From Agelas oroides (taxonomy: Eukaryota > Porifera > Demospongiae > Agelasida > Agelasidae), in assembly GCA_949130485.1 (NCBI GenBank), contig OX422200.1:2402274-2466273 (forward strand): a stretch of DNA of 64,000 nucleotides, given 5' to 3'. Of the stretch, positions 1 through 64,000 are shown in pieces. Position numbers and translations under genes: made by a program. The notes under the pieces were generated by a model. It was not told the DNA's origin, made no database searches, and worked only from the letters and a program-made list of their open reading frames with translations. The first letter of the stretch is position 1; each line of letters begins with the position of its first letter.

Positions 1-367
1 TAATGACTGTCTCTCCAGCTTGTATGCATCCAGGGTAACCACTTTGTGGTTAAAACAACCAACTTGTTCTGCAGAGTAACTTCCACCAGAATATAAAGGG
101 GGGCACCAGCCCCTGGAACCCCTGTGATTCCTACGCACTGCCGATGAAAGTAATCACTTTATCTTTACCGACCCACTTGCATTCAGGAAATCAATTTCAC
201 TTTCTCGTTCTTCGTCGAGGCTCTCTAGCTACATAGCATCTTGGCTTTGGGCAGAGCTTTGGGTGCATGCCTTGCCACAGAAGTCCCCCTACCTAAAAAG
301 TAACATGGTGATAAAAAATGACCCACATTCAGGCATATAAACTGTATGGTTCATCCTCTTACAGAAA
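1..367. other. flank or intron upstream of the HELZ2-like coding region
   Basis: No convincing coding exon is seen here. It ends in a good splice acceptor (tcctcttacag, closing at 364) directly before the first coding exon, so at least one further 5' exon, probably untranslated, should lie to the left or outside the window. Confidence 0.5.
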
Positions 368-3300
368 ATGGATGTTGATGTCAATGGAAGCAACTTCTTG
401 ATGCCATGGGAGCACTATGTGTGCTCTGCCTGTCTGCAGCAGAACCCACATGCCATATGGCTTGTGAAATGTAGATGTTTTGAGCCACAGCAGCACGGAA
501 GAAAACAGCAAGCCCTTGTGATCATTGACCATGATTCCATGGAAATGGTCAAAATAAGACCACTACCAGAATGTTACTCACAAATTAAGGGTAGATTTGT
601 GAAATGTCATCAATACCCAAACTGTCCTAGAGGTCTCATATGCACATTCGCACACTCCAATACAGAACGTGACACATGGAACATCAAGAAAAGAATCATA
701 AGAGGTAAAATAGTACAAGAGATAACATCTTGATTAAAGAGGCCAAGAATAAGCTCCTCTAAGGGGCTAGTCACAGTTGATATACTGTATAGTGATGTAC
801 TGAGTCTTTTCTAGTAATGACAATCTGAATCAAAATTATTCTCCTAGTGATCTCTAGATGTTAGCAGTTAGAGAACATGCAAACATTGCATGAGTGTTAG
901 AACTTGTCTGTACATTACACTAAATAGCTGGACATTTTTACCTACAGAAAATGCTGCCCTTGCAAGTGAACTAAGTAACGCAGGCTTGCAGTGCCAGTCT
1001 CCAACAGACATCTGCAATGCATGCTATGAGGCTAATCCCAGTGCCATTTGGCTAGCATGGCTCAAGTGTATCTACCCAGATGAGCACAAGTGTCCCCCAA
1101 GATTGACAGCAGTGGTTAGCTTGTCTGGTCTACTAGTGACAGTCCGAGAACCAAACTTGCAACAACAGTACAGTTGGCGAGATAACTGCAGGTACGCACA
1201 CTCCCAAGAAGAAGTCAACTATTGGAAGTGGAAGATTGCTGAAGAGCGTTGCAAAGCTTTGGTGAGATATGTGTGTATGGTTCAGGGGAATGCTTATGTT
1301 TGTTGTTTGTTTATAGAATCAGTGACAGTGAATCGGGGGTAGTATAGAGGCAACTGTTAGCTAAGCCATTATCTGCTGATTGTGGAAAAATTTTTGATAC
1401 TAAATCTTAACTGAGGGACTGACACATGATAATATAATATTTTAGTTCAGTATAACTAGGAGTACATATGTGTGTTAACGTTGTGAATACAGGTGGGGTG
1501 CATAGAGCAGCTGTCAGAAATTGTGTACGACTAGTCAGATTGGAACGCCATTGTTGAATTGGAGAGGTACATGTAGCTACAGTTGAATTAGAGAACTCTC
1601 AGCTTCTGTGCCGGACTGACTTTAAACATGCAGTAGCTAGGGGGGTGGGGGGCGTGCCCCACCCCCAGGAACATTCTTCGAATAAGATGCTCTGAGGTTG
1701 CTTCTGAGGCCACTAAAATATTTTGTCCAGTCTCACTATTACCACCGTGATGCACAAGGTGGTCCTCAACCAAATAACCCATAGCACAACGATGGTTAGA
1801 ACTACCCACATCACACTGGTGAAAACTCTAACCTTATGGTAGGCGAGGCTTATATAGCACTATCTGACTGCCCTGTAGTATGTGTTTACACCTTGAAAAT
1901 ACTGATAGTCTTGTCTTATCAGTGTGCTCCTGCCTCACAAAAGCAATACAGACTGCAAAAAAAAAAGTGGGGCGGCCATGGCAGCTGCAGCTACTGCTGT
2001 TTTGATGCTCCTGATATGTTAGCTACAAAGGCCCTGCCATGCTCCAAAATAATGCTATTCGTACTTGTCTTACCCATCCTCCACTACCAAACAATGCTGT
2101 TCCTCCTAATCAGCCACCAAATCATGTATACATATCAGTGATGCATGAGTTTGAGCATGATCACCAATTCACATTTCTAAGGGTGACTAACACATATGTA
2201 TGCATAATTATAATACACATCATTCAGAGTCTCTCTTGCACACTAATACACTCAGCAATAACAATAGTTTCATTTTGCTGGCCTACCCTGCAAAACTTGT
2301 CCATGGCAGTCCATTTCCAGACAAAGTTGTAAACTTGCCAACCTTTGCACAAACCTTATTGCTTTGTCCCCAGCTAGCTTATTTGCTACTCTAGTTTCCC
2401 AGGCAGGTAGGGCTCAATACAAGTTGAACACAACATCTTGCACTATAGCCTTGTGCATTAGATGACATCATGGAATAATCATGTGATCATAAAGATATTT
2501 ATGCAGTGTTGATACATAAAATGAGCAAAAATCATGGTGATAAAGGAATTACTAACATTTAGGGATTTACAGTAGTTCTCAAACTCTCAGTTCATTTTAA
2601 AGGCTTATGTACATAACTATAGGATCCTGAGTTTCCAGACCTGTGTGTGAAGTATGGGTATCCAGATGAAGACTCTGAGTCTGTGCTGAGGGGAGTGAGA
2701 TGCCCACTGACCCCTGAGAACTACCACAGCAAGTACCACAGGCTGGTTTACCTGGATGATCTGGAACATACCAGGAAAATGATTCAAGAGTAAGGGATAC
2801 CTATCACCGTTATTAGTCAATATTGTCAGAAGTCATCACTTTGTAGATAGGAGATATATCACCTTTCAAGCCTTGTTGCGAATCAGGACAGCAAGAACAG
2901 TAAAGGACAGCAGTTAATTTGTTTGTCCAAGTGTGCAATTATGTCTTACTAATCACATTAAAGGGGCAAAGTTAAGCACAATAATACTAATCAGGCCTAC
3001 CTCATTTATAGAGTGGATGTGTAACGGGTAAATACAGTGCATACAAATTTGTGCTCATTGAAATGTTCAACAGTCTATTTGCATATCAGTTTTTGCAAAC
3101 CTTGTCAGTTTTCTTGCTCCTTAATATTAACCTGCCAAATGTTGATTCATGCGCTATCATTCACTGACCTCTGATTCTCCACTTTCATGAAGAAGAAAAG
3201 TGGGATGCACCTGGAAACAAGTCTAGCTGGTGTCAACTTTTAAATCTATATTGAAGGAAATAGCTACATATTTTGTGAATGACCTATATTAAAGTTCAAT

Positions 3301-6300
3301 CAAATGTTAGCGCAAACGTTTTTTATCAGTAGTATAGCTAGGTCGCAGACGATGCCATGCAGGGCAAAGTGTGGGCACAGTGCGTATCTGGGACTTCTGC
3401 GTGAAGTGCAGAACAAGTAGGGGGTCTGGGGTACGTTCCTCCCAGAAAAGTTTTGAGCTTTTCTGGTCGGTCCTGAAGCTATTTTAGGTGATAGGCATTG
3501 GTGTTGATATTGAATCAGGAGTACCAGTGACAGCAACTGAACGACAAGGCCAGAAAGCATAGGAGACTGAATCATCCTCTAGATACAGACACTACGATGC
3601 ACAATTTTGAGGCCGGCTTTTTAAGCATTTTTAGCTCCCTTATCGCAATCAACTCAGCACTGTTAATTGACAGCCTTGGTGGGGCACAGCCCCTAGTTGC
3701 TGTGGCACGTGCCCTAGTTAGTGTGCTCCCACCTTGGCTATGCCACTGTTTCACATTACTGGAGCTAGATAATGAATGGCAGCAAATTTACACTTAGGAC
3801 AACATTATCTTGCCATATACGGTATCAATCTGGGATATCAGAAAGAAACTGAAACTGCATGGCTGTCAATTCTACAGATGTGATGGTAAGCTTAACATCA
3901 CCATTGATGCAAGGGAAGAGTTCATCCAGCTGTCAGGAATGGACAGTGCTGCCATGGATTATGCCCTCCAAAACAAAGCTACAGTGAAGTTTACTCTGCA
4001 TGGTCAAAATTATTCAGCAAGTGTGGCCAACAGAGACTTTGAAAGGAATGCACTTGTTTTGCATGTAGAAAGCCACAGTTATAGAATTTTTCACACATAT
4101 AAAGGAAAGATGATTCAGCAGATTCCAGTGCATTTTGAAATCAGCCACTGGTACTTTTGGAGGCTGCACTGTGCAATTCAGTATGCCAACAAGCTAGTCC
4201 TTCAGAAGCTACTACCACACGAGGGAAGATTTTCATATTCACGACCAGATCACGTAAACTTGAGCACTAATAAACTTAAAAAAAAGTTTTTGCTTGACAC
4301 AGAATATCAGACCAAGGCTTTACAGCACATGCTTTCATGCAAGTCTGGTGCCCCATACCTGTTGCTTGGTCCTTTTGGAACAGGTAAGACACACATTCTC
4401 ACAGCTGCAGTAGCAAAGCTGCTTGAAAATCCACAAAATAGGGTATTAGTTTGTACCCACCAAAATGCTGGTGCTGATGGCGTATATAGATGCCTACAGG
4501 AGCATCTAACCCCAAGAGATATTCAGAAGGTTCTACGCATAGTTCCTGATCAAAAAGGCATGAATCGACCACATCTACTTCAAGGATATTATTGTCAGGC
4601 AGTGCATCACACCCGTTTAGAAGACCTAGCCTCATGGCCAGTAGTTATCACCACCTTCCTAACCGCCCTCAACGTGAGATACAAGGAAGAAATAGAAGGA
4701 CCACACAATTTTACTCACATCATCATTGATGAAGGGGCTCAGTCTCGAGAGCCAGAAGCCCTTGCCGCTCTTGTGTTAGTGAAGTCCACTACTAAACTCA
4801 TCATTGCAGGAGACAACCAGCAGGTATGAGTTATATATACAAACTTATGCATTTCAGCTAGCCTCATTCCCAGACCTTCCCACTGTCCAGTTTTTGATCG
4901 CTTACAGCATGCAAAAATGTAGGGGGAAGGCCTGGGAGCATTTATCACGTGGGCAATGTCAATATCTAACCATGATAAAAAATTAGATGGTGGGAAGGTC
5001 TGGGAATGAGGCTACATTTTAACTACAAAATTCATCAAGTATGTATCCTCCATTTTGTTCAGGTTGGCCCACAAGTTGCAGTTTATAGCCAGCTAGCACG
5101 AGAAAATGGCCTTGGTACCTCTCTGCTGGAAAGACTCTTCACTTATTACAAAAGTAAAAGATTCCAGAAAGCAGCCACCACACATGCTGCCACACTGTTG
5201 ACCAACTATCGCTGCCACCCCAGCATCCTCATGCTTGCCTCCAGCCTCTTCTATGAGTGTACCCTCCTCAGTCGCAGCAAGAGTAGGGCCCACCCAAAGG
5301 CCCCCTTCCCCCTCGTCTTTGACTGCACCTCTTTCTCCCAGGAGGGGTTCAGCAAGCTCCCAGCTGAGAACAAGAGAGAAGCTGAAATGCTTGTGAGGAA
5401 GATGCTGGAGCTGCTCAAGGATTGGCCAGGGCTTAACCAAGCATCTCCACCTGTTGGTCTTCTGGCAAGCAGTAGACAGCAGGTTAGGAATGAAGTGTAT
5501 GTGCTGTGTACTAGATTTATTTGCCATGTTGTGCATTGTGAGGGTGTAATACTTCCTTTTCTATGCTCTACTGTCTTTCACATCATCACTGCAAACAGGT
5601 TGAATGCTTGCGTGCCACATTCTATCGACTCAAACATGCTACTAGAGCAGTACTACCATGCAAAGTGGAAATACTACCAACATTTACCATTCAGGGTATG
5701 TAAATCTGACTATTAGTTAGCTAGTTGCCAACATCATACGATGCTTGCCTTACTATCCCATTACAACATTGTTCATATGTTTGGGTTATTTCCCATTCTC
5801 CATTTCAGGTCAGGAATTCTCAGCTGTATTCCTAAGCACATCAGAGCCCACTAACAGCAGTGGCAACCCACGTGACCTTGTTCGGAGTGTCTGTAACGAA
5901 TACGTTTTCAATACCATCATAACACGTGCACAGTCACTGATCTATGCTACAGGCAACCCATTCCTTCTTTATCACATGGGTAAAGCATTCACAGAAAACT
6001 GCTGGGCAGAATATATTCAGAGATGCGTCCAGTGCCAAACCCTCATCCTTCCACAAGAAAAAACAGAAGGAGGGAGAAAGAAACTACCAGATTTGGTTGA
6101 AAAGCTCTCAAAGATGGTGTTCCCAGCCAAAACTCTTGATCAAGCCATAGAACAAGATCTACAGGCTGACAGTGCAGATGTAATCATTGACCAATACATT
6201 GCAGACCTCCATTCTCGAAAAGAATACAAGGTCGCACACAAGCTGGTCCAGAACCCAAAGGGCCAAATGATTTGGGAAGAATCTCACCAAGATGAACCAC

Positions 6301-9300
6301 AGCCTGGAAGAAGAGACATAATCTGGTGTAAGCTTGACTCCAAAGATTATCGCACTGTTACTGCACACCCCACAGACACTACTAAGGCACCAATCAAGTT
6401 GGAAGGGCTCTCCAATCGAAGACTAGCATTCCATGGTGATGTAGTGCCAATTGACACCATCAATAAATGTGTGCTTCTCGATGCTGACACAGAAAAGGCA
6501 GTGTCAAACACACACTTTGGTGCATCATTCCTCTGCCGAGTGGATCCGAAGAATCCTGTTCAGTTCTTCCCACTTGACAAGCGCTACCCAAAGTTTGTCA
6601 ACCTTCCAACACTGACACGAAGAGAGGCAAATGGCGTGGTGTGCTTTGACCCCAAAAGCATTAACAGTAGCCCCAGGATGAATAACTTTATTCCAATGGA
6701 GTGTGCTGTCAAGATGCTTTTCATTGTCAAATTTCTTGGCTGGCGTGCTAAATATCCCTACCCCCTTGGCATCATTGTGGGTGCAATGCCAGCTGGCTAT
6801 GCAGTCAATACAGGTGATCTTGTCCTGAGGATTGCCAACAACATTCCCCTTGCACCTTGCCAGCCATGTGTTTCTTTGCCTTCCACCACCCCACAAAACA
6901 CATCACATATATTCAAGGATGCTTTCTCTATTGATCCTGGGGGTTCTTTTGACCACGATGATGCACTCACATGTGCTCTAGTTAGAAAGGAAGGAGACTC
7001 AGAGGAGTACCAAATTGGAGTGCATATCACCAATGTTCAGAAGTACATACAGAAAGGGACAGAGCTGGATAAAGTAGCGATGGAGAGAGGCTGTTCTGTC
7101 TACCGTTCACCAGACAACTGCATCAGTCCCATGCTCCCGGAAGCAATAATTCAGGCCAGTAGCATTGACAAAGGAAAGCCAAGGGATGCATTCTCAATAG
7201 TTGCACGGGTCATCCTCAAAAATGGAGCTGTACAACGACTACACAGGGTTACAATCATTGAAAGCCAGATAATCTCTTCAGCAGAGCTCACCTACCAAGC
7301 GGCCCAGGCAATAATAATCATGACAGGCTCTTCCACACACGCTCTTCAACCAAAGCTCAAAGTCTTGCTTAAAGTAGCTTCATTCTTGCGCACCCAAAGG
7401 CTTGGCTCTGCCAGTGGTTACCACAAGCCCAGTGAACCAGAAGAGGAGCTGTGTCTAGAAGCTCATATGCTTATCACAGAGCTTATGATATGGGCTAACC
7501 ATGAAGTTGCTACAAAGCTTGTAAAAGCTTTTCCAAAACACACAATTGTCAGAGTGCAACCAGAACCAAATGAAGAGAAGCTTCAATTACTGCTAAACGA
7601 GCATGCTCCATACATGGCTGCCTGTCTTGACCTGCAAAGGTATGTTCCTCGAGACAGTCAGTCATACACCTCTGTCCAAATCCTACAAAGTATTCTTGAG
7701 GAACTCAGAGACCACTTAGCAAATGGTAGGGTCAGGGAAGCACTTCGTTTCATACAGTTTGAGGATTTTCATCCCCAGCTAGCAGTTGTGCATGGACTCT
7801 TTTGCTTCACATGTTCACCATCTTCCTACTGCCTGTCAGGATCAGGTAAGCTGAACTACATTCATGACAGTCTGAGATGTGACTACTACACTCATTTTAC
7901 ATCACCCATCCGGCGCTTCATTGACATTGTCATTCAGCGTTTACTCCATGCTGCCCTCAACAACCAGGAATGCCCATACCAGACTAAAGAGCTTGAAGAG
8001 ATTTGTGAGCAGGCTAAAATAACCACTAAACAAGCAAATAGTTATGAGCATGACATCACAAAATTAGTCCTAGCCACTGAATTGCAGGAGAGCAGCAAAA
8101 CATTTCCTGGTTTTGTGATGGAAGTTAAGGAAGGCAAGCTGCAGTTTTGCTTTAGTGACCTTGCACTAAAGGTACTGCACACTCGAGAGAAAAACATTCA
8201 CTTGAAATGTCTTAATGCCAGCACTATCCCCTCACAAGGTGAAATGAAAACGCCAAACGCAGAAGCAGCAGTACCGATGTCATCAAGAGCTAGTCACTCA
8301 AGATCAGCACGACAACAGCAGGTCGCTGCAAGTAAAAATTACTCCTGGAAGGTTAAAGTCACTTCCATTCTGGGCACTCCAAGACAATTTCTTCGACATC
8401 CTAACTTGGAATTTACTGAACCAGGAGATGACATTGCTTCAGAAGCTCATACAAAAATTAGCCTTTTCATTCCTGAAGGCAGTGGTTCAATTGAGGAAGT
8501 AGCAAGTTCACACTTAGCAGAGCACAAGCTCCAGACAAAAATCAAGCCTCTGACTACTAACATACCAAAGATTGTATGGCAATTGGCCCAAGCTTGTGTT
8601 AAAAAAGATCCACAGAATCTCAATGCACATGCTTTGCTCTGTAGGTTTCCCACCAACTCTCCTTGTGAAGATGCCAGTCTAACTTGTGATCCAAGCATAC
8701 TCAGCTCCAGCTCACCACTGTGGATGTATGAAATCCACCGGCCAGTTCAGCCCTACGAGGTACTTCATGTCCAGATGTCGGCAACACGACAGGAGGCTAG
8801 CCTTGCTCCCTGCATCCAACTTCTTGAGGTAGGACCAGGACTGAGCATATGTATTCAACACAATGACAGACCTGCAGAATGCTTTACAGACAAGCTTACA
8901 GTGAATGCATCCAAGAAAGAGTACGTTAGCATCCAAGAGTATTTCCAATCCTGGGAGCAGGTTATTCTTGCAGAAGCAGCTATTTCAAGCATCACTGATA
9001 GTGAACTTCTTCTCATAAAAGATGTTCCTTTAATTTGGCCCAAATTAAGCATGCAAATTGAATCAAATGGCCAGGTCTACTACCAACTACACATTTCAGA
9101 GGGGCAAATTGAAACAGGTGTCTGCATGAAGCTCCCAAAGCAGTTTGTAAAGTCCTCCTATGACTTCTTCAAGTTCAACGAAGGAGATCTAGCATGTGTT
9201 CGATATAATATCGAAGGAAGTGGCACAAAGTTTGTTCTCCACATGGTTGTTTATCATGTCAAGCACCTGCACACAGAGAGTCATGATCTGGTTGGAATTG

Positions 9301-12300
9301 ATGTTTATCTTAAATTCGCTGGTCAAAAATCCAACTATGTCAGCTCTGCCATGAAGGATGTGCTTACCAGAGGTACACCTCCCCGCTGTGAAGTGCAGCT
9401 CATTCCCCTGTCGTTACCATACCAGTAAGTTCGTACCTAATATACTCCAGGAACTGTAATTAACGACTCTTCTAATATTCATTTTTCACCCTAAATAGGT
9501 ATTTAAGGTGTAAAGGTCTACAAACAGAGCATGTAGGCAAACACAAAAGCTACTCTAGACTTTTTGCTATAAACAGAGGAAACTTTCACTGGGGTTACTG
9601 TGGATTGGAAAACTTTTGCATAAAAAAATTAAAAAAAAAATTTTTTGTTGCTTTTAAGTTTGTTGTATATGTTCGTTACAGTGGTGAAAATAACGGCAAA
9701 AATTCCCTGATCTACGTATGGTATATTCTTAACAGGACTAACCAGCTTCTTCAATGACTAGGACTAGCTACTATTCAATGACAAACTGTAGCTGCACAAG
9801 CTGTTGCTATTTAAAATGAGTCATCACAGGGTTTGTATTCACTGTAGACAAGATATCTATGCATATTCTTTACACCCCTAACTATACATAATTGATTGTT
9901 ATGCTACCTGCTATATTTCCTGCAGACGGATCTACCATTCTCTGTGTGAGTTGGTAGAGGAAACAAAGTCTCACAGGATACCCAGACTTGCAGAGCAGAT
10001 TGCCCTTGGAAGAGCAAGGACTGGAGAACCAAGTAAGTGACGGTCTGGTTTGCTAACATGAGTTTCTTTGTAGATGTATGGCTACATGTTGCATGTGTTT
10101 AAGTTCTGCTTTGAAAAAATTCATTCGTGATACCATCAACTAATTTTTGTTCACAATTCCTCCATGCATCCACAGATCCTGACAGTATTCGATCACATTT
10201 CCCTCGTGAAGAAGCCTCCATAGCCACCTCACTCTGGCCACTGAGACCGCGTCCTGATAGAAGAGGGAGGGTCAAACTCAACAAATATCAAAGGAAGGCA
10301 ATTGACCTTGCATGCAGCAACACATTTGTGATGATTCAGGGCCCTCCAGGTAAAGCTAATAAACCCAAAAGAATGGGGAGAAGTGATAATTATAGGATGG
10401 TTCACAATGTGTGTTATGCAGGTACAGGAAAGAGTGTGACTGGAGCCCACATGGCGTATGCTTTAGCAATGAAGTTGAAGAAGGAGGTACAAGCCAGCAG
10501 AACCTCCAGCAGGTCCCAGCCTCCAGCCAGTCCCAGACCCTGTGTGATGTACTGTGGACCTTCCCAGCAGTCAGTCAATGTTGTCCTCAGTAAGTTCTAT
10601 GACTGATGTAGCAGTATTTTGCTAGCATAGTGGATGTGCCTATGTAGCTATTAGCATGTAGCATTATGGATTCACTGGCAAACAAGAACTGTGGATTTGC
10701 CGGCTAATTGGTAGTGTGTAATGCTTTAAGGATCAGTAAATTACCACTCAACCATTCCTTATAAACCTAAACATGGCTCTTCACAGATATATTGACTGCA
10801 CCAGATTCTCCAGTCAGAGCTTCCCTCAACATTGTAAGGATATACAGCAAAGCAATTGAGCGGAAAGATTTCCCTGGACCAAAGCACCATACAGAGGTCT
10901 TTCGTCAGGCGCGTACAGATGCAAGCTGTGATTGTAAATCCAGAGATTATGCATTGCATTACCTGATCCGAGATACAAACCCTAAGATTAAAGAGATGGA
11001 CACAAAATTCAAGAGGCAAAAAGAAAAGATTCCCAGTGGTATGATGAGAAGTAAGTATCGTGCTCTAGTCCACGAAACTGAGCTTGCAGTCCTAAAGAGT
11101 GGTGTAGACATGCTTCTCTGCACCTGCAATGAAGCCTCCAGCCACCGCATTATGGAAAGCATTAGGCCCACCTACTGCATCATTGATGAGTGTGCGATGG
11201 CCACTGAGCCTGAGTGCATGGTTCCCATCAGGCGAGCAGATCATGTGGTCCTCATTGGAGACCACAAACAGCTACAGCCTGTTCTCAGCAACAAAGATGC
11301 TGAGCAGATGGGACTGGGGCGGTCCCTGTTTGAGCGCTATGTAGATGAAGTTGATGTGAAGGCTCACATGCTACAAGTTCAGTACAGAATGGTAAGTGGT
11401 TCATACATTGGTGATGCAGGCATGTGAAATTATGCCATACACAGCCCCAACATGATGTATTTATTTGATGACATGTATACCTCTGCAGCATGAGGCTCTA
11501 TGTGAATTTCCTTCACAAGAGTTCTATGAGGGCAAGCTGCTGACAGATGATTCAGTAAGGTTCCGGAGGAACCATGAAGCACGGCTACATGGCTTCTGGC
11601 CCAATAGTTTGAAGAGGCCATTCGTATTCTGTGATGTCATTGGATCAGAAGCCGAGAGCCACACGGGCCAGAAAGGAACGGCCCGAGTGGGACTGGAGTC
11701 CAAGTACAATGTGAAGGAAGCAAAGGAGATAGTAAGAATTTATTTTATTATATGATCTACCACACTCATGTGCTGTTAATGTGCATTCCACTTTTAAGTG
11801 CATATGTGGTACTCTAAATAAAACACTCTGAATGTACCTCACTCATTTCCTTTCTATGGAGACAGTGTGTGAATGTGGTATTTGTGTATATAATTATGTG
11901 CTTCACTACAGTCTAGACTAGGTTCATAATCTCCTTAGCCCTTTGACTTGACTCATCCACAATCAAACTTCAGGTACAGGTCATCCTCGTCTTGATTAAC
12001 AAACATAGAGTTGATCCATGTCAGATTGCAGTCCTGACCCCATATTCTGCTCAGAGGGAGGAAATTAGGAAGCAGTTGGAGATTGAGAGAGTTGGTAACA
12101 TCCAAGTGAAGACCATAACCGAGAGCCAAGGTAAACAAGAGGTATATTGCAAATTCTAAGTGTTAAGCTATCACTCTACCGTTCCAATTCTTGTGCTAAT
12201 ATAATAAATACAGGCAGTGAGTATGGTATTGTGCTGCTGTCGATGGTCCGTTCACGAAAGTTGAACGAGATTACTACCAGAGATGGAAGAAAGAAAAAAG

Positions 12301-12883
12301 CTGATATTGGGTGGCTGAGGGCAAACTTGGGGTTTGTCACTGACAGGCACCAGATCTGTGTCGGCATTACAAGATGCAAGTATGGCCTGGTGATTGTGGG
12401 TAAGTACACGATTCTGTTATAGAAGCAGTTTGAGCATGATAGCTAAAAGACATAAGAAATGAGGTTCACAACAACACATATGATGTGCTGAATAGAAACA
12501 GCACACACCATGTGTTGATCTGAAAACAGATCTATGTTAGTATTACACAATGCAAGTCTGGCATGGTGATTTTGCTGCTAAGTTGTGTTGTAAAGCTTTA
12601 CTAGAAAAACTGTAGGTAAGCATGAACAAGCTGCTTGCAGGTGTATGTGCAGCTACAGTTGTGCTAAATTGTACAGTCTGTCTCAGCCCTACAAACAAAC
12701 TCCATGAAGGCATGGACTCTGTATTGTATGAGACTTGCAATGATGTGGTATAATTCCACCCCCACTCATGCAGGCAACAAGGTGCTTCTTAGCTATGACC
12801 CTACCTGGAATGCTCTCATCGAGCACTACAAGAAGAATGGCTGTCTTGTAAAAAGTAGCGAATTCCCTGGCTACCTTTATTAG
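368..12883 (+). CDS. HELZ2: HELZ2-like protein: CCCH fingers, SF1 helicase, RNB nuclease, SF1 helicase
   Basis: Fifteen coding exons: 368(exon from 365)-704, 948-1261, 2623-2789, 3842-4823, 5063-5482, 5599-5695, 5809-9424, 9926-10032, 10176-10349, 10422-10589, 10787-11391, 11489-11731, 11974-12130, 12214-12399, 12774-12883. All junctions are GT-AG and phase-compatible, giving about 2560 residues, close to vertebrate HELZ2. Exons 1 and 2 each carry a zinc-finger unit; exon 1 has a clear C-x5-C-x5-C-x3-H finger. Helicase 1 has Walker A GPFGTGKT (aa 449-456) and DEGAQ (569-573). The RNB domain in the 3.6 kb exon keeps all four catalytic aspartates in DPGGSFDHDDA (1148-1158). Helicase 2 has GPPGTGKS (2069-2076) and DECA (2261-2264). 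Known family role: RNA unwinding coupled to 3'-5' RNA degradation; vertebrate HELZ2 is interferon-induced and acts as a nuclear-receptor coactivator. The start at 368 has a good context (A at -3, G at +4), but an upstream coding exon is possible. The exon 3 to 4 junction is the least certain. Confidence 0.88.
4859..5014. mobile_element. miniature inverted-repeat element in HELZ2-like intron 4
   Basis: The ends are inverted copies (tagcctcattcccagacctt / aaggtctgggaatgaggcta). Flanking 9-mers catttcagc and cattttaac match at 7 of 9 positions, suggesting an old 9-bp target duplication. It fills most of the intron between exons 4 and 5. Confidence 0.75.
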
Positions 12884-13119
12884 ATATGTATGTATAATGT
12901 CTCAATATTATTGGCTGTGTTTGCATAGAGTCAGATTTTGTATGTATATAGCTATAAGTCTCTTCAGTGGTAGATTTTAGAGAGAGATTTTGGAGTTGTT
13001 TTGTTGCCACATTGATGCTTGTTGTAGTAGAGGAATCTTGGTTTGCTTATTTTTAACCACCATATGCGTGTTTGGGCTGTTTTGTGTACACTACATTGGA
13101 TTTGCAGTTTACTAGTACA
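12884..13119. other. intergenic, 3' flank of the HELZ2-like gene
   Basis: No exon-like ORF. This should hold the HELZ2-like 3' UTR and, on the other strand, the end of the convergent small gene. No canonical AATAAA was noticed just after the stop. Confidence 0.4.
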
Positions 13120-13212
13120 CTAGGCATTCAAGTTCACCATTGCTGCTACTTCTTGGGCTTCATTGTGCTCCCATCCTCTCCACTCATCTTTCAAGCCTTG
13201 ACAGACACACCT
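13120..13212 (-). other. possible alternative terminal coding exon of the - strand small gene
   Basis: On - a strong pyrimidine-rich acceptor (ttgtttttcag) precedes a 31-codon phase-0 reading frame ending in TAG. A phase-0 splice from the penultimate exon at a weak GTTGGG site near 13575 would join it in frame to the gene at 13540-16434. It could equally belong to an unidentified gene. Confidence 0.35.
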
Positions 13213-13539
13213 CTGAAAAACAAGAGCACAAAACAAGCTTGATTTTTGAAGTTTAAACTCTGAGATAGTGAAGTTTAATACACATTGGTGTTGGGTGTAG
13301 CATGGCACAAATATGCAAGACCACCCCCCTGGGAGGGATATGTAGCCTGTTACCTAGGCAACACCACACCCTAGAAGAGAGATATTATTTGTTGTCTAGG
13401 TAATGGTTATATAGACATGAACTATGTTGCCCTAAATTAGAAAACAGTGCAGTTGCACTGTTCATATAGCTATATATCTGCTCTCTATAGAATACTGAGT
13501 GGTGTACTAGTATGAAAGCTACATAGTGACATAGTTCTG

Positions 13540-16434
13540 TCAAATCCACATGAGGTTGTTAGATGGCCCAACCTCAAACTTAGGATGTCTGAGAGCCTCC
13601 ACCTGGTTGTGCTCATTGTCAGAGAGAAGAAAGACAAGAGTGTGGAGACACCACTTCCTCTGTGTGTGTGTGTGAGTGTGTATGTGTGTTTGTGTGTGTG
13701 TGCGTGCGTGCGTGCATGCGTGCGTGTGTGTGTGTGTGATAAGGCATGTAACCGGAAAGTAGGGTTACGATTGTACTTGTGCACCACAGTGAGTATAGAC
13801 GTACTGTCTCTTCATCTCCTGCACTCATAAAGTCAATTACTGCACCAATTGTAGAGCAGTTCCTGGCCAAATAAATCAACAGTATCACAATAAAGACTAG
13901 ATTACAGCATACTCAGTATCTTTTCAAGAAGATTATAACATTACGATTATTAACACTCACTAGCAAATCATTATTAATCATTATACATGCATGCACTGAA
14001 CCTACTCTACTGGGAAAGCAAGAGCGCATGATGACGTCATTTTTATTGTGGAGGGAAATAAAAATGATGTCATCATGCACTCTTGGGAATGTGAAGGAAT
14101 CACTAACTACACCAGTAATAACAAGCGTTTCATATGCATCACATGTCAGGAAGCGAAATCATACTTACCTTGCAAGATCTTGATTCCTCTCGCTCCCACA
14201 ACAGATCTCACTTATAGCTTTGACAACCTGCTGTATGTTTAGTGTCACATAAAAACAAAATGAGAATTGGATATAATCTGAGCTGGTCTATATAAAGCTT
14301 GTTATGCATCTTTTTATGATAAAAATAAATAATTCCCCAGACAAAGCAGCATGATCCCAAACGACAAATGCTGATCTGTCTGGGGAATGTAACTAATATT
14401 TGATGGAGTACAGATCCATGGGGATCTAAGCGGTTAACTGCTACGTCGCAATCAGACTAGGTAGTGATTCTTTGAGCTATTAAGCCGTAGCAAATTCACA
14501 ATCAGTAGTGCAAACGTTTCGATCCGTGGATCATCATCAGTGCATCATCATCAGTGCATCATCATCAGTGCATCATCATCAGTGCATCATCATCAGTGAT
14601 GATGATCCACGGATCGAAACGTTTGTACTACTGATTGTAAATTTGCTACGGCTTAATAGCTCAAAGAATCACTACCTAGTAACTAATATTTGTTGGATGT
14701 TACCCTTAGCAACTCACTGCCACACCCATTCCATTCGTGTTATTCAAGTTCAAAGATTTGGTTGCTAAGCAACATCCAACAACTGAAGATTCAGTCCATG
14801 GTTGGAGATCATACTTTACCAGCTTAAGGGCATGGGCTTCATCTCGTTCTAAAATGGAGACCAGTGTTGTCAGGTAATTCTTTGCAGCAAATTCAGCAGC
14901 ACTCAAACCACCTTTTGATGGATCAAAACAAAACACAATCATGTTTGATATATAAAGAATCGTTACAGCATATTGTGATACCTGTCCAACTCAGATGTCC
15001 AATCTTTGCAATGGCTGCACATGAGAAAGTATAAGAATGGATGCCGGTCACTCTTCCTTATATAGCTATACCTGCTTACTTTGAATTTTATCTTCTATAC
15101 TGGCAGTGGATCCGGGAATTAAGTTATAAATGGCCAATCGCTGGATGTCATACTTATATGGTTCAGTTTCTGGATCTGCTATCAGAGGCTGAGTCACAGC
15201 AGAACCTACAGACAAGGCATGTAAGGTGAAAGGGACTAATACAACAGATGTATGTGGCTATATCGCTATATTATATACCCAAAATAATCCTTGGGATGAT
15301 GGTCATACACAGTGAAAAATGTTCGGATGTGATGTAGTTCCATTACCCAATTTTCTGTTGTGGATGTATTTTCGGAACTGAATCAGTACCACAGTAGCAT
15401 CACACAGTATTTTCAGAATTGAATGAGTACTGCAGCAGCATCAAAAACAGTGTCAGATCCTTATGCACATATCTGTATCAGACCAGTATGAATAGCAAGC
15501 CTTAGGGCTGCTCTTGTAAAACTGATACAGAACAGTACGCCTTGAAGCTATTCCTGCAGAACTGATACAGGTCATGTTACAGTTCTGAATCAGACACATT
15601 GCCCAAATGTTTCATTACATTTCTGTGTACAGATTTGAATCAGACCAATTCCAGATCTGCTTCAAAACATAAAGTGTCTATATACATTTCTGCAGCCCTG
15701 CTGTGAGCAGTATGTACAAACGATAATCTATCACATATTATCCCTAACAAACCTGTTTGTGTAACATGACTATTAACCTCCTAGCCACCCATAGAGGCTC
15801 AGAAATGGGGGTGAATATCCTGCTGTATAATTATCCAAGAGTGCATAAGAATGGGCAGCTGGAGATATTCACCCCCCATTTCTGAGCCTCTATGGGTGGC
15901 TAGGAGGTTGACAGTCATGTTACTCAAGTCGCCCGTTCTTATGCGCTCTTGATTATGCAGCTATCACTGTTATGCCCCACCCTCCCAGGTTGATGGTGGG
16001 TGGGGATTTTGAAGGGGGTTTGACCCCAGTGGTATGCCCTTTGGGAGGGGCATTTGCCTTACTGCACATGTGCACATGTGTAGGCCTGATTTGACAAAAG
16101 AGACTGCCCCTGTAGAAGGGAATTAGATAATTTCCCTGTTCAAATCCCCTATTACGCCCCACCTTCTACCAACCTGGGAGGGTGGGGCATAACAGTGATA
16201 GCTGCATTATCCAAACGGTTTGACTGCTTGGGGCTCGTGTAAATTATTATGCACCTGCTGTTACAGTGGCTGAGTGTGTCACTGTGTGATCAATCATAGA
16301 TAATAGAGTCGTAACCTATTATCTATGGATCAATGTACTCCTAGCCACACATAAAAAAATTACCAGTACTTACTACTTCTGAAAATAGCGGTCTGTCTGC
16401 GAAATTTGTTGGCAACCAACCTCACCACATTCAT
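13540..16434 (-). CDS. small protein with mitochondrial-type N terminus and helical, possibly armadillo-like body; family not recognised
   Basis: Exons in order on -: 16374-16434, 15080-15205, 14982-15014, 14820-14911, 14169-14230, 13805-13862, 13540-13611. Phases agree throughout and give 167 residues. The first exon encodes an Arg-rich amphipathic start (MNVVRLVANKFRRQ), typical of mitochondrial import signals. The middle contains short alternating Leu/Ala helices (AAEFAAKNYLTTLVSILER; VVKAISEICCGSERNQDLA) that resemble armadillo-type helices, but only weakly. The introns are full of fold-back repeats, which lie between exons and never in them. The last two exons are the weakest part: the donor after the sixth exon (GTACGT) has an alternative GTAACC site, and a different terminal exon may exist at 13120-13212. 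The start lies 241 bp from the divergent MGMT start. I cannot assign a function. Confidence 0.55.
13657..13738. repeat. (GT)n/(GCGT)n microsatellite
   Basis: Imperfect TG/GCGT run in an intron of the - strand gene. Long ORFs here on both strands are repeat artefacts. Confidence 0.9.
14020..14084. repeat. short hairpin with 28-bp arms
   Basis: Arm 14020-14047 is almost the reverse complement of 14057-14084, with a 9-base loop. Each arm contains a TGAYGTCAT core. It is intronic relative to the small - strand gene. No clean flanking duplication was found. Confidence 0.8.
14456..14680. mobile_element. fold-back element with a 14-bp tandem repeat at its centre
   Basis: The outer arms (from ctaggtagtgattctttgag, mirrored at 14660-14679) are near-perfect inverted repeats about 80 bp long. 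The centre (14529-14598) holds five copies of a 14-bp unit, catcatcatcagtg. A 13-bp direct repeat gtaactaatattt occurs at about 14389 and again at the right end. Confidence 0.8.
15762..15922. repeat. inverted repeat, arms about 58 bp
   Basis: 15762-15820 is the near-complement of 15865-15922 (shared core: cctcctagccacccatagag). The loop starts a second, overlapping inverted pair (agagtgcataagaatggg with cccgttcttatgcgctctt at about 15930-15950), so elements appear nested. Confidence 0.8.
15955..16207. mobile_element. inverted-repeat element, arms about 38 bp
   Basis: The ends are inverted copies (atgcagctatcactgttatg / cataacagtgatagctgcat), extending into cccaccctcccaggttg and its complement. 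It lies in the first intron of the - strand small gene. No duplicated target was recognised. Confidence 0.75.
16296..16326. mobile_element. 31-bp palindromic insertion
   Basis: A near-palindrome starting atagataatag and ending ctattatctat. The 9-mers on either side, tgatcaatc and ggatcaatg, match at 7 of 9 positions. It belongs to the same sequence family as 16511-16545. Confidence 0.55.
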
Positions 16435-16462
16435 CTTCCTCTTCAGCTGTGCGCGCGACAAC

Positions 16463-16581
16463 TAGCCTCGTTCCCAGGCCCTCTGCGCGAATTTCGTACT
16501 GCAAGCGACCATAGATAATAGAGTCGTTACGACTCTATTATCTATGAAGCGACGAACGCGCAGGGCCTGGGAACGAGGCTA
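16463..16581. mobile_element. miniature inverted-repeat element with perfect 9-bp target duplication, in the MGMT promoter
   Basis: Ends are tagcctcgttcccaggcc / ggcctgggaacgaggcta. It is flanked on both sides by cgcgacaac (9/9). A 35-bp perfect palindrome (16511-16545) sits in its centre and is itself flanked by caagcgacc / gaagcgacg. Confidence 0.88.
16511..16545. mobile_element. 35-bp perfect palindrome nested in the promoter element
   Basis: Two 17-base perfect inverted arms (atagataatagagtcgt and its complement) around one T. The surrounding 9-mers agree at 7 of 9 positions (core aagcgac), which suggests an independent insertion. It resembles 16296-16326. Confidence 0.6.
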
Positions 16582-16675
16582 CGCGACAACTACATGCGCG
16601 GTATCTGCGTCCGGCGCGCGCCCCACAATTCTAGCTCCACCCACTCGTGTCACATGTATAAACGTGCAACGTATC

Positions 16676-17360
16676 ATGGACAAGCCCGAAAGCAAAGCCA
16701 AAGACGAGGAGGTGCAGGTCTACTACAGTCCACTGGGGGTTCTCAAGCTGGTAGCTAATCCCGACGGAATCTGTGCCGTGAAGTGGCTTTCTGGAAAGCA
16801 CGAGTGTGAAGGAGGTAGTGCGGACAGTAGGCGGCAAAATGCAACACTAGCAGAGAATACCAGTGCTGCTGCTATACATTTGAAGGCATGCACTACTTGG
16901 CTTGATGCCTACTTCGATGGTTCCCTACTGAAACACAACCCACCAAGGCCTCCATTGGTGTTTCCTACCAAAGCCAGCCAAGGTATTGGGTAACATATCC
17001 TGTCTACCAGTGTGGGATCCAACATGTACACACTCATGCAATTCTCCCAGGTTCCATTTTATATGCACTTTGCTTCTTTATTTCACTGCAGGTACATTCT
17101 TTCACAGTGTATGGTGCACCCTTGCCAGCACAGGTGTTGGAGAGCGACTCAGCTACAAGGAGTTGGCTAGGCTTGCAGGCCACCCTGGGGCAGCCCGTGC
17201 AGTGGGACAGGCAATGAGAAAGCATTGCCTGCCCATCCTAGTCCCTTGCCATAGGGTTGTGAAGAGTGGAAGTGGGAAGGTGGGTAACTACAGTGGAGGA
17301 GAGGGGACAGCTACAAAAGAGTGGCTACTTGAGCACGAAAGGAAGATGACGACTCCATAA
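16676..17360 (+). CDS. MGMT: O6-methylguanine-DNA methyltransferase
   Basis: Two exons, 16676-16982 and 17092-17360, joined in phase 1; 191 residues (human about 207). This suicide repair enzyme moves the alkyl group from O6-alkylguanine in DNA onto its own cysteine in the nucleus. The active-site motif PCHRV is present, with the acceptor Cys at residue 155. The helix preceding it reads ARAVGQAMR and contains the expected arginine finger, followed by NYSGG and KEWLL. The N-terminal domain (aa 1-100) is poorly conserved, as usual. The reading frame is open upstream of the ATG, to 16544, but that part encodes transposon sequence, so the ATG at 16676 is preferred. Head-to-head with the small - strand gene. 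Confidence 0.93.
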
Positions 17361-17502
17361 GAAAATAGGACTCCATTAGAAACACTTTCACCATTCCATG
17401 TCTTACTTTGTTGAAGATGGAATATTTTATACCCACACAGACATACAAAAAGCATTGCAGTTGGTGTACAACATGTTATATAATACACATTAGTATGTTG
17501 TG

Positions 17503-18990
17503 CTATATTATCTTCTTTCCTGATCGAGTCAAAACAAAGTTGTAGTCCACTTCATTCTCAATCACCTCCCGAATTTTGGCATCCAAATTATCAAAGGTGA
17601 TAAATTCATGGCACTTTTCCTATAGAATCAGAACGAGTCAAATAAACTTAATCGTGCATGTCATCTAATTAGCTAATTGCATGCTGTTCTAAAGGGGTAT
17701 TTTGATTGGTGAATTTAACAGATTTGACACAAGTTGCTGCTGTCACATTGGATGATACAAATTTTCATCACATTAAACATGCAATCACTTTGGATACTGG
17801 TATATTGGGAACTCAGAAGGTACACTCACCATACAGTACTATACACGCACCTGAAGACTGGTCACTTGTTTAGCTCTTTCGTCAGTCAGCTTCTGTTCCC
17901 AAGCTTGTCTTGCAATCTCACCAGCTTTTCTCTTCTTCTGTAGCTCTTCCTCCCAGATTGCCATTGCCTGTGCTCTGCAGTAGCAAAGACATGGAACAGT
18001 GCTCAGCATTAGGACCCCCAACTAACCAGAATTGCTACCCTGTCATGTTAACCATGTGTTACAATATTCTAGACCTTGCAACCTGAAGATTGCCAAGTGT
18101 GATTGAAACTTTACAAATAAAAATTTTGCTAATTACCATAACAGTCTAAGATCTTGAGTATATTTAAAGGCTGGTGAAATTTTGATGCTGGAGGATAGTT
18201 TGAGTCAAGGTAATGGAAGGTACAAAGCTGAAATTCTGCTGTGTATGTAGCAAGCCTGCTGACCATTTTGACAAAGTTTCTTCACCAGCCAACTTTGCAG
18301 AATTATCCTGCCATCAGATAGCCTTTGCTTTCCTTAGCTTATTGCTCCAGCCACTATTTGCAAGGAAACATGTTTACACAATACCTTGCAACTGCAAAAA
18401 TCACCAATATTAAGGAGGTGTGGCTACCTTTTCGTCGCTTGAACCACTGTAAATCAAGCAATCAAGAGCTTTGGAGGGAAGTGCAACTTTCACCAGCAAA
18501 GATCTTAATTCCGGTTGCAAATGCTTCAACTGAGACATATAAAGTGAATATTCCTTGTGTATAGAGCTAGTCTCTTACACAGCTGGATAAAATTCCAGCT
18601 GGCCACAAGACTAATCTAGAGTGCAGCTTGAAAATTATAATGGTATGGTGGGCACTATTTGGAATGCAACCTTTTCTTTGCCATTCTCTCCAGCTCTCTT
18701 TCGTTCTCCTCCAGTGCGTGTGCCTCCAGATCCCTCTCCATCTGGGCCTCTTTGGCAGCCTGCGCATTGAACGCCTCCATACTCATCTTTTTCTGCTCCT
18801 GCAACTCTTCCTGGTACTGTCTGCGCAATGCAGTCAGCTGCCTCCTGTACCTTCCATATGCCTGCCGCTCTTCTTTCGGCTGCTTGTAGTTCAGTGCGTA
18901 GCTACGAGTCTGAGGGACCGCTGGGCGGAAGACAAAACCGCACTTACAAAATAGCTGAACCCGAGAGATACTGCGACATGCAAACGCCAT
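17503..18990 (-). CDS. MRPS26: mitochondrial small ribosomal subunit protein S26, last exon frameshifted
   Basis: Exons on -: 18671-18990, 17851-17974, 17503-17620. Mitoribosome small-subunit protein. The N terminus (MAFACRSISRVQLF) is an import signal; the rest is Glu/Arg-rich helix (EELQEQKK, EENERELERMAKKR, AIWEEELQKKRKAG), as in MRPS26. The final exon begins EKCHEFITFDNL, matching the family's FIT-xx-NL stretch, and later encodes REVIENEVDYNFVLTRSG, matching its C-terminal KNYNWAITREG region. These two parts lie in different frames: one extra base at about 17579-17582 (ggcc) means the straightforward frame stops early after NLDGQNSGGD. Sequencing or assembly error is the simplest explanation; a real truncation cannot be excluded. 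An in-frame ATG at 19035 is an alternative start. Tandem with the TMEM127-like gene, 155 bp apart. Confidence 0.82.
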
Positions 18991-19145
18991 TCCACCTGAC
19001 CTTTGAACTTTAATACATTGACACAGAAATTGCATATAAAGAGAAACTGAAGCTTAAAAGTCTGACATACAACATATTAACAGTTGATAGAGAGATATTG
19101 CAGACTGAAATGTACATCAACATAACATACAAGAAGACATACTGA

Positions 19146-22100
19146 CTAGGGGCTATATGGGGGAGGAGGGGTATTGGGTTCTGATGCCATAGGCTCTGGC
19201 TCACTCATGGAGGTTTCAGTCTCTGTCTCACTAAAGTCAGTTGTGTCTATCAGACTGTAGGCTGGAGGGGCAGGGGTCCGGTTTGTTAGCCGTCTGCGGT
19301 TCTGTTGCTCTCTGTATGTGCGTATGTGTGCGATGCCAATGTGTATATAATCATGTATAGACAAAAGTGCCCACTCCCATGATACTTACTGAGTGACCTT
19401 GACCTTGTAACCTCTTACCCAGGCTGGTTACCTAGAAGCTGTAGGTTACACTATCTTTCTGAAACTTCGCAGGACCTAGTTGCAAACATTCATCAAGAAA
19501 CTCTGCATAAGCAGCAGAGTCTTTTTACTGCCTTTGATAAACCCGAACTGCATCATATACAAGTCCGTAAATATGGTAGTCTCGTACCCAGGCCATAATT
19601 AATGGCCTGGGTACGAAGCTATACATATGGTAGCTTAAACTTAGAGCTGTTGTGAATGCAGCCAGAGAATAGCTTACCATGCAGCCTTCCCTAAGGAACT
19701 CAGCAACTTGTTCAATGTGGCTAGTAGTGTTGCTGTTCACCACCTGGCAAGTGCCAGCCTAGTGACCACTCTTCAATGAATGCTTCGCTTTCAGTAGTTG
19801 GCCGCACGTGCAGTATCCAGGTTCCATTCTAAAGTGAACCCTTCCATGCTCGCTTAGTGCCCCTGTCTTAGTGCTCTTGTTGCTACATTTTAGCTAGCCT
19901 CATTCCCAGGCTGTTCCCACCTCCAGGTTTTGATCACTTGCAGTATGCAAAAACAGAGGGGGAAGGCCTGGGAGATTTTGTTACACAGACGGGGGGCGGT
20001 GCACGATCATTATACATGTAACTCACAAACTTTGCATTGATCAGCCTTGAGTCTTCCGAGCTGAATTGACACAATGTTACAGTGTCAAATTCTTGGACAA
20101 GGTATTACACAACCAAACAGTTTGAGATTCACCACCCCTCATCTGTCTGTATCATTACATCACATTACTGTGCACGTGACAAAATCTCTGAAGCCTTCCT
20201 CCTTCGTTTTAGCACACCACAAGCGACCAAAAACTGGAAGTAGGAACTGCCTGAATCCAGCATGTACTCTCAGTTCTGGGAAAATGCTATCTAATATTTT
20301 TTCGTGTAAAATGAGTTTTAAAATAAACAGTAAGTTGTCTGTCCAAACGGGCAAGCAAGCAAGCATACACACACACGTGAGTAATGTAGTCCCACCGCGT
20401 GAGACTTGCTCAGGCTAGTCCCAGTTAGTCTCATTCCCAGACGACTCTACACTTTATATCATTTTATGTTATTTGCAGACAGAAAATTTAGCAGTATAAA
20501 AGGAATAGTCAGGGTCTTCTTACCTATATCTGAGTCTGACTGATCGTCGTCTGTCTGCTGCTGACCGTGCAAACAGCAAGTTAAAGGAGGCTGCTCCCAG
20601 AGAGAATAGACCACCCACCAGGAGAATGTAGTAGGCATAACCAAAGTGCACTTCTACATCACTATAGCATGTAGTAGTACCACCGTTGTTGGTGGGGAGG
20701 GTCTCAGCAACTGCCAACCACAGCCCTGCCACTAGGACAATACATAGCACTGTGGGGACAACAATGTACATATATGTACATACAAATATACTTTGTACAA
20801 ACATACTTACACCCCAAGAGGTGCAGAATTGCTGGCAAAAGATGAATCAATTACCAGGCCAGAGGAAGCAATAGTGTCTGGTAACCTTATCTCCAGACTA
20901 ATTAGCCTCGTCCGCAGGCTCCTCCCTGCAGAAAAACGGGGAGAGAGCCTGGAAGATCTGATCACGTGCCCCGTGACGTACTATGCGTGGTTTTATGCGT
21001 GGTTTTGATAATCGAATTATTGCCCACGCAGTCCGTACTCAGTACTGACACGGCCGTTGTTGTATGTCGCTGAGACTACAGATCGGCACTGAAAGACTAT
21101 TTTTCTAGCTAGACCCAAGCTCCTAGTATGGTATAGCTTCTACTGCAGCGCCAAATTTTACGCTGCCACGACGTTGTTTCGTTCAAACGGCGCAGGAGGC
21201 AGTTGCCTTATCGACGTTGACAGCGTTGGCTGTCGCTCACTATGTCAGCAAGGAGTCTTTGGAATGCCTCTGTGAACAGCTGTGAGTTCTGAATACTCCT
21301 GGCGTGCTGTCATAGTGAGCGGTAGCCAGCGGTGTGAACGTCGCTAAAGCGACTATCTTCTAGCGCTGTTTGGGCGGAATAGCGATGTGTACAGTAGAAG
21401 CTACACTGCTTACCAGCTAGCTGGATAACAGTGAAACAGCCTTCCAGTGCCCATCTGTAGTCTCAGCGACATCCACTGCTCCAGAACTCCAATAACAGCA
21501 CGAGTACCGCTTAGTACGAACTGCGTGGGCAATAATTTGATTATCAAAACCACGCATAAAACCACGCATAGTACGTCACGGGGCACGTGATCAGATCTTC
21601 CAGGCTCTCTCCCCGTCTTTCTGCAGGGGAGGAGCCTGGGTACGAGGCTAAGACTAATTACCACAAGCTTCCCTTCACAAGCCATACCACCTTCATCTGT
21701 CAAAGTGACTCCAGAAGGGATTTTCCTGCTATGTGCTATTACATGCTCCGTATGCCCATATAAAAATGTTATGTGTATTTAGTGTGTTGTGCTGCTATCA
21801 AGCTAGCGGATGCATCAGGTACCTTTGTAAGGGCATGCCTTACTAATAACAATGGCCAAACTCATGTCCCGCTTCTCCTCTAGGATTATGATAAAGTCCC
21901 ATGGTAAAACTGTTTTAGCTAAGTACACTCAAAAACTGCAGCACTAAAATCTAGGTTCTGTGAGCCAGGAGCTATGAACTGCTACCAGGCACTCACATGA
22001 GCTCCCACTCAGGGTGTAGTTTAGACTTAAAGTAAACATTACACTGCACATGCACGTGTACGTGTTTATAACAGCAGTTCAATCCTGAATATGAAACCAC

Positions 22101-23899
22101 TGTTAGTACATGTAGTTACAGTTATGTTACAGCTATGTAAAGAATCCTCGTTTTGAGCTTGTCTGCAACATGAGTAGACTTCTGGTATAAGGAACTGATA
22201 CCAGGAGAAAAGAAAACACAATTAAGTGACTACCTTTAGGTTTTCATTGTGCCTGACTGCACACACGTGTGACATTAAGTACTGTCAAGGGTGTAGACAC
22301 TGGGGAGACTACACCGCCATACACCCTCCAAGATTTTAAGTTTCTGAACCTACCATCAAGCAACTGAAATCAAAGAGCTGGCTAACTAGAGCTGTCTGTG
22401 ATTGCTACACTATCTTGGAGTCAGCATGCTTGGCCTGACAAGTAATGGCTAACTTAAAACCACACTAGTAGTGGCATTGTCATGAATAATCAAATTATGT
22501 TGTGAATATCATTAAAATGTCCCGGTGTGGCAATCCCCCAATACTTGTGTGTCTACACCTCTGACTGTAGGAGTCTCTTAATGCCAGTTTAGCACTTGAG
22601 AGCTCCTTTAGCTGAACATGGCACTACATTTCTGAGTAGCAGGCCTCCCCTGGCTCCAGGTTTTGCAGTATTTTTGCATACTGCAAGTGATCAAAAGCTG
22701 GAGCCAGGGAAGGCCTGGGAATGAGGCTAATCACTGAGACGTGTGCTCACATGATACAATGTTGAAGACAGCATAGTGTCGCAGGAACTCCAGCTTCTCA
22801 CGGGGGAAGCCAGCACTGATGAGTGTGGCCACAATAGAGGAGATGAGGGTGAGCACTGTCACACTCAGGATGCAGGATATTAAGATCTGCTGAGATGTGG
22901 TGTAGTACTTTGTCACTGTGTGTGTGTGTGTGTGTGTGTGTGTAGTGTTGGTGGTGGAGTGGTTATGAATGAGAATCCCCCTTAATTCAGTGGGCCCAAC
23001 AGTACCAAAAGAAAGGGCTCGTACATGAGCTCTTTCACAAGGTAGTTAGTGCTCAGCTCCAAAGTGTACAACCATACCCTTCAAAAAATGCTGAATCCAA
23101 ACACTAGCCTTGTAAGCTGAAACTGTCTTCCTGAGACAATAACTTATTTACAGAGTGGAAAGAATCTAGCCTCGTTCCCAGTTATTTGCTTATGCGACCA
23201 AAAAGCTGGGGAGGAGCCAGAGAACGAGGCTAGAAAAAATCTGCAATAAAGGCTTTACGATAATGCTGTTCATAGTTTGTGATGTTATCTTAGCCTCGTT
23301 CCCAGGCCTTCCCACCGAGCTTCAGGCCTTATCTTGTAGTTTCTGCCCCAAGTGCCGGAGTTTTGAATGTTCGCGAAGTGAAAAACATACCGCTCCTGTT
23401 TCAAAACGAAGAATGCGTGCGCGAAATGCATTCTTTCGATCGGGGACCCCTCCCCCCCCTCTGTCTACCAAGGTAGACAAAACGTCATTTACGTGATAAA
23501 ATGGACCAGGCCTCCCCCCTCTGTTTTTGCATACTGCAAGCAATCAAAAACTGGATGGTGTGAAGGTCTGGGAACGAAGCTAATGTCATCTCTGGTTGAT
23601 CTACCTACAGACCATCCATACCTCAGATACTGTGCAATGTACGAGACTACTCAGTGGCACTCACATGGTTTTGTTTCAGGTCCTTTGCTTGCTTCATGTA
23701 TCTGCACTTGAGTCAATCCAAAGACAAGATCACAGCTTTCAAAGCTGACCTTGGCCCACTCCCTCAATGCCAGAGCAAGAATGAGGAACAGTATGGAGAG
23801 TACGCTGCCAATGATTGAAAGAAAGTGGCGCTCTCGCGACGGCTTGTCATAAGGTATGCTCCCATTCTGTCTCTGCCTGAATCGACTCAGGTCTACCAT
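19146..23899 (-). CDS. TMEM127: TMEM127-like four-helix membrane protein with PPxY tail
   Basis: Exons on -: 23665-23899, 22751-22915, 20524-20749, 19146-19311; all phases agree, giving 263 residues (human TMEM127 is 238). Predicted membrane segments lie at about aa 26-46, 89-113, 134-150 and 168-192, with a polar N terminus and an acidic Pro-rich cytosolic tail. The tail has PPAYS and a C-terminal PPPPYSP; human TMEM127 ends similarly in a PPAY motif. The stretch around FLRHYAVFNIV before helix 3 and FGYAYYILLVGG in helix 4 also fit the family by recall. TMEM127 is an endosomal/lysosomal regulator of mTORC1, and its PPxY motifs recruit NEDD4-type ubiquitin ligases. Introns carry several transposons (19577-19621, 20903-21650, 23167-23232, 23291-23582). 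Head-to-head with FAM184. Assignment is by topology and motifs, so TMEM127 is likely but not certain. Confidence 0.7.
19577..19621. mobile_element. 45-bp inverted-repeat element with 9-bp target duplication
   Basis: A near-perfect palindrome tagtctcgtacccaggcc / ggcctgggtacgaagcta. The flanks taaatatgg / tacatatgg match at 8 of 9 positions. Intron 3 of the TMEM127-like gene. Confidence 0.8.
19895..20240. mobile_element. decayed element related to 39756-40514
   Basis: Begins tagcctcattcccaggc and contains ggggggcggtgc...aactcacaaactttg, also found inside the 39756 element at 39869-39904. It approaches a damaged right arm (aagcgaccaaaaactgg). The right end is unclear. Confidence 0.5.
20903..21650. 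mobile_element. 748-bp fold-back element with target duplication
   Basis: Arms of well over 100 bp are inverted copies (tagcctcgtccgcaggctcc... and ...ggagcctgggtacgaggcta), including atcacgtgccccgtgacgta on both arms. Flanks are agactaat / agactaatt. The interior has further nested inverted pairs (tagcttctactg / cagtagaagcta). Intron 2 of the TMEM127-like gene. Confidence 0.82.
22640..22730. mobile_element. inverted-repeat element copy, eroded left end
   Basis: ggcctcccctggctccaggttt pairs with ctggagccagggaaggcctg and ends gggaatgaggcta. Same family core (tgcatactgcaagtgatcaa). Located directly downstream of exon 2 of the TMEM127-like gene on its strand. Confidence 0.6.
22916..22945. repeat. 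(TG)n microsatellite abutting a splice acceptor
   Basis: On the - strand this (CA)n run ends in ...cacacag, the acceptor of exon 2 of the TMEM127-like gene, so the repeat forms part of that splice signal. Confidence 0.85.
23167..23232. mobile_element. 66-bp inverted-repeat element with 9-bp target duplication
   Basis: Ends tagcctcgttccc / gaacgaggcta; flanks gaaagaatc / gaaaaaatc match at 8 of 9 positions. Intron 1 of the TMEM127-like gene. Confidence 0.8.
23291..23582. mobile_element. 292-bp inverted-repeat element with 9-bp target duplication
   Basis: Ends tagcctcgttcccaggcctt / aaggtctgggaacgaagcta; flanks atgttatct / atgtcatct match at 8 of 9 positions. The interior ('tcgcgaagtgaaaaac', 'ggggacccctcccccc') recurs in the element at about 35380-35480. 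Confidence 0.85.
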
Positions 23900-24308
23900 A
23901 GTCTGGCACTGCTGAAATTATAAAGAGAGTACACATACAGTTTGAAGGTACTTGTGAGTTTACAGTTTCAGGTAAACATAATTTCAGGTCATCTACTACA
24001 CTGTTCATAGTCTACCAAAATCGTTAAACTATCCCAATTGAAAGTCCTTTCAATTACGTGTTCTTACCTCCTGCTAGAGACCTAACAGCTTGTTTCGATA
24101 TGCACTTCTTTGTTGTTAAACAGTCCTGTAGTGCTGTACTGCCTGTGTAGTGTTTATCGCCAGCCTAATTAAGTCACATGATCCTAGCCACAATCATGTG
24201 ATCAAAGGGCCGTCCCCGTGCCACTCTGTATCCTAGCAACGCTCGTGATCGCTAAACAATAGCAGATACGTAAGCCCGGAGGCGACAGTTGTCAGTTGAG
24301 GTCCCTGA
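23900..24308. promoter_or_regulatory. divergent promoter of TMEM127-like (-) and FAM184 (+)
   Basis: The start codons face away from each other, 409 bp apart. The spacer contains an inverted cacatgatc / gatcacatg-like pair at about 24175-24205 and no clear TATA box. Function is inferred from arrangement. Confidence 0.5.
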
Positions 24309-24981
24309 ATGGCCGTCAGGGATAAGCTGGGGAGTGCCGCCTCCCTGCAACAGGGGCTTACTGCGCAGAGCGGTGCTGAGGCCATTCCTAGGGAGTACCA
24401 CAGGAAAGTTCTCAAGAAGATCGCACAACTCACCAAGGTGGGTGGGCCTATGATTGGAAAGCTCAAGCAAGCCCTTTGAAATAATTTGTGAGGTCACAGC
24501 TTATGCTTTCAATCAGGCTAGCTATCAACCTTAGCATACTGGTATTAAAATTAGCTGGCAGATGAAGAGGGATACGGCTATTTATCATAAGCTGGCTGCT
24601 CTCTGGAGAGGACATCTGCTGGCAGTACCATGAGTATATACCATACTCTCATTGCCACCAGCATTTCTAGTCTCACAAGCCAGACCCTTTCTGTTCCACA
24701 ATGCCAATCACTGATACTGAAAGCGATCAGTGCTGAGGAACAGATAGGGTTCTGGTTTGCGAGACTACAGCATTTCATAGCTCACAGTACATACTGCAAG
24801 CATCAATGAAGCTGGCTGGTGAACCTGAAAATGAAACAAGATGAAGCAACAAAAACTGAGCGGAGTGGAACTATGCCAACATGTTCCGTTAATACTAGAT
24901 AGATAGATAGATAGATGGATGGATGGATGGATGGATGGATGGATGGATGGATGGATGGATGGATGGATGGATGGATGGATG

Positions 24982-25032
<51 letters not shown>

Positions 25033-28000
25033 GTACATGAATGCTTCCTAGACCCTCCATGTAGAAAAATAATGTTACCGAGGTGATGGCTACCATAGAT
25101 ATGTTGTTTGTGTGCTCGTCTTTTCCCCAATTTTGCTGCAGGTGATCTACAACCTAAACACCAAGAATGATGAGCATGAGGAGTTTGTTCAGAGACTGAG
25201 GTCCCTCCATGAGGCTGAGGTCCAGCGTCTGTTAGCAGACAGTGCTTCCCGACTGGAGAGGTATCAGAAAGACATAGAGAAGATGAGGGAGACAGGGGAG
25301 AGGAGGGAGGGACAGCTGAGGGAGAGGGTGAAGGAGGTTGAGAAGGAGAGGGATCGTCTGATGGAAACACAGGTAGGAGTCAGGGGTATGATTACACTGC
25401 CTTCACTTGCAATGTGCAAATATGGTCAAATACTGTGAGTCGGGTAGCTGAAATGAGGCTAGTACTATTCAGTGGCAATATAAGAATTGATAAAAGAACT
25501 TGACAATGTGGCAACGATACAGAATTTAGCTTCAAAGCACACATGCATAGTGTACATCAGTAGCAGTATGTTTTAGAGCCTCAGACCCAGAACCCTAGCC
25601 CGAGTGTACGAGCTACCAGAACTCAAAACCTATTAGTCTGTCTAGCTTTACTTTACAGTGGAGCAGCCAAAACACATCTCTGGTATCGCTTGCCAGAAAA
25701 CTTCGTACGATACAATGTACAGTGGGAAATTTAATCTGCAATGTACACGTCAACTGATCTTACTTGGATTCCCAGATTATTGATTGTCATAATTATTGGT
25801 GTAGGTAACGTATCGCAAAGAGGTGGGAGACCGTCTGGGAGCACTGAAATCTGAGCACACACAGCAGATTCAGCAGGTCACACAACAGTTGGAGAGGCTG
25901 AGGAGTGAGCAGTCGAGACAAGTCAAGGAAATCGCTGGGCTGCATGATGATTTTGCAAAGAAAGCCAACGAGCAACTGAAGGTGCATGAGAAGGAGATGG
26001 GTGAACTTACTGCAAAATCAAAGAGAGAAATCCAGAAGCTGCAAGCTGAGATTGCCTCATTGACAGCATTACACCGAAAGGAGCGGGCTGATTTGGAACA
26101 GCAGTACCATCGTGAGCTGGAGACTCAAAGGCAGAACCTGGCAAACGCACAGAGTGAGTTTATGGCAGCTGAGGCCAGGAAGTGGGAGGAGAGAGAGGTA
26201 TCACTTCAACAGCAATTTGTAGAAAATGAGGAGCAGCTAAAACGACAGGTCTCCACCCTCTCAAATGATCTCCGCACTACGAGAGACAAGCTGGCACTTT
26301 CAGAGCAGAGACTAAAAGAGCTTGAATTACATTATGAGGAGAACAAACTGGACTCGAGTGGACTGAAGGAGAAGCTGTCGGCAGCCCGAGCAGAGGTGGA
26401 GGAGTTAAGAGGCAAGGTGAACTCTCTCCACAGTGAGCTTGACATAGCCGTGGAACAGTACAGGCAGCAGTCCCAGGAGATGAAGGCCCTGTCCAGTGAG
26501 TAATGGATACTCTTTTGCAACACACATGCACATATCGGAATGGTCTACTTAGCATCATACATGCATGAGAAGAGAGTCCTAGGTGTTCTAGTGAGGACGT
26601 TCTACCTCACTGCGTATATGTTGCTTACCACATAATGTGTGTGTACTCTACAGCTGAGGCTATTGTTTTTCCACTTTCATGAATCCAGCCTTCTTGTTGA
26701 GTGTCTGCTTTATATCTGAACCTTGACCCCAAACACATACATGTACATGTGTGCATGTAGTGTATGAGCCTCATAACACAGCTACATGGTCAGTAAATCT
26801 GACTTCCTGTATGTTGTGATGTATCAATGCTGGTGTAGTATTTTAATACACTATTCAGGTGTAGTCTAGACCCATTCAATAATGTGACAATGTTGTTTTA
26901 GTTTTAGGTCCAGTTAACTAAAACAACACTGCTCCATTACAATGTTAGTATATTGAGCTAGACCATTTTACTCACATCACACTCCCAACTGGTTGGTGGG
27001 AGGAACAGTCTTGATTGATAGACTATTGCAGTGTGTTGCCTAGCCTTTTCCCCAGGCTCTTAGGGGCCCACTAGAGGCCATGGTGTGGGGCTATATGTTA
27101 CCTGTGTAAGAAATTGGAGTTATTTTGATCACCCTCCTTCCAACAGCCACATTGAGCAAACTGGAGGCACTGCGTGTGTCCAATGAGGGTGTGATAGGGA
27201 ACCTTCACTCGCAGATCTCTGGGTTGCAGCTGAAGGTGGGCCAACTGGAGGGAGAGAGGGAGGCCCTCCAGAGCTCCCAGAGAACCTCTGGAGAACAGCT
27301 GACCACCAGGATCAGGGTGCTGGAGAAGGTGAGAGTGTGAGGTTGTGGGGAGAGTGTGGGGGTGTGGGGAGAGGGGTGGGAGTGTGGGGGGAGAGGGGAT
27401 GGGAGTGTAGTGGGAGTGTGTGAAGGTGGTAGAGGTGGGGAAATGTGTGTGGAAGTGTAGCAGGTGCTGGTTACTTTTCTTCTCAGCACTTTTGGCAACT
27501 CGATATGCTTTTGCATATATGTAACTGATATCCATTGTCATACCTTGTGGGTTTAGTTGTTTTGCTGTCCAATGGAGTAAGTGGTGGTTGCGATTAGCTG
27601 TCCCCCATCCCCATCTCCCTAGTCCCATAATTATGTTCCATTTCGCTGCTGCCATAATTATGTTCCATTACGCTGCCTCTTCCTGTAATATGATTGGTAG
27701 GAACTGGATAGGATATCCCGTGAGAAGCAGGAGCTGCATGCTCAGTATGCCCGTGAAATTGAGGCAGCACATGCCCAGCTTGGCCAGAAGGAGACAGAGC
27801 TGGGGGCAGAGCACCTCAGAGAACTGCAGGTTCTCCGAGACAAACACCAGCTAGGTGAGTGGCCATGCTATCCTTACCTCCAGTTAATCTATCAAGCTAG
27901 TTTATTTCCTTTGTCGGGGGGCTTACCATTCCCTATATCCTGCCTCCAACTTCTGGTGAATGTGAGCATGTGAGGGTGTGCTTTGCTATGGGTATTTGAG

Positions 28001-31000
28001 GTTCAGTATGTGTGTATATGTGAGTGTGGGGGTGTAAGTTAAACGGAACAGCTCAATTGGATAATCTCATACATGTATCTGGGGTTGGGGGGGGAGCCTC
28101 TCTGCATGTCCGTGGCAGGGGGAGGGGCTACATGAGTGGTAGCTGGTATGTCTACGTACCCCAATGCTACGGCAGCCTGCTTCTTTCTATCACTGCAGCT
28201 CTCCAGCAGGCCCACACAGAGAAAGTCTCCGGTCTGGGGGAACTCAAGAGGCAGTATAAACTTGAGAAGGAGGGAGAAATCCAATCCATTGTTACAAAAC
28301 ACATGTCGGAAACTGCTCAGTTGCGGCAGGTAGTGGAAGACAAGACCTCAGAGCTCCACTCAGTGCTGGCAGAGCTGGAGAAACTTAGGGCAGTGGTTGC
28401 AGAGAGGGAGGAAGGGTTGGGGTCTGCCACTGGGCAAGTGGAGAGGCTGACAGGGGAGGTGTTTGAGGTGAAGGAGGAGCTGAGGAAGGTGCAGGGAAGG
28501 TGGGAGGAGGCAAGGAGAGAAGGGGAACAACTGAAGGTACACATGTACATACTGTGATAACACCCAGAGCTTATGAATCAACATAGTAAATCTTTTTACA
28601 GAGGAAGGATAGAAAGCTATGGTACTCATTCCATACAGTGTCTCATTCCTGAGCCACTAGTATCACATCATAGTTCACACTACGTACTTGTGTCTGTAAC
28701 TGCTTTGCGGCACAAACCATGATCTCTGTTGTATACAACGTATATAGACATCACCTTAGTTCCCAGGCCCCAACCTGCCTAGCTTCGTTCCCGGGCCTCC
28801 CCTGTATAATACATGAAAGTAGAAGAGAGGAAGGTAAAATGGAGGAGGCCTGGGAACGTACAATTATTCAACATGGCTTCATTGTTTCGGAAACAAGGGT
28901 AAGGTATAAGGGTCGGACGGGGATTGTTTCTGAAACGTTTCGGAAACGTGCACACGCCATCCATTGTCCGGGGTACACTGCATCCTCCATCTTAGTAGGT
29001 AGAACGAGGCTACCAAGTGCTCACATCAGCATTGAGGTGTTTGGAAGTGGAACCTCTCTTCAACTGAATTAAGAGGAGGAGTTTCACTGTATCTGTAATA
29101 CCGGTATGTACAAGACAGCTCGGCACTGTTGTAAATCTAACAATGTTTGCAACTGTTCCCTTAGTCCTCTGTGGAGTCTCTACAGCAGGTGAAGAAACGG
29201 GCTGCCCAGGAGCACCAGAAGGAGGTGGAGAGGGTGAGGACCACCCTCACACGGCAGCTGGAGCAACACTGGATGGAGAGGATAAAGTGAGGGCCGGAAC
29301 ATGTAGCACTCTGGCTGTCTTCAGCATGTTGGATATTTTGTTTCTCTCCGAATGAGTCCAAAGCTCACGCATGCACATTCCTACATACCTACCTACCCCA
29401 TTACATCTATGACAGAGGAGCGTGCTTCATCTGTATATGCTTGTTTTCTGCAACCCACTGCTACACCCATTATCACCCCCTCACATACACACTCATACTC
29501 CCACATGACACCCCCCCACACCCACACACACACCATCACAGACAGGAGTGTGCCTCCCTGCGTGCAGAGCTCTCACAGCGCTACAGTAATGACTCTCACA
29601 CTGCCCTCGCAGAGCTAGCCAACCTCAAGGATGGGGCCATGAAGGAGGCCCAGGGAAGGTGGGAGAAGGACAGAAGGAGACTCATGGCAAAGGTGCGTGT
29701 GTGTGTGTGTGCATGTAAGGCTAGAATAGTCTGTTGTATGCGTGACAATGACTTTCCGTGTAGAGTTCACAAATCTTGATGGTGAGTTCATCAACCACAA
29801 CTGTACTACTGGCATTAATGTACCTGTATGTATATATTCCCACAGTTACTTGTGGCTTTCTCCCTTCCTCGCATGCACCCTTCAGATTGATGATCTGGAG
29901 CACAAGCTAATGGAGTTGCACGACTCCACTGCAATGTCTCTGGAAGAAGCCAGCAGTGCTGCCAGTGAACAGATATCCACCCTCAAGTTAGCACCAATGT
30001 GCCCCACCACACATTCCCACCCCCAGTTCTTGAGATATGAGGAAGCTGTAGCCTTGTTTGCAGGCTCTGTCCTCAGAGTCTATAAAATTACGAGTGTCAA
30101 CAACCACACGCAGCTTGTTAAATATATGAATGTACGAATGATGTATTTGATGGTGAAAATATCCAAACGAATGTCCACTCACACTCCATCTCTGTCTTGC
30201 AACTTTGTATGAACCACTGCTTTAATTGTGTTTAGGAGAGAGCTTGAAGTGGAGAGGGTGAGGCACAGAGAAGAGGAGGAGGGGAGGAGACATTCCCACC
30301 AGCAGCAGCTCCTGGCACAACAACAAGAGTTTGAAGAACAGAAGAAGGTAGAGGATTGCCTACACCGACGCTTGGAACCTTGAACTAGGTCATTTCTGAA
30401 TATTATACTTTCAAGCAATGTCTCCAGACTCCCTTTCCTCTTCTCCCTCCCCTCTAGCACCTGACAGAGGAGCTGCACTCACAGCACAGTGTGGAGGTCA
30501 TCTCCCTGCAGCGTGCTCACCAGGTGGCAGTAGGAGCTCTCCGGGATCAGCTACAACAGCAGGGTAGGGAGGACCTCAGGCTGCTGGCTGAGACACACAG
30601 CAAGGAAATGGGTAAGTATGGGGGTGTGGCCTAAGTTCCTACACAGATCAACTGCTTATTTCCCTCCCTCCCTCAGACACCCTCTGTGCTGAGCTGTCTT
30701 CCCAGCACAAGGCAGAGTTGGAAGGAATGCGGCAGCAGCACAGCTCTGAGGTGGAGAAACACAGGAGGCAGCTGCATGACCAGCTGGAACAGAGGAAGAG
30801 AGAGGTACAGTCCAGTATAGGGTTAGGGTTAGGGTTAGAGAACAAAGAAAGAACAAAAGAAGATTTTTGATAAGCAGTCTAGTATAGGCCAGCTTGTCTA
30901 GTGAAATGACAAAATGCAGTGTCAGCATATTTCACAAACATTTTTGATAAGCACTAGGGCTGGGCCTGGTTAGCAATATGAAGCAAAGGCAGTATTAGTA

Positions 31001-34000
31001 ACATATGCCTGTGATTTACCTGGTCACATTACCTCGAGACCAATGTATTTTGTTATAGGTTTGGTAGCGTAGTACATCTTGTATATAACAGTACTGTTCT
31101 CTCCCCCAGGCCAGTAACTATGAGCACACCATTGAAGGCCTGAACAATGAGGTAGAAAGGAGGGACACAGAACTGAGCAAACTGAGGGACAAGGCCAACA
31201 ACCTCACTGTCTCTGTCAGCAACTTGAAGAAGGAGCTAGAGGTCAAGAACCAAGAAGTGCTTATAGTCAGGAGGGAGACAACCAACCAATTTCGGTACAT
31301 TTCTAATTCTGTTATTTATATGCAGTCAGGCAGCTAGTCAATAGACCAGCTACACAAGTGTCTCTGTCATTCACTTTCAGTAGCATCTAACATACTATCA
31401 TGGCATCAATGTAGGTGCACGGTCATATGCCAAATTAGTTCTGAGGCTCTTCCCTCCCTCGCCCTTATCCCTTGCCCTTTGTTTCTCCCTCCCTCCCTTC
31501 TTCCTCTTTTCACAGTCTTCGTGAGAAGCAGTTGTCTGCGTCACACCATGTGGAAATGGAGTCACTCACCTCCCAGCACAAACACCAAACCCAGCTGCTG
31601 TTGGCTGACTTCAACCAAGCCAAGGAGCTGCTCAATAGGAGGCTCTCAGAGCTTGAGAAACAGTAAATGAGACTTAAACATGAGATAGGAAGATTAACCA
31701 GCTTGTCGAATAAATATTACTGTGGTTTATTCAGTATCATGCAGTATCTTGCCGAAATGTTAGAGATTCTGCATGCATTTAGTGATAGTGACATCACAAC
31801 TTATCAAACTGACTGTACGTAAAAATTATAGCTCCACCAAACCAAACTGTCTGCAAAATATTGAGCAGCTACATGTTTATCAAACGTTAGTCCCTAGCTT
31901 CCAAGGCAAAGCTGAGAGAACAGTAAAAGCTTAGCCACAAACATTGAATAGTATGTTTAACTTACGTGTATATGTACCACAACAAACTGTTGGTACAAGC
32001 TAAGCTTTATACCATACTGCATTTTCCTCCTATGTATGCAGGCTGGCAGAGTCAGAGCGTCGCTACCACAGCCGAGAGTCAAGGCTGGAGGACCTGGAGG
32101 CCATCCGAGATCTGAGAGCGAAACTCAGGGAACAGGAACAGAAAATGAAGGAGCTTGTTGTGAGTGGAGAATTAGTTCTCGGTGCTCATGGCAATAACAT
32201 TAATTGCAGGTTGAACCATATTCACACTCTAATTTCCAAGCACTGTGAGAGTATACTTTGATAGTCTCATCAATAGCTGTCTTCAATGTAGACCGCAGGG
32301 AGAGCATGCATGGAAGCCAGTCAGTCTAGCCTCATTCCCAGGCCTTCCCCGCCTCCAGTTTTTGATTGCTTGCAGTATGCAAAAATGGAGGGAGAAAGCC
32401 TGGTGATTCTTACCACGTGATCCACGGCACAGGTGTCATGTGTCGTCATGCTTATATGATCAGGGCTGTCAACATGAAATATGAACTCCACAAGTAGAGA
32501 ATACTTATGTCCTTATAACTTCTTTCGCATACTGCAAGTGATCAAAAACTGGAGGCGGGAAAGGCCTGGGAGTGAGGCTAAGTCGAATCTGTCCAAGTTA
32601 GCCTCTCCCAAGGCCTTCCATCTCCAGTTTTTAACAGCTTACAGTAATCAAAAGTTGGAGATTGAATCAAAGTAAGGTCTGTCATGATGATAGTAAAAGG
32701 ATAGAAGTATATTCTCTCCAGAACTAAGCGAAAGGAATGTTCAAGGGTCAATGTTCCCCCATGTCAAAAGCCTAGGTACATTCCATGACCAAGCATGCAA
32801 AGCTACAAATACTACCCGAAAGCTGCAGTCTTGCAAATGTAGTTACATAACTACTAATTACTAAACTGGTCTGCAATAATTTAGTTGCAAATACTTGTCA
32901 TTGCAAGGTTGGTATATACGTATATAGGACTTGTTATGTAAACACATAACAAGTCCTTCATGACTTCTGAAGCAGCAAGCATGCATCAATTCGACTGTAA
33001 TTTGAAGATGTCTGCAGTGTACAATGACAAACATTTACAAAGTAGTAATGTAGTAGGTATTCAGAATCACTAGAACTCGGGTTTTGGTTTGCCGATAAAT
33101 TAACAGCCACATAATAATGGGTCTCTGGTAGCCCCATAGCTACAACATTTACATACAATGACAGGTGAGTTAGTCCACCGTGGTTCAGGTTTAGTCTGGA
33201 CCACGCCCATTTCAGTATTCCGCCACTTTTAACTAACACTGAAATACATAGTGGCTAGTGAGTCTGTTATTTGCTATTGTGCAGTAATCAGATATGAGTT
33301 CAGTATAGCTAAATGTCAATGAAAAATAGTGTTATATAGAGTCAACAAATAGCTTCAGTTTCCATGCAGTTAGTGATACAGCAACCTTCTCCTATTTATA
33401 GGCTGAGAAGAGGATCTACCAGTTGGAGCTGGTGAACAGGGAGAAGAACTACAACAAACTCTTCAGTGTCAACCCTCACGTAGGCGTGTTGGACCCCCTG
33501 CAGATCAAAGTTCGTGTCATGCATGGAATGTAACTGATATGAACATACAGGGCATCTGTTTGTGTTGCTAAGTAGGAGTGGCTTAAATCACAGCTCAGCT
33601 TTCAGTTCCCTTGATTTCATCCACACCAAAATAATTAATCTTCACTAGACTGCATAAAATGTAATATAATTGGAAGTAGTTTTAATCAGTCACAATGTAG
33701 TTTACAAAGGCTACATGCTAGTTTATCACTACATATACTATAGTGCGTGGGCGGACCTCGGTCATCGGAAGTTTGCAGTTACCCTCGGCTGCAGCTCAGG
33801 GTATATCTACTGCAAACTTCCTCTGACCTTGGTCTCGGGTAGTATACTTCACCATATACACCTCCTTACCATGGTTTATATTATTGCTTCTCTTGATACA
33901 GCCAAAGAGGAAAGTGTCCGAGAGCAGTACCCAGAGGCATGCCAGTGCTCCCTCCCTCACCTCACTGGAATCGTCGTCCATGCTACTCCCTCCAACAAAC

Positions 34001-34195
34001 TGCAGGAAAGCAAAGAAAGAAGCATCTCAGCACTCTACTAGTGATCTTTCAAGGCCAAGAAAACTTGTGACTCTGCAAGACTCTCCCCTCACACAGCAGA
34101 AGTTCAAGAATAGGCCCTTAGCTAGCCACAGTGCACCTCTTGAACCAATCCCTCCCTCTGTTAACCCTCCCAAGCAAACCATGCTTGTTCAGTGA
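24309..34195 (+). CDS. FAM184: FAM184-type long coiled-coil protein
   Basis: Seventeen exons: 24309-24437, 25142-25372, 25805-26495, 27147-27328, 27701-27854, 28199-28536, 29165-29286, 29542-29692, 29886-29986, 30236-30347, 30458-30611, 30677-30804, 31110-31294, 31516-31662, 32042-32159, 33402-33509, 33902-34195. Every phase is consistent; 1114 residues (human FAM184A about 1140). The N-terminal family signature [21 protein letters not shown] spans the first junction. Almost the whole protein is heptad-rich Glu/Gln/Leu coiled coil. Further family matches are [11 protein letters not shown] near the middle, [12 protein letters not shown], and [15 protein letters not shown] before the tail. The last exon is a disordered Ser/Pro/Lys-rich tail containing [13 protein letters not shown]. 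The function of FAM184 is largely unknown. The single ATG and its position right after the divergent promoter decide the start. Confidence 0.92.
24893..25033. repeat. (GATA)n-(GATG)n-(GATA)n microsatellite
   Basis: A pure tetranucleotide array in FAM184 intron 1: GATA, then about 17 GATG units, then GATA again. Serine/Ile/Tyr-repeat ORFs on - are artefacts. Confidence 0.95.
27329..27445. repeat. G-rich tandem tract in FAM184 intron 4
   Basis: Repeated gtgtgggga/gagaggggtggga units, all purine/G-biased on + with many GGGG runs. It could form G-quadruplexes in the transcript. Confidence 0.6.
28780..29012. mobile_element. composite inverted-repeat element in FAM184 intron 6
   Basis: Begins tagcttcgttcccgggcctcc, has an internal complementary ggaggcctgggaacg at about 28843, and ends agaacgaggcta. 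The flanking 9-mers do not match, so it may be a rearranged pair of copies. Confidence 0.55.
30821..30840. repeat. short interstitial telomere-type repeat
   Basis: About three TTAGGG units in a FAM184 intron directly after exon 12. Confidence 0.7.
32327..32580. mobile_element. inverted-repeat element in FAM184 intron 15
   Basis: Ends tagcctcattcccaggcctt / aaggcctgggagtgaggcta, with the family core gcatactgcaagtgatcaaa. No clean flanking duplication. A second eroded copy follows at about 32598-32665. Confidence 0.75.
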
Positions 34196-34541
34196 TGCTA
34201 TAATTATGTAAACAGAACTGCGGCCAACATTACTAGGAGTGCGCATGCGTACGATGCCTCGCGCCGCGCCGTGCGCCAGTAGTATGCGCATTGCGCATTG
34301 CGCATAACGGCTTTAAGAGTGAGCCTAATGCCTACATAGCTTGTGAAGACTCTCCAACACGTGATTTCTACTCTTGAAGTCTTTCTTGTTCTCTTCTTGC
34401 TCTTTTGGCTTCTACGGTGGACTGACCTCTTTGATTTTTTATCTCAGAGTCGCCAGCCGTCGGCTGCGTTCAGCATAGCCTGGTACCCGGCGCGGAGGAA
34501 GAGCGCCTGGTACACACTGATGCGCTTCCGGTTAATTAAAA
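34196..34541. other. intergenic, CpG- and GCGC-rich
   Basis: No gene seen. 34235-34310 holds tgcgcatgcg and a triplicated attgcgc motif, unlike the AT-richer surroundings. It may be promoter sequence for the small ORF that follows. Confidence 0.4.
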
Positions 34542-34853
34542 ATGGCGTTGCTCACGTTTATGACGTTCACACTGTTAATGTTTAGGGGCGTGTGCTCTGA
34601 CGATAATTTAAGTTGTAAAGATCCCGCCGTGGCCCATTTAGCGAAAATGGCATCGTTGTGCTGCCTTTGCGGATCCCCTGTGGCTTATAGCCACCATAGA
34701 GTAGCATTGTTTGGTAAAAAGGCTAGCCAGGAAAGACTAGCATCAAGGATAAGCGCTCTGTTGGATATAACGTTGAACGATGACGACGGCTTACCGAATC
34801 TCATGTATGTGAAGTGCAAGCGGAGAGTTGAAAGTTTAGAGAACCATCGCTGA
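34542..34853 (+). CDS. small Cys-rich ORF, possible zinc-binding N-terminal domain or remnant
   Basis: A 103-codon ORF; an internal ATG at 34647 would give 68 residues starting MASLCCLCGSP. CxxC appears as CCLCG and later as a single YVKCKRR, where a second cysteine would be expected (position now Tyr). That makes an intact zinc site doubtful. The segment has the feel of a ZAD/THAP-like N-terminal domain of a transposon or transcription factor, but no downstream exons were recognised. It could be a remnant. Confidence 0.35.
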   Translation: MALLTFMTFTLLMFRGVCSDDNLSCKDPAVAHLAKMASLCCLCGSPVAYSHHRVALFGKKASQERLASRISALLDITLNDDDGLPNLMYVKCKRRVESLENHR

Positions 34854-35039
34854 AGGGCGTTTGCTGAAAATCCGAACTTTCATTACATGTACACGCCATT
34901 ATCCTGACAAGTTTACTATATCGAGTCCGAACTCTGACGTCACATGACACGGAAGAATCAGAAAATAGTCCGGAGTCCCCACATCTTGGGGAGATTAAAC
35001 GCATGCGCAAACAGTGTGTACCAGGCGCTTCTCCGTTTT

Positions 35040-35577
35040 TCGCGCGCGCCGGGGACGAGGCTACGTTCAGCACCGAGTCGATCGTTTCTGCATTAGACTC
35101 CGCCAAATACGCACGTTGCGAAGGCCCAGCCGCGCTGTCCTCCCTGTTCCCCATCGCCAAGAAACGTCGTTCCTAGGCCTTCCCGCTTTCAATCTTTGAT
35201 CGTTTGCAGGATGCAAAAACGTAAACTGCAAGCGATCAAAAACTGTAGTCTGAGAGTCTGGCCTGCGAGACTACAAAAACCGGAGGCGGGGAAGGCCTGG
35301 GAACGAGGCTAGGAAGGGCTCTCCTATCGAAAGAACGAGCTTATCTTGTTGCTTCTGCATGCCAAGCGCTGGAGTTTCGAACGTTCGCGAAGCGAAAAAC
35401 TCGTACCGCGCCTGATTCACAACGAAGATCTAAGAATGCTGTGTGTGCGAAATCCGTTCTTTCAATGGGGGACCCCTCCCCCCTACACTGACGTCATTCA
35501 AGTGATGAGTCCGTTTTTGCACTGCAAGCGATCAAAAACTGGACGGTGGGAAGGCCTGGAAACGAGGCTATTACATT
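35040..35577. mobile_element. cluster of overlapping inverted-repeat elements
   Basis: Contains left-end-like gttcctaggccttccc (35170), a tagtctgagagtctggcc...gagacta piece (35242-35272), right ends at 35283-35312 and 35546-35571 (gcctggaaacgaggcta), and the interior also seen at 23340-23460. Probably two or three nested copies. Confidence 0.65.
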
Positions 35578-36512
35578 TAATACTGCATGCCCGTGTCAGT
35601 GTGAATGTTGTGAAGTAGGTGAGTCAGTGTAAGCTACCTCGTACCAGTCATACTGTAATTTTGAGCTTGGATATTTCAGTCTGTAGTCAGTCTTGCTAAG
35701 AGTAGTTCAGACTATAGACATAGACTATATGTAGTCAGCAAACAGCTGTATAGGCTCAGAGTTGATCCTCATGTTAAAAAAATGTACTATTTTAATTATT
35801 ATATAATTTGTCATTGTGAAAAATTAATAGTGTAACCAGTCTTGCAAGCGATCTTGTGTCACTGCTTCTCATGCATGTGTGGTGATAAAAATAAAAACCA
35901 TTGCCAAATGCATAGCAGGCATCAGGGCAAAATCTAAACCAAAAAAGCATATCTGCAAAAATAAAATTAATGTAGCAACACAATATGATCTCCAATGAAA
36001 ACAAATATTCATAACCCTGCATATCAGAAGTATAGTAGATTATGTGATCATGTGATACTTTCATTGTATGCAACAGTATGCTAGATCTTACAAAGAGGCA
36101 TATCACTGCACACAGAGTTACTGTGCATGTACTATCTAACTCTTGATGCTATCCTATAGTTATACAGATAATGCATATCTCTGTGTTTACAATGAGCACA
36201 ATGGCTTTACAATGTATCCAGTCATGTGTTTGTCCTTTTAAGGTACAGCTCCTATTGGGGGAATCATACTAGTTTTACAATGCATAACTATACATCCCAT
36301 GCGAATTCTATGAATGCAGTGCTAGCAAATAATTTAGTGGGAACTTTAAATTTTATTAGCCTCCCACAAATGACTTTACATTCTTTTAAACATTAGAACT
36401 GGAAGGATAGCCACGCAACTGTAGTAACATAAGTAATTTGGTTGTATTTTAATCATCATGATGCATGAATTTGCCTATACAAACAGACCCAGCTGGATGA
36501 CACGTACACACA
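35578..36512. other. intergenic, AT-rich
   Basis: No coding exon or recognisable element. The last part should contain the promoter and 5' UTR of the PH-BTK-WD40-ZU5 gene. Confidence 0.5.
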
Positions 36513-39500
36513 ATGGAGAGAGATAAAGACAAGATTATTAAGGAGGGTGTGCTCTTGAAGCGCCAAAGAGGACTGCATTCACTGCCCCTAAAGAAGCTCA
36601 AATTTCAGGAGAGATATTGTATATTGTACAACAAGATTTTACGTTACTATGATGGAGTAAAGGTACGACATTGTAAGTTTTCTAATGCCTTCATCCAAAT
36701 GTCACTGTGGGGAAAACATCAATGGATTGGGATTGATTTTGTGCTTTCTCAAAATAGGAAAAGGGTAGCTTTGAAGTGGACAGAATCAAGATTGTGGAAG
36801 CGGTCCCACTGGAGACCTTCAAAAAAGACTTCTGTATCCAGGTTAGAAGCCATGTAGCTCTTATCAGATGTGAAGATAGCATTGTTAGTCTTTACAGCAC
36901 AAGTCGTACACTGAGCTAGCTGCTTTGTGGTATATAAAAATGTCTAGGCATTCAATCTTTAAACTTTCACTTATGATATTGATTATCAAGGTTGGAGATG
37001 ATGCTGAAGTGTTGTACTTCATTGCCAAATCAAAAGCTGAGATGGAGAGATGGATCTATGCCTTCAAGAAAGGTACATTATACCAAGCATAGGTAACTGA
37101 ATTTGTTAGCAGTTTTCAATATTTCTTACACAGCTGCTTCAAGCAATGACAATGTGATGTTGCCCAGATACCATACTGGGGCATATGGTTTGCTCTCCCA
37201 TGGAAAATGGAGTTGCTGCAATAAAGCCAAGAGACAAAGTAAAGGATGCCAGGAAGTTTTCTGTAAGCAACAGTCAAACCACATAATTTGCTTTTTTGTC
37301 ACTGCACAGTAATTTTTGTGCTATCTTTTACATCACTCCAGTGAACCGCTCTCACACACTGCAAGCACAGGGGACAAAGAACACTGCAGCCACAGAATTA
37401 GCAACACAATGTCGTCCCACCAGCTTCCCATGCTGTGTCAGCAATTATCCACCCCCAGCTCTTCCTCAGCATGAAACGTTACTTCCTTTTCCAGAGGAAT
37501 TCAGAGCTAGGTGCCACAGTTCTATCACCAAATCTGAGTCACCAAAAATGAGTCCATTGTAAGTTTCTTCACCAAGCGGTGATGAATCTATCTGTGTACT
37601 ATTGATTTTATGACATGACATAGATTGGAGGATTCCCATAAGTTCGCCACGTTGTCCACAATGCGACCATCAAAGCTGGAATGCAGTCTTGTGAGAGAAC
37701 AGTATGAGCTGGGGAGACAGCACTACAGGGATACAAATGATTCAGCACAAAGTATTGGTAAGTGAAAATCAAGGCAGTTTTCTGCATATGATTACAATGC
37801 CAGTAATAGTGTATTTTACAAATGCAGCAGCTGACAGTGGAATAGGTGAATCTCTCCAAAACCTACCCAAGTCACAAGAGATTGGTAAGCTCCTTGCAAC
37901 CCTCATGGCATCATTGTAGAAAATACAAGAAACTTTTGAGCCACCAATCTAAATGGAGGAAGCATGTAAACCTTATTTATGGAACACAATTCTCTCATCT
38001 TTGAGATTCATTGAGGGAACTAGACACATGCATGTCAGGACTTTATATTCTCTAGAAAAATGAGAGCATTTGGTTTACATGCCTTATCAAGTTGGTTTCT
38101 TTAATTCAATGTTGTTGTTTTTTTATTTTTCGAGCATAACCGCACCCCGAGTGGAAAGAAAACGGTGACTGGGGTGCAGGTTGTAACTGCATCCCAAGTG
38201 CAAAGTATTAGGTATAGGTGGCAGGCCATTAGAGCACAAACTTTGACTATGAGAAAGGCCATGGGTATGAAGGGTGTGGTAAGCAAGGGTGAAAGACAGG
38301 GAGTTAAATGAAGACATGGTCCTACTGACAACAAAGGTTGTGCCAACTGGTGAAATCAGCCATTGAGCTGGTACAATACGTTAGCTGTTATCTAGCAACA
38401 AGTGGTTAAGTGCTAAATGTCATGTATTGTGATATACACCAGCTGGGTATTACATAGAGCTCACTCCACTATCTATGACCTAAGTATTCCAGCGGTGCTA
38501 ATTGGTGGTAATTGAAGCCATGTAGAGGCGAGATCATAAACAAAGCCAGCCAACTTCTGTAAGTGTTAAACGGCTGGGCAGAAGATGGCCAAGCTGCCAA
38601 TTTGTGCGGTATCTATATCTGAGTTGTGTAGGAGCTAAAAACACATTTTGAGAGACCTCAGGTGCATTAAGGCTGACTCCCGAAGTGCCACAAAATTTTA
38701 GCTGAATTTTAAGTGTTATATTCGTGGTCATATTTACAAAACTGTTCAAGCTTTTTCCTTCAAACTTTCAACAGTGATAGTATGAACATTGCGTTTGCAA
38801 CCACACCCACCAATGACGTCACTATGGTAAACATTTCCCGGCAAACTCACGCACTCTTCAACAAACTTTCATCGAGGCGGCCGACTTCCACTTACCCAAA
38901 CTGGTCCTGCGTTTCACAGGTACTAGATGTGACAGGGATCATTACAAAAAGCTCTTGGCAAAACCCAGAGTACTCCGCATTCTAAAGTTATGGCTTGCAG
39001 AAGTACATTTTCCAGCTTAAAATGCCTTCTAGGCAGCACAACTCCAGGGGGGGTAGGACAAGCTCACGTGCACTCCGATATCTGATGATGTAATGCCTAG
39101 TGAAATCGTCTGATTCCATGTGCTGCAGCCTTTATTGAGTACTTTTTGTGCAGTTTTAGAGTAGTTTGCCGTGCTAAAGCTAAACGTGTACTTTGGTTTC
39201 CTGCTGCAATCGGCAGCATGCAGTTTTCTCGGCATGGAAGGTGAGCTCACCCATATCCAGGGATTTCTCCGACTTTCTGACAATGTAGGGATGTTCTACC
39301 CTTAGAACAAAAGTGTTCCAAGCATTGAACCCCATTGAACCCCGGCAAACTTAGATGCTACGAGCGCTTACTTGTTTAATCTCTGTAAATCCCCGTGAAC
39401 TTTCCGCATACCTAAGAATGGAATGTAATTTTTTCACGTGCTTCTTAGAGCTTGTCCTACCCCCGACCCCCCTGGCACAACTCGGCCTAAAGCTGCCGTT

Positions 39501-42500
39501 TCACGCATACCATGCAAAATACCAAGAGGCCAAAAGTAAGACAAACCTTTGATGGTTCGTTTTTAGTCACAATCACGAGGAACGGAGATAGTCTAATCGG
39601 CCGCCTAACGCAAAGTAGTCAGGACCTTCGTTTCGAGCGGCCATTATGCAGCCACGTCAGCAAATATTACATCATGTTTTACTTAGCGCACATTCCAGCG
39701 GTTAGTTAGTGTACCATACAAAGCCGAAGCAGCCGCGCGGGCAACACTAATGCGTTAGCCTCGTTCCCAGGCCGTTCCCGCCTCCAGTTTTTGATCGCTT
39801 GCAGTATAAAAACGGAGGGGAAGGCCTGGGAGAAAGAGTCACGTGCGTGACGTCAGGTAGACGTGAGGGGGGCGGTGCCCGATCGTTGTAACTCACAAAC
39901 TTTGCGTTGATCAGATTCGAGTCTACCAAACAACGAGCTGTATTGATGCTGTCTTTCAAACGTTACAGTCTCAAGTTCTTGGACAAGATATTACAAGAAG
40001 GACCTCGAGATTCTTCGTCGGGCACCGCCCCCCTCACGTCTACCCGGTACTAGTCTCGTGACCAGCCGGAAACAACCTACGGAAAATCCGTCTGGTAACG
40101 TTGGGCTCGATTCTGGGGCTTTTCTACTTACGACGGAGTTATTTGAACGTACCAATCAAATTGTAGCATTTCCAATTACTCGGGCGGCCCACTAGCGCCC
40201 TAGCGCTTGTGCGGATGCTAATTGGTGATAATTGAAGCCATGTAGTGGTGAGAACGTCCATACATGGTCAGCGCCGGCTGTGTTCAAACCCTGCTGACGT
40301 GTGCAAAAGCCCCAGAAAGGCGCGCAATGTTACCAGACGGATTTTCCGTAGGTTGTTTCCGGCTGGTCACGAGACTAACCCGGTACGTACGTACCCTCAC
40401 GTCTACCTGACGTCACGCACGTGACTCTTTCTCCCAGGCCTAGCGCCTTCCCCTCCGTTTTTATACTGCAAGCGATCAAAAACTGGAGGCGGGAACGGCC
40501 TGGGAACGAGGCTACTAATGCATGCTAGGTAAGCTAAAATATCGTTTGCGCTCCAGCGCAATGCGCTAGTGTAAACTGGAATCCTTAGAACGACTGGAGT
40601 CAGGCCTTAATGTACCTGAGACGTCGGTTGGTGTTGTAAAGAAGCGTCGTTGCCATCAAAAGCACTGTGGACGCACAGGATGTGCTGTAGTGCTGCAAGC
40701 CAGTAGCTAAATGCGCGCTTCACTGAAGTGTCAGAGTAACTTGTAGCTCAGTGTGGCCGTGCTGTATCGGTAGTTTGCTACCAGAAAGTTGTAGCTAATA
40801 GATCTAGCTTGTTAACAATGTACATACCTTAGCCTTTATACAAGGCTCCAGAGTTGCAAGTCAGGATGAAGTTTGTGTGGTCACTGAAGTGTCAACATTT
40901 TTGATCACAACTCAGGTTAGCAGTGATTTTTAAAAAATCGCATATTCTCATTTTTATCAAATGTAAGTACCTTCATGTCAAGATAGCTGGTTTGGCCACT
41001 ATAAAATCCTGGGTCCAATTCATTGATGGCAAATGTATGGCCCCGTGCAATCGCCGTGGATTAGCTTTCGACCTTAGCACTTGCACAGTAGATACTTCAA
41101 TGGTAACTGTTTCAAGCTGTGGTGCCAAAACTTCAGTAAGTCCTCTCAGGCTGGGAAAGAAAAGCTAAAACATTGGACATACACATGCACTTTTGTGGCT
41201 TTTCATTCATTCATTCATTCGTTCGTTCCTTCGTTCGTTCATTCATTCATTCATTCATTCATTCATTTGTGCAGTCATTCATTCATTCATTCATTCATTC
41301 ATTCATTCATTCATTAATATAATTTATTTTGTCTTTCCACTTGGGGTGTAATAAGAACAAGAAGTCATGCAAACAAAGACAGAAACAGAAAAGGATATTG
41401 AGATCCTTGAAACAGAAAAGGTATGTCATTGCAGCTTTATTCAGGGAAATGTCACTAGAGTAGACTGCCATCTATACTCTTGAGTTGTGGTCGGTGACCC
41501 TGTTGCTAATAAGTTGATTGAGAAACTGAACTAGTCTATAGTTCCCTCAGATTAAAGTTCAGATGTCATTTCCAAGCATGAACAGAAGTAGGTCTGCATG
41601 GAGTGGTTGTTTCAGGTTGACAAGGTCTTACACACTGAGCTTGGTAGCTAACTGTGTAGAAATTTTATTCATTTGTTGAGTTGTTACTTTTACTACTATG
41701 CAGGCAATAACTGCACTGGTGTTTTGTGGGTCCATTTTATTGTCTGGGTCCCAAGACGAACATGTGAGTGCTATCATACAAACATGCATATATACACTGA
41801 CACTTTTTCTCCTTCTCACTGAATCAAAGGTTCTACTGTGGGATGCACCATGCTCCACAGTCATGAAGGAAGTGAAGGTATCAAGCCCAGTGCTGGCACT
41901 AGATGTGTGGAGTCACTACCTAGCCATTGGGTCTACCAGTGTCCAGCTGGTGGACATGAACAGCAAGAAACTGAGGAGAATCATGGTCATAGACATGGAT
42001 TCAGAAGATCCACTGGTGAGCATGTAGCTAGGCATCATAGTACTTCAAAATCTAGTGTAATGGAATGAGCCAAGCAGTTTTAGAGTGTAACTTTGCTGTG
42101 AAAATCTTTGAAGACGCTTACTTTTACTCATTTCAGGAGAACTCAGTGTTGAGTCTGGTAGCATTCACTGGTGCTGAAGGCATGTTAGCAACGGCCAGTG
42201 TCACAAGTAACATGGTGAAGCTTTGGAACCCACCAAATGCTGACGAAAGCATCATTCGATCACCAAAACATCGTATTTCTCTTAGTGAATCTGAAAAGTG
42301 CACTGTCTGGAGGTAAGCAGAAACATTTTATATAGCTAGTGTCTGTACTAGTATCTACTTGTCATATAATTATCACAAGCACATTTATACTTCATGTAGT
42401 CTGTCAACATCCCACAACCCTGAAAGTCCGTGGTTGGCAGTTGGAGTATGCCTTGAGAAACAACACAAGCCTGTCAAGAAATTAGTCCATCTGATTGACT

Positions 42501-44760
42501 GGAAGAAACCACAGGAGTGTTGCTACTCAATTCAAGCAGGCAACTGATTGATATTTAAAGCTACCCTCGTTCCCAGGCTCTCCCTGTGCATGAACGCTTT
42601 TTCGTACTGCAAGCGACGGAAAGCTGGGCAGGGCATGGGGACGAGGCTAGCATAATTTGAATTCCATAATAATGATTGTGTTCATTACTTTCACAGGTAT
42701 TGAAGCTCTTCATACTTCATTTTCACCCGATGGCAAGTAAGGATGAATAATGTAATGTGTACACAGAGTGGTATAGCTATACTTCTTGGATTTCACTCTA
42801 GGCATCTAGCAGTTGGATATTCTACAAGAGTGGACATATATGATGCAATGAGTAGGAAATTGCTCTACTACAGTACTACTGGTAAACACACAGAGCAACC
42901 AAGTATTACAATGTTGATTATAATATTACTGCCTGTTGTTGACACAGATAACATCATCTCAAGTCTATCATGCCACTTGCACCAACCTGGTTTAAGTCCT
43001 AAGCCCCACCTGGCAGTTGGTCTGACCACTGGAGAAGTACAGGTGTTTGAACTATGCACTGAAACCATGAGACCTGCATACACTGTTCCCAGGCCAGAGG
43101 TAAACTGCTTGGTAGATATTTGAAACAGAAAATGTTTAATTTAAGTAAAATACAATTTCTGCAGAACGAGTCTGCAACCACATCAATTGTGTATTCAGGA
43201 GACATGGAAGCTCTTGCAATTGGCCACCAGAATGGAAAAATTCGTTTATATAAAGGTACATACAGTGGGGGTGTAGGGGATGGGACAAGATTGTCTCTTG
43301 TGATCATTATTCTATTGATATTGATGCTAACTTCTTACATAGAACAAGATCCACTTCCCCGCGACATATTGCAAAAAGCACCAGAGCCAATCAGTGTCCT
43401 TGAAAGCGACTTTTGTCCCAACACAATCTTTACTAGAATAGAGAGGCAAACATTTGGCTATGAAGGAGGAGAGTATACTTCAGAGGCTGATGAGTTTCAA
43501 CTGATCATCCCCGAAGGAGCTATACCAAAGTCCACTCCAATCACAATCGAATTTGGAGTTAGTCCATATGGGCCATTTGGTCCATTTGAATATCCAGATG
43601 ATTACCAACCAGTTTCTGCCAACGTGTGGTTTTGTGCAACCCCACCAATCACGTTTCTTAAGCCAGTTGAGATCAAAATGCCTCACTTTGCAGAATGCAA
43701 AGATGAAAATGATTGCAAAGCACTTACATTTCTTAAAGCACAACACATCCAGAAAGCCCAAAAAGTGTTCCAGTTCAGTAAAACTGACGGGAAGACATCT
43801 TTTACCCCTCAAACATCCAGTGGCAGCTTGTACACTAACCACTTCTGTGTCTACTGCACTGCCGAGTTCCAGAGATCTGATACCAACGAAGCAAACTTCT
43901 CTCTTGTAATAGCAAGACCAAAGCACCCATCTCAAGATAAGCCTTTCCAGATCCATTGCTGCTTAACCTACATGTTGCCAACATGCTACAGGGTGAGTGG
44001 TCAAATAAATATATTCATGCATGTAAAATAATAGGATGTTTTTTGGTCCATGAGTGCCTACCGTCGTTTACAGTAAATAACATCAAGCCTCTGAATAGAA
44101 TTTTAATTGTTTGTGTTTGATCTTGACCCACAGCTGATCAAAGAGCAATTTTGTGAAGACCATTATCATATCACAAAGAAGATAGTGCGTTTTGCAGATG
44201 ATCAGAATGCTTTGAGAATCAGTCTCAATAAGGATGATGCAGTTGCAAAGGGGTGGTCAGTCTCTCTTGTGTCAGAAGAAGAGGTATGTAGACAATGTTA
44301 CAGTCAAACACTACGTAGCTATGTAGTTACATATGCCAATCATGTGTAAGATACATATATTAAAAACTCTCTTACCAGATTGAAACCAAAGAAGTGTGCT
44401 TCTGGGACGCTTTTAAATCGGTTCGTTCTTTGGTGCTTGCATGTGACAAAAACATGTACCCTCCAAGATTCATCATAGAGGTGTCTGGCAAGAATGCTAT
44501 AAGGAGTAGTAATCTCAAACTCAGTTTCGAAGGTAGCACCAAAGTGCTGCAAACAGAGATACCATTGGAAGTGCAAGGTTAGCACCATCCATATTTACAT
44601 TAGCCAGACCACCCTTCATGGGTTTATATCTTTTTCTTTTGTTTTAGCCATACTAGCAGGACCCATGGTTGAAAGGACCAGTGTTTCATCTGAATTAGTT
44701 GTGGTAAGCCAATATTTTCTTCCTCAGGTTTCAAGCTTGTAGCTAACACTGTCACATCAT

Positions 44761-44817
<57 letters not shown>

Positions 44818-45251
44818 CATACATACATGCACGCACGCATGCACACACATACACACATACACACATACACACATACACACACACGCACAGGGAAATAACC
44901 CTGGGCACCACAACATGCTCATAGGTAAGCAGCTGAACAGAACTCATTTTTATGAATTGTGCTTTCGTGCACAATGGATGCAATACCGTAGCTTGCAGCT
45001 TAATTGAGAGACTTGACTTTCTCAAGCAAAAGCAATTAGCTATCAAACTTGATTGCACTAGCTGCAAGCGAAGGTAGCTATCACATCTTCAACTACAATT
45101 TAACTAGCTACTCGTGTAGCTATACACAGGAGCTGTCAGAAACACCTCATCATCTCTTCCAGATCATCGTATTGAAGGTGGAAATCCTTTACACATAACA
45201 CCACCTCGTGTGCCACTGGACCTGCCACCTGCTATTCAGCCTTTCAAGTAA
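36513..45251 (+). CDS. PH-BTK-WD40-ZU5 protein, copy A
   Basis: Twenty-two exons: 36513-36662, 36758-36841, 36991-37072, 37134-37262, 37342-37558, 37624-37757, 37828-37884, 41356(or 41362)-41420, 41704-41763, 41830-42015, 42137-42312, 42400-42539, 42697-42736, 42802-42881, 42948-43099, 43165-43255, 43343-43992, 44134-44283, 44379-44577, 44648-44703, 44891-44924, 45163-45251. About 1005 residues. PH domain aa 1-105 (KEGVLLKRQRG; ERWIYAFKK), then a BTK zinc motif (YHTG...WSCC-x9-GC), a low-complexity linker, and seven WD40-like blades at about 305-615 (VLLWD, VKLWN, VDIYD, VQVFE, IRLYK). A ZU5-like region follows at about 637-830 (FQLIIPEGAIP; YQPVSANVWFC; KPVEIKMPH), then a further beta-rich region. 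The architecture suggests a membrane-phosphoinositide-linked scaffold; that is inference. Intron 7 (3.4 kb) is full of transposons. Intron 12 appears to use a GC donor. The joining of the PH part to the WD40 part is supported by matching phase and by copy B. Confidence 0.78.
39756..40514. mobile_element. 759-bp inverted-repeat element with nested insertion, in intron 7 of copy A
   Basis: Ends tagcctcgttcccaggcc / ggcctgggaacgaggcta; flanks ctaatgcgt / ctaatgcat match at 8 of 9 positions. Second-layer arms (cacgtgcgtgacgtcaggtag and its complement) face each other. A different element sits inside at 40051-40377. Confidence 0.88.
40051..40377. mobile_element. 327-bp nested element with perfect 9-bp target duplication
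   Basis: Ends tagtctcgtgaccagccgga / tccggctggtcacgagacta, with arms about 55 bp long. It is flanked on both sides by acccggtac (9/9), which proves it inserted into the older 39756-40514 element. Confidence 0.92.
40600..41205. repeat. segmental duplicate, partner at 54175-55255
   Basis: Shares long near-identical stretches in direct orientation with the partner (for example gtcagtgtaa-free blocks around ttgtaaagaagcg, tttatacaaggctccagag, atcgccgtggattagct). The partner has about 550 extra bases in the middle. The left boundary abuts the element ending at 40514. Confidence 0.8.
41206..41318. repeat. (ATTC)n microsatellite
   Basis: Tetranucleotide array with some GTTC/CTTC variants. It lies just 5' of the first WD40 exon of copy A. 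Confidence 0.95.
42562..42650. mobile_element. inverted-repeat element in intron 12 of copy A
   Basis: Ends taccctcgttcccaggctc / gcatggggacgaggcta around the family core tcgtactgcaagcgac. Flanking duplications are not clear. It sits 22 bases inside the intron with the unusual GC donor. Confidence 0.65.
44762..44890. repeat. (CA)n microsatellite running into a splice acceptor
   Basis: A long CA array ending ...acacacgcacag, which appears to be the acceptor of the 34-nt exon at 44891. Repeat length here could affect splicing of that exon. Confidence 0.85.
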
Positions 45252-45362
45252 CAATTAGTTATTGCAGATATGGCTGTGACTTTTTTTTGTGCTTTGACTA
45301 GCTACTACTGTGTTTTTTACTGTACTGCATTATAAAACATGTACAACGAGGCGGATAAAACA

Positions 45363-45467
45363 ATTAGCCTCGTTCCAGTTTTTGTAGTATGCGCGACAGG
45401 AAATACTCAAATGGTACAGTCCCGTTCCCAGACCATGACCACATGTTGGTCTGGGAACGAAACCACA
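45363..45467. mobile_element. eroded inverted-repeat element pieces
   Basis: A left end tagcctcgttccagttttt and, further on, a pair cgttcccagacca / tggtctgggaacg. Same family, broken ends. Confidence 0.5.
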
Positions 45468-45556
45468 ATGTCAAAGAAGTTCGTGTGCGTGGTTGTCGGC
45501 GCTGTTACTAGTCCAGTCCACCGGCTACGAAAGAACCTAGTGGAAATATACTACCG
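45468..45556 (+). other. possible orphan first coding exon
   Basis: An ATG-initiated 89-nt open frame (MSKKFVCVVVGAVTSPVHRL) ends at a good donor (CCG|gtatgt). GAVTSPVH is faintly reminiscent of the G-I-SPVxD stretch of NMN adenylyltransferases. No following exon was found, so it may be a remnant. Confidence 0.2.
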
Positions 45557-47433
45557 GTATGTGTATAAGCCAGATGTGTAGCTAGCTATTTAGCTACTTA
45601 TCTGCCGGGATCAGTTGGCATCAAGGAGGGTATTTGTTGTGTATTAGTTTCTCATGAGGGACTTTCTCTGAAGTTCATGCGGGCGGGCGGCAATTACCAT
45701 TATACCATTATTCGTCGACCTCAATAAAAGTTGGGCTCCTGGACTCGAGAGGCCATACCCCCTGTGGAAAGAAGCACGAAATGTGGCGTCTGTGGGGTGA
45801 GCGCTCCGATGTTTTCGGAAAGGAGACATATTTTAGCTGGCTTACAGTGCACTGAGTAGTTCCAAATCGACATGCAACTCAGCATTACCGACGCATACCG
45901 AGCATGAGATCGAAAAGTACACGATATTGAAAGAAAACAGCATTCCTTTGTAGCTGCATGTGTCTGGCTGATGCTGTGCAAACATGCACAAAAAAAACTT
46001 TCGGGCCAAAGGCTTAATCAATTTCTGTGGACATTTTAAGTAATATCCCTCCCTGTGTGGTGGTCGTTTTAAACATTGGAGTATGTTAGGCATAGCCTGA
46101 CATCAATGTGCAAGACCACTGTCCCCCATAGGGAGCGATATAACTATTAATTAACCCATTAGCTAGGCAACACTACTGTAAAACATAGGTATGAGGAACA
46201 TTCTTATGTTGCCTATACCTCCTTGTATGACCAATCTCCACCTTTAGTTGTATGTAATGAATGCTAGTCTTGAACTCACCTAATCAACTTACAAGAGGTT
46301 GCTCAGTGGTCACCCTGTTGGCAAGTGTAGAGACAGTAGTCATGCACGTTCATGATGATACATCCTGCATGGGAGAGTTGGCCCAGGTTACAACCACAAA
46401 TGGAACATGTAATGGCATTTTCAAAGCTTCAGCATGTGACTCTGTGACCTCACAGGTGTACAGATGTTAGCTAAATATAGTGGATGCAAGCTTCTCATAC
46501 TGACCACTGCATGTCTCTTCAATTGTTGCAGGATGTAACCACTAAAACTGCTATGCTTCCCTTAGTTGTGTAAAATGGCAGTCCTAATCATGGTTGCACA
46601 GTGGTTACCCTGTTGGCAAGTGATCATGTTACATCCGAGAAAGTTGGCTTAACCACTGTGTTGTGTTGATGCAGGTCATTTGTGCACAAGTTGCAGTAGT
46701 CATTGATAATGCAGTGGCTATATGTAGTTCCAGAGGAGAGCGGAAATGACGTCATGTCGTAGCAACAATTAGTGCACTCTGATTATATTCTAAGGGCAAG
46801 AATCGTGGATACAAGCTACGTGCAAGGATTGCTCTATGGATTAAGTCACAATGGGTTTTTGACTAAGCTGAAGCTATCTGGCTAGTCAATATTGGTTATT
46901 ATGACTCACCTTGCAGGCTAGGCTTGGTAGGTTTGCCAGTTCGACACAAGGTGAGTCACACAAGGCCATTTTAACTGCCAAACATCTTCAGCTTTGTCGA
47001 AATTGTGCACGCCCATTGTGCCCATCGCGACTTTCTCCATATAGCCGTTTGTTTAGCTTGCATCCACACTTATTGGCCTTGAATTGTCAGTTAATTGTTG
47101 CTATCATGTGATCATGTCCTACCTCCTCTGATGCAGTTCTAATTGTTCACAAGTTGCATGTCACTGCTGATCACTGCACACGATTTGAACTCCCTAAAGA
47201 TAATTTCAGTAACTGCAGAAATTTAGGATTACATTTTTCCCACCTACTTGCATTAGTTCCAAATCTGTACCCCTCAAGGATTTTTTTGCACTGCAAATTA
47301 AAAGCCAAAATAATGTTGAATTTTTGACATGAATCATTTTTGAATGAGCTATAGATCTAAGTTACAGAAGCTGTCAATGAGTCAGAAAAAATGTGAATTA
47401 TTTAACCTGTCTGGTCAAATCCTATAGCTCATC
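45557..47433. other. intergenic with scattered local repeats
   Basis: No gene seen. A motif cagtggt(c/t)accctgttggcaagtg appears twice (about 46302 and 46598). A 55-bp hairpin with 11-bp arms (gactcaccttg / caaggtgagtc) lies at 46902-46957. Confidence 0.5.
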
Positions 47434-48285
47434 ATGAAGACGGTGTTTCTTCTCTCCATCCTGACTGGTCTAACACTTCATGTCAGTGCAACCATAGTAC
47501 GCCGACAAACTGGCAGCTGCTCAGGACAACAGCTGAGCACTTTTATAGCAACAAATCTCTCCCAGGTGTGCCAAGATGCTATTCGTAATTTTACTGTGGA
47601 AAATCTTGGAAAAATATGTGCTCCTGACTGCTATGGAGTGTTAACAGATTATGTTGAAGAAATCTGTAACTCTCTATTTATTGCTCGTGTAAACAGAGCG
47701 CAATGTTCTCGTGGGGATGCTACTGTTGACTACTGCTACCCTATTGTCATCAACCAGACATTGTACAATGCCACACGTGCACTCTTGAATTCCTGTGGAA
47801 ACCCAAATACAACGTGTACACCATCTTGTCCAGCAGCTCTACGAGCCCTTGCAGCATCAGTCGGATGTTGTTGGGCAGAGCTGATCTATGTTAACCCAGA
47901 CACTACCGTGACTTACACAACTGCAGCTGAATGGGCCAGCTGTGGTGTGCCCTTCCCTGGAGAATGTGCCAATCCGTTCACTACCGAAGCTTCTACCACT
48001 AGCAGCATAGCTACTTTGTTAACACCCAGTCCTGTGGCTACAGCCTCTATTATTGATACTACTGGTACTATTGGTACCACAGCTTCTACTGCCAGTACCA
48101 TAGCTACTCCCATTGCATTCACAGCTGGTACTGTGCCGCCTACAGTTTCTACTACTGCTACTACTAGTACTATTGGTACTGTAGCTACTGCTGGTGCACA
48201 GGCTTTGTTCATGACGAAAATTCCGGCAGTAATCATTCTCTTGTCATATTTCACTGTGTATAATATAGTTATGAAGCTGCTATGA
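47434..48285 (+). CDS. secreted or membrane-anchored Cys-rich protein with Ser/Thr stalk, copy 1
   Basis: A single-exon 283-residue ORF. Signal peptide aa 1-19 (MKTVFLLSILTGLTLHVSA), then an ectodomain of about 150 residues with many cysteines (SCSGQQ, VCQDAIR, APDCYG, CGNPNTTCTPSCP, GCCWAEL) and N-glycosylation sequons (NQT, NAT, NTT). A Thr/Ser/Ala/Ile stalk of about 75 residues likely carries O-glycans, and the C terminus is hydrophobic (VIILLSYFTVYNIV). The end fits a GPI signal or a single membrane anchor. Not matched to a known family. A paralogue lies at 55990. An acceptor-like cctatag just upstream of the ATG suggests an intron in the 5' UTR. Confidence 0.75.
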   Translation: MKTVFLLSILTGLTLHVSATIVRRQTGSCSGQQLSTFIATNLSQVCQDAIRNFTVENLGKICAPDCYGVLTDYVEEICNSLFIARVNRAQCSRGDATVDYCYPIVINQTLYNATRALLNSCGNPNTTCTPSCPAALRALAASVGCCWAELIYVNPDTTVTYTTAAEWASCGVPFPGECANPFTTEASTTSSIATLLTPSPVATASIIDTTGTIGTTASTASTIATPIAFTAGTVPPTVSTTATTSTIGTVATAGAQALFMTKIPAVIILLSYFTVYNIVMKLL

Positions 48286-48909
48286 TATTGTTGTGTAGCA
48301 TATTAGAAAGTTAGGGGACATTTAGCCTAATCATTTATTTCACCTATTATAACATCAATTGATATTTTTTTTGGCCATAAAATTATTTTTTGAGTGCTCA
48401 AATCTAAAATGGTATGATGGAACTGGAATCTACATGTCCAAATCCACTGTCTGATGTATCATCTGTGCTGGTTGGCTGATACATAACTCAGAAGCCTTAT
48501 TGAAAAATGCACTACGGCAAAACTCATGTCAAACTATTTAGAAAAAAATACCCAATTATACAAGGTGTAAACTAAAAAAATAATCCCCATTACATCAAAT
48601 TATGCTGCTGTTTTAATTCCATCATTTGGGCATTGCAAATGAGAGGCCCATTGCTTTTAACTCATGAGGACTTTGCAAGTGTGAGTCACTTTTGATAGTC
48701 AACTAGTGATAACCAGTGATGATTTACATTCTTTGATGATTTAATTGGTCCGTTTTGGGACTAAACTTCTTGATATGGAGGCCACAGCATTAATTAGGTT
48801 CTTGAGTCTGCAAAGTGTTTGTTGACTGTGTAGACTTTCAGGATTCTTGTAGCACACACGCAGATTATATATGATATATTGACTTTTGTGACGAGCGAGA
48901 TTAATTTAG
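48286..48909. other. intergenic, AT-rich, nothing recognised
   Basis: No exon, repeat array or element ends were seen. Confidence 0.5.
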
Positions 48910-49019
48910 AATTTGGGATACGCTAAATTCACCTGGTTTGATACCTTATGAATAATTAATCAGCACGTTTAACCCCTTTGATACGAGTAAGCACAATGTC
49001 GTAAAGAAAGCTACATCAG

Positions 49020-49223
49020 TCACAGAACGAGATTCTCTTGCCATGTGTTGGTCTTCTCCATCTGCTGCAATACTGCCACTGAGATAGCAGGTAAGTCTGT
49101 TCCGGGAGGTGCTTTGAAATGGCCATTTTGAAGCCTCTGGGCATGGAATGGATCAGCTGGGGAATTTGCAAAAACGATGGTGCACACTGCAAAAACACAA
49201 CATAAATACCAGGCAAGGTTCAA
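49020..49223 (-). CDS. small putative secreted peptide in the left arm
   Basis: 67 codons: a hydrophobic start (LAWYLCCVFAVCTIVFA) like a signal peptide, then a short polar peptide ending TWQENLVL. The right-arm copy is interrupted by a 364-bp insertion and differs. Probably a repeat-encoded remnant, not a working gene. Confidence 0.3.
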   Translation of the reverse strand: MNLAWYLCCVFAVCTIVFANSPADPFHAQRLQNGHFKAPPGTDLPAISVAVLQQMEKTNTWQENLVL

Positions 49224-49898
49224 TTTGAGCTTGTGAATAGTAAGCCTGCTCCAAGTTGCAATGAGAGATCTTGTGACATTGTCATAGTCTTGCCGGAGTT
49301 TGTCGTGGACAGCAATAAAATTATGTGAATATGTCTTTACTCACACTTGCTCTTTGCACAACAATGTTTCTATTGTTTGGGTCCAGCAAAATTTTGGCTT
49401 GTCAGCACAAAAGAGACAGTCTTCTTCCACTAAACACCCTTCAACCCCTAGCCTTGTTCCCAGGCTCTCCTTCTTGCCTATAAAAAGTAGCAACTTTTCT
49501 TAGTGAATGCATGTGTCTGTCATATTAAACTGTAAAAGCATGTTGGCTTCTGTATATGTATGTACATCAACCATTGCTGCTGCTGGCACTATTTCAGTAG
49601 GAGGTGATGACAAGGGCAGTATTTGTCTTCTTAGCAGCCTCCTTTAGGAGTGTGAAGTGGCTTATAAGTGCTAGCAGAAGTACAACCCACCAAAGTGTTA
49701 TTTCACTGGAAGTTTTATTTACTAACACATGGCATTTTGCCAGCTGTGCCTCTAATGATAGCGGAAGTGTATTACAAGATGATTACATTATCTTACAAAG
49801 GCAGTCTGCTTGAATATGAACCCTGTTCCAATGGGCAGGGACTTTGTGCCTTCGTCTGTTGGTCTCTTTAAGAGTGCTATGCATTGTACGCTCATATC

Positions 49899-49930
49899 AT
49901 AGATATTAGTTACTAGTCTATAATATCTAT
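49899..49930. mobile_element. 32-bp palindromic insertion with perfect 9-bp target duplication
   Basis: atagatatta...taatatctat flanked on both sides by gctcatatc (9/9). Same style as the 31- and 35-bp palindromes near 16.3 and 16.5 kb. Confidence 0.75.
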
Positions 49931-50408
49931 GCTCATATCAAGGTAAGGATGAGGCGGAATAGAGCCAGCAGCATCAATAGCTGATATACAGAAGCCAGTG
50001 AAACCAACATGCTTTACAGCTTATTAGGAAAGGCACATGCATGCACTGGACTGCTAATAGGCGAGAAGATATCAAAATGTAGGGGTGCGAAGGGTGTTTA
50101 GTGGAAGGTTGTGGTGACTGTCCCTTTTGTGCTAACAAGCCAAAATTTGGTGGACCCAGACGAAAGTAACTATGCTGTGTAAAGTGGAAGTGTGAGTCAA
50201 CTATAATTGTGCACTGAGACCATAATGTAACAATAACACCCTTTGAAGTTGTACTTTTGTTTCTGGTCTGGACTTCCCTGCTACTGTGCACATGGGCAGT
50301 ACATCAGCAACACAAGTAGCAATAATGTGTTTGCCAGTACAACAAACACATCACTGTATAAGAAAACTGTATCATTACCAGTTACTTTGGATCACAAAAA
50401 TATGCTAT

Positions 50409-50512
50409 TTCCGTTGTCTTATGGATTTGGGGACCCCGTAGATATGGGGACCCCCGTCCCTAAATCTACGTGAGTTTGGGGACCACCGCGTAGATTTAGG
50501 GACCCCGCTGTC
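50409..50512. repeat. G-rich flank repeats, left side
   Basis: Repeated variants of gatttggggac / gtagatatggggac in both orientations. Related sequences occur at 51556-51690, on the other side of the Ulp1/PHD remnant, so these may be the ends of that element. Confidence 0.6.
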
Positions 50513-50566
50513 AATTGATGTCAATTGATGTCAATTGATGTCAATTGATGTCAATTGATGTCAATG
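50511..50566. repeat. 10-bp tandem repeat (tgtcaattga)n
   Basis: Five perfect or near-perfect copies, then a degenerate one. Confidence 0.9.
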
Positions 50567-50664
50567 GTTGTACCGCGATTGAGTGAAGTCTAATAGCCCA
50601 AGGGTACAAAATCTGTAGGCTGTAGGAAAGGTTATCTCCGAAGCTACATGTATCAATTGAAGCA

Positions 50665-51435
50665 ATGGAAGCTGAAAGCGAGGGGAAATTCACTTATCGA
50701 CAGATCTACGACTACATCAAACATGGAAAGTACCCCGAAACACTCGAGAAGACGACAAACTCACTCTTAGGGAACAATCTAAGTTTTTCCAAGTGCAGGA
50801 GATGAATCTCTACTACATTCAAGGTACATGTACATTTTGTCATTGTTGGGATAGTCATCAACCCATCACTTCCAAAATTAGCGAAGGATTGGCGACCTGT
50901 GGCGATCAGCTGGCGATTAACTATGATATAAACCTGCATCCTTTTCTCTTGACTAGGAGAGATGACTTCTGCAACACCAAGGCTTGTGATCGAAGACTGA
51001 GAGCAGTGGAAGAGGATCATTTTGTCCATCCACGACGAGTGTCATGGTGAAAGAGTCGACCCTCACCTGATGGTGAATGTGCCAAACATCAAGCAACAGC
51101 ATGGCACAAAAGATTGTGGTGTATTTGCAATTGCTTATGTGTACCATGCTGCTCTGGGAGACGATGTATGTACAATTGTGTTTGACCAGAAGATGAGACA
51201 ACACCTGGAGAGGTGCTTTCGCCAGAGACTACTTTCCCGCACTCCATCGGCTATAAGCCTAAACAGATGCACTTCCCATTTCATGAAATAGAAGTGTTTT
51301 GTACATGTCAAATGCCCGAGATATGGGACAACATGGTATGCTGTGACTCCTGCGAAGCGTGGTATCACCTTAGGTGCATCAATCTTAGATCTATGCCCAA
51401 TAGTGAAGAACAGTGGTTTTGCAGTGCATGTAAGT
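50665..51435 (+). pseudogene. decayed transposon gene: integrase N-terminal scrap, Ulp1 (C48) protease, PHD finger
   Basis: Three coding blocks lie in shifting frames. From 50665, YIKHGKYPETLE continues one base out of frame into LTLREQSKFFQ, like the N-terminal segment of Gypsy-type integrases. Around 51075-51200, NIKQQHGTKDCGVFAIAY carries the Ulp1 catalytic Cys block, followed by FDQKMRQHLERC. After another shift, a PHD finger spans 51290-51433 (FCTCQMPE, VCCDSCEAWYHLRC, WFCSAC). The DDE core is absent. [13 protein letters not shown] plus Ulp1 domains are reported for Ginger1-type DNA transposons, so a Ginger-like origin is likely but is inference. Frame breaks show it is dead. Confidence 0.68.
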
Positions 51436-51555
51436 TATTGCAGTTTCTTTTGCTTTTACTCTTCAATGTTTATGATTGTGAGTGACATAGATGATGCAGT
51501 TAAGCACAGCCATAGCCATAGCACAACAGAAAAATGGTATACATAGGTAGCCCAT

Positions 51556-51690
51556 ATCTACCATGGATATTGGGATGGGGGGTCCCCATATCTATCATAG
51601 ATATGGGGATGGGGTTCCCTGTATCTATGTAGATTTGGGGACAGGGTCCCCAAATCTATACAGATTTGGGGACAGGGGGTCCCCATATCC
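51556..51690. repeat. G-rich flank repeats, right side
   Basis: Five variants of gatatgggga/gatttggggac with gggtcccc between them, matching the left-side block at 50409-50512. Confidence 0.65.
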
Positions 51691-52119
51691 ACATGACACC
51701 GCCCTTATATAGGTGAACGCTTTAAAGCAGGTAGGCTGAAATACAAGCTAAACAACTGCACAGAAGTCCCTTTAAATTCCAGTGAGCACTGCTTCTGCAC
51801 AGCCACATTATACAGGGATTCTCATAAATTGAAACGGTCCAGAATGGAGGAGCAGAAACAGAAGTACAACTTGGGGTGGCCTTATGTAATTTTATGTAGG
51901 TTCACTGCTGTCCACAACCAAGTCCAGCAAGACTACGACAATGTCACAGGATCTCGCATTACAACTTGGGGCAGGCTTGCTATTCACAAGCTCAAATTGA
52001 ACTTTGCCCGGTACTTAAGCTGTGTTTCTGTAGTGTACACCATCGTTTTTACAAATTCCCATAGTATGTATAGACTGGCAGTATATGTATAGCCAGCTGA
52101 TCCATTCCATGCCCAGAGG

Positions 52120-52483
52120 TAGTCTCGGAACCAGACCCTCGAAAAATCGAAAAGGAGGGTCTGGTAAATCGACTGGGGTGGAAGTGTACACTGCGCCCGG
52201 TATGCAGGCGCACTTCCGATTGGCTTTTGATTAGCATTCTGATGTGCGTTAATTAGAAATGCTAACCGCACGAGAGCCGTCTTCGCGTTTAGCTTCGTTT
52301 CAGAAAGCTGTGAACACCAAGCGGGAAAGATTAGAACACTTTTGCGAGTGTCTGGTTCAGCAGAAAGCTCTAACTGGCTACGGAAGGTAAGCAACTAATA
52401 AAATTCCTTACATTCCGAAGTGAACACTTCCACCCCGCCCTGTTTACCAGACCCGATTTTTCGAGGGTCTGGTTCCGAGACTA
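52120..52483. mobile_element. 364-bp inverted-repeat element with perfect 9-bp target duplication
   Basis: Ends tagtctcggaaccagaccct / agggtctggttccgagacta. It is flanked by gcccagagg on both sides (9/9). It interrupts the right arm of the 48910-52707 inverted repeat, so it is younger than that arm. Confidence 0.92.
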
Positions 52484-52707
52484 GCCCAGAGGCTTCAAAA
52501 TGGCTATTTCAAAGCACCTCCCGGAACAGACTTACCTGCTATCTCAGTGGCAGTATTGCAGCAGATGGAGAAGACCGACACATGGCAAGAGAATCTCGTT
52601 CTGTGACTGATGTAGCTTTCTTTACGACATTGTGCTTACTCGTATCAAAGGAGTTAAACGTGCTGATTAATTATTCATAAGGTTTCAAACCGGGCGTATC
52701 CCATTGC

Positions 52708-53209
52708 CCGCTACTTAATTACAAGTCCTTTGATCGACCCGCGGCAATACAACCCCCTCCACAAAGTTCGCTACAAGAGCTTGACGGGGAACCCAGTGGA
52801 CTACCAAGGTATGCGCTTTCTAGTTGTGTAAGCTAGCTATCTAAGGATCCGGGAAGGCCAAAAGTCGCGAAATAGTTTTCTGAATGAAATCAAGCGCATG
52901 TAGGGACAGAACCTCACAACCAACCAAACAAGATACCGTAATACTTTTACACCATTCCTACATCTTGTGCCATTTTGGCAACCATGGCCTTGTGTTTGTT
53001 GCTTGTGTGCACAATACTAGGATTGTCTTGCACGTGGAAGGCTGTGGAGTAAGCAGTGCTATATGGGCACTTATATGTCCCGTGTAGAAGAGTTTGCGAC
53101 CAGGATCAAAATTTGAATCATATGTGATCAAAGCCCTTTTGGGGGACCATCAATATTATGGCAAGCCGTTTGTTTCAAAGTTGTCGATTCAAAAATGTGT
53201 TGTGTGCGC
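52708..53209. other. intergenic, no gene recognised
   Basis: Only short ORFs. No clear splice-flanked coding block and no element ends. Confidence 0.45.
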
Positions 53210-53725
53210 CTCCAGAATCGACTCGATTGTGATAAAAATCAACTTGATTTACGCAATGTTCGACTCGATTGTTCGCAAAACCGACTTGGTCAAAAAACCA
53301 ACTCGATTGTACTCAGAATTGACTCAGTTGTGGTAAAAAAAATCAACTCCATTGTCTGCAAAATCGACTCGGTTGTCCGCTAAATCGACTTGGTCAAAAA
53401 ACTGACTTGATTGTGATAAAAATCGACTCATTTTGTACCACTTTCAACTCAATTGTCCCCAAAATCGACTCTATCAAAAAAAAAACGACTCGACCATCGT
53501 ATAAATCGACTCAATTGCACAACGTTCCTCTTAATATACTTACCTTCAACTCTATCATCCAAAATTTACTGACTCTACCTCGTTTGAGTTGATCTTTCAA
53601 AAATCAAGTCGGTTTTTTGACCGAGTCGGCTTTGCGAACAATCGAGTTGATTTTTATCAAAATCAAGTCGATTCTGAGCCCAATTGAGTCGGTTTTTAAC
53701 ACAATTGAGTCGATTCTGGGGGTCA
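53210..53725. repeat. inverted minisatellite of about 20-bp cgactcgattgt units
   Basis: 53215-53560 is an imperfect array of units such as aaaatcgactcgattgt with spacers gtgataaa / ttggtcaaaa. 53590-53725 carries the same units in reverse complement, and in mirrored order (ttttttgaccgagtcggc, gcgaacaatcgagtt). The whole can fold back on itself. ORFs through it are artefacts. Confidence 0.8.
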
Positions 53726-53992
53726 AATCATAGCTCTATTAATCTGGAAATATATTGTACTTACAACCACAGGTGGGTGCACTGTCCGACCATGTCCCAT
53801 TAGCCTGACAGGTACGTGTTGGGGATCAAGGGATCAAGGTGACCTCCAAACTGCTAAAAATCAAGACACACGGTGTGGCTGCAATTTGCCCTTTGACCCT
53901 TGAAAATCAAGCGATCAAGCACACTTTGTGTCAAAAAACTTGATCGTGGTCGCAAACACTTCTACAGGCGACATATAAGTGACTACCCCTTG

Positions 53993-54048
53993 TAGTCTCG
54001 CCTGGCCAGACCCAACCTGGAAGGGTAGGGTCTGGCCACATAAGACTA
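53993..54048. mobile_element. 56-bp inverted-repeat element
   Basis: tagtctcgcctggccagaccc pairs with gggtctggccacataagacta. Same end type as 52120-52483; no matching flanks seen. Confidence 0.6.
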
Positions 54049-54174
54049 CACGGAGAGTGAGTTACATTGTGGGTGGCTGCCTCTTCATTGCAACTGAGCA
54101 TGGCAGATATGGTCTATCTTGTATGCAGAGGGTGTGTAAGTTAAAAACACCACACAAAGCCTTTTGAGAGATGT

Positions 54175-55255
54175 CAGTCGGTGTTGTAAAGAAGCGCCGT
54201 TGCCGTCAAAAGTGCTGTGGATGCAGGGGGTGTGCTGTACTGCGGCAAGCCAGTAGCAAAGTGCACGTCAAGCTGACTTGTAGCTCAGTGTGGCCATGCT
54301 GTATCAGTAGTGTGCTACCCAAAAGTTGTAGCTAATAGATTTAGCTCTTAACAGTGTCAGGCCATAGATAGTGGAGTGGGATTAGGGTTAGGGTTAGGGT
54401 TAGGGTATGGTCAGGCCTATAGGCAGAGGGAGTCCAAGGGGGTTCATTCGAACCCAAAAAAGATTTTATACACCACCTAGCTATACGTTTTAAGTGCCCT
54501 ACCATTTGTAATTGGTCCACTAGCCTCGCTGTCATTGGGAATCACCACTGTCCAAACAAGCTTGGTAACAGCTATTCATATGTATTCTATGCATACTATT
54601 TCACCATCTGTTACTCCACCTGCTGTTCTGCCAACCGTAGTACCTTCTCTCATAATCTCGTAGGGCCAGACTCTCAGCATAAATTTGATGTCAGCTGGCT
54701 TAGCAAACACATCTATGGACAGCCAAAAATTGGGAGCAATATTCCGCGAGCCATGTAGCTATTACGGCTCTGCTTCTGTCCCACAATGGCAATCTCAGAG
54801 CATCTAATTTTCAAAAGTCTCTAGTCTTGCATGCTTATCTATGCATACATACACACAAGACGCCCAAGTAACCCCCCTTCTGAAAATCCTGGCTACGGGC
54901 CTGAATGTACCTACCTACCTTAGCCTTTATACAAGGCTCCAGAGTTGCAAGTTGGGATGAAGTTTGTGTGGTCACTGAAGGATCATAGCTCAGGTTAGCA
55001 GATCGCATATTCTCATCTTTAGCAAATGCAAGTACCTTCATGTTAAGATAGCTAGTTTGACCACTTGTAAAGTCATGTGTCACTATAGGTCCAATTCATT
55101 CATGGCAAGTGTTTGGCTCCATGCAATCGCCGTGGATTAGCTCTCAATCATAGCGCTTGCACAGTTGATATCAACCTTCAATAAGTCCTCTCAGGCTGGG
55201 AAAAAAACACACGCTAAAACATTGGGCATGCACATGCACTTTTGTGGCTTCTGTC
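54175..55255. repeat. segmental duplicate of 40600-41205 with a 550-bp insertion
   Basis: Blocks at 54180-54355 and 54905-55250 match 40620-40800 and 40805-41200 in the same order and orientation. The extra piece between them begins and ends with related taggcc/atggtcaggcct sequence and includes the telomere-type repeat. Confidence 0.78.
54382..54405. repeat. interstitial telomere-type repeat
   Basis: Four consecutive TTAGGG units, inside the insertion in the segmental duplicate. Confidence 0.9.
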
Positions 55256-55989
55256 CCAATCAACAATCATGGCCAGGCTGTGCTTTGCATAGGAGGCTTT
55301 CTGCATGCATGTACTATCCCTTCCTGGGGTTGTTTACACTTGGTGTCAGGATGCATGATGTGTATGTGTATGTGTATTAAAGCTTACCCGGTTTAGGCTT
55401 CATTCATTACATAATCCTTTGTTCAGTCTAATACTCACACTAGTTTCCTTATAGAATGCCTTGCCTTGCTTTATTACATCCATCCTTAAAATTAAACTTG
55501 TTCCTTATAGTCATGAACACATGCACATGTCTTTGCATCAGAGAAAAATGGCTATAAGTATAGTCCTTCATCATGTTTTTCTTTAGGCCTGCCACACCAC
55601 AATAATCAGTTAAACTGAAACATCAAGTCAATCTGCCAAAAGAAGTTATATGTACATAGTGCCATGTCCACCGAGTACACTGCCAGTAGTGGTCAAGCTT
55701 CTGGACTTTAGCTTTGGGAAACAAGGTCAATATGGCATGAATGTTTCTGCCTTGATGTTCAGCATAATGTAACATCACATACACAGCTCCTATGAGCTGC
55801 ATGGAAATGTTGTTCAACAGCAGCAAGGTGCATAATACCCCATGACCCATTCCTGGACTGGCATAGTACTGTGACATGAATAAATTAAGTACCAGATTAT
55901 AAACGAACTAAGTTAGTTGCTCAATTTACAGTATAAGTTGTCAATTTGAGACAATTTTCAACCTTTCTGGTCCAATTCCACAGCTCATC
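55256..55989. other. upstream flank of secreted protein copy 2
   Basis: No gene seen. The last 60 bases (ctggtccaattccacagctc before the ATG) resemble the same position of copy 1, including the acceptor-like ccacag. Confidence 0.45.
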
Positions 55990-56643
55990 ATGAAGACAGT
56001 GTTTCTTCTCTCCATCCTGACTGCTCTAACACTATCTGTCAGTGCAACCATAGTACGCCGACAAACTGGCAGCTGCTCAAGACAGCAAGTGAACTCATTT
56101 TTGGCAAATCTCCCCCAGGTGTGTCAAGATGCCATTCGTGCTTTCACCGTAAATGATCTCGGGACCATCTGTACTCGTGACTGCTATGGAGTGTTCACAC
56201 AATTTGTTGAAGAAACCTGTAACTCTCCATCTATTGCTCGTGTAAACAGAGCACAGTGTTCACGTGGGGATGCTACTGTTGACTACTGCTACCCTATTGT
56301 CATCAACCAGACATTGTACAATACCATACGTGCACTCTTAGATCCTTGTGGTAACCCAAATACAACGTGTACACCATCTTGTCCAGCAGCTCTGCGGGCC
56401 CTAGCAGCATCAGTCGGATGTTGTTGGGCAGAGCTGATCTACGTTAACCCAGACACTACCGTGACTTACACAACTGCAGCTGAATGGGCCAGCTGTGGTG
56501 TGCCCTTCCCTGGAGAATGTGCCAATCCATTCGCTACCGAAGGTTCTACCACCAGTAGCATAGCTACTGCCATTGCTTCACAGCTGGTACCGTGCCAGCT
56601 ACATCTTCTACTACTGATACTACCAGTACTATTGGTACTGTAG
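55990..56643 (+). CDS. secreted Cys-rich protein, copy 2, frameshifted stalk
   Basis: Paralogue of 47434-48285, nearly identical over the ectodomain (same signal peptide MKTVFLLSILTALTLSVSA, same cysteine pattern). The stalk is much shorter. One base is missing at about 56574 relative to copy 1 (attgcttcacag versus attgcattcacag). After that point the Thr-rich repeat is read one frame over and becomes Leu-rich (LHLLLLILPVLLVL) before a stop, giving 217 residues. In the original frame the sequence would continue to the homologous tail. So this is either a damaged copy or a version with a different hydrophobic C terminus. Confidence 0.7.
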   Translation: MKTVFLLSILTALTLSVSATIVRRQTGSCSRQQVNSFLANLPQVCQDAIRAFTVNDLGTICTRDCYGVFTQFVEETCNSPSIARVNRAQCSRGDATVDYCYPIVINQTLYNTIRALLDPCGNPNTTCTPSCPAALRALAASVGCCWAELIYVNPDTTVTYTTAAEWASCGVPFPGECANPFATEGSTTSSIATAIASQLVPCQLHLLLLILPVLLVL

Positions 56644-57029
56644 CTACTGCTGGTGCACAGGCTCTGCTCATGACGGAAATTCTGGCAACAATTATGTTTC
56701 ATTGTATCATGATTAGTTATACTGAGCTGCTTGTGTAGGAAGGTATCTAGACATATTAACTAGAGTCTATTGCTATGATACGTGGTGTAGGAAAAGTGTA
56801 TACGTCCATTATTATTAGATTCTAGAGTCTGCAGACATACATCTTTCTCACATCAGTGAGATCAAGGTAGAAAGTAGCCTGTGGTACATACACGGTAGAA
56901 AGGATGTACGGACTTATTAATAGCAAACATTATAGTTACGTGACTTCAAAACTGCATATCTCTGAATCTGTATGAAAAATTTATATATCTATCTATATAT
57001 CAAGTCAGACTGAAAACTCATCAGCTTCT
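56644..57029. other. intergenic between secreted copy 2 and the second PH-BTK gene
   Basis: Begins with the out-of-frame remainder of the secreted protein tail (to about 56738). The rest has no coding features and should include the promoter and 5' UTR of the next gene. Confidence 0.5.
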
Positions 57030-60000
57030 ATGGAACCTCTTTCATTGCAAAACATCCGGTTGCCCTCCGGAAGTAATTATAAATACCGATATGCTATGCC
57101 ACGCCCACGAAAACCGCTACAGCTACAGGGTGGGGCTGCATGTACTAATGTAGCGAGTTGCCTGGCAGATGATATTACCCTAGCAGAGATGGCAGCTGTA
57201 AGTACTCCAGTGATTTACATGGAGGGGATCGTTTACAAGCGATCAAGGGGTCGTCGCCATCCCTCTCGAGTGAAGAAGACGCAAAAACGATTCTGTCGAC
57301 TAACTAAAGATTCGTTTGACTATTTTGAACCCCCAAAGAAAGGAAGCAATCTAGATACGGTAAACACCGACCTATCAGGCTTAAAATCTCTAGGTTGCAT
57401 TTGAATTGCGTAAATAAAGTAATGCGACTATACACAGGTACTGAATAAAGCACCGAATGGAAGCTTTCCGGTGAGCAGAATAAGAATAGTGGAGAAACTT
57501 GACTGGAGCTTCAAGAAAGGAAAACACTGGTTCCAGGTCAGAATCATTCTCCCTTTTCCTTAACAGATTGTTTGGAAAATCATGACCCTATCAACTATTA
57601 TTAAATGTATGTGTACAGTTTGGAGATGACGAAGAGGTGCTATACCTTGGTGCTGAATCAGAAGATAGGCAGTATGAATGGATCAAAGCACTAAAAAAAG
57701 GTGAGGTAAACCAGTAGAAAATTAATGCAGTGAACACAGATCAAGTTGCCATTTTTCATGCATGGCGCAGCAGCTGCTGCTGAAAGCCACAATGAAATGA
57801 TTTCGCACTATCACCCTGCACCTTATACTGGAGGAAAATGGAGCTGCTGCAAAGAACAAACTAAGCAGTGCCAAGGATGTGAACCAGTTCATTCTGCAGA
57901 ATCTGATGGTATGTATGTATATGCAACAAAAACTATAAGCTGACTTATTTGTGTATCATGGTTACTTCCTTGACAATGGCAGATGACTGGCACTCCATAC
58001 AAACTTCTCATCAACCACGCCTCCGATCTGATCTGTCTTTCACATCCAACTCTTCGGAAGAGACTGTCACAGAATCCCTAGGAAGTAAATGTCCATCACG
58101 AACAAATACTGGGTCACTGACTGCAAGCTGGCCACAACAGAGCACTACCACACTTACATCAGTATCAGAGTAAGTACCCATGTGCTACATACTATAGAAA
58201 TGAAGCCAGATTAAGAGAATTAATGTGTGGGATGCTAGTAAAGTTTGCGCAAGTATCAAAATTCTTTCAGGTTCATGTACTGCAAATTACCATGGGGAGA
58301 TACATTACTGCTGTCATGTGTCAGGAAGTGGATGACACCTTAATTGAGCCGGAATGTACGTTACAGAGCAGTATAGCAAACTCCAAGAAATAAGATAGCT
58401 GCATGTGCCATAAGTTGGTGGGCAGGGTTTGGCAACAACCGATTGGCAAAAACAGGATTACACTACCAGAATTTCTCTGGTGAAGCATGACCAGAAGCTA
58501 TGCCATTTTTAATAAAAATAAGCCCTACTACTGTGCTTAGTGTGGATAGTGAATAATGAGATTAAGTTTGCTTGGCCGAACTTGCGTTAATAACTACTGT
58601 TACTCCATAGGCAGTCTTGTACACAGTTTAGGGGGTCTGGGTACAGAATACTTCATAAATAGGGCAGATTCTCAAGATCTGATATAGTCATGGTATTGTA
58701 TATATAGTCAAGATATTGTATGTATAGTCATGGTATTGTATATAGTCAATGTCTTGTCTGATTCTGGATATGCTTTATGAGAGGTTCTTTATTTCTTATT
58801 TCATGCTTATTTGTAGCCTGAGACAAAATTAATACTGGCAAGCTTTAATTAACTATTACAGTCACATAAAAGAAGCCCACACAAACACTTAAAATTCCTT
58901 TTCTAATGAAATTTGTTTAGGTGGTTACTAACTTATATGCACAACTGTGTGTACATAATGATACTTGTGCTACCAGACTAGTACGTGTGATTACTGTGGA
59001 ATGACAAATAGTAATCATGTTTACTAAATAAGGTGGTAATGAAATTCCTTGTAATGGGATGCTAGCTATATCATGTATTATTGGATGAATCTGGGAAATA
59101 AGTATTCATGCCTTATTTTAATGCAAAGCCCTGCAACTGAGGTGACCCATCTTGCATTAAATCAACCTTCAAGTGTTGCCATTGTTATTAAGGTTAATGT
59201 AGTATCACTGCATGAGAGCTTAATGATTACTGCATGTAGGAATGAAATATGTGATCGTGAGAGTGATGATGAAAACAAGGAACAGGAGACTACATACGAC
59301 AAACCTCCAAGTGATGATATTTCCAAACCTCGAGCTGGTCAGTTCAGTAATAATCTACATAGCTATGTAAATAATATCATGAAAGTAGTGAGTAATACTA
59401 CGTACAGCTATAGTATGAACCATATTCGCAGATTTTAGCTGCTATGTAGAGTCACCTTGCTGTGCAGAATGCATTTAGGCCAATACCAGGCTTCATCAGC
59501 TATGATAAGAACGTACAATTCACACATGTCTTACAAATTAGAAGCTTTTGGAAGCTTGTAATCTGAGAAAGAGCCAGGTATTTGCAACCTTACTACAACA
59601 TCACACAAAGATTTTGTTTCTCAGTTAGACGTGTGTGACACATCATGGAGTTCGAGGAATGCTTCCAATAGTCTGAAAGTCTGTTGAGAAGCTTCTTCTT
59701 TAATCTCTTCTTTCAAAATCAGCATTACTAAAAGAAGTTTGTAGTGCTAGGTTCATGCACACCTGGATGACCTAGATGATTGTTTAACCTGATCTAGGTC
59801 AGAGACTGATTTAACTAACTGATGTACACAGAGGTTAAAATGACCTCAGTCTAAATATAACCTGGGTGTCTTTATGATCAAATGATTTGCAGTATAGTAA
59901 AAGCAATATCATTTAGCCAATATACTTTTACAGTAAGTAGCCCAGTTTGTAGTTCTCAGCCCTTCACTTGTGAACTCCCACTTATGTGTCACAGATTCAG

Positions 60001-63000
60001 TTGCTGACAGTGGGCTGGGGAGTGAATTTAGCTCAAGGAGCAGCTCAGCGTCAGTAGGCCAAGGCAAGAAACGCCCCTTGAAGCAAACCTGGTCACTTGG
60101 TCTTGTTCTTGATGAAGGTGTTGATGAACCGAATGATTTGAGCAAAAAACACCAAAGCCAGCCAAACCTATATAGTACATCATACAAGTCTGAGCCAGGT
60201 CATAAGGAGAGTTTGCTACATGGCCAACAAGTACTCAGCAAACTTAATAAGGTTAGCACACACTCTATTATCTCATTATAGAAGTAACTTCCAATGACAT
60301 TGATTATTCCGGCCTAGTGCACTTCAGTGGAACATGGAATAAGGACACCTGTAATGAGGCTAAACTTTGGGTACATTTTATGTTCAATGTGTTCTTCAAG
60401 CTGCAGGGAAGCAAACTTCACTCTCTTCATGAGGAGGAAGAGCAAGCAGATACCTATACTCTGTTCCAATGTTTTACATCTCCCACTCGAAACCTAGTGC
60501 AAGCTTTGGAATTCTATGGACCGGACAAGTTGATTTCAACATCTTATGGTGACTCCTATGTACGTAAACAGTGGTGAATTTGCTACTGCTATTGTACCCC
60601 AGCAGTAATGATCTTACTGCTCATCACTATTGCATCAAACCTGTAATTGTGATTTCAACTATGCCAAATCCTTTAGGTTCGTATTTGGGATGTACCCGGG
60701 TTCAAGCCAGTACAAAGTGTGTCTGGGTCCCAAGACGAACATGTGAGTTCTATCATACAAACATGCTATGTATATATACACTGACTATTTTTTTTCCATC
60801 TCACTGAATCAAAGGTTCTACTGTGGGATCCACCATGCTCCACAGTTACAAAGGAAGTGAAGGTATCAAGCTCTGTGCTATATAGCACTGGATGTGTGGA
60901 GCCACTACCTGGCCATTGGGTCCAGTGTTGTACAGATGGTGGACATGAGCAGTGATGGGTTGAGAAGGATTGTCTTTGTAGAAGACAGTGAAGGAATACC
61001 GGTATGTGGCACATACAGCATATTTTAACCAGTATAACTTTGTCAATTAAGTTTTGGATTTTCATGCTTTCATTTCTTTCCTTGAAGCATTTTTCTGCAT
61101 TGTATTAGTGTTATGTCTGTTACCTTTAGAGCTCTCCACTGCCCTCACACTTTGTTGCATTTGTTGGTGAGGAAGGTCACTTGGCCACAGCTAGGGCTGA
61201 CAGCACTGTGGTGAAGGTTTGGCCTCCACCTCCCAAGGACTCCAAGATTATTACATCACCTGAAGCTTGCATCACTCTTGCAGGCCAGATCCAAGGGTAA
61301 TACTACTGCATGGTGTAGCACATATTGATGCACACTCATTCTCTAACATCCCTATTCCCCTACATATATACACAACATGCATGCAAAATATAGTATATCT
61401 GCAACCCAGAACTCTAAAACTCCTTTGCTAGCTGTAACAATGGAGGTAAAGGAGATTTGTTGCAAGTCAGTATGTCTAATTGACCTGAGGAAACGTGAAG
61501 TTTACAAGAGGCTATTGTCAGGTTAGGGTTATTAATTTCAATTGTTGCAAATGTGTATGAGTATGCTCTTGTTCATCTATATACTTTTTGTGTTTACTTT
61601 AGGCAGTGTCAAATTATCAGTGGGCATTGATGTGGCATCTTCTCCTGGTGCAAGGTACCCAGTAATATCACAGTTTCCCACCTTTTGCCTGCACATCATT
61701 AAACACAGTGGAGTCAACACTAATGCAGGAGTTCTACTGCCTGCTATATATTCCAAAGATTAGACTTTCCAGAACATTAATCAATGTCATGGGAGAATAC
61801 TTTCCTAGTGAACAAACATTGTAGTTTTGACCTATTATGGTTATATCATCATTGGATAATTTTAAGAGTGTAACTTGTAAGTACTATAATATTAGCAAGC
61901 TAATTATCTGCTCATGTACAGGTACATTAGTATTGGCAGTGACCAAAAGGTGGATGTATACGAAGCTAAATCAGGAACAGATCTCTTTCATGTCAACACA
62001 CTGAAGATAGGTATAGCTATCATATTACATTTATACCTCAAATTTAATGTTACTTGGAACATGTGAGAACCTCATGCCAGTCCGAGCGCACAGTAATTAT
62101 ACATGGTTTTTCATTGTGTGTATCATGTTATGTGGAGCTCATTAACATAGCAGTTTCAATCCATGATAATTGACAAAACATGTCCTAGGTGTAAGTAGTG
62201 GGTCCTACTAGGCTATGATGCTTCTTACTCACTCACAAAATTTGAGATTGTAGGAACTCTTTCTATGCAGGGTCATCTGTACACAGTTTAGTGTATTCAA
62301 GTGATGGAGGAAAATTGGCAGTAGGATTGAGCACGGGAGAAGTTAAGGTGTTTGACCCCATGTCAAATCATCACCTCTTCACTCTCAGTGATCCATTGAC
62401 ATGCACAGAAGTGAGGTTGCATGTCCAGACACCAAATATGTACAAACATGCTATTTACTTTTCAGTGTATGTCTGCAGGTATACCACTCACCAGCAACTT
62501 CACTTGCCTACTCTGGTGATGATAGGATGTTTGCAGTTGGGTATCAAAATGGAGTTTTGAAGCTATGGAAAGGTTTGCAATGCTTTGCAAGCAGAGGTAC
62601 TGTATTTAAGATACAGTGCCTCTGACATCTACTGTAGTCGAGATACAGTATCTCTCATCATCAATGACATGAAGAGGCAGTGAAAACTAGCTAGCTACAT
62701 AATTAGAATAGCATAGTATGGTGCTTCACCTGAAACTGTACAACAAGAACAAGACATTTAGAACTACCAGAAGTTATTTTGCTGCTCATAACTTCATTTC
62801 AAACATGCCACAAATTATAGGTATTGTCCTTAAAATCCAGCCAAGCAGGCGACCTTTGCCACATCACAAGAGCTGTATTTGAGATAATGTCTTTGTTCTT
62901 GTACAGTGCATATGCACACAGTTTTATATGTGTGTGTTTCTTCATTAGCATCTACTGGCATAAATGATGCTACATCACACTGCCTCAGAAATCCATTGGG

Positions 63001-64000
63001 CTCAGTTTATGGAATGGATCCAGAGTTGTACAATGATCTTGAGCCTCTCCTAGCCAGGGTAAAGACATTAGTTCCACAGTTTGATCAGAATGGAACCTAT
63101 GAGTACCACTCCGTCGACGATGATTTCAGGGTGATTATTCCTGAAAGAGCTATAGTGGAAGACAATAAAGTCCAAGTTGCAGTCATGAAATATGGGCCAG
63201 TAGGTCCATTTGAGTATCCTGATGGATATGAGCCTGTTTCTCCGATTATCTGGCTCTGCTCAACCCAAAAGAAGTTCCAGAAAGATTTGGAGATTATCCT
63301 GCCTCACTGCAGTGATTTAGGAAATTCTGATGAAGAAGCAAACCAAACTCAATTGGTTTTCCTGAAAGCTAGTCACGAGTATATACACAATGCAAATGGT
63401 CAAAAAGTATTTCAGTTCAAACAGGTTGATTTACAGACATCATTTGACACAAATAGTCCCTATGGTTCACTGCATACCAACCACTGTTGCTTCTACTGTG
63501 TGGGTGAATACAATAGGAAAGACACAGACCAGGCGAACTTTTGCCTGATAGTAGCAAAGCCAAATACAACAACCACCAAATACACCATTTCGATCTGTCT
63601 TACATATAATCTGCAAACATGTCGAAAGGTAAATGCACTCACATCAATCCTTCTGTATGCATGGTAATTGTTGCTATATTTATTCAATAGGCAGCCATTG
63701 AGCAGTTTGAAGGGTGTGATTTCATTGAAATTCGTCCAGTAAGGTTTGCCAAAGACAGACATAATACAACCTTGAAAATCAAGATTAATCGGCAGCTGGC
63801 TGCACAAGCAGGATGGCTAATCACATTGCAATCACAGAAGGTACAGCTACATATGATTCCTAATAGCTAATTCATCAACAACACATTGTTGTCACCTCAC
63901 ATTATGTTCCTAATCCCTTTCCTCTTTGGCATCATGAAAAGTGTCACAAATCAGCCATTGTAGGCTGATGAATGTGTGTTGTTGTAGCTTATCAGGGCCT
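57030..64000 (+). CDS. PH-BTK-WD40-ZU5 protein, copy B, runs off the window; frame broken in one WD40 exon
   Basis: Exons: 57030-57359, 57438-57536, 57619-57700, 57771-57908, 57983-58169, 59240-59337, 59995-60251, 60407-60559, 60677-60742, 60815-61001, 61130-61296, 61394-61521, 61603-61654, 61922-62010, 62271-62410, 62479-62572, 62949-63628, 63691-63840, then beyond the window. Compared with copy A it has an N-terminal extension of about 70 residues, a PH domain (YMEGIVYKRSRGRR; YEWIKALKK) and a BTK motif with exact Tec-family spacing (H-x10-CC-x9-C, YHPAPYTGGKWSCC). A longer Ser-rich linker shares the DSGLG element of copy A. WD40 blades (VRIWD, VKVWP, VDVYE, VKVFD, LKLWK) and a ZU5-like region (FRVIIPERAI; YEPVSPIIWLC) follow. 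The exon at 60815-61001 has 4 extra bases (tata, about 60885) that break the frame. All other phases agree. Confidence 0.72.
58683..58755. repeat. tandem repeat, unit about 24 bp (atagtcatggtattgtat)
   Basis: Three imperfect copies in intron 5 of copy B. Confidence 0.75.

Follow-up and report, generated by a model that had tools for sequence, protein, structure and literature searches.

The described systems closest to the genes considered here are PIDD1 (LRR-ZU5-ZU5-UPA-Death), the FIIND proteins NLRP1 and CARD8 (ZU5-UPA-CARD), the ankyrins (24 ankyrin repeats followed by ZU5-ZU5-UPA-Death), the Tec-family kinases (PH-BTK-SH3-SH2-kinase) and, in expanded families, NACHT-ZU5 and NACHT-WD40 proteins. 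PIDD cuts at HF/S, CARD8 and NLRP1 cut at SF/S, and in a model of CARD8 the motif Phe is buried and structural (all from excerpts of PMC3210808). In nine sponge species, according to the excerpted text of PMC5135030, no gene joins ankyrin repeats to ZU5-ZU5-UPA. Here we analyse a window, that is, the whole stretch of 64,000 nucleotides taken from the sponge Agelas oroides (contig OX422200.1, positions 2,402,274 to 2,466,273), together with its relatives in the genome. An earlier note had read two paralogues in the window, termed A and B here, each with the order PH, BTK zinc motif, WD40 and ZU5. Apparently, A and B are shortened representatives of a tandem gene family, the fullest copy of which, E, has the order PH-BTK-linker-ankyrin repeats-WD40-ZU5-(UPA position)-Death.

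An intact gene A and a damaged gene B

Gene A (36513-44742, + strand) is a real gene. Its 20 exons splice into a single open frame of 977 aa, and of its 19 introns 18 are GT-AG and one is GC-AG; a spliced alignment with the gene A protein as probe gave identical exons, which is a bookkeeping check and no test of the model. The domain order is the one first read (PH, BTK zinc motif, linker, WD-like repeats, ZU5), and Pfam places PH (E 5.3e-13), ZU5 (1.2e-9) and WD40 (2e-7) above cut-off and the BTK motif just below it (E 5.1e-5, 23.5 bits vs 24). Over residues 9-146, which comprise PH and the BTK motif, the protein aligns with 2lul, a PH-TH structure of Tec (E 1.2e-12); these matches, and a BTK match of 6.6e-9 in gene B, bear out the claim that the PH domain is directly followed by a BTK motif. 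In the spliced model, with domains assigned by Pfam and, in exons 1-4, also by the 2lul alignment, exons 1-2 (36513-36662, 36758-36841) encode the first part of PH, with the phosphoinositide-site residues of BTK type (Lys-Arg and Arg) retained, and exons 3-4 (36991-37072, 37134-37262) encode the end of PH and the zinc motif (H, CC, C). The linker of exons 5-7 (37342-37558, 37624-37757, 37831-37884), previously called Ser-rich, is only mildly so, with 10.8% Ser and 9.5% Thr. Beyond intron 7 (37885..41355, 3,471 nt), an acidic stretch and WD-like repeats are encoded by exons 8-16 (41356-41420, 41704-41763, 41830-42015, 42137-42312, 42400-42539, with the GC donor, 42697-42736, 42802-42881, 42948-43099, 43165-43255). 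The putative seven blades correspond to WD-like repeats counted by eye in both A and copy D; pattern matching with a regular expression gave 4 in A and 3 in D. ZU5 occupies exon 17 (43343..43992), sequence comparison places HFC at its PIDD-type cleavage site (43840-43848), and exons 18-20 (44134-44283, 44379-44577, 44648-44742) contain the UPA-position region and the stop.

Gene B, also on the + strand, has the same order in a broken frame. Pfam matches its PH (7.8e-11), WD40 (4.2e-7) and ZU5 (3.4e-4, 21.3 bits vs a cut-off of 21). In the model, exons 1-5 (57030..58169) encode PH, the BTK motif and the start of the linker; one exon was not located between 58170 and 59994; and exons 7-9 (59995..60742) encode the end of the linker and the first WD-like repeat, a piece in which WD40 reaches only 13.8 bits against a cut-off of 27. 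The tract 60720..60952 closely resembles gene A 41741-41963, intron included, and we read it as a probable product of gene conversion or partial duplication. This tract also holds 4 bases that are inserted relative to A and break the frame of exon 10 (60815-61001); the equivalent exon of copy D is open at 183 nt, and an alternative splice (60720/60863) restores the frame of B but relies on weak sites. WD-like repeats follow in exons 11-16 (61130..62572), ZU5 in exon 17 (62949..63628), with HCC at the cleavage site (63482-63490), and the start of the UPA-position region in exon 18 (63691..63840); the gene continues beyond the window with an exon at L013:486-687, to about L013:687. Of the two paralogues first proposed, A is intact; B preserves the order but, unless weak splice sites are used, does not read through as had been described. 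Nor does B amount to an independent recurrence of the architecture, as had been argued: the two genes are duplicates that also swapped sequence, and the intron phases they have in common reflect shared descent.

Further copies and the integrity of the family

In a genome search, copies C, D and E were found adjoining the window and copy F further away. Copy D is 956 aa long without a stop (PH 53.4 bits, WD40 39.7 bits); its ZU5 scores 14.4 bits, below the curated cut-off of 21, yet is 83% identical to that of B. The ZU5 domains of A (38.8 bits), C (38.8 bits) and E (35.6 bits) lie, with B's, above that cut-off. Copy E has few ankyrin repeats and a single ZU5 (Ank_2 5.1e-27, PH 1.4e-13, ZU5 1.2e-8), in a model that includes three GC donors as well as further weak splice sites. 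Copy F is PH-BTK-ANK-WD40 (PH 3.4e-7, with ankyrin and WD40 matched), and no ZU5 was found in it; an extension of F into an appended RING finger was rejected, the long frame before the RING probably being another gene. Copy C lacks ankyrin and WD40, and WD40 is above the Pfam cut-off in A, B, D, E and F. No ankyrin remnants beyond chance were found in A, B, C or D, the ankyrin repeats of the cluster being confined to E. Pfam finds a Death domain after E (3.8e-7) and after C (7.6e-7), both assigned by position and strand; none was found downstream of A, B or D, nor within 40 kb around F. A stray Death-domain copy lies at cluster 71761-72033.

Pfam scores for BTK are 36 bits in B, 27.7 in C, 24.0 (alone) or 23.5 (in the whole protein) in D, 16.2 in E and 19 in F, so that B, C and D are above or at the cut-off of 24 and A, E and F below it. 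The His and three Cys of the motif nevertheless align in all six copies; a stricter pattern missed B, whose spacing is shorter. All six likewise keep the residues Lys-Arg and Arg known from the PH domain of Tec and BTK, which we take to bind lipid. The family is under purifying selection: NG86 dN/dS is 0.20-0.60 in 9 of 12 segment comparisons, with the other three saturated and two more having dS of 2 or above. Between A and E, identity is 38-46% by segment, and the domains are nonetheless kept. The combination reported in the earlier note is indeed unusual, but that reading missed the ankyrin repeats of E and F and the Death domains of C and E, as well as the damage to B, the swelling of A's intron by repeats and the presence of cysteine at the ZU5 cleavage position.

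Two readings would undo this picture. The 3.5-kb gap that separates linker from WD40 exons in A, and the partial architectures of F and C, might indicate two adjacent genes, PH-BTK and WD40-ZU5, wrongly fused in our models. We consider this very improbable, since the intron at the disputed junction of copy D (81444/81672 in cluster coordinates, between PH-side and WD40-side exons) is phase-matched and only 227 nt long, which leaves scant space for one gene to end and another to start. Gene A intron 7 opens with 232 nt that can be aligned, at 82%, to 222 nt of the 227-nt intron of D. Dispersed repeats are matched by most of 38657-40700 (the genome search covered 38100-40700), and the gap in A looks like a D-type intron plus such repeats. 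Moreover, ankyrin exons connect the PH-side and WD40-side halves in E and F, and the WD40 part of A, used as a whole-genome query, gave 14 matches, all on C18 (13 in the cluster and one in F), so that A-type WD40 is found only in PH-BTK copies. That the PH half and the WD40 half belong to one gene, as originally proposed, is well supported by these comparisons. The other reading is a decaying tandem array, consisting mostly of pseudogenes and of haplotype assembly chimaeras from a heterozygous animal, with little functional meaning. It finds some backing in the 4-base insertion of B, in the partial copies and the patchwork identity among A, B and D and between C and E, and in the stray Death-domain copy. 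We think it improbable, given that A and D are open, that splice sites are GT-AG except for the one GC donor in A, that dN/dS is low wherever it is measurable, and that A and E differ at over half of their residues yet retain their domains.

The ZU5 cleavage site and a possible mechanism

Where PIDD carries its autocleavage motif, A, C and E read HFC and B and D read HCC, so that Cys occupies position 3 in five of five ZU5 domains and HF/S itself is not present. In a non-random sample of 27 other ZU5 copies, which includes near-copies, position 3 is Ser in 13, Cys in 11 and neither in 3; the site reads HLC in L044 and L053 and is lost in L049, L050 and L055. A tree of the flanking core puts the cysteine copies on one branch, with weak support. 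B and D have Cys rather than Phe in the middle of the motif, a change that may abolish the predicted cutting. For the tail, Pfam UPA gave no match in four of four members, nor genome-wide at E <= 1, the control being equally silent, and the region after ZU5 gave only chance-level matches in a PDB profile search; UPA is therefore a label by position. With ZU5 and tail together, the PDB search returned only the ZU5 of ZO-1 (two entries).

The lipid-recruited scaffold that had been proposed for these genes is upheld in its PH-BTK unit, but the cysteine at the cleavage position suggests more than a scaffold, namely a signalling protein that cuts itself. A scaffold that does not cleave, akin to ankyrin or UNC5, which PH-BTK would bring to the membrane, whose WD40 and ZU5 bind partners and whose His-Phe-Cys is purely structural, is a possibility that we rate as rather unlikely. 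It would agree with the buried Phe of the CARD8 model (excerpts of PMC3210808), with a domain that tolerates change, judging by HCC, HLC and the outright losses, and with the negative outcome of the Death-domain search in A, B and D. Against it, position 3 is Ser or Cys in 24 of the 27 outside copies, a sample that is neither random nor free of near-copies, and Cys throughout the family, and such a limitation is what the need for a nucleophile predicts.

From these observations, we hypothesize, with the scales roughly level, that the family's proteins are signalling scaffolds akin to PIDD and NLRP1, which dock at a membrane and cut themselves. In such a scaffold, PH-BTK would bind 3-phosphoinositides at the membrane, and WD40, with ankyrin repeats where these are retained, would bind a ligand or partner. 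ZU5 would cut its own chain at HF/C, cysteine replacing the usual serine as nucleophile, and the cut tail would at first remain attached; once displacement or degradation had removed the N-terminal part, the tail would assemble. In C and E, the released tail would recruit effectors via the Death domain, and A, B and D might serve as regulators, decoys or scaffolds. We infer lipid binding, cleavage, release and effector recruitment from sequence. More tentatively, and with doubts outweighing confidence, the family could represent an early-animal, membrane-tethered PIDD/inflammasome-like sensor, with PH-BTK, ankyrin/WD40 sensing, release by a Cys-ZU5 that split on one branch from the genome's own Ser clade, and ANK-ZU5-Death in a lineage reported without such ankyrins. 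If HF/C does cut, ZU5 autoproteolysis would not be bound to serine, and one genome with both kinds would be a natural experiment.

Comparison with known systems

The PH-BTK unit, with its His and three Cys zinc ligands, is shared with Tec-family kinases, but SH3, SH2 and kinase domains are absent from all Pfam matches of A, the pieces of B, and D; for E and F, the matches listed cover 25 of 41 and 25 of 42 families, respectively. Elsewhere in the genome, a BTK motif at C5:3605150 has an SH3 domain about 2 kb on, while Pfam did not match the PH piece from this locus. The C19 BTK locus, presumably a RasGAP, was not assigned, its pieces giving only PH (below cut-off) and BTK.

NACHT-ZU5 and NACHT-WD40 proteins, like the expansion of ZU5 in sponges, resemble the family in that ZU5 and WD40 serve as modules of expanded, immunity-like families of early animals (parts of PMC12909245, PMC8260672 and PMC3482391), but here both modules occur in one protein with PH-BTK, and all Pfam matches of A, the B pieces and D were examined without a NACHT match. 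That the combination is unusual agrees with the literature searched, where the portions covered (those of PMC12909245, PMC8195603, PMC8260672, PMC3482391 and PMC5135030) describe no union of PH-BTK, WD40 and ZU5.

As in NLRP1 and CARD8, a single ZU5-type unit precedes the tail and self-cleavage is predicted at the same place; in contrast to them, the family has Cys rather than Ser, His-Phe (A, C, E) rather than Ser-Phe, Death (C, E) rather than CARD, and no NACHT match in A, the B pieces or D. PIDD1 is alike in having ZU5 and then a tail, with Death in C and E, and a His-Phe-nucleophile at the cleavage position in A, C and E (excerpts of PMC3210808). The family differs from it in having no LRR seen, one ZU5, Cys instead of Ser, a tail unmatched by the UPA profile, and an N-terminal PH-BTK with WD40 and, in E, ankyrin repeats. 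One animal gene family would unite two signalling elements that are usually separate: phosphoinositide recruitment through PH-BTK, and the module of ZU5 and Death known from PIDD, UNC5 and ankyrins.

Copy E resembles the ankyrins in the order of its ankyrin repeats, ZU5 and Death, but has few repeats, one ZU5, a WD40 propeller in between and PH-BTK in front; the about 24 repeats and two ZU5 of a canonical ankyrin are absent from the family. Given the nine sponges for which the excerpts of PMC5135030 report no ankyrin repeats with ZU5-ZU5-UPA, copy E, coming from a sponge, bears on the source of the ankyrin arrangement.

Gene models and copies of the family

Three-frame reading combined with splice sites resolved gene A into 20 exons (36513 to 44742) that encode a protein of 977 amino acids without interruption; 18 of its introns are GT-AG and one is GC-AG. 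The earlier note had proposed that a PH domain, a BTK zinc motif, a WD40 propeller and a ZU5 region occur together in two paralogues. In gene A, PH, WD40 and ZU5 score above their Pfam cut-offs and BTK half a bit below, while a Tec kinase PH-TH structure aligns with residues 9-146, i.e. PH plus the BTK motif (E 1.2e-12). Gene B (57030-63840 and beyond) contains all four domains in the order of gene A by Pfam, but a 4-base insertion in exon 10 breaks its frame; of the two genes only A reads as an open protein, and the observation of the note is therefore partly confirmed. An alternative splice that restores the frame of B exists, with weak sites; one exon was not found in B, and its 3' end lies beyond the window. 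About 0.2 kb around the insertion, with the intron in it, closely matches gene A, suggesting either gene conversion or a partial duplication.

Between A and B, two closely similar open frames on the forward strand (47428-48285 and 55912-56643), by eye encoding a secreted-looking Cys- and Thr-rich protein, are another tandem duplication in the window. Open frames at 50676-51485, resembling by eye a Ulp1-type peptidase and a PHD finger, are probably a transposon.

With the PH-BTK-linker part of gene A as query, a search of the genome (259 Mb, 141 contigs) at a threshold of E <= 0.01 gave 24 matches, every one on contig OX422200.1 (C18): 22 in the cluster and two at 1.74 Mb. The 14 matches to the WD40 part likewise fall on C18, 13 of them within the cluster and one in gene F. 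At E <= 0.001 ZU5 has 80 matches and BTK at least four, two of them in the cluster (B and C), a lower bound because this threshold overlooks A, D, E and F. Spliced alignment revealed three more copies in the adjoining 40 kb (cluster coordinates continue from the window at 64000). Copy D (80069-84964, forward strand), a model assembled by hand out of two alignments, is open over 956 amino acids, its 5' half A-like and its 3' half B-like. Copy C (70003 to about 65294, reverse strand) comprises PH-BTK-linker, ZU5, tail (the region after ZU5, at the UPA position) and a Death domain but neither ankyrin nor WD40, and its join is less sure because it crosses a simple repeat. Copy E (96732 to about 85929, reverse strand) reads PH-BTK-linker-ankyrin-WD40-ZU5-tail-Death, in a model that is approximate because three donors are GC and others weak. 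The Death exons of C and E were assigned through position and strand; a third copy of this exon, 98% identical, lies at L013:7761-8033 in the flanking sequence (cluster 71761-72033, reverse strand), with no attached gene seen. The more distant gene F (C18:1739967-1761287) is PH-BTK-ankyrin-WD40, and no ZU5 was found in the 40 kb searched around it. B and C converge, as do D and E; this arrangement suggests duplication of a single inverted pair.

C, D, E and F all score above the cut-off for PH. Against a BTK cut-off of 24 bits, C scores 27.7, D 24.0 (23.5 for the whole protein), E 16.2 and F 19; against 21 bits for ZU5, C scores 38.8 and D 14.4. Though weak alone, the ZU5 of D is one by descent, since 188 of 227 residues are identical to that of B. 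Lipid-site and zinc residues are kept in all six copies. Among 12 segment comparisons by NG86, three were saturated and nine gave dN/dS values from 0.20 (linker, A/D) to 0.60 (ZU5, C/E), with dS >= 2 in two of the nine; single values are rough, the segments being short and prone to conversion, and the range points to purifying selection.

Beside gene F, a stretch 3' of it (L043, about C18:1763500-1768100) holds a long frame that by eye resembles a macro-domain protein, as well as a RING finger that scores 27.0 bits in Pfam (E 5.5e-6; cut-off 27.3). This is probably a further gene of immune type.

The intron between the PH and WD40 halves

In gene A the PH-BTK and WD40-ZU5 halves are separated by 3,471 nt, and they might be read as two genes. 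The corresponding intron of D measures 227 nt, and the first 232 nt of the gene A intron align at 82% with 222 nt of it. A genome search with 38100-40700 found that about 38657-40700 matches dispersed repeats, a 0.42-kb piece having at least 35 further copies, 92-98% identical, in the 40 of 2,817 candidates that were scored. From its D-like start and these repeats, the long gap appears to be an originally short intron enlarged by insertions. Given this, and given that the two halves are joined via ankyrin exons in E and F, the two-gene reading is unlikely, and the single-gene link that the earlier note drew between the halves is well supported.

Serine and cysteine at the ZU5 cleavage site

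Self-cleavage of PIDD is described at HF/S following each of its ZU5 domains, and that of CARD8 and NLRP1 at SF/S (PMC3210808). We aligned the ZU5 regions of A-E with 27 others from the genome, 7 taken from among the best Pfam matches and 20 picked by hand, mostly from the upper part of a list of 93. In this non-random sample, which holds near-copies, the 27 carry HFS (12), QFS (1), HFC (9) or HLC (2), or have lost the motif (3); the family has HFC in A, C and E and HCC in B and D. In a tree of the ZU5 core built without the site residues, the 13 Ser copies fall on one side (support 100/98), the 16 Cys copies form one weakly supported branch (86/77) and the three motif-lost copies group together (97/92). 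On the simplest reading, one nucleophile exchange would separate Ser from Cys copies; the tree, midpoint-rooted and with long branches flagged, does not fix its direction.

Two Cys copies sit, by eye, in quite different frames, one of 1728 amino acids and one Ser-rich, and the HFC ZU5 has thus been shuffled as a module in this genome. The former (L064, C17:6100300-6106300, reverse strand) runs by eye from a repeat-rich ectodomain and membrane segments into an HFC-type ZU5, and is possibly a receptor with a self-cutting tail. A ZU5 with HLC on another contig (L044, C1:3218500-3219250) groups with C and E (99/98) and has one in-frame TGA; gene A PH-BTK and WD40 queries gave no match on C1.

Proposed mechanism and relation to known proteins

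We hypothesize that PH-BTK would dock the protein at a phosphoinositide-bearing membrane, that WD40 and ankyrin repeats would read a partner, that ZU5 would cut at HF/C, and that the tail, plus the Death domain where present, would assemble an effector platform. By sequence, the nucleophile class (Cys) is conserved throughout the family ZU5. Counted against the mechanism are the HCC that replaces HFC in B and D, the lack of any UPA match after ZU5 in Pfam and PDB profile searches of the family, and the failure to find a Death domain in A, B and D.

In 2012, ZU5 was noted to have expanded in sponges (PMC3482391), and early animals are reported to have NACHT-ZU5 and NACHT-WD40 proteins (PMC12909245, PMC8260672); a search for ankyrins in nine sponges is reported to have found no ankyrin repeats combined with ZU5-ZU5-UPA (PMC5135030). 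In the portions of the open-licence PMC literature searched, we found no description of PH-BTK with WD40 and ZU5. The novelty of the combination, judged from this literature, is provisional. We file the family with the ZU5(-Death) kind, as distinct from PIDD, ankyrin and Tec members.
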